This document shows, piece after piece, positions 1 through 64,000 of a stretch of 64,000 nt of DNA. A model generated the notes under the pieces. That model searched no databases. It was not told the origin of the DNA and saw nothing but the letters and a program-made list of their open reading frames with translations. A program made the position numbers and the translations under genes. Location: the NCBI GenBank assembly GCA_964035015.1, contig CAXIUP010000152.1, positions 21,001 to 85,000 on the forward strand, given 5' to 3'. The stretch comes from Corallium rubrum. Lineage: Eukaryota; Cnidaria; Anthozoa; Scleralcyonacea; Coralliidae. The number at the start of each line of letters is the position of its first letter. Position 1 is the stretch's first letter.

Positions 1-1599
1 CCAAATAACATTAGGCTTCTTTTGTATGTTGATGAATGTGAGATTGTGAATCCCCTTGGTTCCAAAGCGGGATTGCACGAAATAGGCCCTAAGTTTCGTT
101 CATCATTGTCTAATTGCTTCCTTGTGGCACTATACAATGCAGGGGATGTCAAAACCTACGGCTTTGACCCTATATTGCGGCCACTTGTTTATGAGGTCAA
201 AGTGTTAGAAAGGGAGGGAATTTGTGTAGCTACAGATGTGTTTGAAGGGACTGTTAAAGTCAGTGTTGCACAAATTGCTGGTGATAACCTTGGTGTGAAT
301 GGAATTTGTGGGTTTGTTGAAAGCTTTGTAAGCAATCACTTTTGTAGGCATTGTAGGATGCATAGAGATGAAATGCAAACTGCATCTACTTCCAAGCCCG
401 AGAAACTTCGGAACCCTGATAACTATGAAGAAGATTTACGCCTAAATGATAAATCTTCCACTGGTATTAAGGTTGCATGCATTTTGAATGAAGTTGAGCA
501 CTTCCATGTTGCAACTAATCATGCACCAGATGTGATGCATGACCTACTGGAAGGGGTTTGTGGTCTGGAAGTTCACCTTGTTCTGGCAGATTTGATCCAA
601 GCTGATTTATTTGACCTGGACTTGATCAATAGCAGAATCACTAGTTTCGACTACGCATCTTGTGACTCGAAGAACAGACCTTCTCCAATCACCCGGAATA
701 AGTTACAGCACCCCGATGGTGCCTCTGGACAGACTGCATCACAAATGTGGTGCCTTATTCGTTATCTCCCACTAATGATTGCAGACAAAGTTCCAGAAGG
801 TAACGAACACTTGGAACTGATTCTTCTTCTTCTGGACTGTATGGATTTCGTTTTCTGCTCAGAAGTAACCATTGAGGAAACACTGTTCCTGAAACAGCTG
901 ATTAAAGACCACCACGAGCACTTTTTGGAGTTGTATCCACAACGCAATTTGAAGCCCAAACACCACTTCATGACCCACTATCCACAACAAATCCGTTTGC
1001 TGGGCCCCTTAATTAACTATTGGACAATGAGGTTTGAGGCCAAACATAGGTTTTTCAAACGTCTGGGTCACCTTGTTTGCAATTATAGGAACATATTGAA
1101 AACGCTAAGTGACAGGCAGCAAATGTTCCTATGCTATAACATGATCAGTGGAAAAGATCTTGTTGATAGAGATGTTGAGGTGGGACCAGGTTCATCAGTC
1201 CTAGTGGCATCACTGGAGAGATCACAATCCTTGAGTAGAATGCTAGGCGTACATCTGTTTGAGGAAGTGTATGTTGCCAAATGGTGCATTGTTTATGGTG
1301 TAAAATACTGTTCAAACCTTTTGGTGGTAACAGGGAAATCTGATGATTTGGTGCCGATATTTAAACGGATTGTGTTTGTTATCTGTGCGGAGAATGTGGT
1401 AACACTAGTTACTGAGTCCTGGCATACCGCTGGATATGACAGACACTCACACACATATGCTGTTCAACAGATTGAAGAACCTGCATGGTCTGCCATTTCA
1501 GTAGATAACCTGTATGATCGTCAACCCTACCATGCCTCAAAAGCCTATAAGGAAGGGGACCATCTCTGCTATGTTACTCTACGTCACAAAATTAGTTGA
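1..1599 (+). CDS. CACTA/TNP2-like transposase-type protein, 5' end outside window
   Basis: The frame is open from base 1 to a TGA at 1597-1599, giving about 532 residues of an intronless ORF whose start lies upstream. Early in the frame is YVDECEIVNPLGSKAG. Then come a zinc-finger-like cluster (FCRHCRMHRDEM, near residue 115), a conserved block APDVMHDLLEGV (near 175), PKHHFMTHYP and RFEAKHRFFKR (near 325-355). This order matches a large family of animal transposon ORFs that resemble plant CACTA TNP2/Transposase_21 proteins. The acidic residues in YVDE, DVMHD and RFEAKH are candidate catalytic positions by analogy only. The ORF is uninterrupted, so it may be recent. A SAMD3-like gene follows on the same strand, and the pair may belong to one element. 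Identity as a transposon protein is likely; the exact superfamily is less certain. Confidence 0.7.
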   Translation, partial: PNNIRLLLYVDECEIVNPLGSKAGLHEIGPKFRSSLSNCFLVALYNAGDVKTYGFDPILRPLVYEVKVLEREGICVATDVFEGTVKVSVAQIAGDNLGVNGICGFVESFVSNHFCRHCRMHRDEMQTASTSKPEKLRNPDNYEEDLRLNDKSSTGIKVACILNEVEHFHVATNHAPDVMHDLLEGVCGLEVHLVLADLIQADLFDLDLINSRITSFDYASCDSKNRPSPITRNKLQHPDGASGQTASQMWCLIRYLPLMIADKVPEGNEHLELILLLLDCMDFVFCSEVTIEETLFLKQLIKDHHEHFLELYPQRNLKPKHHFMTHYPQQIRLLGPLINYWTMRFEAKHRFFKRLGHLVCNYRNILKTLSDRQQMFLCYNMISGKDLVDRDVEVGPGSSVLVASLERSQSLSRMLGVHLFEEVYVAKWCIVYGVKYCSNLLVVTGKSDDLVPIFKRIVFVICAENVVTLVTESWHTAGYDRHSHTYAVQQIEEPAWSAISVDNLYDRQPYHASKAYKEGDHLCYVTLRHKIS

Positions 1600-2167
1600 A
1601 CTCAGAGCTACAGGTACTTACAGTAAGGTTGCACGTCGGTGTTGATCAGTCATTGTTATGTTATACAAGTTAAAGGGTCCCCAGAAAATTTTGAGCCCCT
1701 GCAGCTAGGGATTCAACCTGTGGCCTTCTGAACTCAGTTTGTTTGTTTAGATAAATAATTTAAGTTGTTGCATTGATTTGGTAGCTCTGCAGCCCTCGAA
1801 AACGAGGTCAGCATTCAGCAATGCCAACCTAGATACCAACCTGTCAACCTCTGGGGTCGGCTAATTCTTCTGAGGGAAGGAGAGGGAAGGAGAGAAAGGC
1901 ACGATGGGGTCAATCCCATGAAATAGTGCTTGAAAAGGCCACCAACACTAGTGGCAAAAACAACAGAAAAATTGAACGTTGTTGTAGAGGGTTCCCTACT
2001 TAAGCCATCCTAAACTGCCCAGACCTAATGAGGAGTGGGCAGTTTAGGGTGGCTTAGTAAAAAATTTGTTATTAATCTATATAGTTATCTTCATACAACT
2101 GCATATATGTACTGTCACAGATCTATGGTACAGCAATTTTATTAAAATATCAATTGTGTAATATTAG
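1600..2167. other. Intergenic spacer with a 21-bp stem-loop
   Basis: No ORF of note is seen between the transposase-type ORF and the first recognised exon downstream. The stretch contains a strong hairpin: 2001-2021 pairs with 2036-2056 over 21 positions with one G-U wobble and a 14-nt loop. A missing 5' exon of the downstream gene could lie here, but no unambiguous donor site supports one. Confidence 0.5.
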
Positions 2168-3777
2168 GTACCAGAAGTGATAACTGTCCCAAGTTGCTCA
2201 TCTACTCTTACTGGTACAGCGGGACCACCTACCACAGACACTCATGGCATCCTATCCCTACCATCAAGCAATGATGCACCACCACTTAAGAAGTTCAAGG
2301 CTGACTTTGTGAGTTATTAATTTATTATAATTTATACACTCTCGTAAAAAATAAAGCAACTAGCTGTGATACGTGCTGTGCATGTACTTCCTGCAATATG
2401 TACTTCCTGCAATTTTTGCATATCAAAATATCCAGTACAGTGTACATTTTCAAATTAATGTCCCTGGTCTTACTGTCTAAATTGACTTATTCCTCCACTG
2501 AACATCTTGTTTTGCATTTCATTTAGAGTATCAGATCAATTCTTGAAAGCCACAATGAAATACTAAATGAATTGGATAGTGGTAAACTAACCAGGAAAAA
2601 TAGACTTAAGATGGTCCAGATTCTTGTTTCGTACATAATTGAAAACTTTGGAGACCGGTAAAATTAATAGTACCATGATATTGATATTCTATTAAGGGGA
2701 ATTTGCAGTAATATATGTATAGGTAATAAATAGCATGGTTTCGAGTGCAATTTTGGAAAAAAACATGCACGAGTGAGTTTTTCTAAGACTGCTGTATTCA
2801 AATTGCACGAGTCCAAAGGACGAGGGCTATTTGAGGTCTTTGAAAAACTCACAAGTGTGTGTTTTTTCAAATTGCACGAGAAATCATGCTATTACTTATT
2901 AATAATATACACGAAAATGCTAGCTTCCAGCTACGAAGTTACATACCACTCATTGCTCCACTTTTCAAAGTTCCAATGGCTTAAAACTGCTTGGTTTCGT
3001 TCAGTAAAACGTCAAACGTTTCAACTCATAGCATCCAACCTCTTCTAGTTCTAGTCTTCTTGCAGGAACTTTAATGACAACAGACGACTTTCACGATCAT
3101 GCGCAGTAGGAACAAATAGTCAAATTTTCATTGGAGGTAAAAACAACTGTTTAAGCTGGAACGATCATATTGAAAATAGTAGAAGTGCAAAGTTTGAAAC
3201 GAATTGCTTAAAAAGTTAAGAAGTTACACAAGCGGAAAGTTGGGCATTCCAATGGCGATTTGTTAGTGATCTAATAGGGATTTTGCCTTGGCGGGCGGGA
3301 GTTGCACGCTATTAAATCCCTAGTGGAGAGGAAAACTTCCGAAGTGTGTAGCTTTCGCACTATTTGTCCGATTTGTTTTAAACTTTGCACTTTTACTATT
3401 TTTAATATGATCTTTCCAGCTAAAACAGTTGTTTTTACCTCCAATGAAAATTTGACTATTTGTTGCTACTGCACATGATCGTGAAAGTCGTCTATATTAA
3501 AAGCAAAATTCCTTCTGTATTTCATCGAAATGTTCTTCGACAACTATGTTTTGGTTGCCATATTCAAAATCCGCATAAGCATGGCTTGGCTTTCCGGCTG
3601 TTTATTAGCCAATCAGAAAACGTTGTTACACATTTTTGCACTGCTATTAAACATTTTTGCACTGCTATTACACATTTTTGCACTGCTATTTGGGATTAAC
3701 TTTTTTAAATTTTTAATAATTGAATTTTTATAATCATTGTGTAACTTATGGACTTATGGAAGTGGCGCTATATGGGC

Positions 3778-3829
<52 letters not shown>

Positions 3830-6800
3830 GAAGTGAACTGGCATCAGCCAATCAGTCGAGAAACATTTTTATGTATATTATTAATATAATATATATTACA
3901 GTTGGTATAACTTATGCAAGTGTCTATTAACACTCTGAAGTCACTGTCAACTTACTCTGTTATAATTTTTCTGATTTTTTTATTTACTCACTCTTTCGTC
4001 TCAGAACTGGTCTTTAGTAACTATTATTCGACGCACTGTCTAATGGCCCAAATGATTTTATTCACCTCTGGGGAAGCCCTCGGACAGGAATGAGTTAAAC
4101 TATCTCCCTAACTCTTTCCTGTCTAAATCCGATGGGGTTGAGTATTTTTATCCTGGCTAGTGTCAGATGATTTTATTCACCTTTAGGGAAGCCCTCGGAC
4201 AGGAATGAGTTAATTTTCGCATCCATTAAATGGGTATAGATAATTGTCTTATTTAATCCCTGAGCCTCTATATATTAATTTGGTTCCTGGTAATACTGTA
4301 TTATCAAACCTGATTGTGGGTTTTATTTATAATAATATAGACCAAGAGCAGATATCAAAATTAGAATGGCAAGAGCAGTTGTTGAAGAATTCCCTGTCCT
4401 AAAAGATGATGAAGGACAAGCATTTGTAAGTAACTGCACTTTAACAGCAATTTTAACAGTTTGCAAACATGAATTAGCCCTCTGTTGAACCCCAGACCCC
4501 ATATTAACCCATTCATGCCCAAACAGTCTTCTACTCAATGAGTAAGTGTCTAATGTCAGCCAGTGAAAAATTATTAAAGGCCATCTGCAGGAATGGGGTA
4601 CAGTACATGTACCTAATTGAGATTCATTTCAATTTCATTATACTTAAAACAGCTTCTCTTGGCAAATACAATTTTCTGGCATACATGTATAATGCCAGAG
4701 TAAAATTAAGTCCTGATGATCAGACTTAATTAATGAGAATGAATTACATGGCTTAGAACCTTTAGAATACATGTACTTTGTGTTCTGCTGGTTTTATCTG
4801 CATGCGGATCGACAATTTCTTACTTGGCTCTTATCAGTTATGTTTGTCACCCATTTAGGAAGCCTGGTATACTCCAGGAAAAGGGCTGCATTCTGCAACT
4901 GGGTGGATAGAGGAGAGGTTGCGCAATGTCCGAAGACGCACTGTTGGCTCAACAACAAAGCTAGTTGTTACTACTACCAATTCAAAACTTTTGAAAGTTG
5001 CTACCTTACCAGGTATACTAGTATACATCTTCTAATTTTTTTAGCAGTAATGAGGACGCTGGTTGTAAAAAGGTGTTTCAATCTAAAATGGAGCAACTTG
5101 GTAAAAACCAATTATGATACAGTGTACATGTATCTTGTTTTGTTCTTTTTTGAGATTTAAACAAAAACATACATACTACAAGGTTCATATTGAAAATGTA
5201 AAGTACACTGTCTGTCTTAAAAAAAATATACTTTAACTGCAGGCATTAAGGACCATCATGGTACAAAAATTAAATTTTGAGGCAAATTTTGCTGGGTTAA
5301 AAATGTGTATATTTACACATGTACAGCATACAGGTATGCCTGCCATGAGATTTCATGGTCAAGTTGTGCTCCTGTATGCTCTGCAAACTGGAGTGAAAAT
5401 TACTCAGTCTGTGAATCTTTGTTAGGTAATTATTGTCAATATCAAATCCAAAGTGACTATATACATTTTAATACAGCTGTACCTAACAGAGCAGCAGCTT
5501 GCTTTCTTCTGAAGGGCAAGTCTTCATGCTATCTAATACGTCTCATTTGTCATTTATACAGATTGCACCACCAGTGACACAGAGAACTATGCCATGAAAG
5601 AGTGGCTAAAAAATCATATTGCACCAGTCACACAGGTTAAAGACTACATGGACAAGACAACAATCAGTCGCGCCATATGGATTCGGGCAAACCCTGGACT
5701 ATCCATAACTTCAGTAAAGAATGAGTATCCAAGGCTTTTTGATACACCTGGTATGGTAAGTACTTTGAAAGTGAATATAAAGGAGAATATTCTAGTACAG
5801 TATAACCACCTGTTCAGACTACAGTATAGGTGCCTGGGCAGGCATGCAGCACTAATGTGAACACACCTTTTTTGCAGTGCTCAAAGTAATCAAAACTCAG
5901 TGGGCACCATGCACGCTAATGTGAACACTAGTGAACACTAATATGAACACGTTTTCAGTGCCCAAAGTGGTGCCCATGCTTCTTACTCAATATTCTTTGT
6001 AATTTGGAGGCTTAAAGCAACAAAATAGCTATGCCATAAAAGCCATGAAAAGCTTTCTGTGTGAATGCTTATCAGATCCAGGCACCGTGAATGTGAATGT
6101 CGAGTGTCCCGTGCCAGAGCACCTAGTCTGAACAGAGGGTAGAGTGTTCAATGGGTCATGGTGTTTTTTTTATCATACAGAAAAGTGAAAATTTTACCAA
6201 CTTGATGATACTGATTAGCTTTGAACAATCTTCCATGTAGCAAATAGGTTTCACTCCACAGTATTATACTGTATACCATAACTGCAGTTTGCATGTACTT
6301 TTTAATGTCTAGCAGAACCTTGATGGATGAAAAATCTGCATGTTACTTAAGTTTATAGTAATATACTTTTCTATCTCCTTAAGATTGAAATGGACTTTCG
6401 AACACTACATGCTGGTGTGGCCGATAATCTCTTCTCACGATGGACCCCACCCTTCATTGAAAAAGTTTTAGAATATGCAGATTTACAGGGAAAGTGGAAG
6501 TCATATCTCCACATTAGTACAGACAATCTGGACTCTGGTTAGTGAATTAATTATTTTCTTAATTATTAATAATGAAATGCCTGATATTCTGATAACATTC
6601 ACGGAGTATGCAGGCAGAATATACAGAGTATGCAGACCAAATTCCAGTATGACTTGAAAACAGAATAAAATTGTGTTGTAATTACTACACAATACCAACT
6701 GGCAACTGAAGATCAAATTACATGAAAATGGCACAAAATGAAGCATAAATGAAAACAAAACAACAATGCATGCCCATACTGTACTGTTATTATGCAAGGC

Positions 6801-8081
6801 CTTGCTTGAATTGCATACTGGTAGTGTTTTATATTCTGGTTTTCGTTTAGATGAAAAAAAGAGTAATGTTGCAATCAGTTTGCTGCCATGTATTCTCCCT
6901 GCTGGAAGAAGAGGAAGAAAAAGATGCAGCATCGACGATGCTATGAAATCTTTTATGTATGTGCAACCTGTAAGTTTTAATTGCAGTTACACTGTATAAA
7001 TTCAAACAAAGAAATGCTGAAACAAGCATTTATATTGCTGTGTCCAAGGTCTGAGATAAATATGAGTTTCAAGAGATTAATGCATGATGCATTGTGCACT
7101 GCACTCAGTAAGCCCTAACCTAAATACCCTTATTGCAACAGGTTATCAACATGCATAGTCTGCACTGCATTATTATACGAAATAAGTTGTGATTATTACC
7201 AAGTTAGACAAGATTTGAGATACTGCAAGTTGTGTAACCTGGCAATCTGCAAGTGCAAGTCAAGTATTGTGAACTCTTCTTCACATAAAACCCTTATTCA
7301 CATGACAAGGTCCCAAAGCTCAAAATTAATCAAATGTGTGCTTGAGAGGTGTTCAACAACTGCATTTAACATGTTTAAATAGAAGACAAATTATCTAAAT
7401 GTTTTAATTTTCTTTTGTCTATAAACTAATATTTAAAGGGGGGTTTACAGCCGTTCTGCGCATGTAGGAAACTAATGTTTATCTTTATTTACAAAAAAAA
7501 TACTGATACCTTATTCAAGATTGTAAGCTTTTCTTACTTCCCCTTCATTACTTGTACCCAAAACAAAACATTTTCAAGAGAAATAGAAGAAACCGACGCG
7601 AACAGATATGCTCGCCGCTCCCGCTCGCCGTACATTGTTCACCGGTCATGCGCATAACGGACTGTCCGTTTTGGACAGTTTCTTTCTAGTGCTGCGCATG
7701 AAATTCATCCCTGCGATTGTATTATTTGTGCAACAACTACTTTCAAAATGGCCATTTTAATTTTTTAATCTTTCTATTATAGATTGGTACTAACATGCCA
7801 AAATATCTAGAGGAATCACAGAACACACCTTTTGTCCTTATACTTGGGGATAGAGAAGTTCCCCATCAAGTTTTTGTTGTGGCCGAAGGACAAGCTTTGG
7901 AGCAGGCCACCCTCGTGAAGGCTGTGGATGTTTCAAATTGTTTTATGTTTTGGATATCCATTATCCGTGGCAGAGTGGTGTGTCTTGGGAGTTTGTACAA
8001 AAGGTCATTTATGGCTTGGATGATAAACTCCAACATAACACATCACCTGCAGTTATAGCCATGCGAACTGCATTGAAATAA
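2168..8081 (+). CDS. SAMD3-like multi-exon gene (8 exons seen), last exon frameshifted
   Basis: Eight exons with GT-AG borders and consistent phase can be read: 2168-2308, 2527-2657, 4341-4425, 4859-5012, 5562-5755, 6384-6537, 6851-6969 and 7783-8081. They encode a serine/proline-rich lead, a helical block (SIRSILESHNEILNEL, then RLKMVQILVSYIIENFGDR), RMARAVVEEFPVLKDDEG, AWYTPGKGLHSATGWIEERL, a middle with EYPRLFDTPGM and a C-terminal domain ending near VFVVAEGQALEQATL. This is the layout of the abundant 'sterile alpha motif domain-containing protein 3-like' proteins of fish and cnidarians, but no SAM domain lies in the visible part. The 5' end is missing. In the last exon the homologous C-terminus (CFKLFYVLDIHYPWQSGVSW) lies in another frame from about 7930, so one base appears lost; the continuous frame stops at 8056-8058 and the homologous frame at 8079-8081. 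No catalytic function is claimed. Confidence 0.6.
3060..3513. repeat. Inverted-repeat (MITE-like) element inside an intron
   Basis: Arms at about 3082-3230 and 3355-3493 are inverted copies of each other with scattered mismatches. Weaker pairing extends outwards to about 3060 and 3513. The element is non-coding and lies in the long intron between exons 2 and 3 of the SAMD3-like gene. No clean target duplication was found. Confidence 0.65.
3629..3690. repeat. Three tandem copies of a 20-21-bp unit
   Basis: The unit CATTTTTGCACTGCTATTA is repeated three times head to tail inside the same intron. Confidence 0.8.
3779..3829. repeat. (TTA)n microsatellite
   Basis: Roughly 17 uninterrupted ATT/TTA triplets. 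Confidence 0.95.
4049..4213. repeat. Duplicated 45-bp motif, part of a dispersed repeat
   Basis: The segment containing GGGAAGCCCTCGGACAGGAA occurs at about 4050-4097 and again at 4166-4212. A related version (GGCTAACGCCAGACGATTTT followed by ACTCGTCAAAGGG) is at about 21525-21565, so this is a dispersed, decayed repeat. Confidence 0.55.
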
Positions 8082-8198
8082 GCATGAAGCAAGGCGGAGT
8101 GGCCACTCCCACAGCTGGAACTTTGAGGGTTGCTCCTCGGAAAATTGTTCCATTAGCAGTTGTGCAATTTTTGACAATATATGAGCACAGTACTGTCA

Positions 8199-8991
8199 GT
8201 ACTTGATGTAACATCTAATTTTAGGGGGTGTACTTTGGGGTGAGATTTGCCATGTTGTACTCCACCATAAAAATAATAGGCCAGGGAAGGCAGGAAACTG
8301 GCTCATGACAGCCCAGGTATCGACTCTACAAATCATTCTCGCGTAGCCGCTTTGTGTGCCCAATCACCAAAAACTTCAACAAATCTATAAAGCCCAATAA
8401 ATTTCCCATCAGATACATTGTCCACGGTCATTGCATGAGAGATCTACCAATATAGAATTTGAATATTATTCAGTTACAGTATTTGACAGTCTGCCATTCA
8501 ATCAATACCCTGGGTACAAGAAGTTTTTCTGGGTTTTTTTATATGGGGGTGGGTGGTGAGTATTGCTATTTTATGCACCCAGTCTCCCCATCTCCCAGGA
8601 AACGCTGAAAACCTCTGGATTCTGCTCAGCCTCCACCCATGGCAGACTGTCAAATAACTGAATAATATTCAAATTTTATCTTAGTAAATCTGTTGTGTGA
8701 TTACTGTGGAAGATGTATCTGATGGGGAATTTATTGGGCTTTATGGATTTGATGATATTTTGCGATTGGGTGCACAAAGTGGCTACGCAAGAAAGATTTG
8801 TGGAGTTCATACCTGGGCTGTTGTGAGTGGGTTTCTTCTCTATTTTTATGGAGTACAACATGGCAAATCGCACCCCCAAAGTACACAGAAAAATCCTTAT
8901 CTCACCCACAAAGTACTCGACAGAAATGACAAGATGACTTCAAGTAGATGTAAGAGTGAACTTTGTTAAATTAGATGTTACAAAAAGTACT
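8199..8991. repeat. Fold-back element with ~300-350-bp arms
   Basis: The left arm 8199-8495 and right arm 8640-8991 are inverted copies, for example TTTGACAGTCTGCC against GGCAGACTGTCAAA at the inner ends and TGTAACATCTAATTT against its complement at the outer ends. The right arm carries an extra segment of about 55 bp. Short ORFs in the arms are not considered genes. The element sits just downstream of the SAMD3-like gene. Confidence 0.75.
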
Positions 8992-10049
8992 CGAGCTCGT
9001 ATTTTACGTTATTTTAGTTAAACAAGTCAGCCTGGTTAGCCATGCTAGCCTGCCCGCAGCAATTATATACAATAACCTGCAGTTACTGTAAATTCAGGGG
9101 TGGAAAAATATTGGACCATGGGACCATTGGCATCTAACCACTGGCCACAATTCCCAGTGAAATGTTTTCTGTTCTCCAGCTGTCTGTGGTACCAGAAATA
9201 AATTAACTTTTTTCACCTCTGATATATAGCCATATGGACTACATTGAAATTCCCAACCAATACAATTTTTATATAAAATAGGTTGCATCTTACGCATGCT
9301 GTTTTTGATCAGTTCTGTCAGTTACTGTGTTTATATCAGGTTATGTGACATCATAGTGCGTAATTATTTCTCAGTGTTATTTTATGGAATAAATAGAAAA
9401 TGGACATCATGTCTTTATATGGTCTAAGTAAATATGGTCTATTTTACATTATTCCTAGTAATTTTTAACTATATTCATACTTTAGGCTGTAAACTCTGTA
9501 ATATTTTGAATTGTTGTATAATTTTTAATGCAGGGCTCCTATTGATAACAGTGCCTTCTGTGCGCTGAAAGGATTACCCTGCTAAAATAAAGGTTTATCT
9601 ATCTATCTATCTATATAACCTGATGCAAACACTCGAGAGTTTGGTTGGGGTTCACATCAACTGTCAACTTCTTAAACGAAGTCATCCATTTTCTATTTCT
9701 TAAACCGTAGTCATGCAATTACTGTATGTTTGTGTGTTTTAATTGCAGTTTCTACAATAAATAAAAAAGTGAAATGTTTTAAAGGAGATTTAATTGTCTT
9801 AATAGTGGCAGCTTATTGCTATTTACAATCTAAATCATCTGTTGAAACATGCATTGATCTTTTGTGATTGTTATACTTGCTGACTGCTCAGTGAGTCAGT
9901 CTGTATTCATTGTGTTGCTCAATACAGTGTCAGCATTAGTTGCTTGGAGCCTCAGTCCTGGTTGAATGTTGTGGGAAACGCTTTATTTCATAATTTGTTT
10001 ATGACCATGGTAAAATTTACAGGTACAGTATTCAATTACCAAGGAATGT
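8992..10049. other. Non-coding; probable 3' tail of a non-LTR retrotransposon or SINE
   Basis: No gene is seen. Around 9530-9620 the sequence CCCTGCTAAAATAAAGG is followed by about six TATC repeats (to ~9616). That arrangement is typical of the 3' end of non-LTR retrotransposons with a simple-repeat tail. The upstream body could not be recognised. Confidence 0.4.
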
Positions 10050-10866
10050 TGTTAAAATGATAACCATAATTCATGGTTATTGCTCTTTCATTTAATCATG
10101 TTCTGGTTGTATTTATGGGTGTTTTAACAGGAATTTTGTTCAAATATAACCATAATTCCTGGTTACAGTTCATCAGGATCCTGGTAATCTTTATAGTATT
10201 TAACCAGGCAGATTGTCAAATTAAAGACCATAATTCCTGGTTAAAATTAACCAGAATTCTGGTTAGTCTATTCACCAGGATTTCCTGGTCAAGTTAACCA
10301 TGATTGTGTGGATTGTATATTGACCCAGAGCCTGGTAGCAATTAACCCTATCCTGGTGAAGTTTAACCAGGCAGATTGTCAAATTAATGACCATAATTCC
10401 TGGTTAAAATTAACCAGGATTCTGGTGAGTCTATTTCACCAGGATTTCCTGGTCAAGTTAACCATGATTGTGTGGATTGTATATTGACCCAGAGCCTGGT
10501 AGCAATTAACCCTATCCTGGTGAAGTTTAACCAGGCAGATTGTCAAATTAATGACCATAATTCCTGGTTAAAATTAACCAGGATTCTGGTGAGTCTATTT
10601 CACCAGGATTTCCTGGTCAAGTTAACCAGGATTGTGTGGATTGTATATTGACCCGTAGCCTGGTAGCAATTAACCCTATCCTGGTGAAGTTTAACCAGGC
10701 AGATTGTCAAATTAATGACCATAATTCCTGGTTAAAATTAACCAGGATTCTGGTGAGTCTATTTCACCAGGATTTCCTGGTCAAGTTAACCAGGATTGTG
10801 TGGATTGTATATTGACCCGGAGCCTGGTAGTAATTTAACCCTATCCTGGTGAAATTTAACCAGAGT
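10050..10866. repeat. 164-bp tandem array with internal hairpins
   Basis: The landmark GCAGATTGTCAAATTA occurs at 10208, 10371, 10535 and 10699, giving a period of 163-164 bp. A degenerate start lies near 10050 and the end near 10866. Each unit contains CCTGGTTAAAATTAACCAGG, which is nearly self-complementary, and several more TTAACCAGG/CCTGGTTAA motifs on both strands. The array lies just upstream of the broken DDE-OTU transposase. Confidence 0.85.
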
Positions 10867-11105
10867 GTTTTTAGAGTGTACGATAACGATTCCCGCCCTG
10901 TTCTTCACAAGTTATGCGAGATGATCGAGTCTGCTATATAACACTTTAATAGCGAACGTTAGCTATATAGCTATAGCTATAATAAATTTGTTTCCAATTC
11001 TCAAATCAAAAGGCAAAGTATACAATGAAGTTTGGTGCAAAAGATTGACCAAATAATAGTTTAAAAGCATACCTGTACAAATCTGCCAAGTGCCACGGTC
11101 GTTTT
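10867..11105. other. Short AT-rich gap, nothing recognised
   Basis: Between the tandem array and the transposase reading frame I see only a short (TAGC)-rich stretch near 10965-10980. Confidence 0.5.
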
Positions 11106-13544
11106 ATCCACCCCGACTGGATTAGAATTTGATCCTGTTGTCACGAACAAGGAATCGCCATCATACAAGCGACACAAAGTTCCCATCTCCTTTTCATTTA
11201 AAATTTGGATATCAATTGACCATACATTTAAAGTGGCGGCAAATATCGGAGCAATACGAAAATGTGATTCACGGTGGGAAAACTATTTGACTCAATGTTC
11301 TGTGTCATGAATGATATCGGGTGTGTTATAGCTTGGCAATTAAGTTATGGTACAGCTTTTAAGACGGTAGAAGATTTGTTAACAGGACTTAAAAAAAGAT
11401 TTGAACGTCAAGGTAAACTGATGAGTTTATGCTTTACAGACAACTGCTGTTCGTGGAGGAAAAAACTTCAGTCTGTGTTTGGTGTAGGGTTAACAGTAAA
11501 ATTAGATATATTTCATGCAGTACAAAGAATTGTCAAAAAAATTCCTAAATGACACCCGTTAGCCTTCCGTTGCGCCCAAGCATTTTCCCTTGTTTTCCGT
11601 CATCCGCATGATCACGGGGAAAGTCGCACCAAACCTACTCCTGATTCTGAAACAATGAACAGGCAACTGGATGAATTTGTGTTCACATGGAAAGACATAA
11701 ATTTTGAAGAGAAATCAGTTTTGCCACTGGGGGCCTTGAAAGAAATTGAGAATCTAAGGCAGCACATCAATAAGAACTGTTTGTCAGATATCGCACCCGG
11801 TTGTGGTACTGAGCGAAATGAAAATCTCCATAAGTGTCTACGTCGAAGCGCGAGTAAAGTGCGTGTTGGTGTGCGTTTAGCTGTTGCTCTTTTTACAACA
11901 TTTCTCTATGTGTGGAATGAAAAAAGAAAATCAGCAACTGTTGGTAAAAAGCTGAAAGTGGTTCCTGTAATTGATCCCGTTGATATGTCAGCAGTCCAGA
12001 ACACTAAAGCAGACGAGAAATTTGGTGTGGGAGTTTCAACTGAGAGAAGTTTTAACAGCGATGACGATACGATTCCATCATCGTATTGCGACATGTTTTC
12101 AAATTGCAGTTGGGACGACGAAGAACAAAACTTAGAAGACTTGTTTGAACATTCTGATTTTAAAATGGACAAAGGTAGTGTAAAAAACATTTTAGACAGA
12201 GCAGCAAATTTAGCTGCTGTTACGGAAAGTGTGGACAGCTGTAATGGGCGCAATAGAATGTTCAATACGGAACACCTTAATCTCATGTCAAGCCCAGCTT
12301 TATTTGCTTTGGGAACTTGCATCAGCAAAAGTGCGGAACAAAAGTCAAGTGAAGAACGTCTGAATAATACCTTGTCATCCTACAATATGGAGCTCGTGAA
12401 GTCGAATACTGACGGTGACTGCCTTTTTACCTCCGTTATTTTTGGTTTAATGCAAATTGTTTCTTCGAAGAAATATGAAAGTTACAGAGAACATTTAAAG
12501 AGTTTAAATCTAAGCTTTGAAGATATGTCAACGTCTGTTCTCCAACTACGCAAACTCCTAGTTTCTGAATGGTTGGCTAATGCATCAGAATACGAAAATT
12601 TTGTCATTCAGAACTGCGAAAAATCGTTCCGAGAGCTAGCAGAGTCCTACAAAGTAAGCGGCGTTTTTGCAGGTGAACTAGGAAACATTATGGTTATAGG
12701 TCTTGCGAATGTTCTTGGAATAAACATTGTGCTTTACACTTCTATGACAAGAATGGAAACTATCCCAGTAGTTCCACGAGAGAAAGCGCTAATAAGCTGC
12801 CCAATTTACCTCGCATTTAACCACTCGGGATGTGGCCATTATGACGCTGTGGTAGAATCGAGGAAGACAAATACAGGAGAGTCGTCTAGCGAAACAGGGT
12901 CTACCAATCAAGGCGACTCTGTGATTTCTGAAAATCCTGAACGAATCCAGCAGGAAAGCAAAAGCTGTCGGTGTGGTCGAGGAGCAGCAAAGAAAGACAA
13001 AGAAAGAACATTTTGCTTCCAAGTTCCCGGAGAACGTCGTGTACAGTGCGCATGTTTCCGTGCGCTGAAGAAATGTTCGACGCTGTGTCACTGTTTTAAC
13101 TGCAAAAACCCACATGGCAAGAAACCAGAGAAGAAAACCAAGACAGAATTGCCAATTACTAAGACTGCTTCTTCAACTCTACGATCGCGTGAAAAACATG
13201 ACTTTAGAGATTTACGATATACGAGTCTGGAATATATGCTACAGTGTGGAGAAAAACCAAGGGATCCAAGATGGAACTCCATGGAAATATACGTGTTAAA
13301 ATCACTTATTGACAAAGTTATTGAAAAAGGAGAAGCTCTAAATGAAAACACTATAACAACGTGGTACAATGAGCTAGTAGATATCGTCGACAAACTACAA
13401 GGAATTAATTTATCTTTGACTAAAAAAGACCACAAAACAATAAAGAGGATGATGACGAAAACAAGCCAACAAGCAGAATTATTTCGGCAAATGTACTTGC
13501 AACAAATTGAAGAAAATATAACACCTTTCAAATATGGGCCTTAA
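11106..13544 (+). pseudogene. DDE transposase with OTU and CXC domains, broken by a frameshift and a TGA
   Basis: Domain order is DDE nuclease core, OTU cysteine-protease-like domain, then a Tesmin/TSO1-type CXC cysteine cluster. The first catalytic Asp is probably in SIDHTFKVAANIG (from about 11210), the second in CFTDNCCSW (about 11438) and the Glu in GCGTERNENLHK (about 11800). The OTU core shows NTDGDCLFTS with the catalytic Cys codon at 12420-12422 and the partner His in GCGHYDAV at 12837-12839. The CXC part is CRCGRG (near 12970) followed by CFRALKKCSTLCHCFNC. Two lesions are visible. One base is missing in an A run at 11279-11282, since SRWEN and KLFDSMFC lie in different frames. A single in-frame TGA at 11550-11552 splits two otherwise open stretches. 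The 3' part, from about 11655, is open for 629 codons. Superfamily is unresolved (MULE-like or Zisupton-like are possible). The 5' limit is approximate. Confidence 0.7.
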
Positions 13545-13643
13545 TTATAATCACTCAAGAGTAAAAAATAGGGCTAACGTATAAACTGCAAGGTATTGTT
13601 GTATATAATTAACGTGTGCATGGAACCATGCATGCATGCATAA

Positions 13644-13860
13644 GGTCTGCGCTAAACGTCGCACAGTAGACGCTCGGTTTGTGACAATTCGCTGCCATAT
13701 TTTCAAGAAGTCATTTTTCAGGCTCCACGAGTCCAAGTAAAAACAATTATATTCGTCTGAAATTCGACGTTTAACTCGACGTCGCGTTTACGTCGCATTA
13801 TAATTCGAATTAAATTCGTCTGAATTAAATTCGTTAATTGTGCGACGTTTAGCCCAGGCC
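13644..13860. mobile_element. Harbinger-like MITE (217 bp)
   Basis: Both ends carry an inverted repeat of about 22 bp containing GCTAAACGTCGCACA, starting GGTCTGC on the left and GGCCTGG on the right (reverse complement). The flanks are TAA on each side, the 3-bp target duplication expected for PIF/Harbinger. The interior is AT-rich with repeated TCTGAATTAAATTCG-like strings and has no coding capacity. Confidence 0.75.
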
Positions 13861-14950
13861 TAAAAATGTAATTTATACATTATTAAGATAGATAAACTAT
13901 GGTGTCTCATCATTAGTCATATATAATAATGCTCTTCCAAAGAACTGTGTCGATATGTACTGAATCAGGAACAAAATACAAAATTAATAGCTAACTAAAG
14001 AGGTAGAAAATAGTAATTTACATATAACATTCAGAAAGATTATTATGCTAAGAAACAAGATAGTATATATTGTATACTATATATACATGTCACTAAAAAG
14101 TTATATTATATGTTAAAGTTTCAATGTTTCTTTTGATGTTGTTATTAATTAATAACTAATCGGTTTGTGTTGGGTTTATGAAATATGAATAAACACATTT
14201 ACATCATGGTATTACTATATACTCCAGTCTAATATTATAACCGCTGCATGCATGTGCTGTTTCTCTTTTTGAACATTGCTCAGACAAGTAAAAACGACCA
14301 AATTAGTACAGCTGACAAATTCAAATCGTCCGACGCATAGACATATAAGGTAAGGCATAGGTTAAAACTGTTCCTGATTTCACTGATTCAAGTCAGTGAA
14401 GACAGCCAAAACGCAGAAATACTAAATACTTACATTAGATTTACATTTTCTTATTGTTCAAAATGTCATAAAACATGTTTTGTATCTTTTAAGTTCTATC
14501 ATTGACTTGTAGAAATGAATCAGTGCTGTATTTGAAAATGTTGGTATGCATATTACAACATTGTCGGGCAATGTTGTTTGATGTATACACCTTGACACTT
14601 CACAATAATATGTGATTAGGAAATGTTAAAATTGACCCTTTGCCGCGCTTGTTTAATAGACTTGCTGTAACAGAGGTCATCGTAAAGACCCAGTGTATTC
14701 ACCCAGTGTTTAGTAAATCTGCAGCAAATACGGTATACACAAGGTTTACTTTTAATTGTGGCAATTTACCTGAACACATTGAGTCGCGATTGCGCTTACT
14801 GTATATATGCCCAATATATATGAACATGAGTTAGCATCAATACTTCACTTGTAAATTTACTCGCGCTGTGTAGTCTTTTTTGACAAAATTTAGACGTAAC
14901 TTGTATTCTTATACTATAGTATAAGGAAATTGCAGCGCATTAGAAATGCA
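13861..14950. other. AT-rich non-coding stretch
   Basis: About 1.1 kb without a convincing ORF, inverted repeat or splice pattern. It includes a short (TATA)n patch near 14060-14090. I see nothing functional in it. Confidence 0.5.
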
Positions 14951-14952
14951 AC

Positions 14953-16545
14953 ATGATCCCTACTCTGGCCAACTGGCGCTCTGGCCAAACTGGCCGCTCT
15001 GGCAGAAACAGACAATTAAATATATAATGTTACTCTGGCCAAACTGGCACTCTGGCCGCTCTGGCAGAAACAGACAAATATATAATGTTACTCTGGCCAA
15101 ACTGGCGCTCTGGCCAAACTGGCACTCTGGCCGCTCTGACAGAAACAGAGAAATATGTAATGTTACTCTGGCCAAACTGGCACTCTGGCCGCTCTGGCAG
15201 AAACAGAGAAATATGTAATGTTACTCTGGCCAAACTGGCACTCTGGCCGCTCTAGCAGAAACAGACAAATATATAATGTTACTCTGGCCAAACTGGCGCT
15301 CTGGCCAAACTGGCACTCTGGCCGCTCTGGCAGAAACAGACAAATATATAATGTTACTCTGGCCAAACTGGCACTCTGGCCGCTCTAGCAGAAACAGACA
15401 AATAATGTTACTCTGGCCAAACTGGCACTTCGGCCGCTCTGGCAGAAAGGACGAAATAAATGTTACTCTGGCCAAACTGGCACTCTGGCCGCTCTGGCAG
15501 AAACGAAGAAATATATGTTACTCTGGCCAAACTGGCACTCTGGCCGCTCTGGCAGAAACGTAGAAATAAATGTTACTCTGGCCAAACTGGCACTCTGGCC
15601 ACTCTGGCAGAAACGAAGAAATAAATGTTACTCTGGCCAAACTGGCACTCTGGCAGAAACAACGATATAAATGTTACTCTGGCCAAACTGGCACTCTGGC
15701 CACTCTGGCAGAAACGAAGAAATAAATGTTACTCTGGCCAAACTGGCACTCTGGCAGAAACAACGATATAAATGTTACTCTGGCCAAACTGGCACTCTGG
15801 CCACTCTGGCAGAAACGAAGAAAGATATGTTACTCTGGCCAAACTGGCAGAAACAGACAAATATATGTTACTCCTCTGGCCAAACTGGCACTCTGGCAGA
15901 AACAACGATATAAATGTTACTCTGGCCAAACTGGCACTCTGGCCACTCTGGCAGAAACGAAGAAATAAATGTTACTCTGGCCAAACTGGCACTCTGGCAG
16001 AAACAACGATATAAATGTTACTCTGGCCAAACTGGCACTCTGGCCACTCTGGCAGAAACGAAGAAATAAATGTTACTCTGGCCAAACTGGCACTCTGGCA
16101 GAAACAACGATATAAATGTTACTCTGGCCAAACTGGCACTCTGGCCACTCTGGCAGAAACGAAGAAATAAATGTTACTCTGGCCAAACTGGCACTCTGGC
16201 AGAAACAACGATATAAATGTTACTCTGGCCAAACTGGCACTCTGGCCACTCTGGCAGAAACGAAGAAAGATATGTTACTCTGGCCAAACTGGCAGAAACA
16301 GACAAATATATGTTACTCCTCTGGCCAAACTGGCACTCTGGCAGAAACAACGATATAAATGTTACTCTGGCCAAACTGGCACTCTGGCCACTCTGGCAGA
16401 AACGAAGAAAGATATGTTACTCTGGCCAAACTGGCAGAAACAGACAAATATATGTTACTCCTCTGGCCAAACTGGCACTCTGGCAGAAACAGGCAAATAT
16501 ATAATGTTACTCTGGCCAAACTGGCCGCTCTGGCAGAAAGGAACA
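14953..16545. repeat. 1.6-kb minisatellite, ~45-59-bp units with a 445-bp higher-order repeat
   Basis: Units are built from TGTTACTCTGGCCAAACTGG, CACTCTGGC and GCTCTGGCAGAAAC blocks. Left units are about 59 bp and end in GACAAATATATAA. From about 15580, 56-bp and 46-bp variants alternate. Identical strings recur exactly 445 bp apart (starts at 15671/16116, 15726/16171, 15772/16217), showing a higher-order duplication. Several frames on both strands stay open and spell the same tryptophan-rich peptides; they are by-products of the repeat, not genes. Confidence 0.9.
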
Positions 16546-16867
16546 AGTAGCTATAGTCATTCTGAAACATGCAATATATGCTATTTTAAATGATTATTGA
16601 AATCAACGACTGATTATCTGTGACGTACTTTGTGCTCTGCTACACGGTAAAACAACCCCTTTATTATTTTCCTAAACACACCACGATCGAGTGTGCCACA
16701 GGGTACCCACGCTCTGCCAAGATGGGCTCCTGTGCCTTGAAGCTTTTTCTTTCACATGGTTGAAAATTATATCAATGCATTCCCTCGATAAACCTAACAA
16801 ATATATTTTATTAAATTTTATAATTATATAATGTTTATAATTATATAATGTTCACTCAATTAACTGA

Positions 16868-17749
16868 TTATAAATTAGGACTATAACTTGTTAAAATCTG
16901 AATGTACGGTATACCTGTATAAAGTAAAGTATTGGTTGTCACTTTCAACAAAAACAAACTTTTTCTCATTTCTTTGGGGTCTGTTAGGTTCTCCGTAGAA
17001 TATAACTCTAAGTCCTCCATTGTTACGCAAGTTTGGATAACTGCATCCTTTCTTGCTGAAGATGAGCAAGGGACACTCTTCCCGCAATCAAATTCAGAAG
17101 TAGAACAAACGTTGGTGTTTTCCTCACTCGGTTCTTGAGTGATTGGCTGGCTATCCATTGAGATTGTTTGCATATCACCTAAAGCTAAAAGTGCTTTGGC
17201 TGCGTCGGTCTTAGTAATACGGGGTCGCTTTTTGGTTTGAGTACATGTCCTCTTTGGTGGTTCTTTTCTTTTTTTCTTCATTTTCTCCATCTAAATGACA
17301 ATCAAGTAAGACAGCATTTATAAATATGTACAGATAGAAACAAAGAATAAATTGGTGGTGTGCACGTGATAAACAGCTGCGAATATATTTACATAATTCC
17401 CGTTCAAGTTTAATACGATATTTTACATGTATTAAAGATTTGATACAACTATTGATACAACTTACTTTTTCTGAACTTTTCACCGCCGAAATAGGATCGG
17501 GATAGTCTGCCGTTGGACCACTTTCTCCAACGAAGTGAAGGCTACATATGTAGCTGTGCTTGGTACATACGAACCCATCGCCTCGGTGACAAGCGCGTAT
17601 ATCCACCGTTCTCGTTTTTCTTTGTGGTATTTAACCCCAGGAAAATGAAGAAAGTCAACTTCGTCACCGTTATCGTTCTTTTTCATCACATGAGGCAACC
17701 GCGAGTCGTTAGCACACGTTCCCCAAGCACACCTTTTGGTTGCGACCAT
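16868..17749 (-). pseudogene. THAP-domain transposase remnant (N-terminal part)
   Basis: The start is at 17749, with KRCAWGTC as the first zinc-binding pair of a THAP (C2CH) DNA-binding domain. The second half, YICSLHFVGE with the C-x2-H pair and DYPDPISA, is in another frame, so a base appears missing near 17605. A donor (GTAAGT) follows at 17465. The next exon starts at 17290 and runs through a lysine-rich stretch, an acidic linker with DAVIQTCVTMEDLE and LLYTGIPYIQIL, then stops at 16868. The Y-T-G-[LI]-P motif usually sits just before the DDE domain of THAP-bearing transposases (ISL2EU/Harbinger-like). That catalytic domain is absent, so this is a truncated remnant. It may also have served as a host THAP gene, but the frame break argues against that. 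Confidence 0.6.
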
Positions 17750-17889
17750 CTCTCTTGTTTGTCCGACTTTTCCAATTAGCGAGCACATCATACCTCCCAT
17801 GACGTTAAACGCCGAAGTTATGGCACAAACAAAGAACCGTTTATTACCACATTTCTTAATTATAAATTCAACGTGAAACCATGCATGCA

Positions 17890-18327
17890 TTGTCTAATCT
17901 AATATGCACCAATATCACCAAGTCCCTCCACTATAATTGACAATTGAGAAGCTATTTCATAAACTCGTATATCGTATTTTACTAGGGGTTTCAAACACTC
18001 GAAAACAGCAAAAATCACTCGGCCTATTACGCAAAACAAGTTAATAAAGATCTCTTTTTAGTCCTGCTTTGTCTTTGATTACAAAAGATTCTTATTGTTT
18101 ATACCTCGGCTGACCGGAGCTGATTCGTCTGCTAGCTTAGGACCTTACCGATGCTTAAAGACCGTTGCATAAAATACATTTACAATGAAGATTTAGTTTA
18201 GTTTAGTTTACTTTAGCTACAAAAGCGTATTAAAGTGGATTGAAATCTTGTTTTGCAGTCCTGGAAAGATTTTCGTGACAGCCCTAAAATTTATGCAACC
18301 GACACTATCAACTTAAATAACCACTTA
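17890..18327. other. Non-coding spacer
   Basis: No ORF, exon or repeat was recognised apart from a short GTTTA-rich tract at about 18190-18212. Confidence 0.45.
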
Positions 18328-18654
18328 GGGGCTGTTTACATCAAATCCCTTTATCTGTTTACATGAATCCGGATTGAGATTAGCTCATTCCGGATTGAGT
18401 TCAATCCCGGTTCTCATTCCGGATTGACATCTCATTCCGGATTGAAATTTCCTTCCAGAATCATGTAAAGGCGGTGCGAGTTTCATTCCGGAATGAAAAA
18501 CGTGACAGAGAGGACTAGAACAAACAAACAATGCATGCGTGTTTTCTAATATTTACGGATTTCAGATTTCATGTGGGTTTCAATCCAGAAATCCAATTCG
18601 CATGTAAACACGGATTGACTTCGCTTTTCAATCCGGATTCATGTAAACGGCCCC
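18328..18654. mobile_element. MITE with CATTCCGGATTGA motifs
   Basis: The ends are GGGGCTGTTTACAT (18328-18341) and its inverted counterpart ATGTAAACGGCCCC (18641-18654), one mismatch in 14. The interior holds about six copies of ATTCCGGATTGA in both orientations. No exact target duplication is visible (TTA left, ATA right). It lies just beyond the 3' end of the galactosyltransferase gene. Confidence 0.65.
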
Positions 18655-18731
18655 ATAGAAGCTAAAAATGTCATGCAAGATGTGTGGTGTGCAGGACACA
18701 TTGAAATACATTATTATTGGTAACAGAATAA

Positions 18732-20000
18732 CTAACAAGACGTGGTGGTAATATTTTTGTGACACATTGATTCAATCCTGCCATGAAGTAGCTTTGATGA
18801 TTCAACATCTAAATTATGTCCAAATCCATAGAGTGCTAGAATTTGACAGTTAGTTTTTGTACGTATAAGTTTAGGCATGTTGGCACGGAGTTCTAATGAA
18901 AAGATTTTACTATTTGTAACATTAGAGTCCCTCATTGCAACGGCAACGTAAGTATCCTCTGTATGAAATGGTTTTCTAACGTAAACTTGTTTGAACAGGA
19001 TACTGTGTAGGTCGGTAGACAGTAGAATGAATGCAGCACTAAATGGGGGCCACTTATCCTCGGGGTAGTACTTCCTACTTACAGTCCATTTACCTCCAAT
19101 ATGACGATCCACCTTGGTTGGTTTTGTATGAGCTTGAGTGCAACAGCCGTAAAAACGAGATGGGAAGCCCATTTTGACAAGATATTCAACAACACCTGGT
19201 ATTCGAATATAAACATCATCGTCCGCTTTAAGCGTATATTTTACGTTTAAAGTGAATGCCCATAGTTTTCCCATGTATAACTTGATGACATTGTTTATAT
19301 AGATATCGTCAAGATCTCCTATCAACATGTCGTTGTATTTCTTGGCTTCTCCAGCGTTTCGCTTATCGTCGTCTGTCGCTGGACCAACTTTGCCAAGGGC
19401 AAACACATACATCCATTTGAGGTTCTTTAACTTTGGGTTATTTAGGGCTTTTAAATTTTCGCATGCTTTTGAGCTGCCCCACGTTTGTCGAATATTGTCT
19501 CGACGCTGGCGATGTTTGTCTCCTTTAGCGGCAGAAGTGATAAAGACGATGAGAAAAAAGTCTCGAGAGCCTTCAATGACTGGCGAGATCTCCGGGAACA
19601 CAAACTTGAAGTCGACATATGGATAATAATCGTTGACAAGGTCGATAGCCGGTTTTTTCGTTGCCGTTGGCTTCTTAGTAACAACAGTGGCTAAAGTTGA
19701 GTTCGGGGTTAGCTTTTCGTAATGGTCATTGACAATGGTCGGGTTTTTTCCATTTGTTTCCTTTACTATTACAGCGGCTACGGTGGGTTTTGATTTTGGC
19801 TTCAACTTTTGATCCTGTTGTTTCGTGTTTTTCTTTGACGCCGTTGCAGATTTCAATGGAGCGAACAGTTTGTTGGCCGAAGTACAATCTCTTGAACGAA
19901 CGATAACAAACACGAGCAAAACTTGTAGACAAATCAAAGCAGTTATTAAAAATTGAAGTTTCTTGGATCTCGTACGACAAAAAGCAAATATTGTCGCCAT
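18732..20000 (-). CDS. Beta-1,3-galactosyltransferase-like glycosyltransferase (GT31), intronless
   Basis: The 422-residue protein has a short basic cytosolic tail and one membrane segment at about 15-35, the type II topology of Golgi glycosyltransferases. A Lys/Thr/Pro-rich stem follows to about 140, then the catalytic domain. GT31 hallmarks are present: RQRRDNIRQTWG at 164-175, KYNDMLIGDLDDIYINN at 221-237, the metal-binding triad in LKADDDVYIR (DDD at 260-262), the WPPFSAAFILLSTDL block at 317-331, and EDTYVAVAMRD at 348-358. GT31 enzymes transfer galactose or GlcNAc from a UDP-sugar in beta-1,3 linkage; the acceptor cannot be told from sequence. The frame is intact and starts at the only Met before the membrane segment. 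It is the one clear host-type gene in the window, flanked by a MITE downstream and a hairpin element upstream. Confidence 0.88.
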   Translation of the reverse strand: MATIFAFCRTRSKKLQFLITALICLQVLLVFVIVRSRDCTSANKLFAPLKSATASKKNTKQQDQKLKPKSKPTVAAVIVKETNGKNPTIVNDHYEKLTPNSTLATVVTKKPTATKKPAIDLVNDYYPYVDFKFVFPEISPVIEGSRDFFLIVFITSAAKGDKHRQRRDNIRQTWGSSKACENLKALNNPKLKNLKWMYVFALGKVGPATDDDKRNAGEAKKYNDMLIGDLDDIYINNVIKLYMGKLWAFTLNVKYTLKADDDVYIRIPGVVEYLVKMGFPSRFYGCCTQAHTKPTKVDRHIGGKWTVSRKYYPEDKWPPFSAAFILLSTDLHSILFKQVYVRKPFHTEDTYVAVAMRDSNVTNSKIFSLELRANMPKLIRTKTNCQILALYGFGHNLDVESSKLLHGRIESMCHKNITTTSC

Positions 20001-20387
20001 TGCACTTCACCAGACCTTAACTTGGATACATGGTTGGGCACTATGCCACAATTACTGAATGCAGATTAACTACAATCATTGACAAAATTAGTTGAAACGA
20101 CTCGAGCGAATCATGCCATGTTAGACCACGTCAACACGTATGCGTTTTTATATTGTTCTCGGTCCTCAGGGGAGCAGAAAACAATGGTTTCATTACTTGA
20201 AACAATATGAAAACGCTAGGAAAACGTATACGTGTGGACGTGGCCTTAATTGCTAAGCCTATTTTTTGCATAAATTGCTATCCCCCCGTCCCCCCTTTTC
20301 AAATGTAATGGCAGGTGACTGAGTGCAAATTGCACACGTTTTGAGTTTCATGTTAGCTTTGTTTCAAGAATTTTGTCAACGATTGTA
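20001..20387. other. Upstream region of the galactosyltransferase gene
   Basis: No ORF is present. A promoter for the minus-strand gene is expected here, but no TATA box or initiator could be assigned with confidence. Confidence 0.35.
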
Positions 20388-21084
20388 GTTACTGACCAAG
20401 CGTGAGGTCTGTACTACAAGTGAAATATCGGACCGATGTTTTTTTAGTTCGGACCAAGACGAGCGCAGCGAGTTGAGGTTTGAGCAAAAAAACAGAGGTC
20501 CGATATTTCACTAGTACAGGCCAAACAAGCGAGGTCAATAAGTAGTTTATTATATGGCCATAAATATTGTGAACGTTCTGTGAAAACTCGACTCATCTTT
20601 CTTGGAAAATGGCAGACATTTTCCCATTTTTAAAGTACTTTCCGTTGAGCTAGAATCCTGAACTCAAGATCGTACGTTAAGTAGTTGAATAAAAAATAAT
20701 CTGAAATTCTAATACTTGTTATGTTATATGTTATATATTAATGTTATACTAATTATTACGAACAATGTTACCAAAGTTTTGGACATTTTAAAAACTTTCA
20801 CAAAACGTGGAAACTTGAACTATATACATCAAATGAAAGCTTATAAAATTTCTAACAACATACTTGGACGATATATGTCAACAATGAGTATACGTAATTC
20901 TGAAATTATAATTGCATATACTGACATGACTGCCATTTTGTTTATAAACCTTATGGTCCCGAACGGCAGATTCCGCTCTGAGGTTGCGGATACGGGAAGT
21001 ATCGGACCGCTTATGAACCAATCATCAAATTACTGGATTCAGTTCGCGTATTCGGACCTCTCAGCGCTGCTGCCATATAATAAA
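20388..21084 (-). mobile_element. Non-autonomous hairpin element NA1, related to the tyrosine-recombinase element
   Basis: Terminal inverted repeats TTTATTATATGGC lie at 20546-20558 and, inverted, at 21072-21084. Outside the first of these is an imperfect long hairpin, about 20388-20541, whose loop includes GAGCGCAGCGAG. Read on the minus strand, the far end shows GAGAGGTCCG, then TGATTGGTT and AAGCGGTCCG, in the same order and spacing as the left end of the element at 47084. The 9-mer TATCGGACC in the subterminal region (21000-21008) recurs in the hairpin stem (20426-20434 and inverted at 20497-20505). No recombinase ORF is present. Confidence 0.65.
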
Positions 21085-21139
21085 ATACTAGAAATACATA
21101 AACACGACCCCTCGCCCGCTTTTAATACATTAAATATAC

Positions 21140-21205
21140 ATAAATACCCTCCCCCCCCCCCAACCCCAACCCCCCCCCCCCCCCACCCCCCGCCCGCCCC
21201 CCGAT
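21140..21205. repeat. C-rich tract
   Basis: Almost pure C with a few A and G; the complementary strand could form G-quadruplexes. Confidence 0.9.
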
Positions 21206-21209
21206 TAAA

Positions 21210-21660
21210 ATAAGCACCTGATCTGTTTTTGTATACAAATATAAACCTCTGGCCTCCTTTACATCCTGTTTACCTTTATGAATGTAGTTTTTCTATTATT
21301 GACAAATTTCCATAGCAATGTTTTATTCCAAAACGGTTATTGAGCACCCAACTCTTTGTATTCGTATTTTTGAAATCGAATAATAGGTATATTAATATAC
21401 AGATCTTCTCCATTATTGACCTTGTTTGGGTTAATCGTGATTACGTGTCTTGTTCGTTGCCCTTTGATAGAGGACATTTTAACCCTTTGTAACCTGAACA
21501 CGACTTACTTTTATTTATACTCTGGCTAACGCCAGACGATTTTACTCGTCAAAGGGAAAGCTCCAGGCTTTAAAGGGTTAAAAATTATCTCGTTAACGAC
21601 CCTTTGAGATCTGAGCACACGGCTTTTATTATTTTACTCCCAGTACAGGAGGAGAGCTAA
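21210..21660. other. Non-coding spacer with a dispersed repeat fragment
   Basis: It holds a copy of the GGCTAACGCCAGACGATTTT motif (about 21520-21580) related to the repeats near 4050-4213. Nothing else was recognised. Confidence 0.45.
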
Positions 21661-21714
21661 TATATGAGACCAATGAGATTAACGATATGGCAAGCACTTC
21701 CTTTCTAGAAGGCG

Positions 21715-21995
21715 TTGGGCCCCAGAAAGCTCGGGGGCCCCAAAAGCACGAGGCCCCCCAAAACCACGGGGGCCCGCAAAAAAGCGTGGGACCCCTAAAA
21801 AGCGCGGGGCCCCAAAAATGCGCGGGGGCCCCAAAAAACGCAGGGTCCCAAAAAACGCGGGGCCCCAAAAAAGCGCGGGGCCCCCCAAAAGCGCGGACCC
21901 CCCAAAAACGCAGCCCCCCAAAAAAACGCGCCCCCCCAAAAAAACACACAACGTGAGGCACCTAAAAAGCGCGGGGCCCCTAAAAAGCGCAGGGA
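21715..21995. repeat. Short-unit GC-rich minisatellite
   Basis: Units of roughly 16-22 bp with the pattern GGGGCCCCAAAAAAGCGC are repeated about 14 times with variable G/C and A runs. Both strands give open Gly/Phe- or Lys/Pro-rich frames that I regard as by-products. Confidence 0.85.
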
Positions 21996-22017
21996 TTCAG
22001 CAAATTACAATCAAAAT

Positions 22018-22127
22018 AATAAACTGTGAAGAAGTTAGACGCGTGCGTCAACGAAATCACTGTTACGATGAGTCAGGATCAGCGTCTGAATTGCCGCAGA
22101 CTCCAACCGACAAGTTTCATACGGGGG
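22018..22127 (+). pseudogene. hAT transposase relic, left part (before the BEL insertion)
   Basis: The frame CEEVRRVRQRNHCYDESG through PQTPTDKFHTG resembles the region before the C-terminal dimerisation domain of TTF/ZMYM-type hAT transposases. It is interrupted at 22127 by the BEL/Pao element and continues at 28290 on the same strand. Both ends are decayed. Confidence 0.5.
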
Positions 22128-22348
22128 TGTGTAAAACGTACACTACTAGACAATCTTCGTTTAAACTTTAATCAGACAACTTCGAGAATTACATCATCAT
22201 CAGACCACATCAGACTATAACATCAGACTACATCAGACTACATCAGACTACATTCAAGTTCTCAATAACAGAGTTCAGTTCGAGGAAGACCTCTTCCAGG
22301 AATTTAATCACGTGATGTCAATAATAAACTAGGATCCAGTTCTCAACA
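22128..22348 (-). repeat. BEL/Pao 3' LTR
   Basis: 221 bp, identical to 28069-28289. It contains several tandem CATCAGACTA units (read on the plus strand). Confidence 0.95.
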
Positions 22349-22408
22349 CACTCCCCGGCCTTGATTGATATTATCAATCTAGTTTGGTGTTCAAAAATCG
22401 TAACAAAA

Positions 22409-25400
22409 CTATTGACAAACTAGAATCATCCTAATCATAACATGCAAAAACTTAATCAAAACGTCAGTACTCATCTTAATGTTCTCGACAACATGCGGTA
22501 TATCTTCGTCCTTTACTATTTTAATAGGAATGTTCACTCCTTGTGCCACAGGAATGTCAGGTTTGGTATGTTGCTCCACTTCCAAGGGGTACAACCTTTG
22601 CAAAGGACGTCTAAATTCAGCTGTAGGGGAGTTACCCGCTTTCACTCTTACTACAGCACTTCGGACATGACCATCACGTCCGGGGAGTAAGCGTTCGACC
22701 TTTCCCAGGCGCCACCTTTGTCTTGGGATCTTATGATCGTGTAGACATACTATATCTCCCACTCTCACCTTACGGAGTGAATTTGCTCTCTTGGAATACC
22801 GATGATGTTCACGAAGTTCTGTTAGATACTCGGCTCGCCAACGATTCCAGAAGTGATCAAGGGTTCGTTGCAAGAACTTTACTCTCCTTGTGATTGTTCC
22901 TTCATTTACATCTTCGTTGAAAGAGCTCTTTGCTGGAACGGATAGAATTCTGCGGCCAACGATCAAATGGGAAGGCGTCAACGGTTCTTCCATTTCGTCA
23001 TAAACATACGTTAAGGGTCGCGAATTCAATACAGCTTCAACTTCGACCAAACTGGTAGACATTTCATCGTAGTCCAATCGAGCATTTCGTAGACACTTCT
23101 TCAGACATAACTTCACTGACTTGACAAGTCGCTCGAAAAAACCACCCCACCATGGGGCTGCTTCGACATTGAACTTCCACTCTGTACCATCACGTTGACA
23201 AAAGGTCTGCACCTTTTCGTCCTTAAAAGTTTTCCCGTTGTCGCTGACAATCAAGGTAGGTGTCCCTCGTCTTCCTTTAAAGCGCATCAGAGCTCTTATA
23301 AAACTTTCTCCACTCAGATTAGGTACTAGTTCCAGATGGACGGCACGGGTTGTAGCACATGTAAACAAAGCTATATAAGCTTTCTTCGCTTCTCCTTTCT
23401 TTGAGAATACGTCCGTGACATAGAGAGGACCAGCGAAATCTACGCCTACTCGAGTGAACGCAAACTCGTCGCTTAACCGAAAATCAGGAAGTGGCGAAGG
23501 AGGAGGAACAGCATAGCTTCTTCCTTCGATCTTCTTACAAACTGAACATATTTTTATCACCGTCCTTACAGCTAGTCTTCCTTTGGGCACCCAAAATCTT
23601 GACCTAAGCTCAGTAAGTGTATCTCTCACGCCGTTGTGCATGACTTTCTTGTGACAATCCTCGATGACCAAGTGTGTAAAGCGAGAACATCTTGGAAGAA
23701 ATATCGGAAAACGACCAGCATACGGGATTGGCGCGTTTTCAAGGCGTCCTCCACATCTCAGGATACCTTTCTCATCTGCGTACAGTTGCAATGAGACTTT
23801 CACCTGACCAAACTTCTTATCTTCAAGCACAGTTCTTTGTACTTCCCTGTACCAAAGTTCTCTTGCTTGGTCGAGTTCTGATTGATTAACTTCTCCAAGG
23901 ATCAACTCCTTTCTTGCTTTACTTAGCTTGAGGTTAGATACAAATCGCAAGACGTATGAAGTGACTCGTATCAGTCGCCGTAGACTACCAAATCTTTCCA
24001 AGGAAATGAGACATTCGAGATTTAACTTCCTTCTTGACGTTTTTTCAGAGACAATGTTCAGAACTGTACTGTTCTGCTGCTTCTTCAAGCTGCTTGACTT
24101 TTCCTTCTTCAACTCGAGACGGGGATCTGAATCATCATTTGCGACTTCCATCGAATTTCCTTGAATACTTGGCCAGAATTCGTTGCTTTTTAGAAGAAAC
24201 TCTGGACCATTCCACCACACGTGGTTGGTAATTAGCTTCGAAGCCATCGATCCACGAGAACAGATATCAGCTGGATTCAATTCCGAGGGACAATAGTTCC
24301 ATTGTGCTGGCTTTACAAGCCGACGAATCTCCACGACTCTATTCTGTACAAACTGCTTGAATTCTTTCTTCATCCCCCATATCCACCACAAGGCAATTTG
24401 TGAGTCTAACCAGCAGAAAATAGAATCAATCTTTAACGTTCTGTCAAATGCTGTTAAGACACTGCTCATCAGTCGGGCTAGAATGAGGGCGCTCAATAGC
24501 TCAAGGCGAGGTATGGTGTCCCCATTCACTGGTGCAACACGAGTCTTTGAAGACACAATTTGAGTGAAGACAGCTCCAGATTTCAGTTCAACACGTAGGT
24601 AGACAACCGCTCCATATGCCTTTTCCGATGCATCAGCGAATCCGTGGAGTTGAACACTTCGTAACTCTGCTAGTGATGAATTGCAGAAGTAATGTCTCTT
24701 CAGCTCCAAGACTCCGACGTTCTTCATGTCTTGGACGAGCTTCAACCACCTTTCATGAAGGAATGAATCAACAGGGCCATCCCAGTCCACTTTCGATTTG
24801 CAAATAGATTGGAAGATAATCTTCAGAAGAACGATAACAGGGCTCAGAAATCCCAGAGGATCGTACAGCTTGCTTGTTGTACCAAGAATAACTCTCTTTG
24901 TGACTGGAACATCACTGATGTTTCCCAATGGCGAAGCTAGGTCGAAAAACAATAAGTCTTTCTGATTATCCCATCCTACTCCAAGGACCTTCAACTTTGC
25001 TGTGTCAGGCTTCCTTGCTGATTCGAATAGTGAGCTTGAGAAGGTTTGATCTTCTTCCTGAATTCCTTGGACTTCCACAGACGTACTTGAATATTCAGTA
25101 TCTTCGGACTGACTTTCGCTGACTTTCTGCTGACGTTCGACTTCTTCGATTCTTTCTTGTAGAACTGCTGAGTTGGAAGACCATTTTCGCATATTGAAAC
25201 CTCCGTTGTTGAATGAGGATTTCAGATTCTTGTACATCTCGAAGACGGACTCGTTGGAATCATCTCCACTTACAAAATCATCCACATACAGACTTTTCAA
25301 CACTTTCTCAGCAAACTCTCTGGGGGTATCAGTAGAGGTAAGGTGATGACGAATCGTGGCGTTTAATAGGAATGGGCTGGACGAGATACCAAAGGCAACT

Positions 25401-27973
25401 CTTGCAAATCTGTATACTTGAAGATTTGGGTGTTCTCTTGAGGCATCATCAACCCACAGAAAGCGTAGATAGTCACGGTCTCTTGGATCAACTGAAACAT
25501 TCAAAAAGGCTTTCTCAATGTCTCCTATGATGGCAGTTCTATGGATGCGAAACCTCAGGAGGATATCATAAATGAGTGGAGACAGAGGTGGACCTGCATA
25601 GAGACAGTCATTGAGACTTGGTGTGTTTCTTCCTGACTGAGCGCTAGCATCATAAACAACACGCAGCTTTGTGGTTTCTTTGTCAACACGGATCACTTCG
25701 TGGTGAGGGATATAGTGGACCTTGCCCACACCATTGTTGATACTTTGCTCCACTGGCTCAATAATTCCTTGTTCACGTTGTTCTTGAATGACATCATTGT
25801 ATTGCCTTGCTACTTCAGGGTTTGACCCCAGACGCTTCAGGAGTGATGCAAGTCTTGATTTACACAGGGCAAAATTATCTGGAAGCAGTTCATGGTCCTC
25901 TTTGAAGGGTAACCGTACTTGATATCTTCCTTCCACAAATTCAACTTCATCAATAAACTTGTCATACAGAGAGGAGTTCTGGTCCTGGATTCCAAGAGAT
26001 TCATAGTCCCAAAATTTCTTTACTTCGGAGGTTAATGCATCTTCTTTAACGATGCTTGATTCCACTTTGAGAACGTGAGTTGCAGTGAGGTTCACAGAGT
26101 AGCCATCCTTATCCTCTGGTCTGACCATGGTGGGTCCAGATAAGACATATCCCAATTTAGTCGCTAGGGCAACTGGTTCACTTGGGGCACCTCTGATCAC
26201 GGTACCTTCAACCAAGGACCAGTAGTAGTCAGCACCAATGAGGATACTAACTGTCCGATCTCTTACACCTGCCCATTCTGCCAATGGAAGACCGCGTAAG
26301 TGCTCATAGGTACACTGAGTAAGTTCTGCAGGAGGTTGAGTAGGTGGACCACATATCACCGGTACTACATACACCTGAACATACACAGTTTCTCCAAATG
26401 CTGTCTTGATACCAACTTGAACAATCTCACATGAACGTAGCCTAGCATCAGACTCTCCAAACGTTTTTATCAGAAGTGAATCTTTACCAATCACTCGTAA
26501 CGCCAATTTGTTCTTGAGGTTTTCTGTGATGTAAGATCTTTGACTGCACGAATCAAAGACTAGACGAACACTTCTTGAATAGCTTTCATCATCTGGACGT
26601 ATCACATCAGCAGTTGCAGTCTGAAGCAAAACTGATCCTCTCAATTCTTCACCACAGTACGCACTGGTTGTAGTTTGGGCAGATTGTTCCTCACCTGGTT
26701 CCTGAGTGTCCCTGGGTTGTTCCGAGTTGTTACAAATTGATACATGGTGAGCCTTATGACATCTGAAGCATTTTACAGGACTTTGACAGTCACGTGATAA
26801 ATGTCCACTTCTCAAGCAGAGAAAACACCTTCCCTTTTTCTTGAGAATTTGCTTTCTCGACTCAGGAGTTGTTACAACATTGCACTTAGTGCTTCGATGG
26901 TCTCCATTACAGAATGAACACCATACACGGGAACCTTGAGGATTTTTAGAGTTATCCGAGTATAAGGCTGCTGTAGAATAGGATGACTCACCTCTCTGAC
27001 GACCTGAGCCAGGTAGCTTCAAATCCTTCGATTCTTTGGTGTTAAGCAAACACTGTTCTCTCAATTGTAGTTCCTTGTGAAACTCACTCAGAATATCCTT
27101 CAGTTCCCACGTATCAGATCCCAGATTGCGTGTAATTGCGATTCGGAACTCCTCAGGTAATTTCTGAAGAATGATGGGTGTCAAGAAGCAACCATACATC
27201 TCTGGGGAAATTTCCACACTTTCCAGACCACGTACATGGGATTCCACTAGGTCGTACAAGTTTCGTAGTCGCTTCACATCACCAATCTCTGTTATCTTAG
27301 GAATTTTGGTGAGTGCTTCCATATGGCTGGAGATCACAATTTGACGATTTCCAAATCTTTTCTTGAGCAATTCAACTGCCTTGTCGTAATTTGCACTCGT
27401 CAGCGCTAAACCAGTGATGACACTTTGAGCCGTTCCCATAAGAAGTGATTTTAAATAATTAAATTTATCCACAGCTGATAGATTTGGATTCTTGTGAACT
27501 GCTGACTCGAAAGACTCCCAAAATGGGTACCATTCGATGGGATTTCCATGGAATTTCTTCAGTTCTAGCTTCGGTAGCCTTGCGTGAGCTTGAACTTTTG
27601 GCAGTTGACTTGAAGATGTTCCCATGGCTTGTACATTCAATTGCTGACCTTTCGCTCGTGTTTCTTCTGCTACCAATAAAGCTTCCAATTCGACAATACA
27701 CTCCTGAATGGCACTGGTAAAGTCACAACTCTCTGACACTTCTTCGTCAATCTTTGAGTCATCTTCCAACAGTTCGACTACATCACGATCCAACACTTGA
27801 AGCTCCGAACTCTTGCTTTGAAGTGTGGTACGAAGGAGCTTTAACTTCTTTAACTCGACAAGATTTTCTCCAGCGATCAATTCTTTAGCGTTATCGATTG
27901 TTTTCCGGACAAAACTGCGATGACCATCGCGATATTTAAGCAATTTCTTCAATTTCTTCTTCTTTTCCGACAT
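22409..27973 (-). CDS. BEL/Pao gag-pol polyprotein (1854 aa)
   Basis: Order of parts: a coiled, Lys/Glu-rich N-terminus; a DUF1759-type Gag region from about 135 (KLELKKFHGNPIEWYPFW); three zinc knuckles around 350-415 (CSFCNGDHRSTKC, CFLCLRSGHLSRDC, CFRCHKAHHVSIC); an A17-type aspartic protease with VFDSCSQRSYI; reverse transcriptase with the YVDD box at residues 896-899; RNase H (HGFADASEKAYGAVVY, CWLDSQIALWW); an integrase HHCC finger (HKKVMHNG, CSVCKK); an integrase core (GVDFAGPLY, VSDNGKTF, WWGGFFERLVKSVK); and a C-terminal DUF5641-type domain (FWNRWRAEYLTEL). Gag and Pol are in one frame, as usual for BEL/Pao. The frame has no stops, so it is probably functional. There is no env-like ORF. 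It replicates through an RNA intermediate in cytoplasmic particles, by family knowledge. Confidence 0.95.
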   Translation of the reverse strand: MSEKKKKLKKLLKYRDGHRSFVRKTIDNAKELIAGENLVELKKLKLLRTTLQSKSSELQVLDRDVVELLEDDSKIDEEVSESCDFTSAIQECIVELEALLVAEETRAKGQQLNVQAMGTSSSQLPKVQAHARLPKLELKKFHGNPIEWYPFWESFESAVHKNPNLSAVDKFNYLKSLLMGTAQSVITGLALTSANYDKAVELLKKRFGNRQIVISSHMEALTKIPKITEIGDVKRLRNLYDLVESHVRGLESVEISPEMYGCFLTPIILQKLPEEFRIAITRNLGSDTWELKDILSEFHKELQLREQCLLNTKESKDLKLPGSGRQRGESSYSTAALYSDNSKNPQGSRVWCSFCNGDHRSTKCNVVTTPESRKQILKKKGRCFLCLRSGHLSRDCQSPVKCFRCHKAHHVSICNNSEQPRDTQEPGEEQSAQTTTSAYCGEELRGSVLLQTATADVIRPDDESYSRSVRLVFDSCSQRSYITENLKNKLALRVIGKDSLLIKTFGESDARLRSCEIVQVGIKTAFGETVYVQVYVVPVICGPPTQPPAELTQCTYEHLRGLPLAEWAGVRDRTVSILIGADYYWSLVEGTVIRGAPSEPVALATKLGYVLSGPTMVRPEDKDGYSVNLTATHVLKVESSIVKEDALTSEVKKFWDYESLGIQDQNSSLYDKFIDEVEFVEGRYQVRLPFKEDHELLPDNFALCKSRLASLLKRLGSNPEVARQYNDVIQEQREQGIIEPVEQSINNGVGKVHYIPHHEVIRVDKETTKLRVVYDASAQSGRNTPSLNDCLYAGPPLSPLIYDILLRFRIHRTAIIGDIEKAFLNVSVDPRDRDYLRFLWVDDASREHPNLQVYRFARVAFGISSSPFLLNATIRHHLTSTDTPREFAEKVLKSLYVDDFVSGDDSNESVFEMYKNLKSSFNNGGFNMRKWSSNSAVLQERIEEVERQQKVSESQSEDTEYSSTSVEVQGIQEEDQTFSSSLFESARKPDTAKLKVLGVGWDNQKDLLFFDLASPLGNISDVPVTKRVILGTTSKLYDPLGFLSPVIVLLKIIFQSICKSKVDWDGPVDSFLHERWLKLVQDMKNVGVLELKRHYFCNSSLAELRSVQLHGFADASEKAYGAVVYLRVELKSGAVFTQIVSSKTRVAPVNGDTIPRLELLSALILARLMSSVLTAFDRTLKIDSIFCWLDSQIALWWIWGMKKEFKQFVQNRVVEIRRLVKPAQWNYCPSELNPADICSRGSMASKLITNHVWWNGPEFLLKSNEFWPSIQGNSMEVANDDSDPRLELKKEKSSSLKKQQNSTVLNIVSEKTSRRKLNLECLISLERFGSLRRLIRVTSYVLRFVSNLKLSKARKELILGEVNQSELDQARELWYREVQRTVLEDKKFGQVKVSLQLYADEKGILRCGGRLENAPIPYAGRFPIFLPRCSRFTHLVIEDCHKKVMHNGVRDTLTELRSRFWVPKGRLAVRTVIKICSVCKKIEGRSYAVPPPSPLPDFRLSDEFAFTRVGVDFAGPLYVTDVFSKKGEAKKAYIALFTCATTRAVHLELVPNLSGESFIRALMRFKGRRGTPTLIVSDNGKTFKDEKVQTFCQRDGTEWKFNVEAAPWWGGFFERLVKSVKLCLKKCLRNARLDYDEMSTSLVEVEAVLNSRPLTYVYDEMEEPLTPSHLIVGRRILSVPAKSSFNEDVNEGTITRRVKFLQRTLDHFWNRWRAEYLTELREHHRYSKRANSLRKVRVGDIVCLHDHKIPRQRWRLGKVERLLPGRDGHVRSAVVRVKAGNSPTAEFRRPLQRLYPLEVEQHTKPDIPVAQGVNIPIKIVKDEDIPHVVENIKMSTDVLIKFLHVMIRMILVCQ

Positions 27974-28068
27974 GATTTTGCCACGCCTTTCCTTCAGATT
28001 TCAGTTCAGAATAGACCGAACGTCTTCCAAAATAATCCCAGTTTCCAATCCCGGGAGTCGGCACCAAA

Positions 28069-28289
28069 TGTGTAAAACGTACACTACTAGACAATCTTCG
28101 TTTAAACTTTAATCAGACAACTTCGAGAATTACATCATCATCAGACCACATCAGACTATAACATCAGACTACATCAGACTACATCAGACTACATTCAAGT
28201 TCTCAATAACAGAGTTCAGTTCGAGGAAGACCTCTTCCAGGAATTTAATCACGTGATGTCAATAATAAACTAGGATCCAGTTCTCAACA
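28069..28289 (-). repeat. BEL/Pao 5' LTR
   Basis: 221 bp, identical to the copy at 22128-22348; it is the 5' LTR because the element lies on the minus strand. Transcription should start within it. Confidence 0.95.
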
Positions 28290-28690
28290 GGGGGCACGTT
28301 CCTGGACCTGGTGATTGAAAATAGTATCGATGGCGAATTGCAAAAATGACTGGGCGCGTACGCAGGTATTGCTGCGAAGTTTGGGTGCTTGCGAAAGCTC
28401 AAGTACTTGCCAGACGATCAAGTGGTCAAGAGTGCGGAGAGCCTTCAAAAAGCATACCCCACAGATCTTGAAGCCAGTCTGCCTGACGAATCATTACAGT
28501 GATCTAGTTTTCTCAAGAAATCATTACACGCGACTGCTTCTCTCCTTGTGGCCAACAATCTGGAAACTGTATTTCCGAATACTGTCATCGCATTTCGCAT
28601 TTATCTCAGTCTTAGGATCTCTAAATGTTCTAGCGAAAGATCATTCCCTAAACTGCAACGCATAAAAAGTCAAGTTCGATCTGGCATGAT
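28290..28690 (+). pseudogene. hAT transposase relic, right part
   Basis: Continuation of the relic at 22018-22127. The frame shows GCLRKLKYLPDDQ, then LETVFPNTVIAFRIYLSL and SERSFPKLQRIKSQVRSGM, which is the C-terminal dimerisation region of hAT transposases. In-frame TGA codons at 28347-28349 and 28500-28502 and a frame change at the junction show it was dead before or independently of the BEL insertion. Confidence 0.65.
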
Positions 28691-28716
28691 ACAGAAACGG
28701 CCAAAACCCTTACTCT

Positions 28717-28815
28717 GCAGGCCTACTCTGGGATCTTAACTCGCGACTAAAAATGACAAAATTTATCTTAAATCGCCCTATATCACCTTAACTCGCATTA
28801 ACTCGCTACCAAAAA
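28717..28815. repeat. Fragment of a dispersed repeat (CTTAACTCGC motif)
   Basis: AGGCCTACTCTGGGATCTTA followed by ACTCGCG and further TTAACTCGC motifs. An inverted relative with the same edge lies at about 54660-54800. Probably the end of a MITE or SINE family. Confidence 0.55.
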
Positions 28816-29010
28816 TTTAATTAAATTCATTAAATTAACAAGAATTTGATGAATGTATTGTATTACATATTTGAATGAAGTATATTACACGGTAGCTCTA
28901 CTCTACACGTGTTTCTCTTGTAGTCTCTGTCGTTGATGTGTCTGCTTCCACCTCGGAATCCTGGGACAGTCTGCGTTTCCGCAGGTGTCTGCGGTTTCTG
29001 ATGTATGTTT

Positions 29011-31172
29011 CTAATAAAAATCGTTGCCGCTTTCTCTGGTCGTTCGCAAGGTTTTCTTGGCTTGCTTTACAGCGGATTCAGCCTTGCCATTGGACTGAGG
29101 ATGGTGTGGACTGGTGCGCGTGTGCTTAAACCCGTACGCTTGTGCAAAATCTCGAAATTCTTCACAGTCGAATTGTGGCCCGTTGTCGGACACCAGTTCA
29201 TCTGGTACCCCGTATCGAGCTATGTGTCCTTTCAGCTTCTTTACGACTGTTTCGGAGGTTGTGCTGTACACGCGGTCTACTTCAAAGAAATTTGAATAAT
29301 AGTCCACCGTCACAAGATATTCCTTGTTTTCAAGTTGAAAGAGATCTGTGGCGATCTTTGCCCAAGGGCGGTCAGGTACCTCGTGATTAAAAAGCGGTTC
29401 TTTCTGCTGCCGAGTGGAAAACGTCATGCAGGTTTCACATCTGGAGATGTATTCTTTCACTTCGCTATTCATGTTGGGCCAGTAAATGCTTTCTCGCGCT
29501 CTTCTCAAGGTTGACTCTATTCCTTGGTGCGCTCTGTGCAGATCCTCCATGGTTTCTCTCCTGAGGGTTTTTGGAATGACAACCATGTCGCCACGCAGGA
29601 TGAGGCCATCTTGTACAACTAATTCATCTCGGATATGGAAGTAGTTGCTTACGGTTGGACGCAACCCATTCTTGCTCTCTGGCCACCCGATCTGGATGAT
29701 TGTTTTGACTGCCTGTAGGACTTCATCCTTGTCCGTTTCAACCTTCAGCCTGGACATCTTCTCTTCAGATGCTATCATCTGATTGATTTCGTTGATCACT
29801 GGAACGTGCTCTATTTCTTCCTCGAACTCTGATCTTGTTGGCTGACCTTCTCCCGTGTCAAAATGTCGGCTGAGAGTGTCAGCAAGGTACATCTCGGATC
29901 CCTTCTTGTACTGGATGTCGATATCATATCGCTGCAGTCGCATGAACATCTTCTGAAGGCGTCTTGGCGCTGAGACCAGGGGCTTTCCAAATATCGTTTC
30001 TAGAGGTTTGTGATCTGAATCCACGACGACTTTTCTCCCGTACGTGTATTGATGGAACCGTTCCACCCCAAAAACAATGGCCAAAAGTTCCTTTTCAATT
30101 TGAGCGTAGTTGGTTTCTGTGGTTGTAAGAGATCTGCTCGCATAAGCGATTGGTTTCCCTTCTTGCAATAATGACACGCCCAGGCCTTTCTCGCTTGCAT
30201 CGCATTGTAGCCGCAGAGGTTTCTCAGGTGCGTAGTACTTCAACAGAGGTGGTTTTGAGACGAGTACCTTGATGTCATTGAATGCGTTGTCGTGAATTTC
30301 TGACCAATGAAATTCGTGCCCTTTTCTTGTCAGTTGGCGTAGCGGTTCTGATACATCTGAAAATTTCGGAAGGAATTTTGCAAGATAGTTTGTCATCCCC
30401 AAGATTCGCCTCACTCCTTGTACGTCTTGTGGTTTTGTCATATGTAGTATCGCTTCTACCTTGGATGGGTCTGCCTGTACTCCATCTGCGGTGAGCAAAT
30501 GACCAATGTATGGCATAGATGCTTTCTTGAGCTCAATCTTTGACTCGTTTAGCTTGATTCCTCTTTCGCGACACCGTCTTAGCAGAGCCTCTAGCTTGGC
30601 GTCGTGGTCTTTGACTGCTTCATCCATTGACGTTCCATTTCCAATAATGAGGATGTCGTCTGCCACCGTCCTCACCCCATCGAGTCCTTCGATGGCTTGG
30701 TCCAGGCGCCTTTGGAAGATCTCTCCTGTTGGTGAGATTCCAAAGGGCATCCTGGTCCATTTGTAACGGCCAAACGGAGTGTTAAACGTGGTTAACAGAG
30801 ACGATTCTTGATCCAGTTTAATCTGCCAGTAGCCATTCTTGCAGTCCACCTTGGTAAACACCTTCGCGTTGGTCAAATCTGGGAGGACTTCTTCAATCGT
30901 TGGAATTGGGTAATGGCACCTCTTTAATGCTTTATTTAGTGGTTGTGGGTCAAGGCAAAGTCGTATTTTGCAATTGCTCTTCTTGTTGACTACAATTGAG
31001 CTCACCCAGTCAGTGGGTTTCACGACCTTCTGGATAATACCTTGTTGCTCAAGCTCACTTAGATGATCTTTCAGCGGTTTCCGGAGAGCTTCAGGTATTC
31101 TTCTGGGTGGTATCTGGACTGGCTTGACCATATCATCTACTTCCAGATGTAGAGCTTCTCCAAGTTCACGAG
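29011..31172 (-). pseudogene. Ty3-type reverse transcriptase, RNase H and integrase (copy B, pol part)
   Basis: The frame covers RT (KVDCKNGYWQIKL, RMPFGISPTGEIFQRRLDQ, VADDILIIG in place of the usual YxDD), RNase H (LQCDASEKGLGVSLLQ, DSDHKPLETI), an integrase zinc finger (HQGIESTLRRARE, CETCM) and the integrase core up to VSDNGPQFDCEEF and SNGKAESAVKQAKK. It stops at 29011 just after the core Glu; the rest of integrase is missing and only a tail-like piece follows. A 1-base deletion near 31172 separates it from the gag-protease frame upstream. No LTRs were found, so the copy is dead and truncated at both ends. Confidence 0.85.
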
Positions 31173-32155
31173 ACCTTGGAATACGTCTGCATATTTGGCC
31201 AATACATCTTCTTTGGTCATGTTACTCGTGCTCTGGCTATCCACCACTTGAACGTCATTCGTGCTGGGTAGTAGGTTTTCGTGCTTGACTTGTATTAGAT
31301 TCATTTGTTGCGCTGCTCGGCTCCCGAGAAGATTGATGTCGGCATCTGTGTCTTTCACCACAACGAATTTCACTTTATATTTCTGTCCGTTTTTCGGGTT
31401 TGTAAGCTGAACGTGACATATTCCAGCGGGTTTTAGTGGTGATGAATTGTACATCTTTAATACTTTGTTTGTGTTTGAGACATTCCTTTCATACTTGGTA
31501 CCACGCAGTTCTCCACTTCGGATCACATTACACGTCGCCCCGGTGTCCACTTGAAAACTCGTGTTATGTCCACCTTTGATTTTCATTGTTGCGTGGATTT
31601 TTGACCGAAATTGTTCGCTTTTTACGACCAGAACTTCTTCAGGTTGTGGATGCAGGTCTAGAGTCGATACGGATTCCCCAGAGTCATCATCTGAGCTGTT
31701 TGGGCGAGTGTATTGCGTTACCATGTTTGCTGGCGAGTGCTTCGAATTCTTCGGTAAACAAACCTGCGAGAAATGATTCTGTCTACCGCAATTCTTGCAT
31801 GTTTGGCCATAAGCTGGGCAAGCGCCTCGTCGGTGACTACCGCCGCAGTATTTGCAAGGGCGTCTTGTATCCCTTGGCTTTCGTTGCCTTTCGTTTTCCG
31901 TCTTTCTGTTTTGTCGTAGCGCATTTACTTCTTCGTCATTTCCCGAGGGCTTCTTTAATTCTTTGAGGCGCATATTTGTCGTTTCGCCGCTTCTTCCGAT
32001 GTCTATGGCACGCGAGAGCGTAAGTTTCTTTTCTTGTAGTAATTTCTTTCTGGTTGACTCATCTCTGATTCCTAATACAAGTCTACCCCTAATCAGCGAG
32101 TCGTTAAGACAATTGCAAAAATAGGCACGCAAATGCGTACATGCGTCTACGTTTA
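31137..32155 (-). pseudogene. Ty3-type gag C-terminus and protease (copy B)
   Basis: The frame begins inside Gag (LNDSLIRGRLVLGIRDES), continues to a zinc knuckle (CKNCGRQNHFSQVC) and an aspartic protease (FQVDTGATCNVI with D-T-G, later INLLGSRAA), and ends out of frame with the RT segment. The formal frame continues upstream to 32294, but the residues before about 32155 come from a neighbouring inverted-repeat element, so the Gag N-terminus has been lost. Confidence 0.8.
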
Positions 32156-32917
32156 ATGCATCTATCATCGGCTTCCCCCTGGGGCTGATCCCCAGGGACC
32201 CAGGGGGATTTGTCCAAGAGTCCATTACAATCACAAGAAATACCCCAGGGTACAGGGCATGATCTATTGGGAAAAAATTGGAAGAAGCCCCCACCCTGGG
32301 TACAAGATTCTGTGTGACTTGAATATTTTAAGAGAAATCACATTTTTCATAAATAAAAAAAGGACAATTTGTTATATTATGATAGTATTGTTTTAGCCAA
32401 TTGATGCCCTTGACCAATTTCAAGAAATATAAACTAGTTGTAATAACAGTTTACAGTACAACCATTATATGACCATTAATGTTTAATAATATGCGAATAT
32501 ATATTAATATATGTTAAAATATGGCAAATATTATTCGAACTGAATTTCAATGACAATATAATCATGCATATCTTTGCTAACAAATTCCTCAGTTGAATTT
32601 GCCCCTTCTGCTAATGGTAGCGACCACTGACATGTGGGTATACTATATTATAAAATACTCTTGAAATAGCCCACTGTCGAAACCTTGAAAAAATGCTCCC
32701 AAAATGCAGGAAATCCCACCATGATAACACCAACCACTGACCACTCAAGACAAAACCCCCGGGGTCTTATACCCGTGGGTAATATACGATTGAGCAAAAT
32801 GTTGCCAATTCCCCACAGCCTGGGAGAACAAGGAAAGGTAAAAAATCAACAAAAGCCCCTGGATTCCCAGGGGTTCCCCAGGGGTCAGCCCCAGGGGGAA
32901 GCCGATGATAGATGCAT
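32156..32917. mobile_element. Inverted-repeat element (762 bp) replacing the 5' part of the Ty3 copy
   Basis: The ends are inverted copies beginning ATGCATCTATCATCGGCTTC and continuing CCCCTGGGGCTGA (left 32156 on, right ending at 32917). The paired part is about 40-70 bp with mismatches. The interior is non-coding. A clean target duplication is not evident. Confidence 0.65.
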
Positions 32918-33260
32918 AAATCTATAGATAGACCAGTCACCCAACCCAATTTTCCTTGTACTTGCGCAAATTTCCAAACTCGTAACGCACTAGTATAGTA
33001 AGTAAATTCACATCACAAGCACCTTATGGTTAAGATAATCATCAAATAGACTGACAGACAGTGTAATAAGTTAATATAAAATTGGAGCAAACAATAAATA
33101 TACTAAAACAGGAAATGGCCAATTTAATTTGATAAAATACACAAGAATCTTTACAGAATCTTTGTCAATATTTGACTAGTTTAGGATGTTTGTTACCATA
33201 TACCATTACATGTATTACCATACACTATATAAATAATACTGTCATAATATGTCACATGCT
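32918..33260. other. AT-rich non-coding spacer
   Basis: No ORF or repeat boundary was recognised before the hAT element begins. Confidence 0.45.
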
Positions 33261-33942
33261 GTCTTTCAGGGGCGGATTTAGACTACGTCAACTAAGTCGC
33301 GCGACGAAGTGAAAATTTGACGTGAATATATAATTTTTGCAAAAATTTACAATAAAATCTTACAAATAATATTTGCAGGATTTTATTATAAAAAATCATT
33401 ATCTGGTAGGAACGAGTATGTTCTATTCTTAAAATGCCTATCTAGTACAGAGACTTCAGTTCAGGCCAGAAAAATTTCCCCGTTGGCGTTTTTCCGTTTT
33501 CTTTACGCGCGAGGCCTAATAATTCTGTGCTATGACTGATTTCGAAGGGGAAGCAATGGGGATGCACGGGACATAATGGGAGAGTCAAGGACCGGGTTCA
33601 GTCATTTCCAGGCCGCAAATGCGATGCAGGCTTTCGGCTTGATGAATTTGACGAAGTTGGGGACTTCGTCAAATTTTGACGAAGTTGGTCATTAGTTGGT
33701 TGGTTTTTCAACGTTCCTGATTCGCTAATTTTGCTCTAATTACGACTTACGATTGGTGTAGAGGCTGAAACGTCATTTTGCAGGATACGCGCCTTTCTGA
33801 ATAATCGGTATGGTTAGCGATCGCTTCTGTGGTTCTACGAGGCCATGCGCATATTCTGTCCTTGGCTCTTATTAGTCTTATATTCCCGTGATTCCCGCCT
33901 GGCCACTGTTCTCGAGTTTCGACTTCTCGTTCGGACATAGTC

Positions 33943-36900
33943 ATGAGGGAAAAAGTTCGTATTGCTTTAAACAGCAAGGATACTGTAGCTCTACAAGAGC
34001 TTTATGATGAAATGTTCATGAAACTTTCGTCAAGTGCTTTACGCACTGAAGGTGAGCTTTTGCAGAGGATCGGAAAGGATATTTATCGGAATATCAATGG
34101 CGAGATGTTTATACCAGATTGCGCAAAGAGCAAGGGGAATTCTCTGATTGCTTTGAGGTAAGAAACCCTAGCTATAAATATGATTTGAATATCATTATAA
34201 TTTTTATGATAATTAGATTTACTCTTGGGTCTAGGCCTAAACTTCGCGGTGTGCTTGTATTTAGTTGTCCACAGTGTTCAGTCATGAAACGTGTATCGCA
34301 CAGACTAAAACTAGTGTATGCCAGTAATTTGATCTTGCTTGGAGATATGTTCATGGTTTAATATTAATTGTAATTTAATCTTTGTGAGAGTAACCCAGCC
34401 AACCAGGCAGTTTATATTCAAAAGACAAATTGAAACTTCAAACTGTCCAAAGCTGAGAAGTCATGTCATGTATTGTTTTTATTTAATATATTTTCTAGAT
34501 CTGATGCTACTGGAAACTGCATGTACAGCTCGGTTTCCCTGTTACTTGTAGGTGACAATACTCTGGTTGATGATCTTAGAATTATGACATCAATTGAGCT
34601 TTTCTTGCATGCTGATTATTATGGTAAGCATCCTTGTTTCATTTCCACCTTTGAAGCCCATAAGAACGACCCTTTTGCATCACTGTCAGGTATGGTTGCT
34701 ATGTCTGTATCCTTTGAAGCCATTGATAGTGATACTAACTTGTCCTTAGATGAGTTAATTAAGGCAGAAGCTATGTATAATTTTAATGATAAAAAATGGT
34801 GTGGATTTTTATGCTTGTTGGCTTTGTCAACAGTTACTCGTAGGAATATTTTTTCGTATTACCCTGATTTTGATTCTAGGGTTAGGAGGTGGAGTTTGTT
34901 ATTCAACCAAAAAATTGAACCTCGTTTGCCTGTAAAACCACTTTCTCCTGACCTATTAAGAGTATTGTTTTGTTATGAAGGAATTCTTCCTTTATCTGTT
35001 TTGTTTAAGCATAACCATTATGTACCATTAATCTGTGGTGCAGCGAAAAAAAGAAAATTAAATTCTTCTGCTTCTTCCATATCTAAAAAGCCTTGCAGGA
35101 CTCAATCAAAATTACCATCTTGGCCTCCTATTAATAAAAACTTAAATGAGACAAAAGAAAATTCTTCACAAGCACCCTCAACATCTGCCAATTTATCTAT
35201 GCCAACTGAGTCTTTAAGTGATTGTTCTTCAGCTACAATGGTTACATCTACAGGTAAGTATGATATGGCTTCATCATGTAGAGTAACTATGGTTGTCTCC
35301 TCTGATGTTCAAAAGGAAGTTAATTTATCTTCCCATAAAGATAATGCAACAAGTTCATCAGTTTCTTCATTAATTACTAACCCTCATGCAAATTTAGAAC
35401 ATAGGAATGAGTTTGATATTGCTTTTTATAGGGAGAAGGTTAAAGGTAAGAAAAATTCTGAAATTGAAAATTTAATTAAAAATGTATTTGTTCCTGATGA
35501 ATTATACTCATTCCCAAAAACTAATGGGAGAAATTTTCGCACCAGTTGGCTTAAAAGTCATTCTTGGCTTTGTTATTCACCCAGTTTAGATGGTGGTTTT
35601 TGCCTTCCATGTGTTTTGTTTGGAGATAGAATTCCAGATAAGTTATCTAAAATTAGGAAACTTTTTTATGAACCTGTAACATACTGGCCTGATGCCAAAG
35701 CATGTTTTACAAGGCATGAAAATACGAAGGCAGCTGGTCTTCACCGTGAAACTACAGCCATTTTTACAGCATTTTTAGATAACCTCTCAGGGAAAACACA
35801 ACCAATTGATGTCATGATTGATGCAAACATGAGAGAAAAAATTGCTGAAAACAGGAAGAAGCTTGTGCCAATTGTGGATACTATTATTACATGTGGTCGT
35901 TTGGGGTTGTCTTTTAGGGGCCATAGAGATGATTCTAAATATCATCCAGAAGTGGGGGAATATTCTGAAGGTGGGGTAGGAAACTTCATTGAGTTAATTA
36001 ATTATCGTGTTCGTGGTGGGGATGTAACCCTTAAGTCCCATCTCAGCCAATGTGCCAAAAACGCTTCATATATCTCAAAAACCACACAAAATGAGCTTAT
36101 TGAGTGTTGTGGCAAAGTTATTACTGACGAATTAATTGCTGAGATAAAGAAAAGTAAATTTTATGCTATTCTTGCTGATGAGGCAGCTGATTGCTCAAAT
36201 AAAGAACAGATGTCCTTAGTGCTGCGATTTGTAGATGAGGAATTAAATGTAAGGGAGGAATTCCTTCGATTTATTCATTGCAAGGAAGGATTGTCAGGAA
36301 AAGACCTTGCTTCAGTTATTTTGAAATGTTTAAAATATGAAGATCTTACTTTAAATATTCAGGACTGTCGGGGGCAGGGATATGATGGTGCTGGGGCAGT
36401 TTCTGGCTGTGTTAAAGGTCTTTCCACAAGAATTGCTCGAATAAATAGCAAAGCTGTATATACTCATTGTTTTAGCCATGGATTAAATTTGAGCATTTGT
36501 GGTTCTTGTTCTGTTCCCTGTGTGCGCAATGTTTTGGATCAAGTGAAGCAACTTTCCTATTTTTTCAATCTGTCCGAGCCAAGGCAGTTAATTCTTGAAA
36601 GTAATGTGTCTAAACATTGTCCTGATTCTAGAAAGTCGAAACTTAGAGATGTTTGCAGGACGAGGTGGGTAGAACGTATTCTGGGATTAGATACTTTTGA
36701 AGAACTTTTTGTTGCTATTGTTTTTACTTTAGAGGAAATGAGCTTCAATCTCGAGAAGAAATGCAACAGAGATACATCCAGCAAAGCAACATCATTTTTG
36801 AAACTCATAACATCCTTTGATTTTATTGTTGGCTTAGTAGTAACAAGGTGTGTGTTTGATTTAACACTGCCTGTGACCGAGTTACTACAATCTAGAACCA

Positions 36901-37709
36901 ATGATATTGCTGATGGGTTGCATTTAATTGAGTCACTAAAAAATTTAGCAATTTCAATCAGGAATAGTATTGACACTTTTCACACTAAATGGTATGCTAA
37001 GGCTTTAGATTTAGCTGGTAAAGTTAACGTTGATGAAGTGAAACCTAGGACATGTAATCGTCAAATCAATAGAAGTAATGTTCCTGCAGAGTCTGTCTCT
37101 GATTATTTTAAGAAATCCCTTACCATTCCCCTAGCTGATCATTTGTATACAGAGTTAATAAACAGATTTGACACAGCTTCAACCAATGCCTATTATGGTT
37201 TGTACATCATCCCTTCTAAAATGATTTGGTCACTATCCAGTCCTGAAAAGGTGGATTGGAAAGGGAAATTTTCATTGTTTTCATCTCTTTATTTGGATGA
37301 TCTTCCCAATCCTCTAGCATTAGATGGTGAACTTGAACTCTGGGAGAAGTATTGGGAGACTAAGACTACATGCCATCCTGACAATATATCTTCCACATTG
37401 AAAGATATTAACTTTCCTGGCTTTGAAAACATCAAAGTGTTACTGAGAATTTTAGCAACTATTCCAGTAACGTCTTGTGAATGTGAGAGAACATTCTCAG
37501 CTTTAAGAAGACTTAAAGATTACACCCGAAATAACATGGTTGCTGATCGGTTGAATGGGCTTGCTTTATTGTATGTACATCAGGAAATTCACCCTGATAT
37601 TCAAAGAGTCATTGATTGTTTGGTAGTGACAAAAGAAGGATTGCATTACTTTAAGTTAAAAAGAAAAGTTAGGTTATATGTATTTAAAAAAAAGTTTAAA
37701 AAAAGTTAA
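33943..37709 (+). CDS. OTU-hAT fusion transposase (2 exons, ~1141 aa)
   Basis: Exon 1 is 33943-34157 (donor GTAAGA) and exon 2 is 34499-37709 (acceptor TTTTCTAG); the join is in phase (AG+A gives Arg72). Across the join lies an OTU-like protease core, DATGNCMYSSVSLL with the putative nucleophile Cys79, and LFKHNHYVPLI with His245. A Ser/Thr-rich linker follows (about 250-400). Then comes a TTF/ZMYM-type zinc finger region (SWLCYSPSLDGGFCLPCVLF), the hAT catalytic core with ADEAADCSNKEQMSLVLRF (first Asp), QGYDGAGAVSGCVKGLS (second Asp), THCFSHGLNLSICG and CRTRWVERI, and the C-terminal dimerisation block ATIPVTSCECERTFSALRRL. There are no stops or frameshifts. The start at 33943 is the first Met of exon 1. 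The OTU activity is inferred from the Cys/His motifs only. Confidence 0.85.
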
Positions 37710-38109
37710 AAAGTTAAGTTACACGTATTTCAGGATACATGTAACTACTGTAACCTACCAGTACCAATAATTCCTTTACACCAGTACACCAATCTAAACA
37801 AGTACACTACACATAGAGCTGCTTCCACTGTGAAGATGCCGTTATATCAGTATAGAACGTAGTGTACATTGATTGCTGAATTATCCATGATATTTATTTT
37901 TTTATCTTTGGGGAGACATCCACTTTGTGGCGACCTTTCTTAATTAATATAACTTCAATATCTAAACTATTCTTCCTAGAGGTCCAATCCTTCATTGGTC
38001 CAGTGGTTACTACATGCAGGTGGTAGCCAGGGAAAACCTCGAAGTGTTTGGTAAAATCAAACTGGAGGCACTCTTCTCATACATTGCTAATTTCTGTTTT
38101 CCTTATTAT

Positions 38110-38217
38110 TACAGTATTAATATATAATATATAATATATAATATATAATATATAATATATAATATATAATATATAATATATAATATATAATATATAATAT
38201 ATAATATATAATATATA

Positions 38218-38285
<68 letters not shown>

Positions 38286-38290
38286 TACAT
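38110..38290. repeat. AT-rich microsatellite (TATAATA)n-(TA)n-(CA)n
   Basis: About 110 bp of ATATTATAT-type units, then about 45 bp of TA and a short ACACAC tail. ORFs across it are low-complexity by-products. Confidence 0.95.
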
Positions 38291-38554
38291 ATACAACATG
38301 TCATGTAGTACTTTTTTTACCTGGTCCTGTATGATTATGTGATGTCATAATAAACTTGACTAGTAAATGGTGATTGGTTTCTTCTTTTAATATAAATTTA
38401 CATGTGTAGCTACAGTACTAAATGCTGATATCCACATGAACCAATAACTACATGTGCTGCATTACAGTTATTTTTTGCATTTTATTATCTGGCTTATATA
38501 ATATCTCCTTAATTCTAGTAACTGCAGTATTCATATAAACAGGTAGTGACTTAG

Positions 38555-39150
38555 ATTAGTTGGGGGCTAAAGGGTTAGGATGACCGGGATGATGTAGAGA
38601 GTTGAGCTCCTCTATGTCCATGAAATGTCCCATTATGGTCATAAATAAAAGCTTCTCTTAATCAGACATTGTCTGCTTGGGTAGAGGTGTAAAAGGCGGG
38701 TATCTGGCGCCTGAAAACCAGACAGCTCGTGTAACGTAGATTGGTGCTTGGTGGGTAGTGGTTTGGATTAGTTGTAACTTAGGATAACTGGGATGATGTA
38801 GAGAGTTGAGCTCCTCTATGTCCATGAAATGTCCCATTATGGTCATAAATAAAAGCTTCTCTTAATCAGACATTGTCTGCTTGGGTAGAGGCGTAAAAGG
38901 CGGGTATCTGGCGCCTGAAAACCAGACAGCTCGCAGTAACGTAGATTGGTGCTGGGTGGGTAGTGGTTTGGATTAGTTGTAACTTAGGATGGCCGGGATG
39001 ATGTAGAGAGTTGAGCTCCTCTATGTCCATGAAATGTCCCATTATGGTCACTAGTCATAGCTTCTTCTAACCAGACATTGTCTGTTTGGGTTAACGTATA
39101 AAAGGCGAGTATCTGGCGCCTGAAAACCAGACAGCTCTGGGTAGGTGGGG
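38555..39150. repeat. Three tandem copies of a ~205-bp unit
   Basis: The landmark AGGAT followed by GGGATGATGTAGAGAGTTG starts at 38577, 38781 and 38986 (period 204-205). Units contain AACCAGACAGCTC and GTCCATGAAATGTCCCATTA. They lie in the 3' non-coding part of the hAT element. Confidence 0.85.
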
Positions 39151-39612
39151 CTCAACAGCCATGGAAGGCAGCCCACCTAGGAGAAGGAAAACTCTGATTT
39201 CAAACCCCAGTTAGACCTTCACTTTTGTGTTGGTCGGGCTGTCCATGTCGGATTCACTGACTACAGGGATACGTTTTTGGTGTTTCCTAGACATGCTGAT
39301 GAGCTCTGATATAGAGCGAAACAGCCATTTTTTTTAAGTCAGTACAATATAATCACGTATCTCTACTGTTTATCGTATTAGACCTCACTAATCCAAACCT
39401 AATTTTGACATTTTTTAAAAAAAAATTATAAAATGCGCTAAAAAAATATGTTTTAAGTCTTCGAAACTTCTGATTAAAAGTGTTGTCAGAACGCGGGAAA
39501 TGCCATTTCAGAGACCCAAATTCCAAAATTTTTCCGGGGGGGCATGCCCCCGGACCCCCCTAGATGGGTTTGACTAAGTGCTCAAAATTCCTAGATCCAC
39601 CCCTGTCTTTCA

Positions 39613-40536
39613 CAATTTAAGAATAGTTTACTTGTCAATGGTAATGTTCAACTGATTACCAGTAGGAAATTAAATATTGTGAAATATTTGAATGACAGTG
39701 AAAAACTATGCTTTACTCTGAACATGCAATGTCTGCAGGATTTATTAAGGAATCTGTATTAAACGTCCATTATGCATGCATATGCTGTATACATTTTAGC
39801 CTGACTAAACTTTAGTTGATGCCACAGTACATGATAAATAGTATACTTTTCATTTTTCAACCATCATTGGCAAGTGATTCTTGATTGAACATGTAAATAA
39901 ATTCAGGTGAGATGTTTCAATCTTCAGATGACAAAATGACATAAAGGTAGCTGTCCGACCAAGATATCATACAGATTCGCTGTAAAGTGCTCACACCAAG
40001 CTGTATATGATGGATATGATGAAATTTAACTGTTTCATAAGCCTTCTAGACCGACAATTATTAAAATTGTGGATTTTCTATTTAATTACAACTTTGGACT
40101 ACAACTTGTGTTGACTTGATTGGTCTTTCAGAAGTTGATGAAAATATTTACTCAAGCAGTTCCATAAATGTAAAATCCATCAATTCTGCTTTATAGTGAG
40201 AAGCACTGAGGTATTGCAGTCTTTGGCTAATTATAACTAGTTTCTTACCTTGACAAAATCTTGCCGAAATCGAAAGAGACAGCAACTTTATTTCCGATCG
40301 TTCATATAAAACAAGATGGACGCAGCAAGAATAGCAGAGGCACTTGATCACATGATTTGTCACTACTAGATCACATTAGGCTGTTACCTACTTCGTTCAT
40401 ACCTCGGCACAAATCGGTACACACCGCTTTATTCGTAAGAAGATCGTTCATGTGCCGACGAATCTGCTATATCAGTTACCTATTACGTCACAAAAGTGCG
40501 AATACCCAGATATCTTTTTACGGATACATAACGTTT
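39613..40536. other. AT-rich non-coding stretch
   Basis: No gene was recognised. A very short ORF beginning ATGGACGCAGCAAGAATAGC at about 40316 ends after 17 codons and is not supported. A CRE/ATF-like TTACGTCA is at about 40483-40490. Confidence 0.4.
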
Positions 40537-40554
40537 ACGTTGCTATAGCAACGT
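40537..40554. promoter_or_regulatory. Perfect 18-bp palindrome resembling an RFX X-box
   Basis: ACGTTGCTATAGCAACGT is fully self-complementary. Its core GTTGCTATAGCAAC fits the RFX-type X-box pattern (two GTTGC half-sites with a 2-4-nt centre). It lies about 50 bp from the TTACGTCA motif and just before the outer edge of the fold-back element. A regulatory role is inference. Confidence 0.35.
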
Positions 40555-40560
40555 AGACGC

Positions 40561-43500
40561 AAAAATAGACAATTCCCATTATAGCAAAGCTTCATGGGAA
40601 ATGTGGTAGGCTTCACTTGCAGGCGAAATGGCCGCCGCGAAGCGAGCATTTTGCTTGTGAGAAGAACGGATTCTTTTAAGCACATTTTTTTGTAGCGCAG
40701 GAGAATTTTGAAAAGGGCAATGTATTTGGGGGACTATATAGAACGTTGTGTGCCAAGGACAGCGAAATCAGAGCAGAAATGGACGAGAAAATTGCTATAG
40801 AACTATTGAAAGAGTGAAGAATATGCTAGTAAATACGTTCCCGAAGGGAGGTTCTTCTCGACGTTTTCAGGTGAGTAAGCTTAGTGAACATCGGACAGCT
40901 CACCATTTTGCCTCACAGACATGTGTGTGTTGTTGTTCTATCGCGATCTCGTATTTTCTGAATTACCAAGTGTTCTGTAATGATTTTTTCGTTTGTTGAA
41001 ATTGACAACTTTTGGCGATTGATGTCGTTCGATTCAAAATGTCCTCTGAAGACAGTGTTTTTAAAGAGTCTTTAATTTTTTTGGCACGGAAACAACCCGG
41101 TTTTATCGGCAACGGCACTGGCACTTTGTAAAAACACCAAGAAGAAAGCACTTTTGCCTGACTTTCTACTGTTTTTCTTTTCTGTTTCCTTTGTTGTGGT
41201 CAGTTCATTTCCTGTCAAATAAACCAGTAGGTTCTGGAACTATTGTAGGCTGTAAATATATATTCATAACTATATTATTCGTTTAAGACGTTGAAAATTT
41301 GCTGAGTTTTGTTGCTGTGTTGTAGTCAACAAGCTTTGTAAAACACAGGGGACCGGGGTGGTGCCACTGAGGCAGAGGTGCTATACCCCCTGTTGAGGAA
41401 CCATAGCCCTCCAGGCCCCATCAGGGAAAACTTATCAATTTGTCAGGGAATCTGGAAGGAAAACTGTCTTTTTGTCAATTGGCAAAGAACTTTTTAACTG
41501 ATTAATTAGCCAGACAAGTAATTAATGCTTTTGTACCTTAGCCGCTGTGTTGAGGAATTCTTGGCACCACCCCTGGTAAAACCAAAGGACCAACATCTTC
41601 AGAAAGGAAGAGAAAGGAGGTGGAACATCTTACTGTATTCCTACCTGTACATGATAGCAACACAAAATGAAATCCAGAACTTTCATTTTGCTAATTTCTA
41701 ATTGACAGAAAGCTGAGAAAGATGTGGTTGCATTGGGTTGGTAGAGCTAACTTTGTCTGACTCCATTGAAGTACATGGTTCATTATCCATTTTATAAATT
41801 AATACTAAAACCTATTTACAGATATATATGAGTTATAATTACATATTTTACAATTTACTATTTAAAGATTTATATACAGAACCTACCTAAAATTTTTAAT
41901 ATTAATTATATATTATAAAACTACTACTAAAATTTGTCTACTATTACAGTATCTATGAAGAGAACACTGAGAAAAGTTTGAAATTTATAAATAAAGAATG
42001 TTGTACATAATTTACAGACTATCTATAGCCTTAAATTATAATTTCCAAGTCACTGTTTTACCAGGGGTGGTGCCAAGAATTCCCCAACACAGGGGCTAAA
42101 GTCCCTGACAAGGGGGCTAGTAGGGGGATCTGGGGATGCTCCCCCAGAAAATGTTCAAAATTTGAATGTCTAGAATAGCTTTTTCCATCTTCTCAGTGTG
42201 AAATTATCTGTGTTTCTACAGGAGTTTTATTTCACATTTAAGCATTAATGGTGATTTCCTTTGATTGAAATTAAAACGTTGTGGGGGTTGGGGTGGGTGG
42301 GGTTGGGGGGTGCTTACATGAGCAGTGGGTGCTTACATGAGCAAAATGTGCCTTATGCGAAAAACTGATTTTACATGTATAAAGTCCACACAACACTCTG
42401 AATATATGAAAATAAACAAAACCATATTGAAACAAACAAAACTAGCTATATTACAAAATATGAATTTAAAAATATGCATTTATATGGTATAAAAGTCTTT
42501 TAATCATGTTCGTCAAACCCATCAAAGTCTGAATCTGAGTCCAAGTCAAACAATATCCAGGTAGGTAGGTCATCTTTGCCTAATGCAGGAAAGTTGTCTG
42601 AAACGAGATCATCTTCGGTCCCTTTGTGAAGACGTGGTCAGTTGTACTGAGAGAATGTTTAAAAATAGCCTGGAAAATTACTTTTTCCTTAAACAGGGGG
42701 GGGGGGGGGGAGTGCTTGCTTCAAGATGGGTGCTTACCTGGTCAACTACAGTAATTACTTGTCTGGCTAATTAATCAGTTAAAAAGTTCTTTGCCAATTG
42801 ACAAAAAGACAGTTTTCCTTCCAGATTCCCTGACAAATTGATAAGTTTTCCCTGATGGGGCCTGGAGGGCTATGGTTCCCCAACAGGGGGTGTAGCACCC
42901 CTGCCCCCACCTGCCTCAGTGGCACCACCCCGGTCCCCTGTGTTTTACAAAGCTTGTTGACCACAACACAGCAACAAAACTCAGCAAATTTTCAACGTTT
43001 TAAACGAATAATATAGTTATGAATATATATTTACAGCCTACAATAGTTCCAGAACCTACTGGTTTATTTGACAGGATATGAACTGACCACAACAAAGGAA
43101 ACAGAAAAGAAAAACAGTAGAAAGTCAGGCAAAAGTGCTTTCTTCTTGGTGTTTTTACAAAGTGCCAGTGCCGTTGCCGATAAAACCGGGTTGTTTCCGT
43201 GCCAAAAAAATTAAAGACTCTTTAAAAACACTGTCTTCAGAGGACATTCTGAATCGAACGAATGAGACATCAATCGCCAAAAGTTGTCAATTTCAACAAA
43301 CGAAAAAATCATTACAGAACACTTGGTAATTCAGAAAATACGAGATCGCGATAGAACAACAACACACACATGTCTGTGAGGCAAAATGGTGAGCTGTCCA
43401 ATGTTCACTAAGCTTACTCACCTGAAAACGTCGAGAAGAACCTCCCTTCGGGAACGTATTTACTAGCATATTCTTCACTCTTTCAATAGTTCTATAGCAA

Positions 43501-43705
43501 TTTTCTCGTCCATTTCTGCTCTGATTTCGCTGTCCTTGGCACACAACGTTCTATAATCTATATAGTCCCCCAAATACATTGCCCTTTTCGAAATTCTCCT
43601 GCGCTACAAAAAAATGTGCTTAAAAGAATCCATTCTTCTCACAAGCAAAATGCTGAAGCCTACCACATTTCCCATGATGCTTTGCTATAATGGGAATTGT
43701 CTATT
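40561..43705. mobile_element. Large fold-back element with ~0.95-kb inverted arms
   Basis: The left arm (about 40561-41525) and right arm (about 42752-43705) are near-identical inverted copies; for example, the same short frames occur at 40748-40999 (+) and 43293-43544 (-), and at 40963-41151 (-) and 43135-43329 (+). The left arm has an extra ~32 bp (40614-40645, containing AAATGGCCGCC). Inside, 41539-41584 and 42056-42100 form a second inverted pair (CTTGGCACCACCCCTGGT). The middle has G-rich tracts at 42280-42310 and 42697-42712 and several GGGTGCTTAC repeats. No transposase is seen and no target duplication was found. Confidence 0.75.
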
Positions 43706-43746
43706 GCATGTTTGCGCGAGCTAATTTCGTACATATTTATTGGTCA
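43706..43746 (-). pseudogene. Short continuation of Ty3 gag (copy A) beyond the MITE
   Basis: After removal of the MITE and one target copy, the minus strand continues the Gag-like pattern ESID...Y-V..L...QTCN for about 40 bases before the fold-back element begins. It is very short, and it is called only because it joins 44571-45017 across the MITE. Confidence 0.4.
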
Positions 43747-43757
43747 ATGCTTTCATT

Positions 43758-44559
43758 AGGCTCGGTTTCCAGCCTTATTTCGGGCTCGTGAGCTTGTCAT
43801 TGTCAATTTCCACCAATCACAAACGCGCCTGCACATTTTCAGCAGGCATATATTATTGAACATTTGTATAAATTATCGTGACAGCCCAAAGTGGCGACCG
43901 GATTTTCGAAACTTTTGAAGATTTTTTTTAAAGATTTGCAGCGTGACCATTAGTGGCCAAGATGTGTTTGCCATTTAGCCTACTAGGTCAGGAAAGTCAC
44001 TGATATTTCAGTCAGCGTCAATAGTTTGTTGATATCGTAAAACCTAACTCGAAATCAATCACAACTGCGATTTCGCCTTTGATTTCTTTCATGGAAGATG
44101 ATCAGATGCGGTTTCTCACGTCAGTTTGAATCACGGCAGAGTTCGGCGACGATTTCTAGAACGACGAAGATGCTAAAAAGCGAATTGAACCTGGTGAACG
44201 TGAGATTGTTTATTTACGTTAATATAGTTTGTGTCTTCGTGAAATGGCGGGCCTAATTGTTGATTAAAGATGTCCATAAGAAGATGTCCATAAGAAAATA
44301 TTGCGCCTTGCTTCAGTTCACGAAGCTCACTAAATTATAAGTCGTGTCTTTGCTGTATTTCTGCTATTTCAAACATCTGCGATTTATCGTTCACTGACTC
44401 TGTTTATAGTGTTGGTTGGATCCGATGAATGACAAAAATATCTTTGCCGTGTGTAAATTATGCATTTACGTCACAGACATAACAAGCCGCTCACGCGTCC
44501 AGCCGTTCGTAGAGGGCGGTAAAGTCCCGCGAGTCGAGATAAGGCTGGAAATCGAGCCT
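43758..44559. mobile_element. MITE (802 bp) with an 11-bp target duplication
   Basis: The ends AGGCTCGGTTTCCAGCCTTA and, inverted, AGGCTCGATTTCCAGCCTTA differ at one position and extend with mismatches to about 35 bp. ATGCTTTCATT flanks the element on both sides (43747-43757 and 44560-44570). TSD length and long TIRs fit a Mutator-like class. It is inserted in the gag of Ty3 copy A. The interior is non-coding. Confidence 0.8.
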
Positions 44560-44570
44560 ATGCTTTCATT

Positions 44571-45073
44571 ATCTTCTTGGTTTCGTCGGTTGAAATTGAA
44601 TATAAATCTTTCGTATGTTTCGTTAGTTTCTCCGACGCAAAATTCTTCAAACTTCTCAATAATTTTGCTGAGTACTTGGCGGTCTGTCTCTGTTGCGAAA
44701 TCCATTCCTTCATACATTTCGAGCGCTTCTTCTCCAATTACCGATAGAAACATGGCTGCCTTGAAATTTTCTTCAAAGTGATTTAGTCTGGCGACGATCG
44801 CGTAATTCTGCCATGCTCTTTTAAATCGCTTCCAATTTACCGCAAGGTTTCCTTCCGTCTTCAGAGGCTGAGGCGGTTTTAACCCAGGTGGGAGAGTTGG
44901 CAATGTACTGGCCATGTTCGGAGATGTGTTGTTCTGTCCTGTGCTTGTCCCCCCCGCGGCGGCGTTTGTACGATTCCTTCGCTGCTTAGGTTCTCTGCTT
45001 CTGACATTGCTCTTCATTCACAATCCCGCTCCTGACACCATGTTTGGTTATATAATATAATACTCAATAATCA
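44571..45073 (-). pseudogene. Ty3-type gag N-terminus with primer-binding site and LTR edge (copy A)
   Basis: The frame starts at 45017 and encodes a basic lead, then a Gag core with NWKRFKRAWQNYAIVARL, FLSVIGEEALEMYEGMDF, and NETYERFIFNFNRRNQEDN. It is cut by the MITE at 44560-44570. Upstream on the minus strand, TGGTGTCAGGAGCGGGATT (45022-45040) is a typical Ty3 primer-binding site. It is preceded by about 33 bp ending ...AACCAAACA, the 3' edge of an LTR (45041-45073). The rest of the LTR is replaced by another repeat. Confidence 0.75.
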
Positions 45074-45230
45074 AAAGGGGAGCAGTCATTATTAATGGCG
45101 GGGGGTGGGGTGGAAGATATTTCGCAAAACATGGTAAATTTTTCGTAGCCCCTCGTTTTTTTTGATGAAATTTTTCATGGCCCCCACCAAAATGTTTTTC
45201 TATTTTCGTGACACCCCCCCCCCCCCCCCC
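45074..45230. repeat. Dispersed repeat end (GGGAGCAGTCATTATTAATG) with a C run
   Basis: The same motif followed by GGGGGGTGGG and TTTTTCATGGCCCC occurs inverted at about 52255-52405. A homopolymer of about 20 C ends this copy near 45230. Confidence 0.65.
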
Positions 45231-45408
45231 CTCTTGCCCAATGCAATTTTAAATTTATCTATTTATATTAATGTGTATACTAGTAAATACTCAGAAGCAC
45301 TTATCTTCCATACAAAAATGGTTGCCTTGTACAAACCCGAGTATCATCTTTGTTACCTTTGTTTGCTCTGAGCTGTAAATAAATATTAGATGAAGTACAG
45401 TACATTAC

Positions 45409-45742
45409 CACAGAATAGAAAGACAACCAGAAGTCCGACTCGCGTCGGAACCTTTGAAGTTTATGTCCTCGCGCATGTCGCCTCGCGCATCTTGATTCCT
45501 CGCCATCCTACGCCATCCTACGCCATCCTACGCCATCCTACGCCATCCTGGCAAGTTCCCCCGGCAGTTTGGACCTTCAAAAGAAGGTTAAAACTGCCGG
45601 GGAAACTTGCCAGGATTGCGTAGGATGGCGTAGAAATTGCGTAGGATCGCGTAGGATGGCGTAAAATATCGCGCATGCGCATTGAAGAAATGCGGACAAG
45701 TTTTCACTCGAGTCGGACTTCTGGTTTTCTTACTATTCTGTG
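45409..45742. repeat. Fold-back element with short central gap
   Basis: The outer ends CACAGAATAG and its complement frame arms of about 160 bp (45409-45575 and 45580-45742). They include CCAGAAGTCCGACTCG at both ends and GCCGG near the centre. The left arm contains five tandem CGCCATCCTA decamers (45503-45550), matched on the right by fewer GTAGGATGGC copies. Confidence 0.75.
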
Positions 45743-45745
45743 ACA

Positions 45746-47083
45746 TTACAGTGTAGTATATGCAGACAGTCAGAGGAGACAGGACAGCTGTCATGTGACT
45801 GTCACGTGATATTGTCGACCAATGAAATTGCGCTATTTTCTTATCGTTGATCGGCTGAAAATTTTGCATTGGACTCAGAATACCGAACATTACGCTGTTG
45901 TCATTCATTTTTTTCTTTAAAAAAGCAGTGATATGGTTTCATATATTGTTGGACTATCCATATCTGCAGGATTTTGCAAGGTAAATGTATTTTTTCTACT
46001 TTGTTTTGATCGTTTATGTAGGTCGTGTCGCGCTAAGCGAAGACCCCACATCCGGTTTGTCAACAATCTTCAAACCAAAAAATCTCGAATTCCCATGGTT
46101 CGAATTCCCTAATTTTTGCGTAATAAGTCGAAGAAATGTCTAATCTTGGATTCTATGGAGGCGATCCCCAGCGATCCCCTCGCCGTTTTCGAGATATTCG
46201 CCGTTGAACCGACCATGGTATTTCGGCTTTCGCTAAGATGGCGCCCAATAATTTAAGAGAGCCTCTCGCCACTAAAGCCTGTTTTTCTCTCAAGAATTTT
46301 GGAAGTTTCCTAATATTTCGAGCTTTATTCTTTAGAGTAAGTGTAGAATGAGTGGTGGACAATTATTACATAGTAAAATTTGGTATTTGTCTGTTTTTAT
46401 GGTCCAAAACGCTGACGTCGCTGTATAAAAACACCATCATATTCTGGATATGTATACATATCAGGCATATCAGGCCTGCATACAGAATGTACTTAACTTT
46501 CTTAAAGATCTGCTATATCTGTATACAGAACTGATATGTATAGATATTTTTTATATATTAAATAACGTGTTCCGTGGAATCCATGCCAGCAGTATGATTA
46601 TTAAAATTGATGTGTGGATTATTTGTAGTTTATTATTGGTCATTGTTATTGTGAATAATATATTGTAGTTGTAGTATTTTTTTATTTTTTACTAATTTGT
46701 TATAATTTGTTGTTCGTATGTTTTCCAGTATACAAATATTTATTATCCCTTTTGCCCTAGTTGTCCATTTCAACTGAGTCAGTGATGTGGGAAGCAAGCT
46801 GATGGGGTGCCAGGGGGGAAGTGTACACTTTCAAAAGTACCTTGTTTCAGGGCAGAGTTTTAAAATGACCCTTGAGGCACATGTCTTCTGATAAAGGTCT
46901 TCTGATAAAGGTATTTTTTGTTGCAAAATTATAAAGGGGGACTCCAAGTGGTTGGGGGGGGGGGGGGTGTGTGTGTGGCATGTGCCCTGTGTCCACCCCT
47001 TGGTTTGTACCCATGAAGTGAATACAATAGTTAGGTATTGGCTGTACAGTCAACTCTTAAGACATGAAAGAGTTAATAACTCC
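45746..47083. other. Non-coding stretch with possible promoter-like features
   Basis: It includes GTCACGTGAT (an E-box) near 45800, CCAAT at 45820, and an ATG at about 45932 followed by 16 codons and a GTAAAT donor; no further exon could be joined. Near 46956 there is a G run of about 14 followed by (GT)n. No gene is called. Confidence 0.35.
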
Positions 47084-47276
47084 ATTTATTATATGGCAAG
47101 TGTTTCTGAGCGGTCCATCTACCAAAATAGAGCATTTTGATTGGTTCTTGAGCGGTCGGAAACCAACAGTACGGACCGCTCAGGTTTGGCGGGAAATTTT
47201 GGATTTTAAATCTTTGACAAGTTTTTTTATATCTTTTTAAAAAAATTCTGTTTTGTGAAACGGCTTTAAGTTTGAA

Positions 47277-48680
47277 ATGTCTGAGAGTGAGGAGGACCCA
47301 AATGTTTTTTATTATCCGGAAGAAGATAATGTTTTGGGAAGTTTAAACGAAACAAACACTGAAGAAATCCGCGACGTCAACACAAACATGAATGAATTCA
47401 GCAATTTTATCGCCGACCAACAGCCAAAAAGTACAAAACAGAAGACAAAGTACGATTTACAAACTTGGTATAACTTTTGTGAACAAAAAAACGAGATGAG
47501 AAAAGTAGAAGATATACCTTTTGAACAGTTGAACCTTCTCCTTTGCTCATTCTTCAAAGATGTAACGAAAAAAAATGGCGAAGTCTACGAACCCTTAACT
47601 TTGACTTCTTTTCAACGAAGTATCCAACGGTATCTCAACAGCAAGGGATCTACGGCAAACTTGCTGAAGGGGGATGAATTTAAACTGTCCCGAAAAGTCC
47701 TAAAGTCGAAGAAAAAGAAGCTGGTCGTCGACCACGGAAAAGGGAACCGTCCAAAAGCCACTCGAGTATTGAGCGAGGTCGAGGAAGGCAAGCTTTTTGC
47801 CGAAGGAGAGTTTGGTTCTCAAAATCCCGTTGCTTTACAGCGCACTGTTTGGTGGTTGTTGGCTTTGCATTTCGGGTTCAGAGCCAGAGATGAGTCTCGA
47901 CGTCTTCTGTGGGGTGACGTTTCGTTGGAAAACGACCCTGAAACTGGCAACGAAATCCTTGTTTGGAAAGCAGAAAGAGGATCCAAAACTCGCCATGGCC
48001 AAGACGAGTCTTCTGGACGTCGTGCGTTTTATCCCGCTGCCCAAGCAACTGGCAATGAACGCTGCCCGGTGATGTATTATAAAATGTTCAAAAGCCACCG
48101 TCCTTTGCTAATGAATCAGCCTGAATCTCCTTTCTACTTGGCCATCAAACACCAGCGAAATCCAAATGATAACATTTGGTACAAGAGATCCCCATTTGGA
48201 AAGAATGAAATCGGCAAGCTGCTCTCGAAAGCTGCTCAAAACTCTGGTCTGCCTGGACGAGTTACCAATCATTCCGTTCGCAAAACCTGTATCTCAAGGC
48301 TTCTAGATTCAGATGTACCTGTCAACTTTGTTGCTCAGTTAAGTGGTCATCACAACCTGAAAAGTCTCGATGCGTACAAATCAGCGTCAACCCAACGCCA
48401 GCGAAAGATGTCATTTGCACTAAGTCGCACGGAAAACACCGAGCCATCAACTGTCAGCTCAAGTTCCACCATGAGTTCGGTCGTAGATATCCAACACAAA
48501 CCAAACCAAAGCATCACAAAAAATGTAGAAGAAGCTGGTATTTTCCATGGGGCTACGTTTGAAAACTGCTCTTTCAATATCCAGGTTATGAGCGGCCCAG
48601 TTACTCAAACGCCTTCGAAAACTGAATGCATCCGCAAGCGGCGCCGGCTGTTTATTGAATCCGACAGCGAAGACGAATAA
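47277..48680 (+). CDS. Crypton-type tyrosine recombinase (467 aa)
   Basis: A 467-residue intronless ORF with an acidic N-terminus. A core-binding-like helical domain spans about 55-150 (YDLQTWYNFCEQKN, EPLTLTSFQRSIQRYLNSKG) and a tyrosine-recombinase catalytic domain about 160-375. Catalytic pattern: Arg in LHFGFRARDESRRL (202-204), H-x-x-R in TNHSVRKT (His332, Arg335), Gly-His at 357-358 and the nucleophile Tyr367 in LKSLDAYKS. The same domain (DUF3504) was domesticated in animal QRICH1, ZMYM and KCTD1-type genes, which derive from Cryptons. The C-terminal tail is Ser-rich and ends in a basic then acidic patch (KRRRLFIESDSEDE). The frame is intact and centred between the TIRs, so it is probably the element's integrase. 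Confidence 0.88.
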   Translation: MSESEEDPNVFYYPEEDNVLGSLNETNTEEIRDVNTNMNEFSNFIADQQPKSTKQKTKYDLQTWYNFCEQKNEMRKVEDIPFEQLNLLLCSFFKDVTKKNGEVYEPLTLTSFQRSIQRYLNSKGSTANLLKGDEFKLSRKVLKSKKKKLVVDHGKGNRPKATRVLSEVEEGKLFAEGEFGSQNPVALQRTVWWLLALHFGFRARDESRRLLWGDVSLENDPETGNEILVWKAERGSKTRHGQDESSGRRAFYPAAQATGNERCPVMYYKMFKSHRPLLMNQPESPFYLAIKHQRNPNDNIWYKRSPFGKNEIGKLLSKAAQNSGLPGRVTNHSVRKTCISRLLDSDVPVNFVAQLSGHHNLKSLDAYKSASTQRQRKMSFALSRTENTEPSTVSSSSTMSSVVDIQHKPNQSITKNVEEAGIFHGATFENCSFNIQVMSGPVTQTPSKTECIRKRRRLFIESDSEDE

Positions 48681-48919
48681 ATTAAAAGCATTTTTGAACA
48701 TTTTGTTCTTTTTTTTGGTAGCCAATAACATTTTAGAGAACAATTTTTTAGCTGGCTTCCTTCGCTGTTTTTAAATTAATTAACCATTTACCGGCTTTAT
48801 TGACAATGTTGAATTTTTGTAAACAAGTTCTGTTTTTATTAAATATCATTTAAGAAGCAATTTAAATTCCTGTTTTTGCTTTTGCCATATAATAAATAGC
48901 TTATTGACTGAGCTTGTTC

Positions 48920-49044
48920 GGTCCGTACAGGAGGATACTGCACGGTCTCGTTCTTTTTTCGCTTGTTTGTGGACCTCGCCTACGGCTCGGTCCACAAACA
49001 AGCGAAAAAAGAACGAGACCGTGCAGTATCCTCCTGTACGGACC
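48920..49044. repeat. Perfect 56-bp-stem hairpin
   Basis: Left arm 48920-48975, loop 48976-48988 (TCGCCTACGGCTC), right arm 48989-49044. I checked all 56 positions by eye and found no mismatch. Confidence 0.93.
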
Positions 49045-49059
49045 TCTCGCTCAGTCAAT

Positions 49060-49840
49060 TACATATATATCACATTGTATTTTTTACAGGAAGTGAAGAA
49101 ATACAGTACAGATGTAAGTGTTGGAAGAACTTACTTTGGAGACTGAGTGCCCAGGCACGAGCACCAATCTGAACTGGATTTTTACAATGATAAATTGATG
49201 GATTCTCTTTTACTAAATAACATTCAAATAATATGTAGTTTGAAGTTTTGCATGTTGTCATGTTGTATAATTACGTAAGGCAATGCATAATAAATGTGGA
49301 CGTAATTAATAAAATTTTAACACAGAAGTATTATCTCGCATATTATTATACAATCCAAATGCTATTATTCATCCCTTTGCCTTTGAGTGCTATGAACTAT
49401 GTCTAAGACAGATACCCTTGGGCTGGACATTGTCTGTCTTATAGTTCATTCATATGTCTACCTTAATACAGTAACTTTTCTGATGCCATCTCTAAATGGC
49501 CAAAGTTGATGTTTTCTTGGTGGTGGTGGTGGTGGTGGTGGTGGGGGTGGGGGGGGGTGGGGGGTGCTTCACTGCAAAAATGTTGGACCAATGTTAAAAT
49601 GGTAACAATGCCCCTGATTGAATAGAAGTGACCAAAATCAATATTGAGACAAACATTTTAATTTTATTCAAGTTCCTTATTTACATATATATTGAGGATA
49701 CAGGAAATACCCTTTATTTGATAAAATAGAAATATTTGACCAGTCCAGTCATATACCAAATTTATCAATAGATTCTGGAGGCAATCCCATAAATTATCCC
49801 GATTTTTCATTCACCTTAATTATAAAGAAAAATACATATA
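49060..49840. other. Non-coding spacer with (GGT)n tract
   Basis: No gene is seen. A (GGT)n tract grading into G-rich sequence lies at about 49518-49566. Confidence 0.6.
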
Positions 49841-50959
49841 TGTTATTTACCGGCTGGGAGGTCCGTATAGAGAAATATTTCCCGAGGTCTCAAAAACTGC
49901 CCGAGGCCGCAGGCCGAGGGTCGTTTTTGAGACCGAGGGAAATATTTCTCTATACGGACCGACCAAAACGGTAAATAACATATTTGTTTTTTTTATTAAT
50001 CGTACGATTTATAATTCACATAATTAAGTAAATTAACATAATTAATTGCGTAATCGACGTGACATTCACGTGATATTCAAAAGTCCAAAGTTTATCGTTC
50101 GACAGTAAACAACTGCCGACATGCAGTCTGACAGGGAAGCTTGGAACGTCTTTTGTGATAAAAAAACAGTCAAAACTTGAAGATCCAGTGCTTTTAAAGT
50201 TTAGTTGATAAAGATTCTTCGCCTTCTTCGTCGCTTGCTCGTTTTTGGCTGTTCGTTTGAAAAATCGTTTTCAATACTCGGCTGACTGCATGGAAATTGA
50301 AAGGAGTGGGTCGTTCGAGTTTGAAGACGAAAATGCTTGTAGGAAGCCATTTGAAACTTTTTTCAAAGACATGACACGATACGAGGTTGGCATGTGGAAA
50401 ATATTTGACTAAAGGGTAAAGACTTGTAGCGGTTTTGTTGTTGGACAACAGAAGAATGACAGTTTAGTATCAAAAGGTTTCAGCTTTTCTGTCCTCTCGT
50501 GGTATGTTTTTTTAATATATACTTCTATATAGTTTCATTTAGTGATTCAAAATACTGTGTTCACAAGTTTATGTATGTTTTGCCTATTGTTTTAAACTGT
50601 TTTCATACGTCGTTGAGCAATAATACTTTAAAACTTTATAAATGTCGCTGGCTGAAATTTTGCTTTTTCACGGCATTCTCGCTTTCTTTTAAAATTCGCT
50701 GTTTTCACACGAAGTTGTCAAAGCGATTTGGATAATAAAACTCATTTGTATCCCCGTAGCTCTCTGTTGAATATATTTTTTTCTGTGGCAAGCGAAATAG
50801 TTATGAAAATCGATCAATTTTACGGCCTATAAAACACATTAAAAAATTATCTCGAGCGGTCCGTACGGGCTCATACGGACCGCTCGTTAACCAATCAGAA
50901 AGCAGGATTTGGTAGGATACGGACCGAAAAAAAATAAAAGATTGTTATTGAATAATAAA
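49841..50959 (-). mobile_element. Non-autonomous hairpin element NA2
   Basis: A long hairpin (arms about 49841-49900 and 49922-49980, loop with CGAGGCCGCAGGCCGAGG) is followed by TTTATTAATC (49992-50001). An inverted TTTATTATTC-type end is at 50950-50959. Read on the minus strand, the far end has CGGTCCGTATCC, ACCAAA, TCTGATTGGTT and GAGCGGTCCGTA as in the autonomous element. ATACGGACC occurs in the subterminal region (50873-50881, 50916-50924) and in the hairpin stem (49952-49960 and inverted at 49860-49868). An 84-codon minus-strand frame (50194-50448) has no recognisable domain and may be a fossil of cargo. Confidence 0.65.
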
Positions 50960-51689
50960 TTTTAAGCTAGCTTTATTCACAATTTTATAAAATTTGGGAT
51001 ACTACAAGTACAGTATAAAGTATAAAAGGACTTTATAAAAGAACTGTTTGTTAAAAAATCGGGGAAAAAAACCCAAACAAACCAAGGATGATAGTTGTAT
51101 CTAATTGATCCAGATAATTGCTACACACAACAGTTATAGAAGTTTACAGTACCGTAATACTGCAGAATGCAAAACATTAAACCACGGAAAATGCATCATA
51201 AGGTAGTATAGAATAGGAAACATTTGAGAGGGAAATCATTAACCACTAAACAACAAATAATGTTGATTTCTCACCTCACGCTTTTCTCCAGTTGTAACGA
51301 ATCACACGTTGCACAGCACAACTAAATCCTTCTTTGGTGTAAATATCTAATTCGTTTCTGATTTGTTCCATTATTAATTGTAACATAAAATGCGTCGAAT
51401 ATCCGAAAGAACTTGAGTAGTCTTGAATGCCCATCCGCCATTGTCACGAATATACGCCAAATAAAGCACAATCTGATCATATTAATTGTCTATGATAACC
51501 ACGAATTGTTCTCGTATATTTCTGACTATCAGATTTAACAATTCTGGATCAACTGTGACGAGTTTTCAAAAGTTTTTGCGCATCTAGCCCACCGGGCAGG
51601 TTCATTCCTCGTCTGAGGTCAGATGCAAATGAATCGATAATTTATCAATTTTAGCGTTAGGACCATGATGCTTTGCGGCAGCTGTCCAA
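50960..51689. other. Non-coding stretch with minus-strand coding-like fragments
   Basis: On the minus strand a 31-codon frame at 51276-51371 (MEQIRNELDIYTKEGFSCAV...) and a nearby frame with LAYIRDNGGWAFKTTQVLSD (about 51385-51470) look protein-like, but I cannot assign a family. They may be the C-terminal debris of a transposase. Confidence 0.3.
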
Positions 51690-51910
51690 CCTCTGCAGTA
51701 CAGTACATCTCAGTACAGTATATAAAATACAGTACAGTACATCACGATACAGTATATACATTACAATTCAGTATATTCAGTACCAGTACAGTGGATATAT
51801 ACAGTACAGTATAATTATACAGTACAATTATACAGTACAATACATCACAGTGCAGTATAGACAATACATCACAGTCCAGTATAGAACAGTACAGTACAAC
51901 ACACAAAACA
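51690..51910. repeat. ACAGTACAGTATA-type minisatellite
   Basis: Degenerate 10-20-bp units rich in CAGTACAGTA are repeated over about 220 bp. Confidence 0.8.
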
Positions 51911-52254
51911 TCACCTATCTACTCCATATCATGATGACAAGTACCTTCAGACTGACTCAGTAGTGAAGACAAACCTTATAGAATGAGTATTAAAAACTAT
52001 TTTTAAAATATAAACAATTCTTACCAATGTATTTGGAAAGCTTCCAGTTTCCAGCCACAGACTGATCACTCAAATAACAGTATTGTGGCCGACTTAATAG
52101 GGAATGTTTATGTGGACACAAGCCAGCCCATGAACCCAAGCTGGTCTGCTTGTGTACTTGGCCAGCCTCCCACTAAAGCTGTATGTACATATATACATGT
52201 ATATATATATTGGCGTTGAAGTTTGTTGAAGTTTATATATTAACAGGACAGTGA

Positions 52255-52410
52255 ATTGATGTTTTGTGTGATGATTGTACATTATTTTTGTGCCCCCCCT
52301 TTTTGTTGTGCTTTTTATTCCCAGCCCCCCCTTAGCAACTCTAAAATTTTTCATGGCCCCTCCAAATATCTTCCAGCCCACCCCCCACCATTAATAATGA
52401 CTGCTCCCTT
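52255..52410. repeat. Inverted copy of the repeat at 45074-45230
   Basis: It contains TTTTTCATGGCCCCTCC and the complement of GGGAGCAGTCATTATTAATG. C runs occur within it. Confidence 0.6.
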
Positions 52411-52559
52411 ATTCCCAGCGCTGAGAGTCCTCAATTCTCATTGTTATGCACAATGATATATCTGTGTCTCGTTCTACACTTTGAGCCTATATCCTGTTAC
52501 AAAGATTAGCCCCGTATATTAACACAAATATTAACACAAATATTAACACCTATCGTGAC

Positions 52560-52618
52560 ACCATCCCCCCCCCCCCCCAAAAAAAAACCCAACAAAAAAA
52601 ACCCCCAAAAAACACACC
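52560..52618. repeat. C-run/A-run low-complexity tract
   Basis: About 15 C followed by A-rich sequence with C interruptions. Confidence 0.85.
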
Positions 52619-52780
52619 ACTGAGTGTTTATAGTTCTGACCACAGAATAACAATCCAACATTTGTATTTCTTTGTGAAATTACAGAATAAATAAACAAAT
52701 ATGCTTAACAGAATACTAGTGTTACTGTATTAGAATTTAGAAATGCTCTGCAAATATGAAATATCTATTCTGCCATTTTT

Positions 52781-52924
52781 ATGATTAGCAGGTACTGTAC
52801 TTTACTATTAAAATCCCATCAAAAGCACAGCTAGCGTATATGTAAATAATACTGCTCGGATTCATACAAATAGTACGAGCACAGAAATATAAATAAAATA
52901 ATCACCATCAAATAGATTATGAAC

Positions 52925-52976
<52 letters not shown>

Positions 52977-53118
52977 GATTAGCAGGTACTGTACTTTACT
53001 ATTAAAGTCCCATCAAAAGCACAGCTAACGTACATGTAAATAATACTGCTCGGATTCATACAAATAGTACGAGCACAGAAATATAAATAAAATAATCACC
53101 ATCAAATAGATTATGAAC

Positions 53119-53171
<53 letters not shown>
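52781..53171. repeat. Two tandem copies of a 194-bp unit ending in (AT)n
   Basis: ATGATTAGCAGGTACTGTAC starts at 52781 and again at 52975. The copies differ at only a few positions and each ends in a long (TA)n tract. Confidence 0.9.
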
Positions 53172-53175
<4 letters not shown>

Positions 53176-53181
53176 GAACAA

Positions 53182-53559
53182 TTTTAAACTGTAGCGTTTG
53201 ATCTTACCAAGTTGTGAGGATAAGAGTTCCGTTTCCCGTAATTCTGACTTACATTTTTCGGTGATACACTGTATTTTGCCAATATACTAATTTTGATCTC
53301 TAATAGTCATAGTGTAACCCAAGGCTACATAAAGTACTTCCAATATTTTTTTCATTTTTTGCTGGGCAGTTTGTTAGGAGGCTCCGTCCGACGATGATAC
53401 AGTAAATAGCAAAATACATGTATGACAGTATGAGTATATATGACAGGACATTTGACAGGACACGCTATAGGAATAATGCGTAGGAGTAGGACGAAGTCTT
53501 TTAATAGGGGAAATACATGCTGTTTTAAGTGGAAAATATATTGATGGTATATGTATTAA

Positions 53560-53601
<42 letters not shown>

Positions 53602-53991
53602 TTAATACATATACCATCAATATATTTTCCACTTAAAACAGCATGTATTTCCCCTATTAAAAGACTTCGTCCTACTCCTACGCATTATTCCTATAGCGTG
53701 TCCTGTCAAATGTCCTGTCATATATACTCATACTGTCATACATGTATTTTGCTATTTACTGTATCATCGTCGGACGGGGCCTCCTAACAAACTGCCCAGC
53801 AAAAAATGAAAAAAAATATTGGAAGTACTTTATATAGCCTTGGGTTACACTATGACTATTAGAGATCAAAATTAGTATATTGGCAAAATACAGTGTATCA
53901 CCGAAAAATGTAAGTCAGAATTACGGGAAACGGAACTCTTATCCTCACAACTTGGTAAGATCAAAAGCATTAAATTCGTACAGTTTAAAAT
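53182..53991. repeat. Long near-perfect palindrome centred on (TA)n
   Basis: Arms of about 375 bp (53182-53560 and 53602-53991) are inverted copies with only a handful of differences (for example GGCTCCGTCC against GGCCCCGTCC). The centre is about 40 bp of TA. The palindrome starts right after the 194-bp tandem pair. No ORF is present. Confidence 0.9.
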
Positions 53992-54272
53992 GCCATCTTT
54001 TTTTGGTGTTTAAATCAATTAAATGTCAATTGAGTTGACAACTTTAATAAAACAATTTTTTGAATGTAAATTATTCAATAATAGTGGCATACCGCATGTA
54101 TATACCGCATACAGTAGATTTCCATCACACTGTGGAATCTTTATGTGCACTTGATACTAGATCAGTGTCTAACCCCAGCATGTGTGTCCAGTGTCCGTCT
54201 TAGTCTCCTAGTTGTACATGCATGTACTTTGCCTCTTGTCCATTGAGTTCAGCGTAAATAGAGGATATTATA

Positions 54273-54543
54273 TTACACTGTGGCGCGAAGATATGAATTT
54301 TATCTTCGAGTGGGGGAAAACAATATTTTACGAATGAGCATAGCGAATGAGTAAAATATTGTTTTTGCCACGAGAAGATAAAATTCATATCTTCAAGGCA
54401 CCGTGTAATGTTCTTTTTATTATATAGATTCAATGCAAAAAGCGGGAAAATTCGAAATGACATCATCGATATCTTCACTAGTGAGGATATGGAAAATATG
54501 ACACTGTATATTTCCTAGTAAAACACTCGCATCTATATAATAA
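54273..54543 (-). mobile_element. Minimal non-autonomous hairpin element NA3
   Basis: A hairpin (about 54273-54330 with 54351-54409, few mismatches, loop with GAATGAGCATAGCGAATGAG) is followed by TTATTATATAGAT (54418-54430) and its inverted copy ATCTATATAATAA (54531-54543), only about 100 bp apart. ATATCTTC occurs in the interior (54469-54476) and in the stem (54387-54394 and inverted at 54287-54294). It has the same plan as the elements at 20388, 47084 and 49841, but a different stem sequence. Confidence 0.6.
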
Positions 54544-54592
54544 TATGTGATGTTGTCCTGATGCATCCCGTAGTATTCTCCTCCTTATATAG

Positions 54593-54597
<5 letters not shown>

Positions 54598-54655
<58 letters not shown>
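54598..54655. repeat. (TA)n microsatellite
   Basis: Nearly pure TA over about 55 bp. Confidence 0.95.
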
Positions 54656-54659
<4 letters not shown>

Positions 54660-54660
<1 letters not shown>

Positions 54661-54800
54661 CGAGTTGTATTATTTTTCCTTAACTCGCCTTATCTTGCGC
54701 GGGTTAATAGTTGCATTTTTCCTTAAATCGCCTTATCTCGCCTTAACTCGCACAGCCTCGCCTTATCTCACGGCGAGTTAAGATCCCAGAGCAGGCCTCT
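54660..54800. repeat. CTTAACTCGC-type repeat, inverted relative of 28717-28815
   Basis: Repeated CGCCTTATCTCGCCTTAACT motifs, ending in GGCGAGTTAAGATCCCAGAG followed by CAGGCCT, the complement of the edge near 28717. Confidence 0.6.
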
Positions 54801-55319
54801 CTGCTTAGCGTGGAACACGAGCTTCTGCGGAACATTGACTTGTCATTATTAATGATTTTGCTATTATGAAATCGCGTAAACGTAACGTTTACCAGGCTGC
54901 AGACTGAGACGCCAATGCTTTGCATGTTCATGCATGTACATTTTGTTCATAACTTCATGTTATCTCAGCCGATCCGCACGTTGTAACCAATAAACTACTG
55001 CAATTGTAAAGGCATTGTATCCAGTAAGTTACTGGAAATTGTTTAATAAAGAGGTTTTTAATGAAACCCTTCCCCCCCCGAACCCCCTAACCCTAATCTC
55101 AAAAATGTGAATTTCCCGGGGGTAACCCTAACCCTAACTTGAAAAGTGTCGCGTTTGACCGTACGCCAAGTAAATAGCGTAATAATGCAATTTGATATTT
55201 GCGCTCATGTCAGTTGAAATAGCCTTTTCTCCGTTGTTATTCTATACCATCATGTTCTCTAATTCACATATGTTGTACAGAATTTAACGCTCTATATCTA
55301 TGTGGTGCGTTTTTCGTGC
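54801..55319. other. Non-coding spacer with telomere-like repeats
   Basis: TAACCCTAACCCTAA-type units (2-3 copies of CCCTAA) lie around 55085-55140. This is an interstitial telomere-like patch at most. Confidence 0.45.
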
Positions 55320-55397
55320 CAAAATTCAAACATGAAGTTCTTCTATTCAATGCTTTAGTTCAAACATGCAATTCTTCATTCAAATTAAACATGCAAT
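55320..55397. repeat. 41-bp minisatellite, part left of the Ty3 insertion
   Basis: Degenerate units with TTCAAACATGCAATTCTTCA. The array resumes at 60711 on the other side of the retrotransposon. Confidence 0.8.
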
Positions 55398-55565
55398 TGT
55401 TAGTATAGTTAGTTATTGATGTTGATATTAATAGACATCCGGTAGAGACGGTGACACGGATCACATTTCAGAGTACGAACAGAGACCGCGAATAAAACAT
55501 TGATTGTAAAGCAGTAAAGGCTGTATAGCGTAAAGATACAAATAAAGCCTTATAGAAAACCAACA
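55398..55565 (+). repeat. Ty3 element 5' LTR
   Basis: 168 bp, identical to 60543-60710. It carries AATAAA motifs usable as poly(A) signals. Confidence 0.95.
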
Positions 55566-55588
55566 CTGGTGGCAGCGGTGGCATTAAA

Positions 55589-56466
55589 ATGATAACGCGG
55601 GATATATCAAGCGGCTCAATCGAAGCTCACTTGGTCCAGTTAGAAGCTGTCTTTATTACGAAGAAATATAAGGAGGAAGGCGAAAAGGTAGCTTGCGTTC
55701 TTCAGTCGTTAACTGGCCGTGCGAAAACAGTTTTGGAAGAACTAACCCCGACGGATAAAGAAACCTACAAGGCCGTAAAAGATGCTCTGATTGACAGATT
55801 TGGCTCAACGAAATCGGCTCAACAATACGCCGTTCAACTGTTGGCCTACAAACAAGAACCCGATCAGACTGTGGCTTCCGTTCATTACGAAATTTTGCGT
55901 CTGATTTCAAAGGCTTATCCTGAGATCAAAGATCTAGAAACGCGAAAGACATTGGCGACGAGTTTCTTTCGAAAAGCGTTACGTTATGATATTCGCAGCA
56001 AAATCGATCTTACAATGGACGACTCTGAGACACTGGACAATCTCCTGAAACGCGCGAAACATTTCGAACAGTCTTGTTCACTCGAAACGTCCAACGCCAA
56101 CACTGTCATCAACGCTGTTTCGTTAACCAACCCCACAGAAAATCCTGGAGCGACAACTGCAGACGAAGATAAAAGCGACGATCGGTTGTCAACATTAGAA
56201 ACACAAATGGAAAAGCTCACTGTTGCGGTTATGAAAATGTCCCAAGGTCAAAGCTTGCCTCGCCGTCGGTCAAGTGCCCCCCCCCCCCCCCCCCCCCACG
56301 TTGCTTTAACTGTCATCAAATTGGGCATTTTGCCCGAAACTGCCATCGCAAGAATTTTGATCAAACCAGTGGTCGTGGAGACGCCGTAAATTGCTTTCGT
56401 TGTGGAAAATTTGGCCATAGAGCGAACGCCTGTACTACCGTTTTACCCCCGAACCAGGGAAACTAA
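55589..56466 (+). pseudogene. Ty3 gag (capsid and two zinc knuckles), frame changes at a poly-C run
   Basis: From the ATG at 55589 the first frame encodes a retrotransposon Gag core (AHLVQLEAVFITKKYKEE, YKAVKDALIDRFGSTKSA, TRKTLATSFFRKALRY). At 56277-56297 there are 21 consecutive C. Beyond this, two CCHC zinc knuckles (CFNCHQIGHFARNC and CFRCGKFGHRANAC) are found in the next frame (-1), ending at a TAA at 56464-56466. In the first frame the ORF instead ends at 56389 without knuckles. Either the tract has slipped in this copy or in the assembly. The knuckles would bind genomic RNA, by family knowledge. Confidence 0.85.
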
Positions 56467-56518
56467 GAATTGCTGGACGAGCTAGTCAGACTTGTCCAGC
56501 AAGAACGACTCATCTGAC
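56457..56518 (+). promoter_or_regulatory. -1 ribosomal frameshift signal at the gag-pol junction
   Basis: The slippery heptamer GGGAAAC (56457-56463) is in register with the gag frame (G GGA AAC) and touches the gag stop TAA. After a 7-nt spacer, 56471-56481 pairs with 56491-56501 (11 bp, one G-U). The loop bases GTCAGA (56485-56490) are complementary to TCTGAC (56513-56518), giving an H-type pseudoknot. The pol frame is exactly the -1 frame. All parts are seen in the sequence; activity is inferred. Confidence 0.85.
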
Positions 56519-59500
56519 ACATCAAAACAAATCGACATTACCTAATTGGATATCTATTAACCGTTTTACATGTTTACAAGATGAACTCAGTAATCAGACA
56601 ACCGACGACAACATCGACACAGAGAACACACTTAGACGTTTACCGACTCCGCCGAGTCCGACGAAGAATCCGATAACTAAATCGACGCAAAAACTTCCGA
56701 ACAGCTACGCATTACCAAGTATTTTAATATCCCCTGCCTCTCAAGTTTCGCATACGAACAATCGTTTAGAAATGCGCGGTACGGTTGGCAATGTACCGTG
56801 CAATTGGATCATTGACACTGGTGCACAGTGCACTGTTATTGTTCGCTCACTAGCCGATCAAGCCAAAGGTGACCGAATACAACCGATGTTTCAACCCCAC
56901 ACGGCCGATGGCTCTCGTTTAGGAGTCTCTCAAGATTTGCTGGCAACGATTCAAGTAGGTACACAAACTTTACGAAACGTTCGAATTACCGTGGTCGAGA
57001 ATCTCGCGTATCCTGCTATTCTTGGAATGGATTGCTTACAACAACTTGGATTGAGCCTTAATCTTGGCAACGACTGTGTAGTAGAGCCAAATCTTGCCCC
57101 GGCTCAACAACCCCAATTACCTAGGTGAACCAGTTCAGACCAACATTGCCCACCCGGATCTCAATCCCATCCGTTCATTGGTCTCATTTATAACTCCACC
57201 ACAGTAACCATTCCCGCTGGTTCTCGATACGTTTTAGAGGCTACAGTGCCAACTGCCCAAAAAGGAACTACAGGGTATATTGAATCAAGTCTAGTTGGTT
57301 GTGAACGACAAGAAATTGGCTGTGGTAAAACAGTGGATACCGTTCGAGAGGGGCAGAAGATATTTGTCCAAGTTGCAAATCCTGATCCTCGTCAATCAGT
57401 TACCCTAGTGAAAGGAACTACCATTGGAGAGTTCCATGCTGACATAACACATATATCCGAATATTCTCCTTCGGTTGCACCAATTGTCCACTCGAGCTCC
57501 AATGTCAGCTCCCGACCTCAGACAGTTGACCAGATGGCTAGAAAAATGGCAAACGAATCGGACCTCAAACCCAGTGAGAAACACCGCCTGTACAAACTGA
57601 TTCACAAGAATAGTGATGTGTTTTCTGTCAATGGCGAGCTTGGCCGTACTACCGTACTTCAGCACCACATTCCAACTGGAGACAACCCACCTGTAGCACT
57701 GCCTCCACGCCGCATTCCCTTCCACCGATTAAAAGAAGTTGACAATTTCATAACAGATGGCCTTGAGAATGATCTAATCCAACCGAGTACCAGTCCATGG
57801 GCCTCCCCGCTGGTGTTAGTTCGGAAACCGGATGGCTCAACACGTTTCTGTGTGGATTATCGTAAACTCAATGAATCTACTGCGAATGTCAGCTGGCCAC
57901 TTCCCCGTGTGGATGACGCCCTGAGTGTCTTAAACGGAGCCAAGTATTTCACAACACTCGACCTCGCAAAGGGATACTACCAAGTGCCCGTAGCACCTGC
58001 TGACCAACCGAAGACCGCTTTTACAAGTCACCGAGGACTTTACGAATTCAAAGCTATGCCGTTTGGTCTCAAAGGGGCGCCTGCTACTTTCCAACGCCTT
58101 ATGATGTCCCTCCTTCGTGAAGAAAATTGGGAAGAGCTGCTGATTTATCTCGACGATGTTCTCATATTTTCTAGGAGTTTTGAGGAACACATGATTCTCT
58201 TAGATAAAGTGTTTGCCAAGTTCAGAATTGCCAATCTCAAGCTGCAGCCTACGAAATGTTCTTTTGCCCGATCAGAAGTGAAGTACATCGGACACGTGGT
58301 GAGCTGCTCTGGGGTAGCACCTGATGACGAGAAGATACGTGCAGTGAGAGATTTCCCGTGCCCAAAATCAGTCGCTGAAATCCGGCGTTTCGTTGGTATG
58401 GCTTCGTGGTTTCGACGGTTTATTAAAGACTTTTCCACAATTGCAAAACCTCTCACCACTCTTACTGAAAAGAACCGTCCCTTCCTTTGGGATAACACTT
58501 GTCAACAAGCTTTTGAGACCCTGAAGACAGCTCTTTCTTCTGCTCCAGTCTTAGCTCATCCCGATTTCAGTAAGGAATTTGTGGTCGAAACAGACGCCAG
58601 CGATGTCGGAGTTGGTGCAGTCCTCCTCCAGGACCAACGGCCTATAGCGTTCGCTTCTCGAGCACTCACCAAGGAACAGAAACACTATTCGGCTACGGAC
58701 AAAGAGCTAACCGCAGTTGTGTTTGCTTTGGGACAGTTTTCTATGTTTCTGGAAGCTCGACCTTTCACTCTCGTTACTGACCACCGCCCACTGATATACT
58801 TGAAGGAACTAAAGAATCCCACAGGCAGAATGGCACGATGGAGAATAGAGGTTGAAAGTTTCAACTTTAAGATCACACATCGCCCAGGAAAACTCATGAC
58901 GGTAGCAGACGCACTGTCTCGAGCACCTCTTCTCTCGGTTGTCAGTTTAGAAGGCAATTGGTCCCACCAAGACCTGGTCGCTCTGCAGATGGCAGATCCA
59001 GAAGTCACAGAAATTCGAACATGGGTTACAACACGCAAGAAACCCACGAAGTGGAACAGAAATGTCCGGCGATTCGTTGGTAAATATGGTCAACAATTGC
59101 AGATCCACAACGATCTACTGAAGCGAGTTGAAGGCGACCGACATCAAGTTGTCTTACCAAGATCCGAAGCAACGACGGTACTCGACATGTTACATGATCA
59201 ATGCGATCACTTTGGCTCAGAAAAGACGATTGCTGTGATAAAGGAGAAATCTTTGTGGAGAGGTTGGTATCGAGATGTTACCAGTTACTGTCGCAGTTGC
59301 CTGAAGTGTCTCCAGAGAAAAAACCCATCTATTCCTGATCGTCCTCCTTCTGGAAATCTCCCGGTACCGGCTAAACCCTTTCAATGGTGGAGCATTGATT
59401 TTCAAGGGCCCTTCCTGTTACCAAACAAGGCAACAAATACCTATGTGTTTTTGTGGATCCGTTTTCTAAATGGATTGAGGCATTTCCGACGCCAGATCAA

Positions 59501-59606
59501 ACAGCAGAAACAACTACTCGGTTGCTCACAGACGAAGTATTCAGTCGGTATGGTGTGGCTGAACATATTCATTGTGACCAAGGCAAGAATTTTGAAGCCC
59601 GGCTAA
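56457..59606 (+). pseudogene. Ty3 pol: protease, reverse transcriptase, RNase H and integrase start
   Basis: The frame is open from the heptamer into an aspartic protease (CNWIIDTGAQCTVI, later AILGMD). It meets a single TGA at 57126-57128, then continues in the same frame through RT (RFCVDYRKLN, TTLDLAKGYYQVPV, AMPFGLKGAPATFQRLM, catalytic YLDD at 58146-58157), RNase H (VVETDASDVGVGAVLL, KHYSATDKELTAVVFAL, TDHRPLIYLKEL) and the integrase zinc finger (HDQCDHFGSEKT, CRSCLKCL). At the T run 59448-59452 the frame is lost, and the formal ORF ends at 59606. Apart from the TGA and the T-run indel, all diagnostic residues are in place. Confidence 0.9.
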
Positions 59607-60514
59607 CGAAACTCGTGTGTGATCGGCTTGGTATCAAGAAAACACGCTCATCCCCATATAATCCTCGGGGTAACGGTCAGGTCGAACGAATGAATCGCAC
59701 CCTGGCAGAACGGTTGGCCCTTGCCATTCAGGAAGAAGATCAACGGGATTGGGATGTACTACTTCCAGCAGCTTTAGCCGCTATTCGTTCCACAGAGAAT
59801 AAAGTTACCCGTTGCTCGCCAGCCTATCTGGTGTTCGGCTATAACCTACGAACCTTAGCTGACGTCATTCAACCGGCCAAGGAAGTGACAACAACATCGC
59901 ATTCAGACAAACTGCAAGCATGGGAAGAACGAATCGAACGACAAAGAAACGTACATGCCAAAGTTAAGCAGCTAATTGACGAGGAGGGAGAGAAAAGACG
60001 ACGGAGAGAAGAAACGAAGACAACATTTCAACCCTTTACAACTGGCGATGTAGTATGGATGTACCAGCCAGATAAAAAGTCGGGAACTGCAAAGAAACTG
60101 ATATCAAGAAGGTGGCGAGGCCCTTACCGGGTATCGGAGAAGCTAGGGCAAACAACGTACAAGGTAATTCCAGTTACAGGAGGAGGGCGCTCAAAGGTTG
60201 TCAACCATCGTCTGCTGAAACGTCATTGTGATCGTCCACGACATCTCGATGAACAATCCGATGTGGAGAGTGAAAACGAGGAGAGTGAAAACGAGGACGG
60301 TGAAAAAGATCGAGAACAAGCCAGTGATATTGCTTGCAACGACACAGCAGTGTTGCCCGAATTGAGCAGTGATTCGGAAGATGACCATCACGAAGCAAGA
60401 GAAACTGAAGGTGCAAGAGAGAGACCACAACGAGTTCGAAATCCAGTTCCCAGACTGACATATTATGATAGAGGGAAACAAGCGGAGGAACGTTCGGTGA
60501 TGAACGATGATTAA
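59453..60514 (+). pseudogene. Ty3 integrase core and C-terminal GPY/F-type domain (downstream frame)
   Basis: Following the T-run frame change, the frame begins at VDPFSKWIEAF and covers the rest of the integrase core (HCDQGKNFEARL for the second Asp, GNGQVERMNRTLAERL for the Glu). A C-terminal module with SRRWRGPYRVSEKLG is the GPY/F domain. The acidic tail ends at 60514. No env or chromodomain is seen. Confidence 0.9.
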
Positions 60515-60542
60515 GGACAATTCATCCCGAACGGGGGAGGAG

Positions 60543-60710
60543 TGTTAGTATAGTTAGTTATTGATGTTGATATTAATAGACATCCGGTAGAGACGGTGAC
60601 ACGGATCACATTTCAGAGTACGAACAGAGACCGCGAATAAAACATTGATTGTAAAGCAGTAAAGGCTGTATAGCGTAAAGATACAAATAAAGCCTTATAG
60701 AAAACCAACA
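60543..60710 (+). repeat. Ty3 element 3' LTR
   Basis: 168 bp, identical to the 5' LTR; it directly follows the polypurine tract. Confidence 0.95.
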
Positions 60711-61480
60711 CAATCCTTCAATTCAAACATTCAGTCCTTCAATTCAAACATGCAATTATTCATTCAAACATTCAATCCTTCAGTTAAAACATGCAATTCT
60801 TCATTCAAACATTCAATCCTTCAATTCAAACATGCAATTCTTCATTCAAACGTTCAATCCTTCAGTTCAAACATGCAATCCTTCAGTTCAAACATGCAAT
60901 TCTTCATTCAAACGTTCAATCATTCAGTTCAAACGTGCAATTCTTCATTCAAACATTCAGTCCTTCAATTCAAACATGCAATCCTTCAATTCCAACATTC
61001 AATGCTTCAGTTCGAACATGCAATTCTTCGTTGAAACATTCAATCCCTCAGTTCAAATATGCAATCCTTCAGTTCAAACATGCAATTCTTCATTCAAACA
61101 TTCAATCCTTCAGTTCAAACATGCAATTCTTCATTCAAACATTCAATCCTTCAGTTCAAACATGCAATTCCTCATTCAAACGTTCAATCCTTCAGTTCAA
61201 ACATGCAATCCTTCAGTTCAAACACGCAATTCTTCATTCAAACATTCAATCCTTCAATTCAATTCAATTCAAACATGCAATTCTTCATTCAAACGTTCAA
61301 TCATTCAAATCAAACGTGCAATTCTTCATTCAAACATGAAATTCTTCATTCAAACATTCAATCCTTCAATTCAAACATGCAATTCTTCATTCAAACGTTC
61401 AATCATTCAGTTCAAACGTGCAATTCTTCATTCAAACATTCAATCCTTCAATTCAAACATGCAATCGTCCTGTTTGAAGC
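60711..61480. repeat. 41-bp minisatellite, part right of the Ty3 insertion
   Basis: Units of 41 bp (CAATTCTTCATTCAAACATT plus CAATCCTTCAGTTCAAACATG, the second half sometimes used alone) are repeated about 18 times. Because 41 leaves remainder 2 when divided by 3, all three forward frames are open and encode the same peptide series; long frames of 94-230 codons start at 60750, 60791 and 60832, exactly 41 bp apart. I see no start context or homology that supports translation. Confidence 0.9.
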
Positions 61481-63206
61481 CGTTTGAACAGTCAATATTT
61501 AAATATTTAAAACATAATTACTAATTTCGTTCGGTCGTCAGGGCCTGGCACTAGCACGGCCAATATATTTCCAGTACCAGAAGTCACGCGCGATATATTC
61601 ACATTTCACAAGCATGTGCAAGGATCTGGAAGTGTTTTTCTTCGATTATTATTATTTCAAGGTAAGTAAAGAAATCATGAATAATTGCCTTTGTCGTTAG
61701 GTAATCCTTTTGTCATAATTCTTAGTATGTTTACTTTTAAATATGAACGAGTGAACCTTTCAACGACACGCATTTGATTCGCAGCATTCATTCAGCATTT
61801 CACCGTATTTGCTTTTATTAAAATACTGAATACTGCATCATTTTAGGAAAATATGCTTGACATATGAACTGTATACATATTAACTGTATTTATTTGTTCT
61901 CTTACTTTACAATAAAAATTTTCAAACGCCACTCCCTTGGGACAAAATTCCACGTCAAAATTTGTTAAATTCCCCACCCTATTAGCTGTGCTATTACAAT
62001 TAAATATATGTATAAACCTTTTGGTTTAGATGATAATCTCTCTTCACAGACTACAGAATACAGATTTTGTCAACAAACAACATCTCAAAAGATCAATGAG
62101 TTTTTACAGTGATATTTTGCAAAAAAGAATCAAAAGATAAGAAATTATAAATATTTCATCACTGATGCACTGATAAACATTGACAGATGCATATATTAAA
62201 CTTAACTAGAAATACATGAACGCAACAACCCCTCGCCGGCTTTATATGCATTTTTTAACCCCCCTACCCCCCCTAATTTCTGTTTTTTGTTGTATTATAA
62301 ATGACACAGATCAGAAAACATCCCAGAAAATTAGTTAGCAAGGTTCATCTGTAGTCATGTATTGACACACCGAAAGAACATGCAAAGTCAATATTAAAAA
62401 AAACAAACAACGAGATGAAGCAAATGACAAATTTTCATTCAAAAATATATAATATATAAACAATGGCCAAGAAAAGACACAATGTCAACGTCCTAGCGTT
62501 CAAAGACAATTCTAGACAAAATATTATTTATATTAATTTTCATTTTCAAGATTCCTTCCGATTTAACTCAGCTAAACTGGTAAATAGTAATACAAATCTC
62601 CTACTGTTAAACTTTCTTCTGCTTTTGTCACCACAAACACTGGCAATTCAGTCTAGTCTTTTCGGATTGTTTTTCTCGTTCGCGGTTTCTTACTTTTTTT
62701 CGTTGTTGACACATAAACTTAAATTAAATATGACAAGGCATCATTCAGTTCTCTTCATGATTTAAAAAGCCGTTTGTTTCAAAATTTCTTCATTGTGCCC
62801 TCTCGAGTTATGTAGAATATACCAGAGCAAAATTCCTTACCGGCTTGAACCTTTACCATTCTTCTTCTTTCAGTTTTACATTTCAGTCGGCATCGTTTTC
62901 GGTCTTTATTGTATTAATTTTTAGGCTTTTTCCAGTGGTATTGTTGTCTTTTTCTTGCTGCCACATCTCTTGTTAGTCTTCTTTCTTTGGTCTTTTTCCA
63001 TAGTAATATTAATGTACATTTTAGCATAGTAATATTAATGTACATTTTCTGGCAAAGATCTCTTTCGTCATGATCGTTGAAAAATTATTTCATAATCCAA
63101 CCGAACTTATAAATTATATATTTGCTGACGTAAATTTAAATAATTTGAATAATTTAACAGGTTAGTTACCAGTACCCTGCTATTCGAACTGCGCAAGTTG
63201 TGGATT

Positions 63207-63207
<1 letters not shown>

Positions 63208-63256
<49 letters not shown>
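63208..63256. repeat. (TA)n microsatellite
   Basis: About 48 bp of pure TA. Confidence 0.95.
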
Positions 63257-63259
<3 letters not shown>

Positions 63260-63460
63260 AACAGGTTTCAGAATTGCTTTCGGCTTTTCATCTCGCGTGT
63301 AAAGTGGATCCTCGCGGCCTTCGGCCCTACGCCCGGGCTTGGGGATAAGGTGTTGGATATGCTTAAATACCTTGGGCTCTTGTGATGACTCCATTTTGAC
63401 AGCAGAATGAAAGCACCCTCAGGGAGAATTCAGTGTCAAAATATCATGTGTTTTGATCAA

Positions 63461-63463
63461 CCC

Positions 63464-63494
<31 letters not shown>

Positions 63495-63497
63495 ACC
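63461..63497. repeat. C run followed by (AC)n
   Basis: About 20 C, then eight AC dinucleotides. Confidence 0.95.
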
Positions 63498-64000
63498 CTT
63501 CCCCCTCGGGACTAACATTGTTAGGTGCATTACAAGGTTACAAGTAAAATATACAAAAATAGGTGCACAATGCATGCTTGTGTTTACTGACTAACAGATA
63601 AAACAATGAAAATTTATGTAATGTGCAAACACCGTAATAAAGGTAAACTTAAAATACTAGAACAGAAAATGGCTCATTTAATGTGAAGATAAAAGCATTA
63701 TTACAAAATGTGCCTTGACACATGCTGATGGTGGTATTTTAATAAGAGAATCTTATAATTTGTTTAATATTGTTTTTTCTGTAATAATTCCTAATAAACG
63801 TTATTGTTATCGCAATTTCTTCAAAAACAAATTTTAGTGGTCACCACCAAACCCCTGACCATAATACAGTAGTTATATTGAACTACAAGGTTACAATGTA
63901 GCCAAGGGGAGCTGCCAGTGGTTCCACATCCCCCAAGGATTTTTTAGATGATTAAATCCAATTCTTATTTACTGACAAAGCATTAATTGTATGCATTTGG

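Follow-up and report, generated by a model that had tools for sequence, protein, structure and literature searches.

Four elements with one-sided patterned hairpins in a Corallium rubrum contig, one carrying a putative CryptonA-type recombinase gene

The window, a 64-kb stretch of Corallium rubrum DNA, was analysed as a whole, and all results refer to four elements in it (E1 to E4) with a single copy per family. By sequence reading, the elements were found within a few bases of the positions given by a first-pass annotation, which was also right that an inverted TTTATTATA-type repeat flanks the element body on each side (TIR1 and TIR2) and that a long hairpin adjoins one repeat only, outside that repeat. 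TIR1 and the 3' stem arm are presumed to be the outer ends; no direct repeats flanking them were seen by eye for E1 to E4 in the window. Besides the hairpin elements, which it had recognized, the locus holds a recombinase gene, a TC/TC (GA/GA) pattern and an inner replica of the joined outer ends, all of which the annotation missed. The features of E1 are:

47085-49061, plus strand: element E1, by sequence reading
47085..47099, plus strand: TIR1 TTTATTATATGGCAA, presumed outer left end
47138..47146, plus strand: TGATTGGTT, CCAAT-box-like
47150..47181, plus strand: core-like 12-8-12 inverted repeat, arms 10/12, including GTACGGACC
47277..48680, plus strand: intact ORF of 467 aa, putative CryptonA-type tyrosine recombinase (domains DUF3504, Phage_integrase, QRICH1)
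48882..48896, plus strand: TIR2, inner repeat, left part of an ICR-like inverted replica of the end joint
48897..48900, plus strand: spacer TAGC, 4 nt, between TIR2 and hairpin
48901..49061, plus strand: terminal hairpin with one counted TC/TC block, a second TC/TC lying in the ragged outer loop
48976-48988, plus strand: hairpin tip TC-GCC-TAC-GGC-TC

The only listed E1 ORF of more than 100 aa was compared with protein families and matched only recombinase and DUF3504/QRICH1 families. Its product is similar to DUF3504/KIAA1958-like and cnidarian proteins, and the assignment as a CryptonA-type recombinase was made from this similarity. The R-H-R-Y residues of tyrosine recombinases are present (R202, H332, R335, H358 and Y367), and a Cre-like fold was predicted by a structure model based on an alignment of 89 sequences (pTM 0.65), an earlier model from 18 sequences (pTM 0.34) having been set aside. 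No DDE transposase or reverse transcriptase was found in this ORF, nor any RNase H, methyltransferase or Rep/helicase domain, although a helper acting in trans is possible for the latter. Relatives of the recombinase were not found in viral_contigs (protein and alignment searches) or genome_contigs (alignment search). E2 and E4 yielded no recombinase gene. The other three elements comprise:

20389..20541, minus strand: E2 terminal hairpin, two TC/TC blocks
20461-20471, minus strand: E2 hairpin tip TC-GC-TGC-GC-TC
20542-20545, minus strand: E2 spacer, 4 nt
20546..20558, minus strand: E2 TIR2, inner repeat
21003..21058, minus strand: E2 left-end words GGTCCGAAT, TGATTGGTT and GCGGTCCGATA
21072..21084, minus strand: E2 TIR1, left end
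49834..49987, minus strand: E3 terminal hairpin, three TC/TC blocks, tip 49903-49917
49992..50001, minus strand: E3 TIR2 TTTATTAATC
50654..50776, minus strand: probable E3 vestige of a Crypton N-terminus (NEFYYP), by position, strand and FYYP motif
50854..50885, minus strand: E3 core-like perfect 12-8-12 inverted repeat GAGCGGTCCGTA/TACGGACCGCTC, arms 12/12
50950..50959, minus strand: E3 TIR1 TTTATTATTC
54272..54409, minus strand: E4 terminal hairpin, three TC/TC blocks
54336-54346, minus strand: E4 hairpin tip TC-GC-TAT-GC-TC
54416..54427, minus strand: E4 TIR2 TTTATTATATAG
54533..54544, minus strand: E4 TIR1 ATTATTATATAG

E3 probably keeps a vestige of the recombinase at the place equivalent to that in E1, the FYYP codons lying 219 bases from the first base of TIR1 in E3 vs 222 in E1. 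The vestige was not listed at E up to 10 by a profile of 18 relatives, and its tblastn score was beaten by 1 of 56 stretches, so that the score alone is not above background; it was kept for its place, strand and FYYP motif only.

The two repeats agree over 15/15 bases in E1 and over 13 in E2. In E4 the repeat has 13 bases (TTATTATATAGAT, with the first base different) and is only part of an imperfect inverted repeat that extends further (64% over 128 bp), in which E1 to E3 differ from it; the E3 repeats agree only over TTTATTA and then at 2/3 positions. The four exact TIR 12-mers in the window all belong to E1 and E2. With up to 2 mismatches allowed, the 12-mer occurs 16 times vs a chance mean of 12.9 and is no commoner than expected, and the E3 and E4 repeats therefore stand by context only. 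The E1/E2 homology begins at TIR1, includes related left ends and continues through TIR2 into the hairpin.

In the four hairpins, 9/15 two-base stem mismatches are TC opposite TC with constant polarity, a pattern that was spotted first and tested afterwards. Given this one polarity, GA/GA steps arise when the opposite strand is folded. This strand, the complement of the coding strand, has a GNA triloop in three of the four hairpins, the E4 triloop being ATA. In a tiny-hairpin energy test GA/GA was near the best of 144, and the energy parameters used do not separate the GNA triloop from its complement. The folding energies of the two strands differ by 1.2 to 6.3 kcal/mol in the elements; since four control palindromes gave differences of 0 to 9.6, the size of the difference is uninformative and only its direction agrees. 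A weaker palindrome extends the E3 hairpin to 49823-49998, reaching TIR2, and CTAC is found on both sides of the E2 hairpin.

The words that the annotation had reported in both left end and stem are GTACGGACC, TATCGGACC, ATACGGACC and ATATCTTC for E1 to E4, respectively. All four were confirmed in both places; the sharing is real for E1 to E3, but that of the E4 word is no better than chance. Of 16 GGTCCG occurrences in the window, 13 fall in the left ends and hairpins of E1 to E3, which make up 5.9% of it (P about 5e-14). A word from the E4 stem had 0 matches in viral_contigs. An ordered set of GGTCC, TGATTGGTT and GAGCGGTC, described for three elements, is present in E1 and E3, but E2 has AAGCGGTC; TGATTGGTT is presumably a CCAAT box (NF-Y motif), which would give that part an ordinary promoter explanation. 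Two viral and 16 prokaryote stretches with the left-end pattern were also inspected; an exact TIR 12-mer or a tip-motif hairpin was present in 0/18, and they were taken as chance.

The longest word common to a left end and its own hairpin measures 10, 10, 11 and 9 nt for E1, E2, E3 and E4. Among 3000 random 160-base stretches, which could overlap the elements and compare with an E4 left end of 130 bases, 136, 185, 43 and 607, respectively, equalled or beat the own word. When words were compared within and between the elements of this window, the own pairing of left ends and hairpins was the single best of 24 pairings, but by 40 vs 39, 39, 37 and so on, and cross-matches are as long (E3 left end vs E1 hairpin, 11 nt; E2 left end vs E1 hairpin, 10 nt). 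We regard the core word common to left ends and stems of E1 to E3 as real and the element specificity of the words as suggestive only. The further proposal that specificity diversifies between lineages remains tentative: there are only three elements, they cross-match, and one ancestral word explains most of the sharing.

In the left ends of E1 and E3 the word forms an inverted repeat with an 8-bp spacer, the canonical layout of a recombination site. A scan of the window (arms at least 10/12, GC at least 0.40, spacers 6 to 8, which excludes AT-rich sites) returned 14 sites, including those of E1 and E3, the latter in two registers. The E1 site alone is within background, with 4 other spacer-8 sites in the window; the E3 site is the only 12/12 among the sites listed. 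None was returned for E2 or E4 by this filtered scan, whose AT filter is unfair to E4. For the binding site of a cognate protein that the annotation had envisaged at both ends, there is a candidate protein, the E1 recombinase, and a candidate left-end site in E1 and E3; both are predictions, and they lend that proposal support.

In E1, E2 and E4, the joint that the presumed outer ends would make is matched in reverse complement by TIR2 together with the 5' stem arm; in E3 the replica is partial, with only the hairpin part aligned and a spacer of 13 nt. This replica is not independent evidence, because it follows from complementary stem arms and a repeat beside the hairpin.

The elements were compared with four known systems. 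CryptonA elements are single-gene DNA transposons with a DUF3504-type tyrosine recombinase; they occur in cnidarians, non-autonomous copies are known, and animal Cryptons were reported to be without terminal repeats (Kojima and Jurka 2011, PMC3212892). E1 resembles them in its single gene of this type, whereas E1 to E4 possess inverted repeats, up to 15 nt long, and a patterned hairpin on one side. DIRS1-like elements combine a tyrosine recombinase and inverted terminal repeats with an inverted copy, near the right end, in which the two outer ends meet at a short junction (lICR-rICR); this copy has been proposed to act in circle formation (PMC3266345). An internal copy inverse-complementary to the presumed outer ends is likewise located near the right end of E1, E2, E4 and, in part, E3. 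Unlike in DIRS1-like elements, however, the E1 ORF is without reverse transcriptase, RNase H and methyltransferase, the repeats of E1 to E4 are much shorter, the right ICR pairs with the right end to form a single hairpin tipped by 3 nt, and a spacer of at least 4 nt takes the place of the 3-bp junction. Integron attI/attC sites include a palindrome that is poorly conserved in sequence and has patterned unpaired bases by which its strands can be told apart (PMC2727003); the parallel would lie in the tyrosine recombinase, the patterned palindrome and a double-stranded site beside the gene, drawn here from sequence asymmetry and energies alone. Helitron2 elements transpose by a single-stranded route and have asymmetric inverted repeats (8 to 15 bp), of which the right one is subterminal with a hairpin directly behind it (PMC3627910). 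E1 to E4 agree with them in having short asymmetric inverted repeats and a hairpin close behind the right one; here the right hairpin has about 150 bases with patterned mismatches, and the E1 ORF encodes a putative tyrosine recombinase and no Rep/helicase. Among the literature matches listed, which lay outside Repbase Reports, no title or abstract mentioned Crypton hairpins or such ends.

Our tentative reading, to which we give somewhat less than an even chance, is that E1 to E3 belong to one CryptonA-type transposon, E1 being autonomous and the other two copies decayed or non-autonomous, and that its right end is a folded, strand-specific recombination site. E4, a remoter element, shares the plan but not demonstrably the kind, and is not tied to Cryptons. 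Excision by the recombinase would connect TIR1, as the outer left end, with the 3' stem arm, as the outer right end, and release a circle. TIR2-spacer-5' arm-tip-3' arm-spacer-TIR1 would then read as one long palindrome with two symmetric spacers, and the integrated element would correspond to the circle opened at either of them; the stretch TIR2-spacer-5' arm, which lies inside the element, would permanently preserve an inverted replica of the joint and take the role of the DIRS internal complementary region. The conserved TC/TC interruptions would make the strands unequal, and GA opposite GA could stack as tandem G-A pairs. From this strand inequality (GA/GA steps, GNA triloop) we infer that the GA strand, the complement of the coding strand, may fold out as single-stranded DNA and be recognised as substrate by the recombinase, by analogy with integron attC, alongside the GGTCCG core site, which is double-stranded and adjoins the gene in the left end. 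The wider claim is a good deal more doubtful: that a eukaryotic DNA transposon moves via a single-stranded folded site, with a Cre-like recombinase reading the GA strand of the hairpin, and that the DIRS-type end-joint copy characterises tyrosine recombinase transposons in general, its origin being independent of reverse transcription. If true, this wider claim would link Cryptons, DIRS retrotransposons and the integron attC principle. The end recognition and movement of animal Cryptons are hardly known, and they were described as lacking terminal repeats; the elements provide presumed ends, a likely core site and a strand-biased hairpin and predict a circle junction, which makes excision, circle formation and single-strand use testable. 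If the end-joint replica proves general, it has a bearing on the origin of the unusual ends of DIRS retrotransposons and on what was bound by the recombinases ancestral to human ZMYM2, QRICH1 and KIAA1958.

Ordinary double-stranded Crypton recombination at the outer ends, with the hairpin as a cruciform-prone palindrome giving paired recombinase sites and no single-stranded role, is the strongest alternative, though we consider it unlikely. The predicted Cre-like fold, the canonical 12-8-12 double-stranded site and the word common to stem and left end all fit it; it leaves unexplained why TC/TC has one polarity in otherwise different stems and why it survives in near-perfect stems.

It is improbable that the elements are Helitron2 (Helentron) rolling-circle elements using Rep/helicase from elsewhere, with the Crypton gene a passenger in one of them. 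The repeat layout, left at the terminus and right just upstream of the terminal hairpin, agrees with the published description (PMC3627910), single-stranded transposition would suit a strand-biased hairpin, and the left 12-8-12 repeat could fold as a second hairpin. The E1 ORF, however, shows neither a Rep nor a helicase domain, the distance of the right repeat from the end is about 165 vs about 20 to 30 bp in that description, and the left-end words come back in the stem. The recombinase also starts at the same place in E1 and probably E3, so the gene looks native.

A role of the hairpin in gene ending or RNA processing, as a transcription stop or RNA structure, is slightly less credible still. 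AATAAA ends TIR2 in 4/4 elements with the hairpin next, and in E1 this copy is downstream of the recombinase ORF; but TIR1 and the left-end word in the stem are not explained, and E2 and E4, in which no such gene was found, also have the hairpin at their outer end.

We give equally little credence to the idea that the hairpins are separate palindromic elements or targets adjoining TIR insertions and may have grown through nested insertions into TC that duplicated this dinucleotide. Direct TC...TC brackets several stem modules, and CTAC flanks the E2 hairpin on both sides. Against this, a TIR lies within about 13 nt of 4/4 tip-motif hairpins in the window, the exact TIR 12-mers are confined to E1/E2, the E1/E2 homology crosses TIR2 into the hairpin, and the two-base modules of E4 cannot be insertions.

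Chance or an assembly artefact (AT-rich repeats, fold-back reads) is very improbable: the window does contain other palindromes, one of them nearly perfect (53194-53968), but the four hairpins have patterned mismatches, the left ends are related and the gene is intact.

An inverted-repeat plan with a hairpin on one side had been proposed for four elements by the first-pass annotation. All four were present, and the hairpin lay only on the side of the inner repeat in 4/4. For comparison, each element was oriented with the hairpin at the right:
47085-49061, plus strand: E1, encoding an intact CryptonA-type tyrosine recombinase (467 aa)
20388-21084, minus strand: E2
49841-50959, minus strand: E3
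54273-54543, minus strand: E4

The sequence TTTATTATATGG occurs in exactly four copies in the 64 kb, forming two inverted pairs, one in E1 and one in E2; the inverted repeats of E1 are identical at 15/15 bases. When up to two mismatches were allowed, 16 copies were found in the window against a chance mean of 12.9 (16 was reached in 21/100 shuffles), hence the repeats of E3 and E4 were assigned from context only. Homology between E1 and E2 starts at the outer left repeat (TIR1) and ends at the outer edge of the hairpin (49062 and 20388). Thus, TIR1 and the 3' stem arm were taken as the outer ends. The inner repeat (TIR2) is separated from the hairpin base by 4 to about 13 bases across the elements. 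In E3 the palindrome continues weakly into the inner repeat, and in E4 the body between the repeats forms an imperfect inverted repeat of its own (128 bp, 64%). Direct repeats flanking the elements were not seen in this one window. CTAC (E2 orientation) is found on either side of the E2 hairpin (20385-20388 and 20542-20545) and resembles a 4-bp direct repeat; no counterpart was seen in E1, E3 and E4.

For stem comparison, the 5' arm was aligned to the reverse-complemented 3' arm. This gave 15 ungapped two-base mismatches (E1 1, E2 5, E3 4, E4 5); in nine of them (1, 2, 3 and 3, respectively) the 5' arm has TC where the aligned sequence has GA. The folded strand reading from left end to hairpin therefore carries TC/TC and the other strand GA/GA. 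With equal mismatch odds (1 in 144), 9/15 corresponds to P about 2e-16 for a pattern spotted before testing. Four control palindromes of the window contained the TC/TC type in 0/13 two-base mismatches. A scan of both strands of the window located four copies of the tip motif TC-G(G)C(C)-TNN-G(G)C(C)-TC, one per hairpin and each on the left-end-to-hairpin strand, so that the complementary strand has GA/GA steps and triloops (E1 GTA, E2 GCA, E3 GCA, E4 ATA). Stable DNA triloops follow a general GNA rule, and tandem GA is stable. The hairpin d(GCGAAGC) is described as exceptionally stable, and models of its GAA loop include a sheared G-A pair (PMC6582339, PMC10527192).

Among 144 mismatches in nine contexts, GA/GA ranked 6 to 10 and TC/TC 70 to 88 in stability. 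With DNA parameters, the GA strand was the more stable in 4/4 hairpins.

Hairpin folding energies (kcal/mol)
E1: GA strand -87.8, other strand -86.6
E2: GA strand -38.7, other strand -32.4
E3: GA strand -60.0, other strand -58.8
E4: GA strand -42.4, other strand -38.2

Since strand differences of 0 to 9.6 kcal/mol were also obtained for four other palindromes of the window, only the common direction counts, and weakly. The TC/TC polarity suggests that one strand may fold in single-stranded form and be used.

A word present in both left end and stem had been reported for each element, and all four words were found. Of the 16 GGTCCG copies in the window, 13 fall within a left end or hairpin of E1, E2 or E3 (P about 5e-14); the common core word of these three is above chance. 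The words had further been claimed to be element-specific. The longest common word of left end and own hairpin measured 10 (E1), 10 (E2), 11 (E3) and 9 (E4) bases, and this total of 40 was the best of 24 pairings, the minimum attainable P with four elements being 1 in 24. Against this, the runners-up reached 39 and 39, the E3 left end has 11 bases in common with the E1 hairpin and also holds the E1 form of the word, and the E4 word was equalled or bettered by 607/3000 random stretches. The element-specific component, the covariation of end and stem words, is suggestive at most and weaker than the common core.

At the left end the word forms a 12-8-12 inverted repeat, its arms perfect in E3 and 10/12 in E1. 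Four other sites in the window attain at least 10/12 with spacer 8; each of six shuffled sequences yielded 0 to 2. Next to this repeat lies TGATTGGTT, which we take to be a CCAAT box. The polyadenylation signal AATAAA closes TIR2 in 4/4 elements, just ahead of the hairpin (48891-48896 in E1). Given these two motifs, portions of both ends may be ordinary gene signals. In size, the 12-8-12 repeat of E1 and E3 matches the canonical tyrosine recombinase site as outlined in PMC2727003 (arms of 9 to 13 bp, centre of 6 to 8 bp).

Reverse-complemented, the inner repeat plus 5' arm consists of 3'-arm sequence followed by a spacer (GCTA in E1, GTAG in E2) and the TIR, which can be read as the joint that the presumed outer ends would form. 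In E1 everything matches apart from the spacer and the ragged stretch of TC/GA; E2 and E4 also agree, though mismatches are more numerous there, and in E3 the hairpin part alone aligns. This replica follows from complementary arms and a repeat adjoining the hairpin and is not a second proof. In a model that fits the anatomy, the integrated element resembles a circle that contains a single long palindrome and would have been opened at one of its two symmetric spacers; this would explain repeats on both sides but a hairpin on one.

The same relation of internal copy to outer ends is described for DIRS1-like retrotransposons, where left and right internal complementary regions near the right end meet at a circular junction of 3 bp and each is the inverse complement of its own outer end (PMC3266345). 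As a rival account of the ends, a Helitron2-type layout was kept: as presented in PMC3627910, its short inverted repeats are asymmetric and the right one precedes a terminal hairpin, a layout related to that of E1-E4. Regarding the Crypton assignment, Kojima and Jurka report animal Cryptons without terminal repeats (PMC3212892), and a curation guide names short direct repeats as the sole terminal feature of Cryptons (PMC8969392). The titles and abstracts listed in a literature search included none on ends such as those of E1-E4.

Further features of the window were:
40645-43654: large inverted repeat, arms of about 0.9 kb, about 1.2 kb apart and 97-100% complementary in pieces, possibly a fold-back element
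45425-45726: long hairpin, arms with CCTACGCCAT-type tandem units, without TC/TC blocks
53194-53968: 775-bp palindrome, nearly perfect and centred on a TA run, either of recent origin or an assembly fold-back
22409-27973 (minus), 29011-32294 (minus) and 57246-60514 (plus): an 1854-aa ORF for a BEL/Pao polyprotein, plus two Gypsy-like pol regions
34473-37709, plus strand: hAT-like ORF with DUF4371 and dimerisation domain
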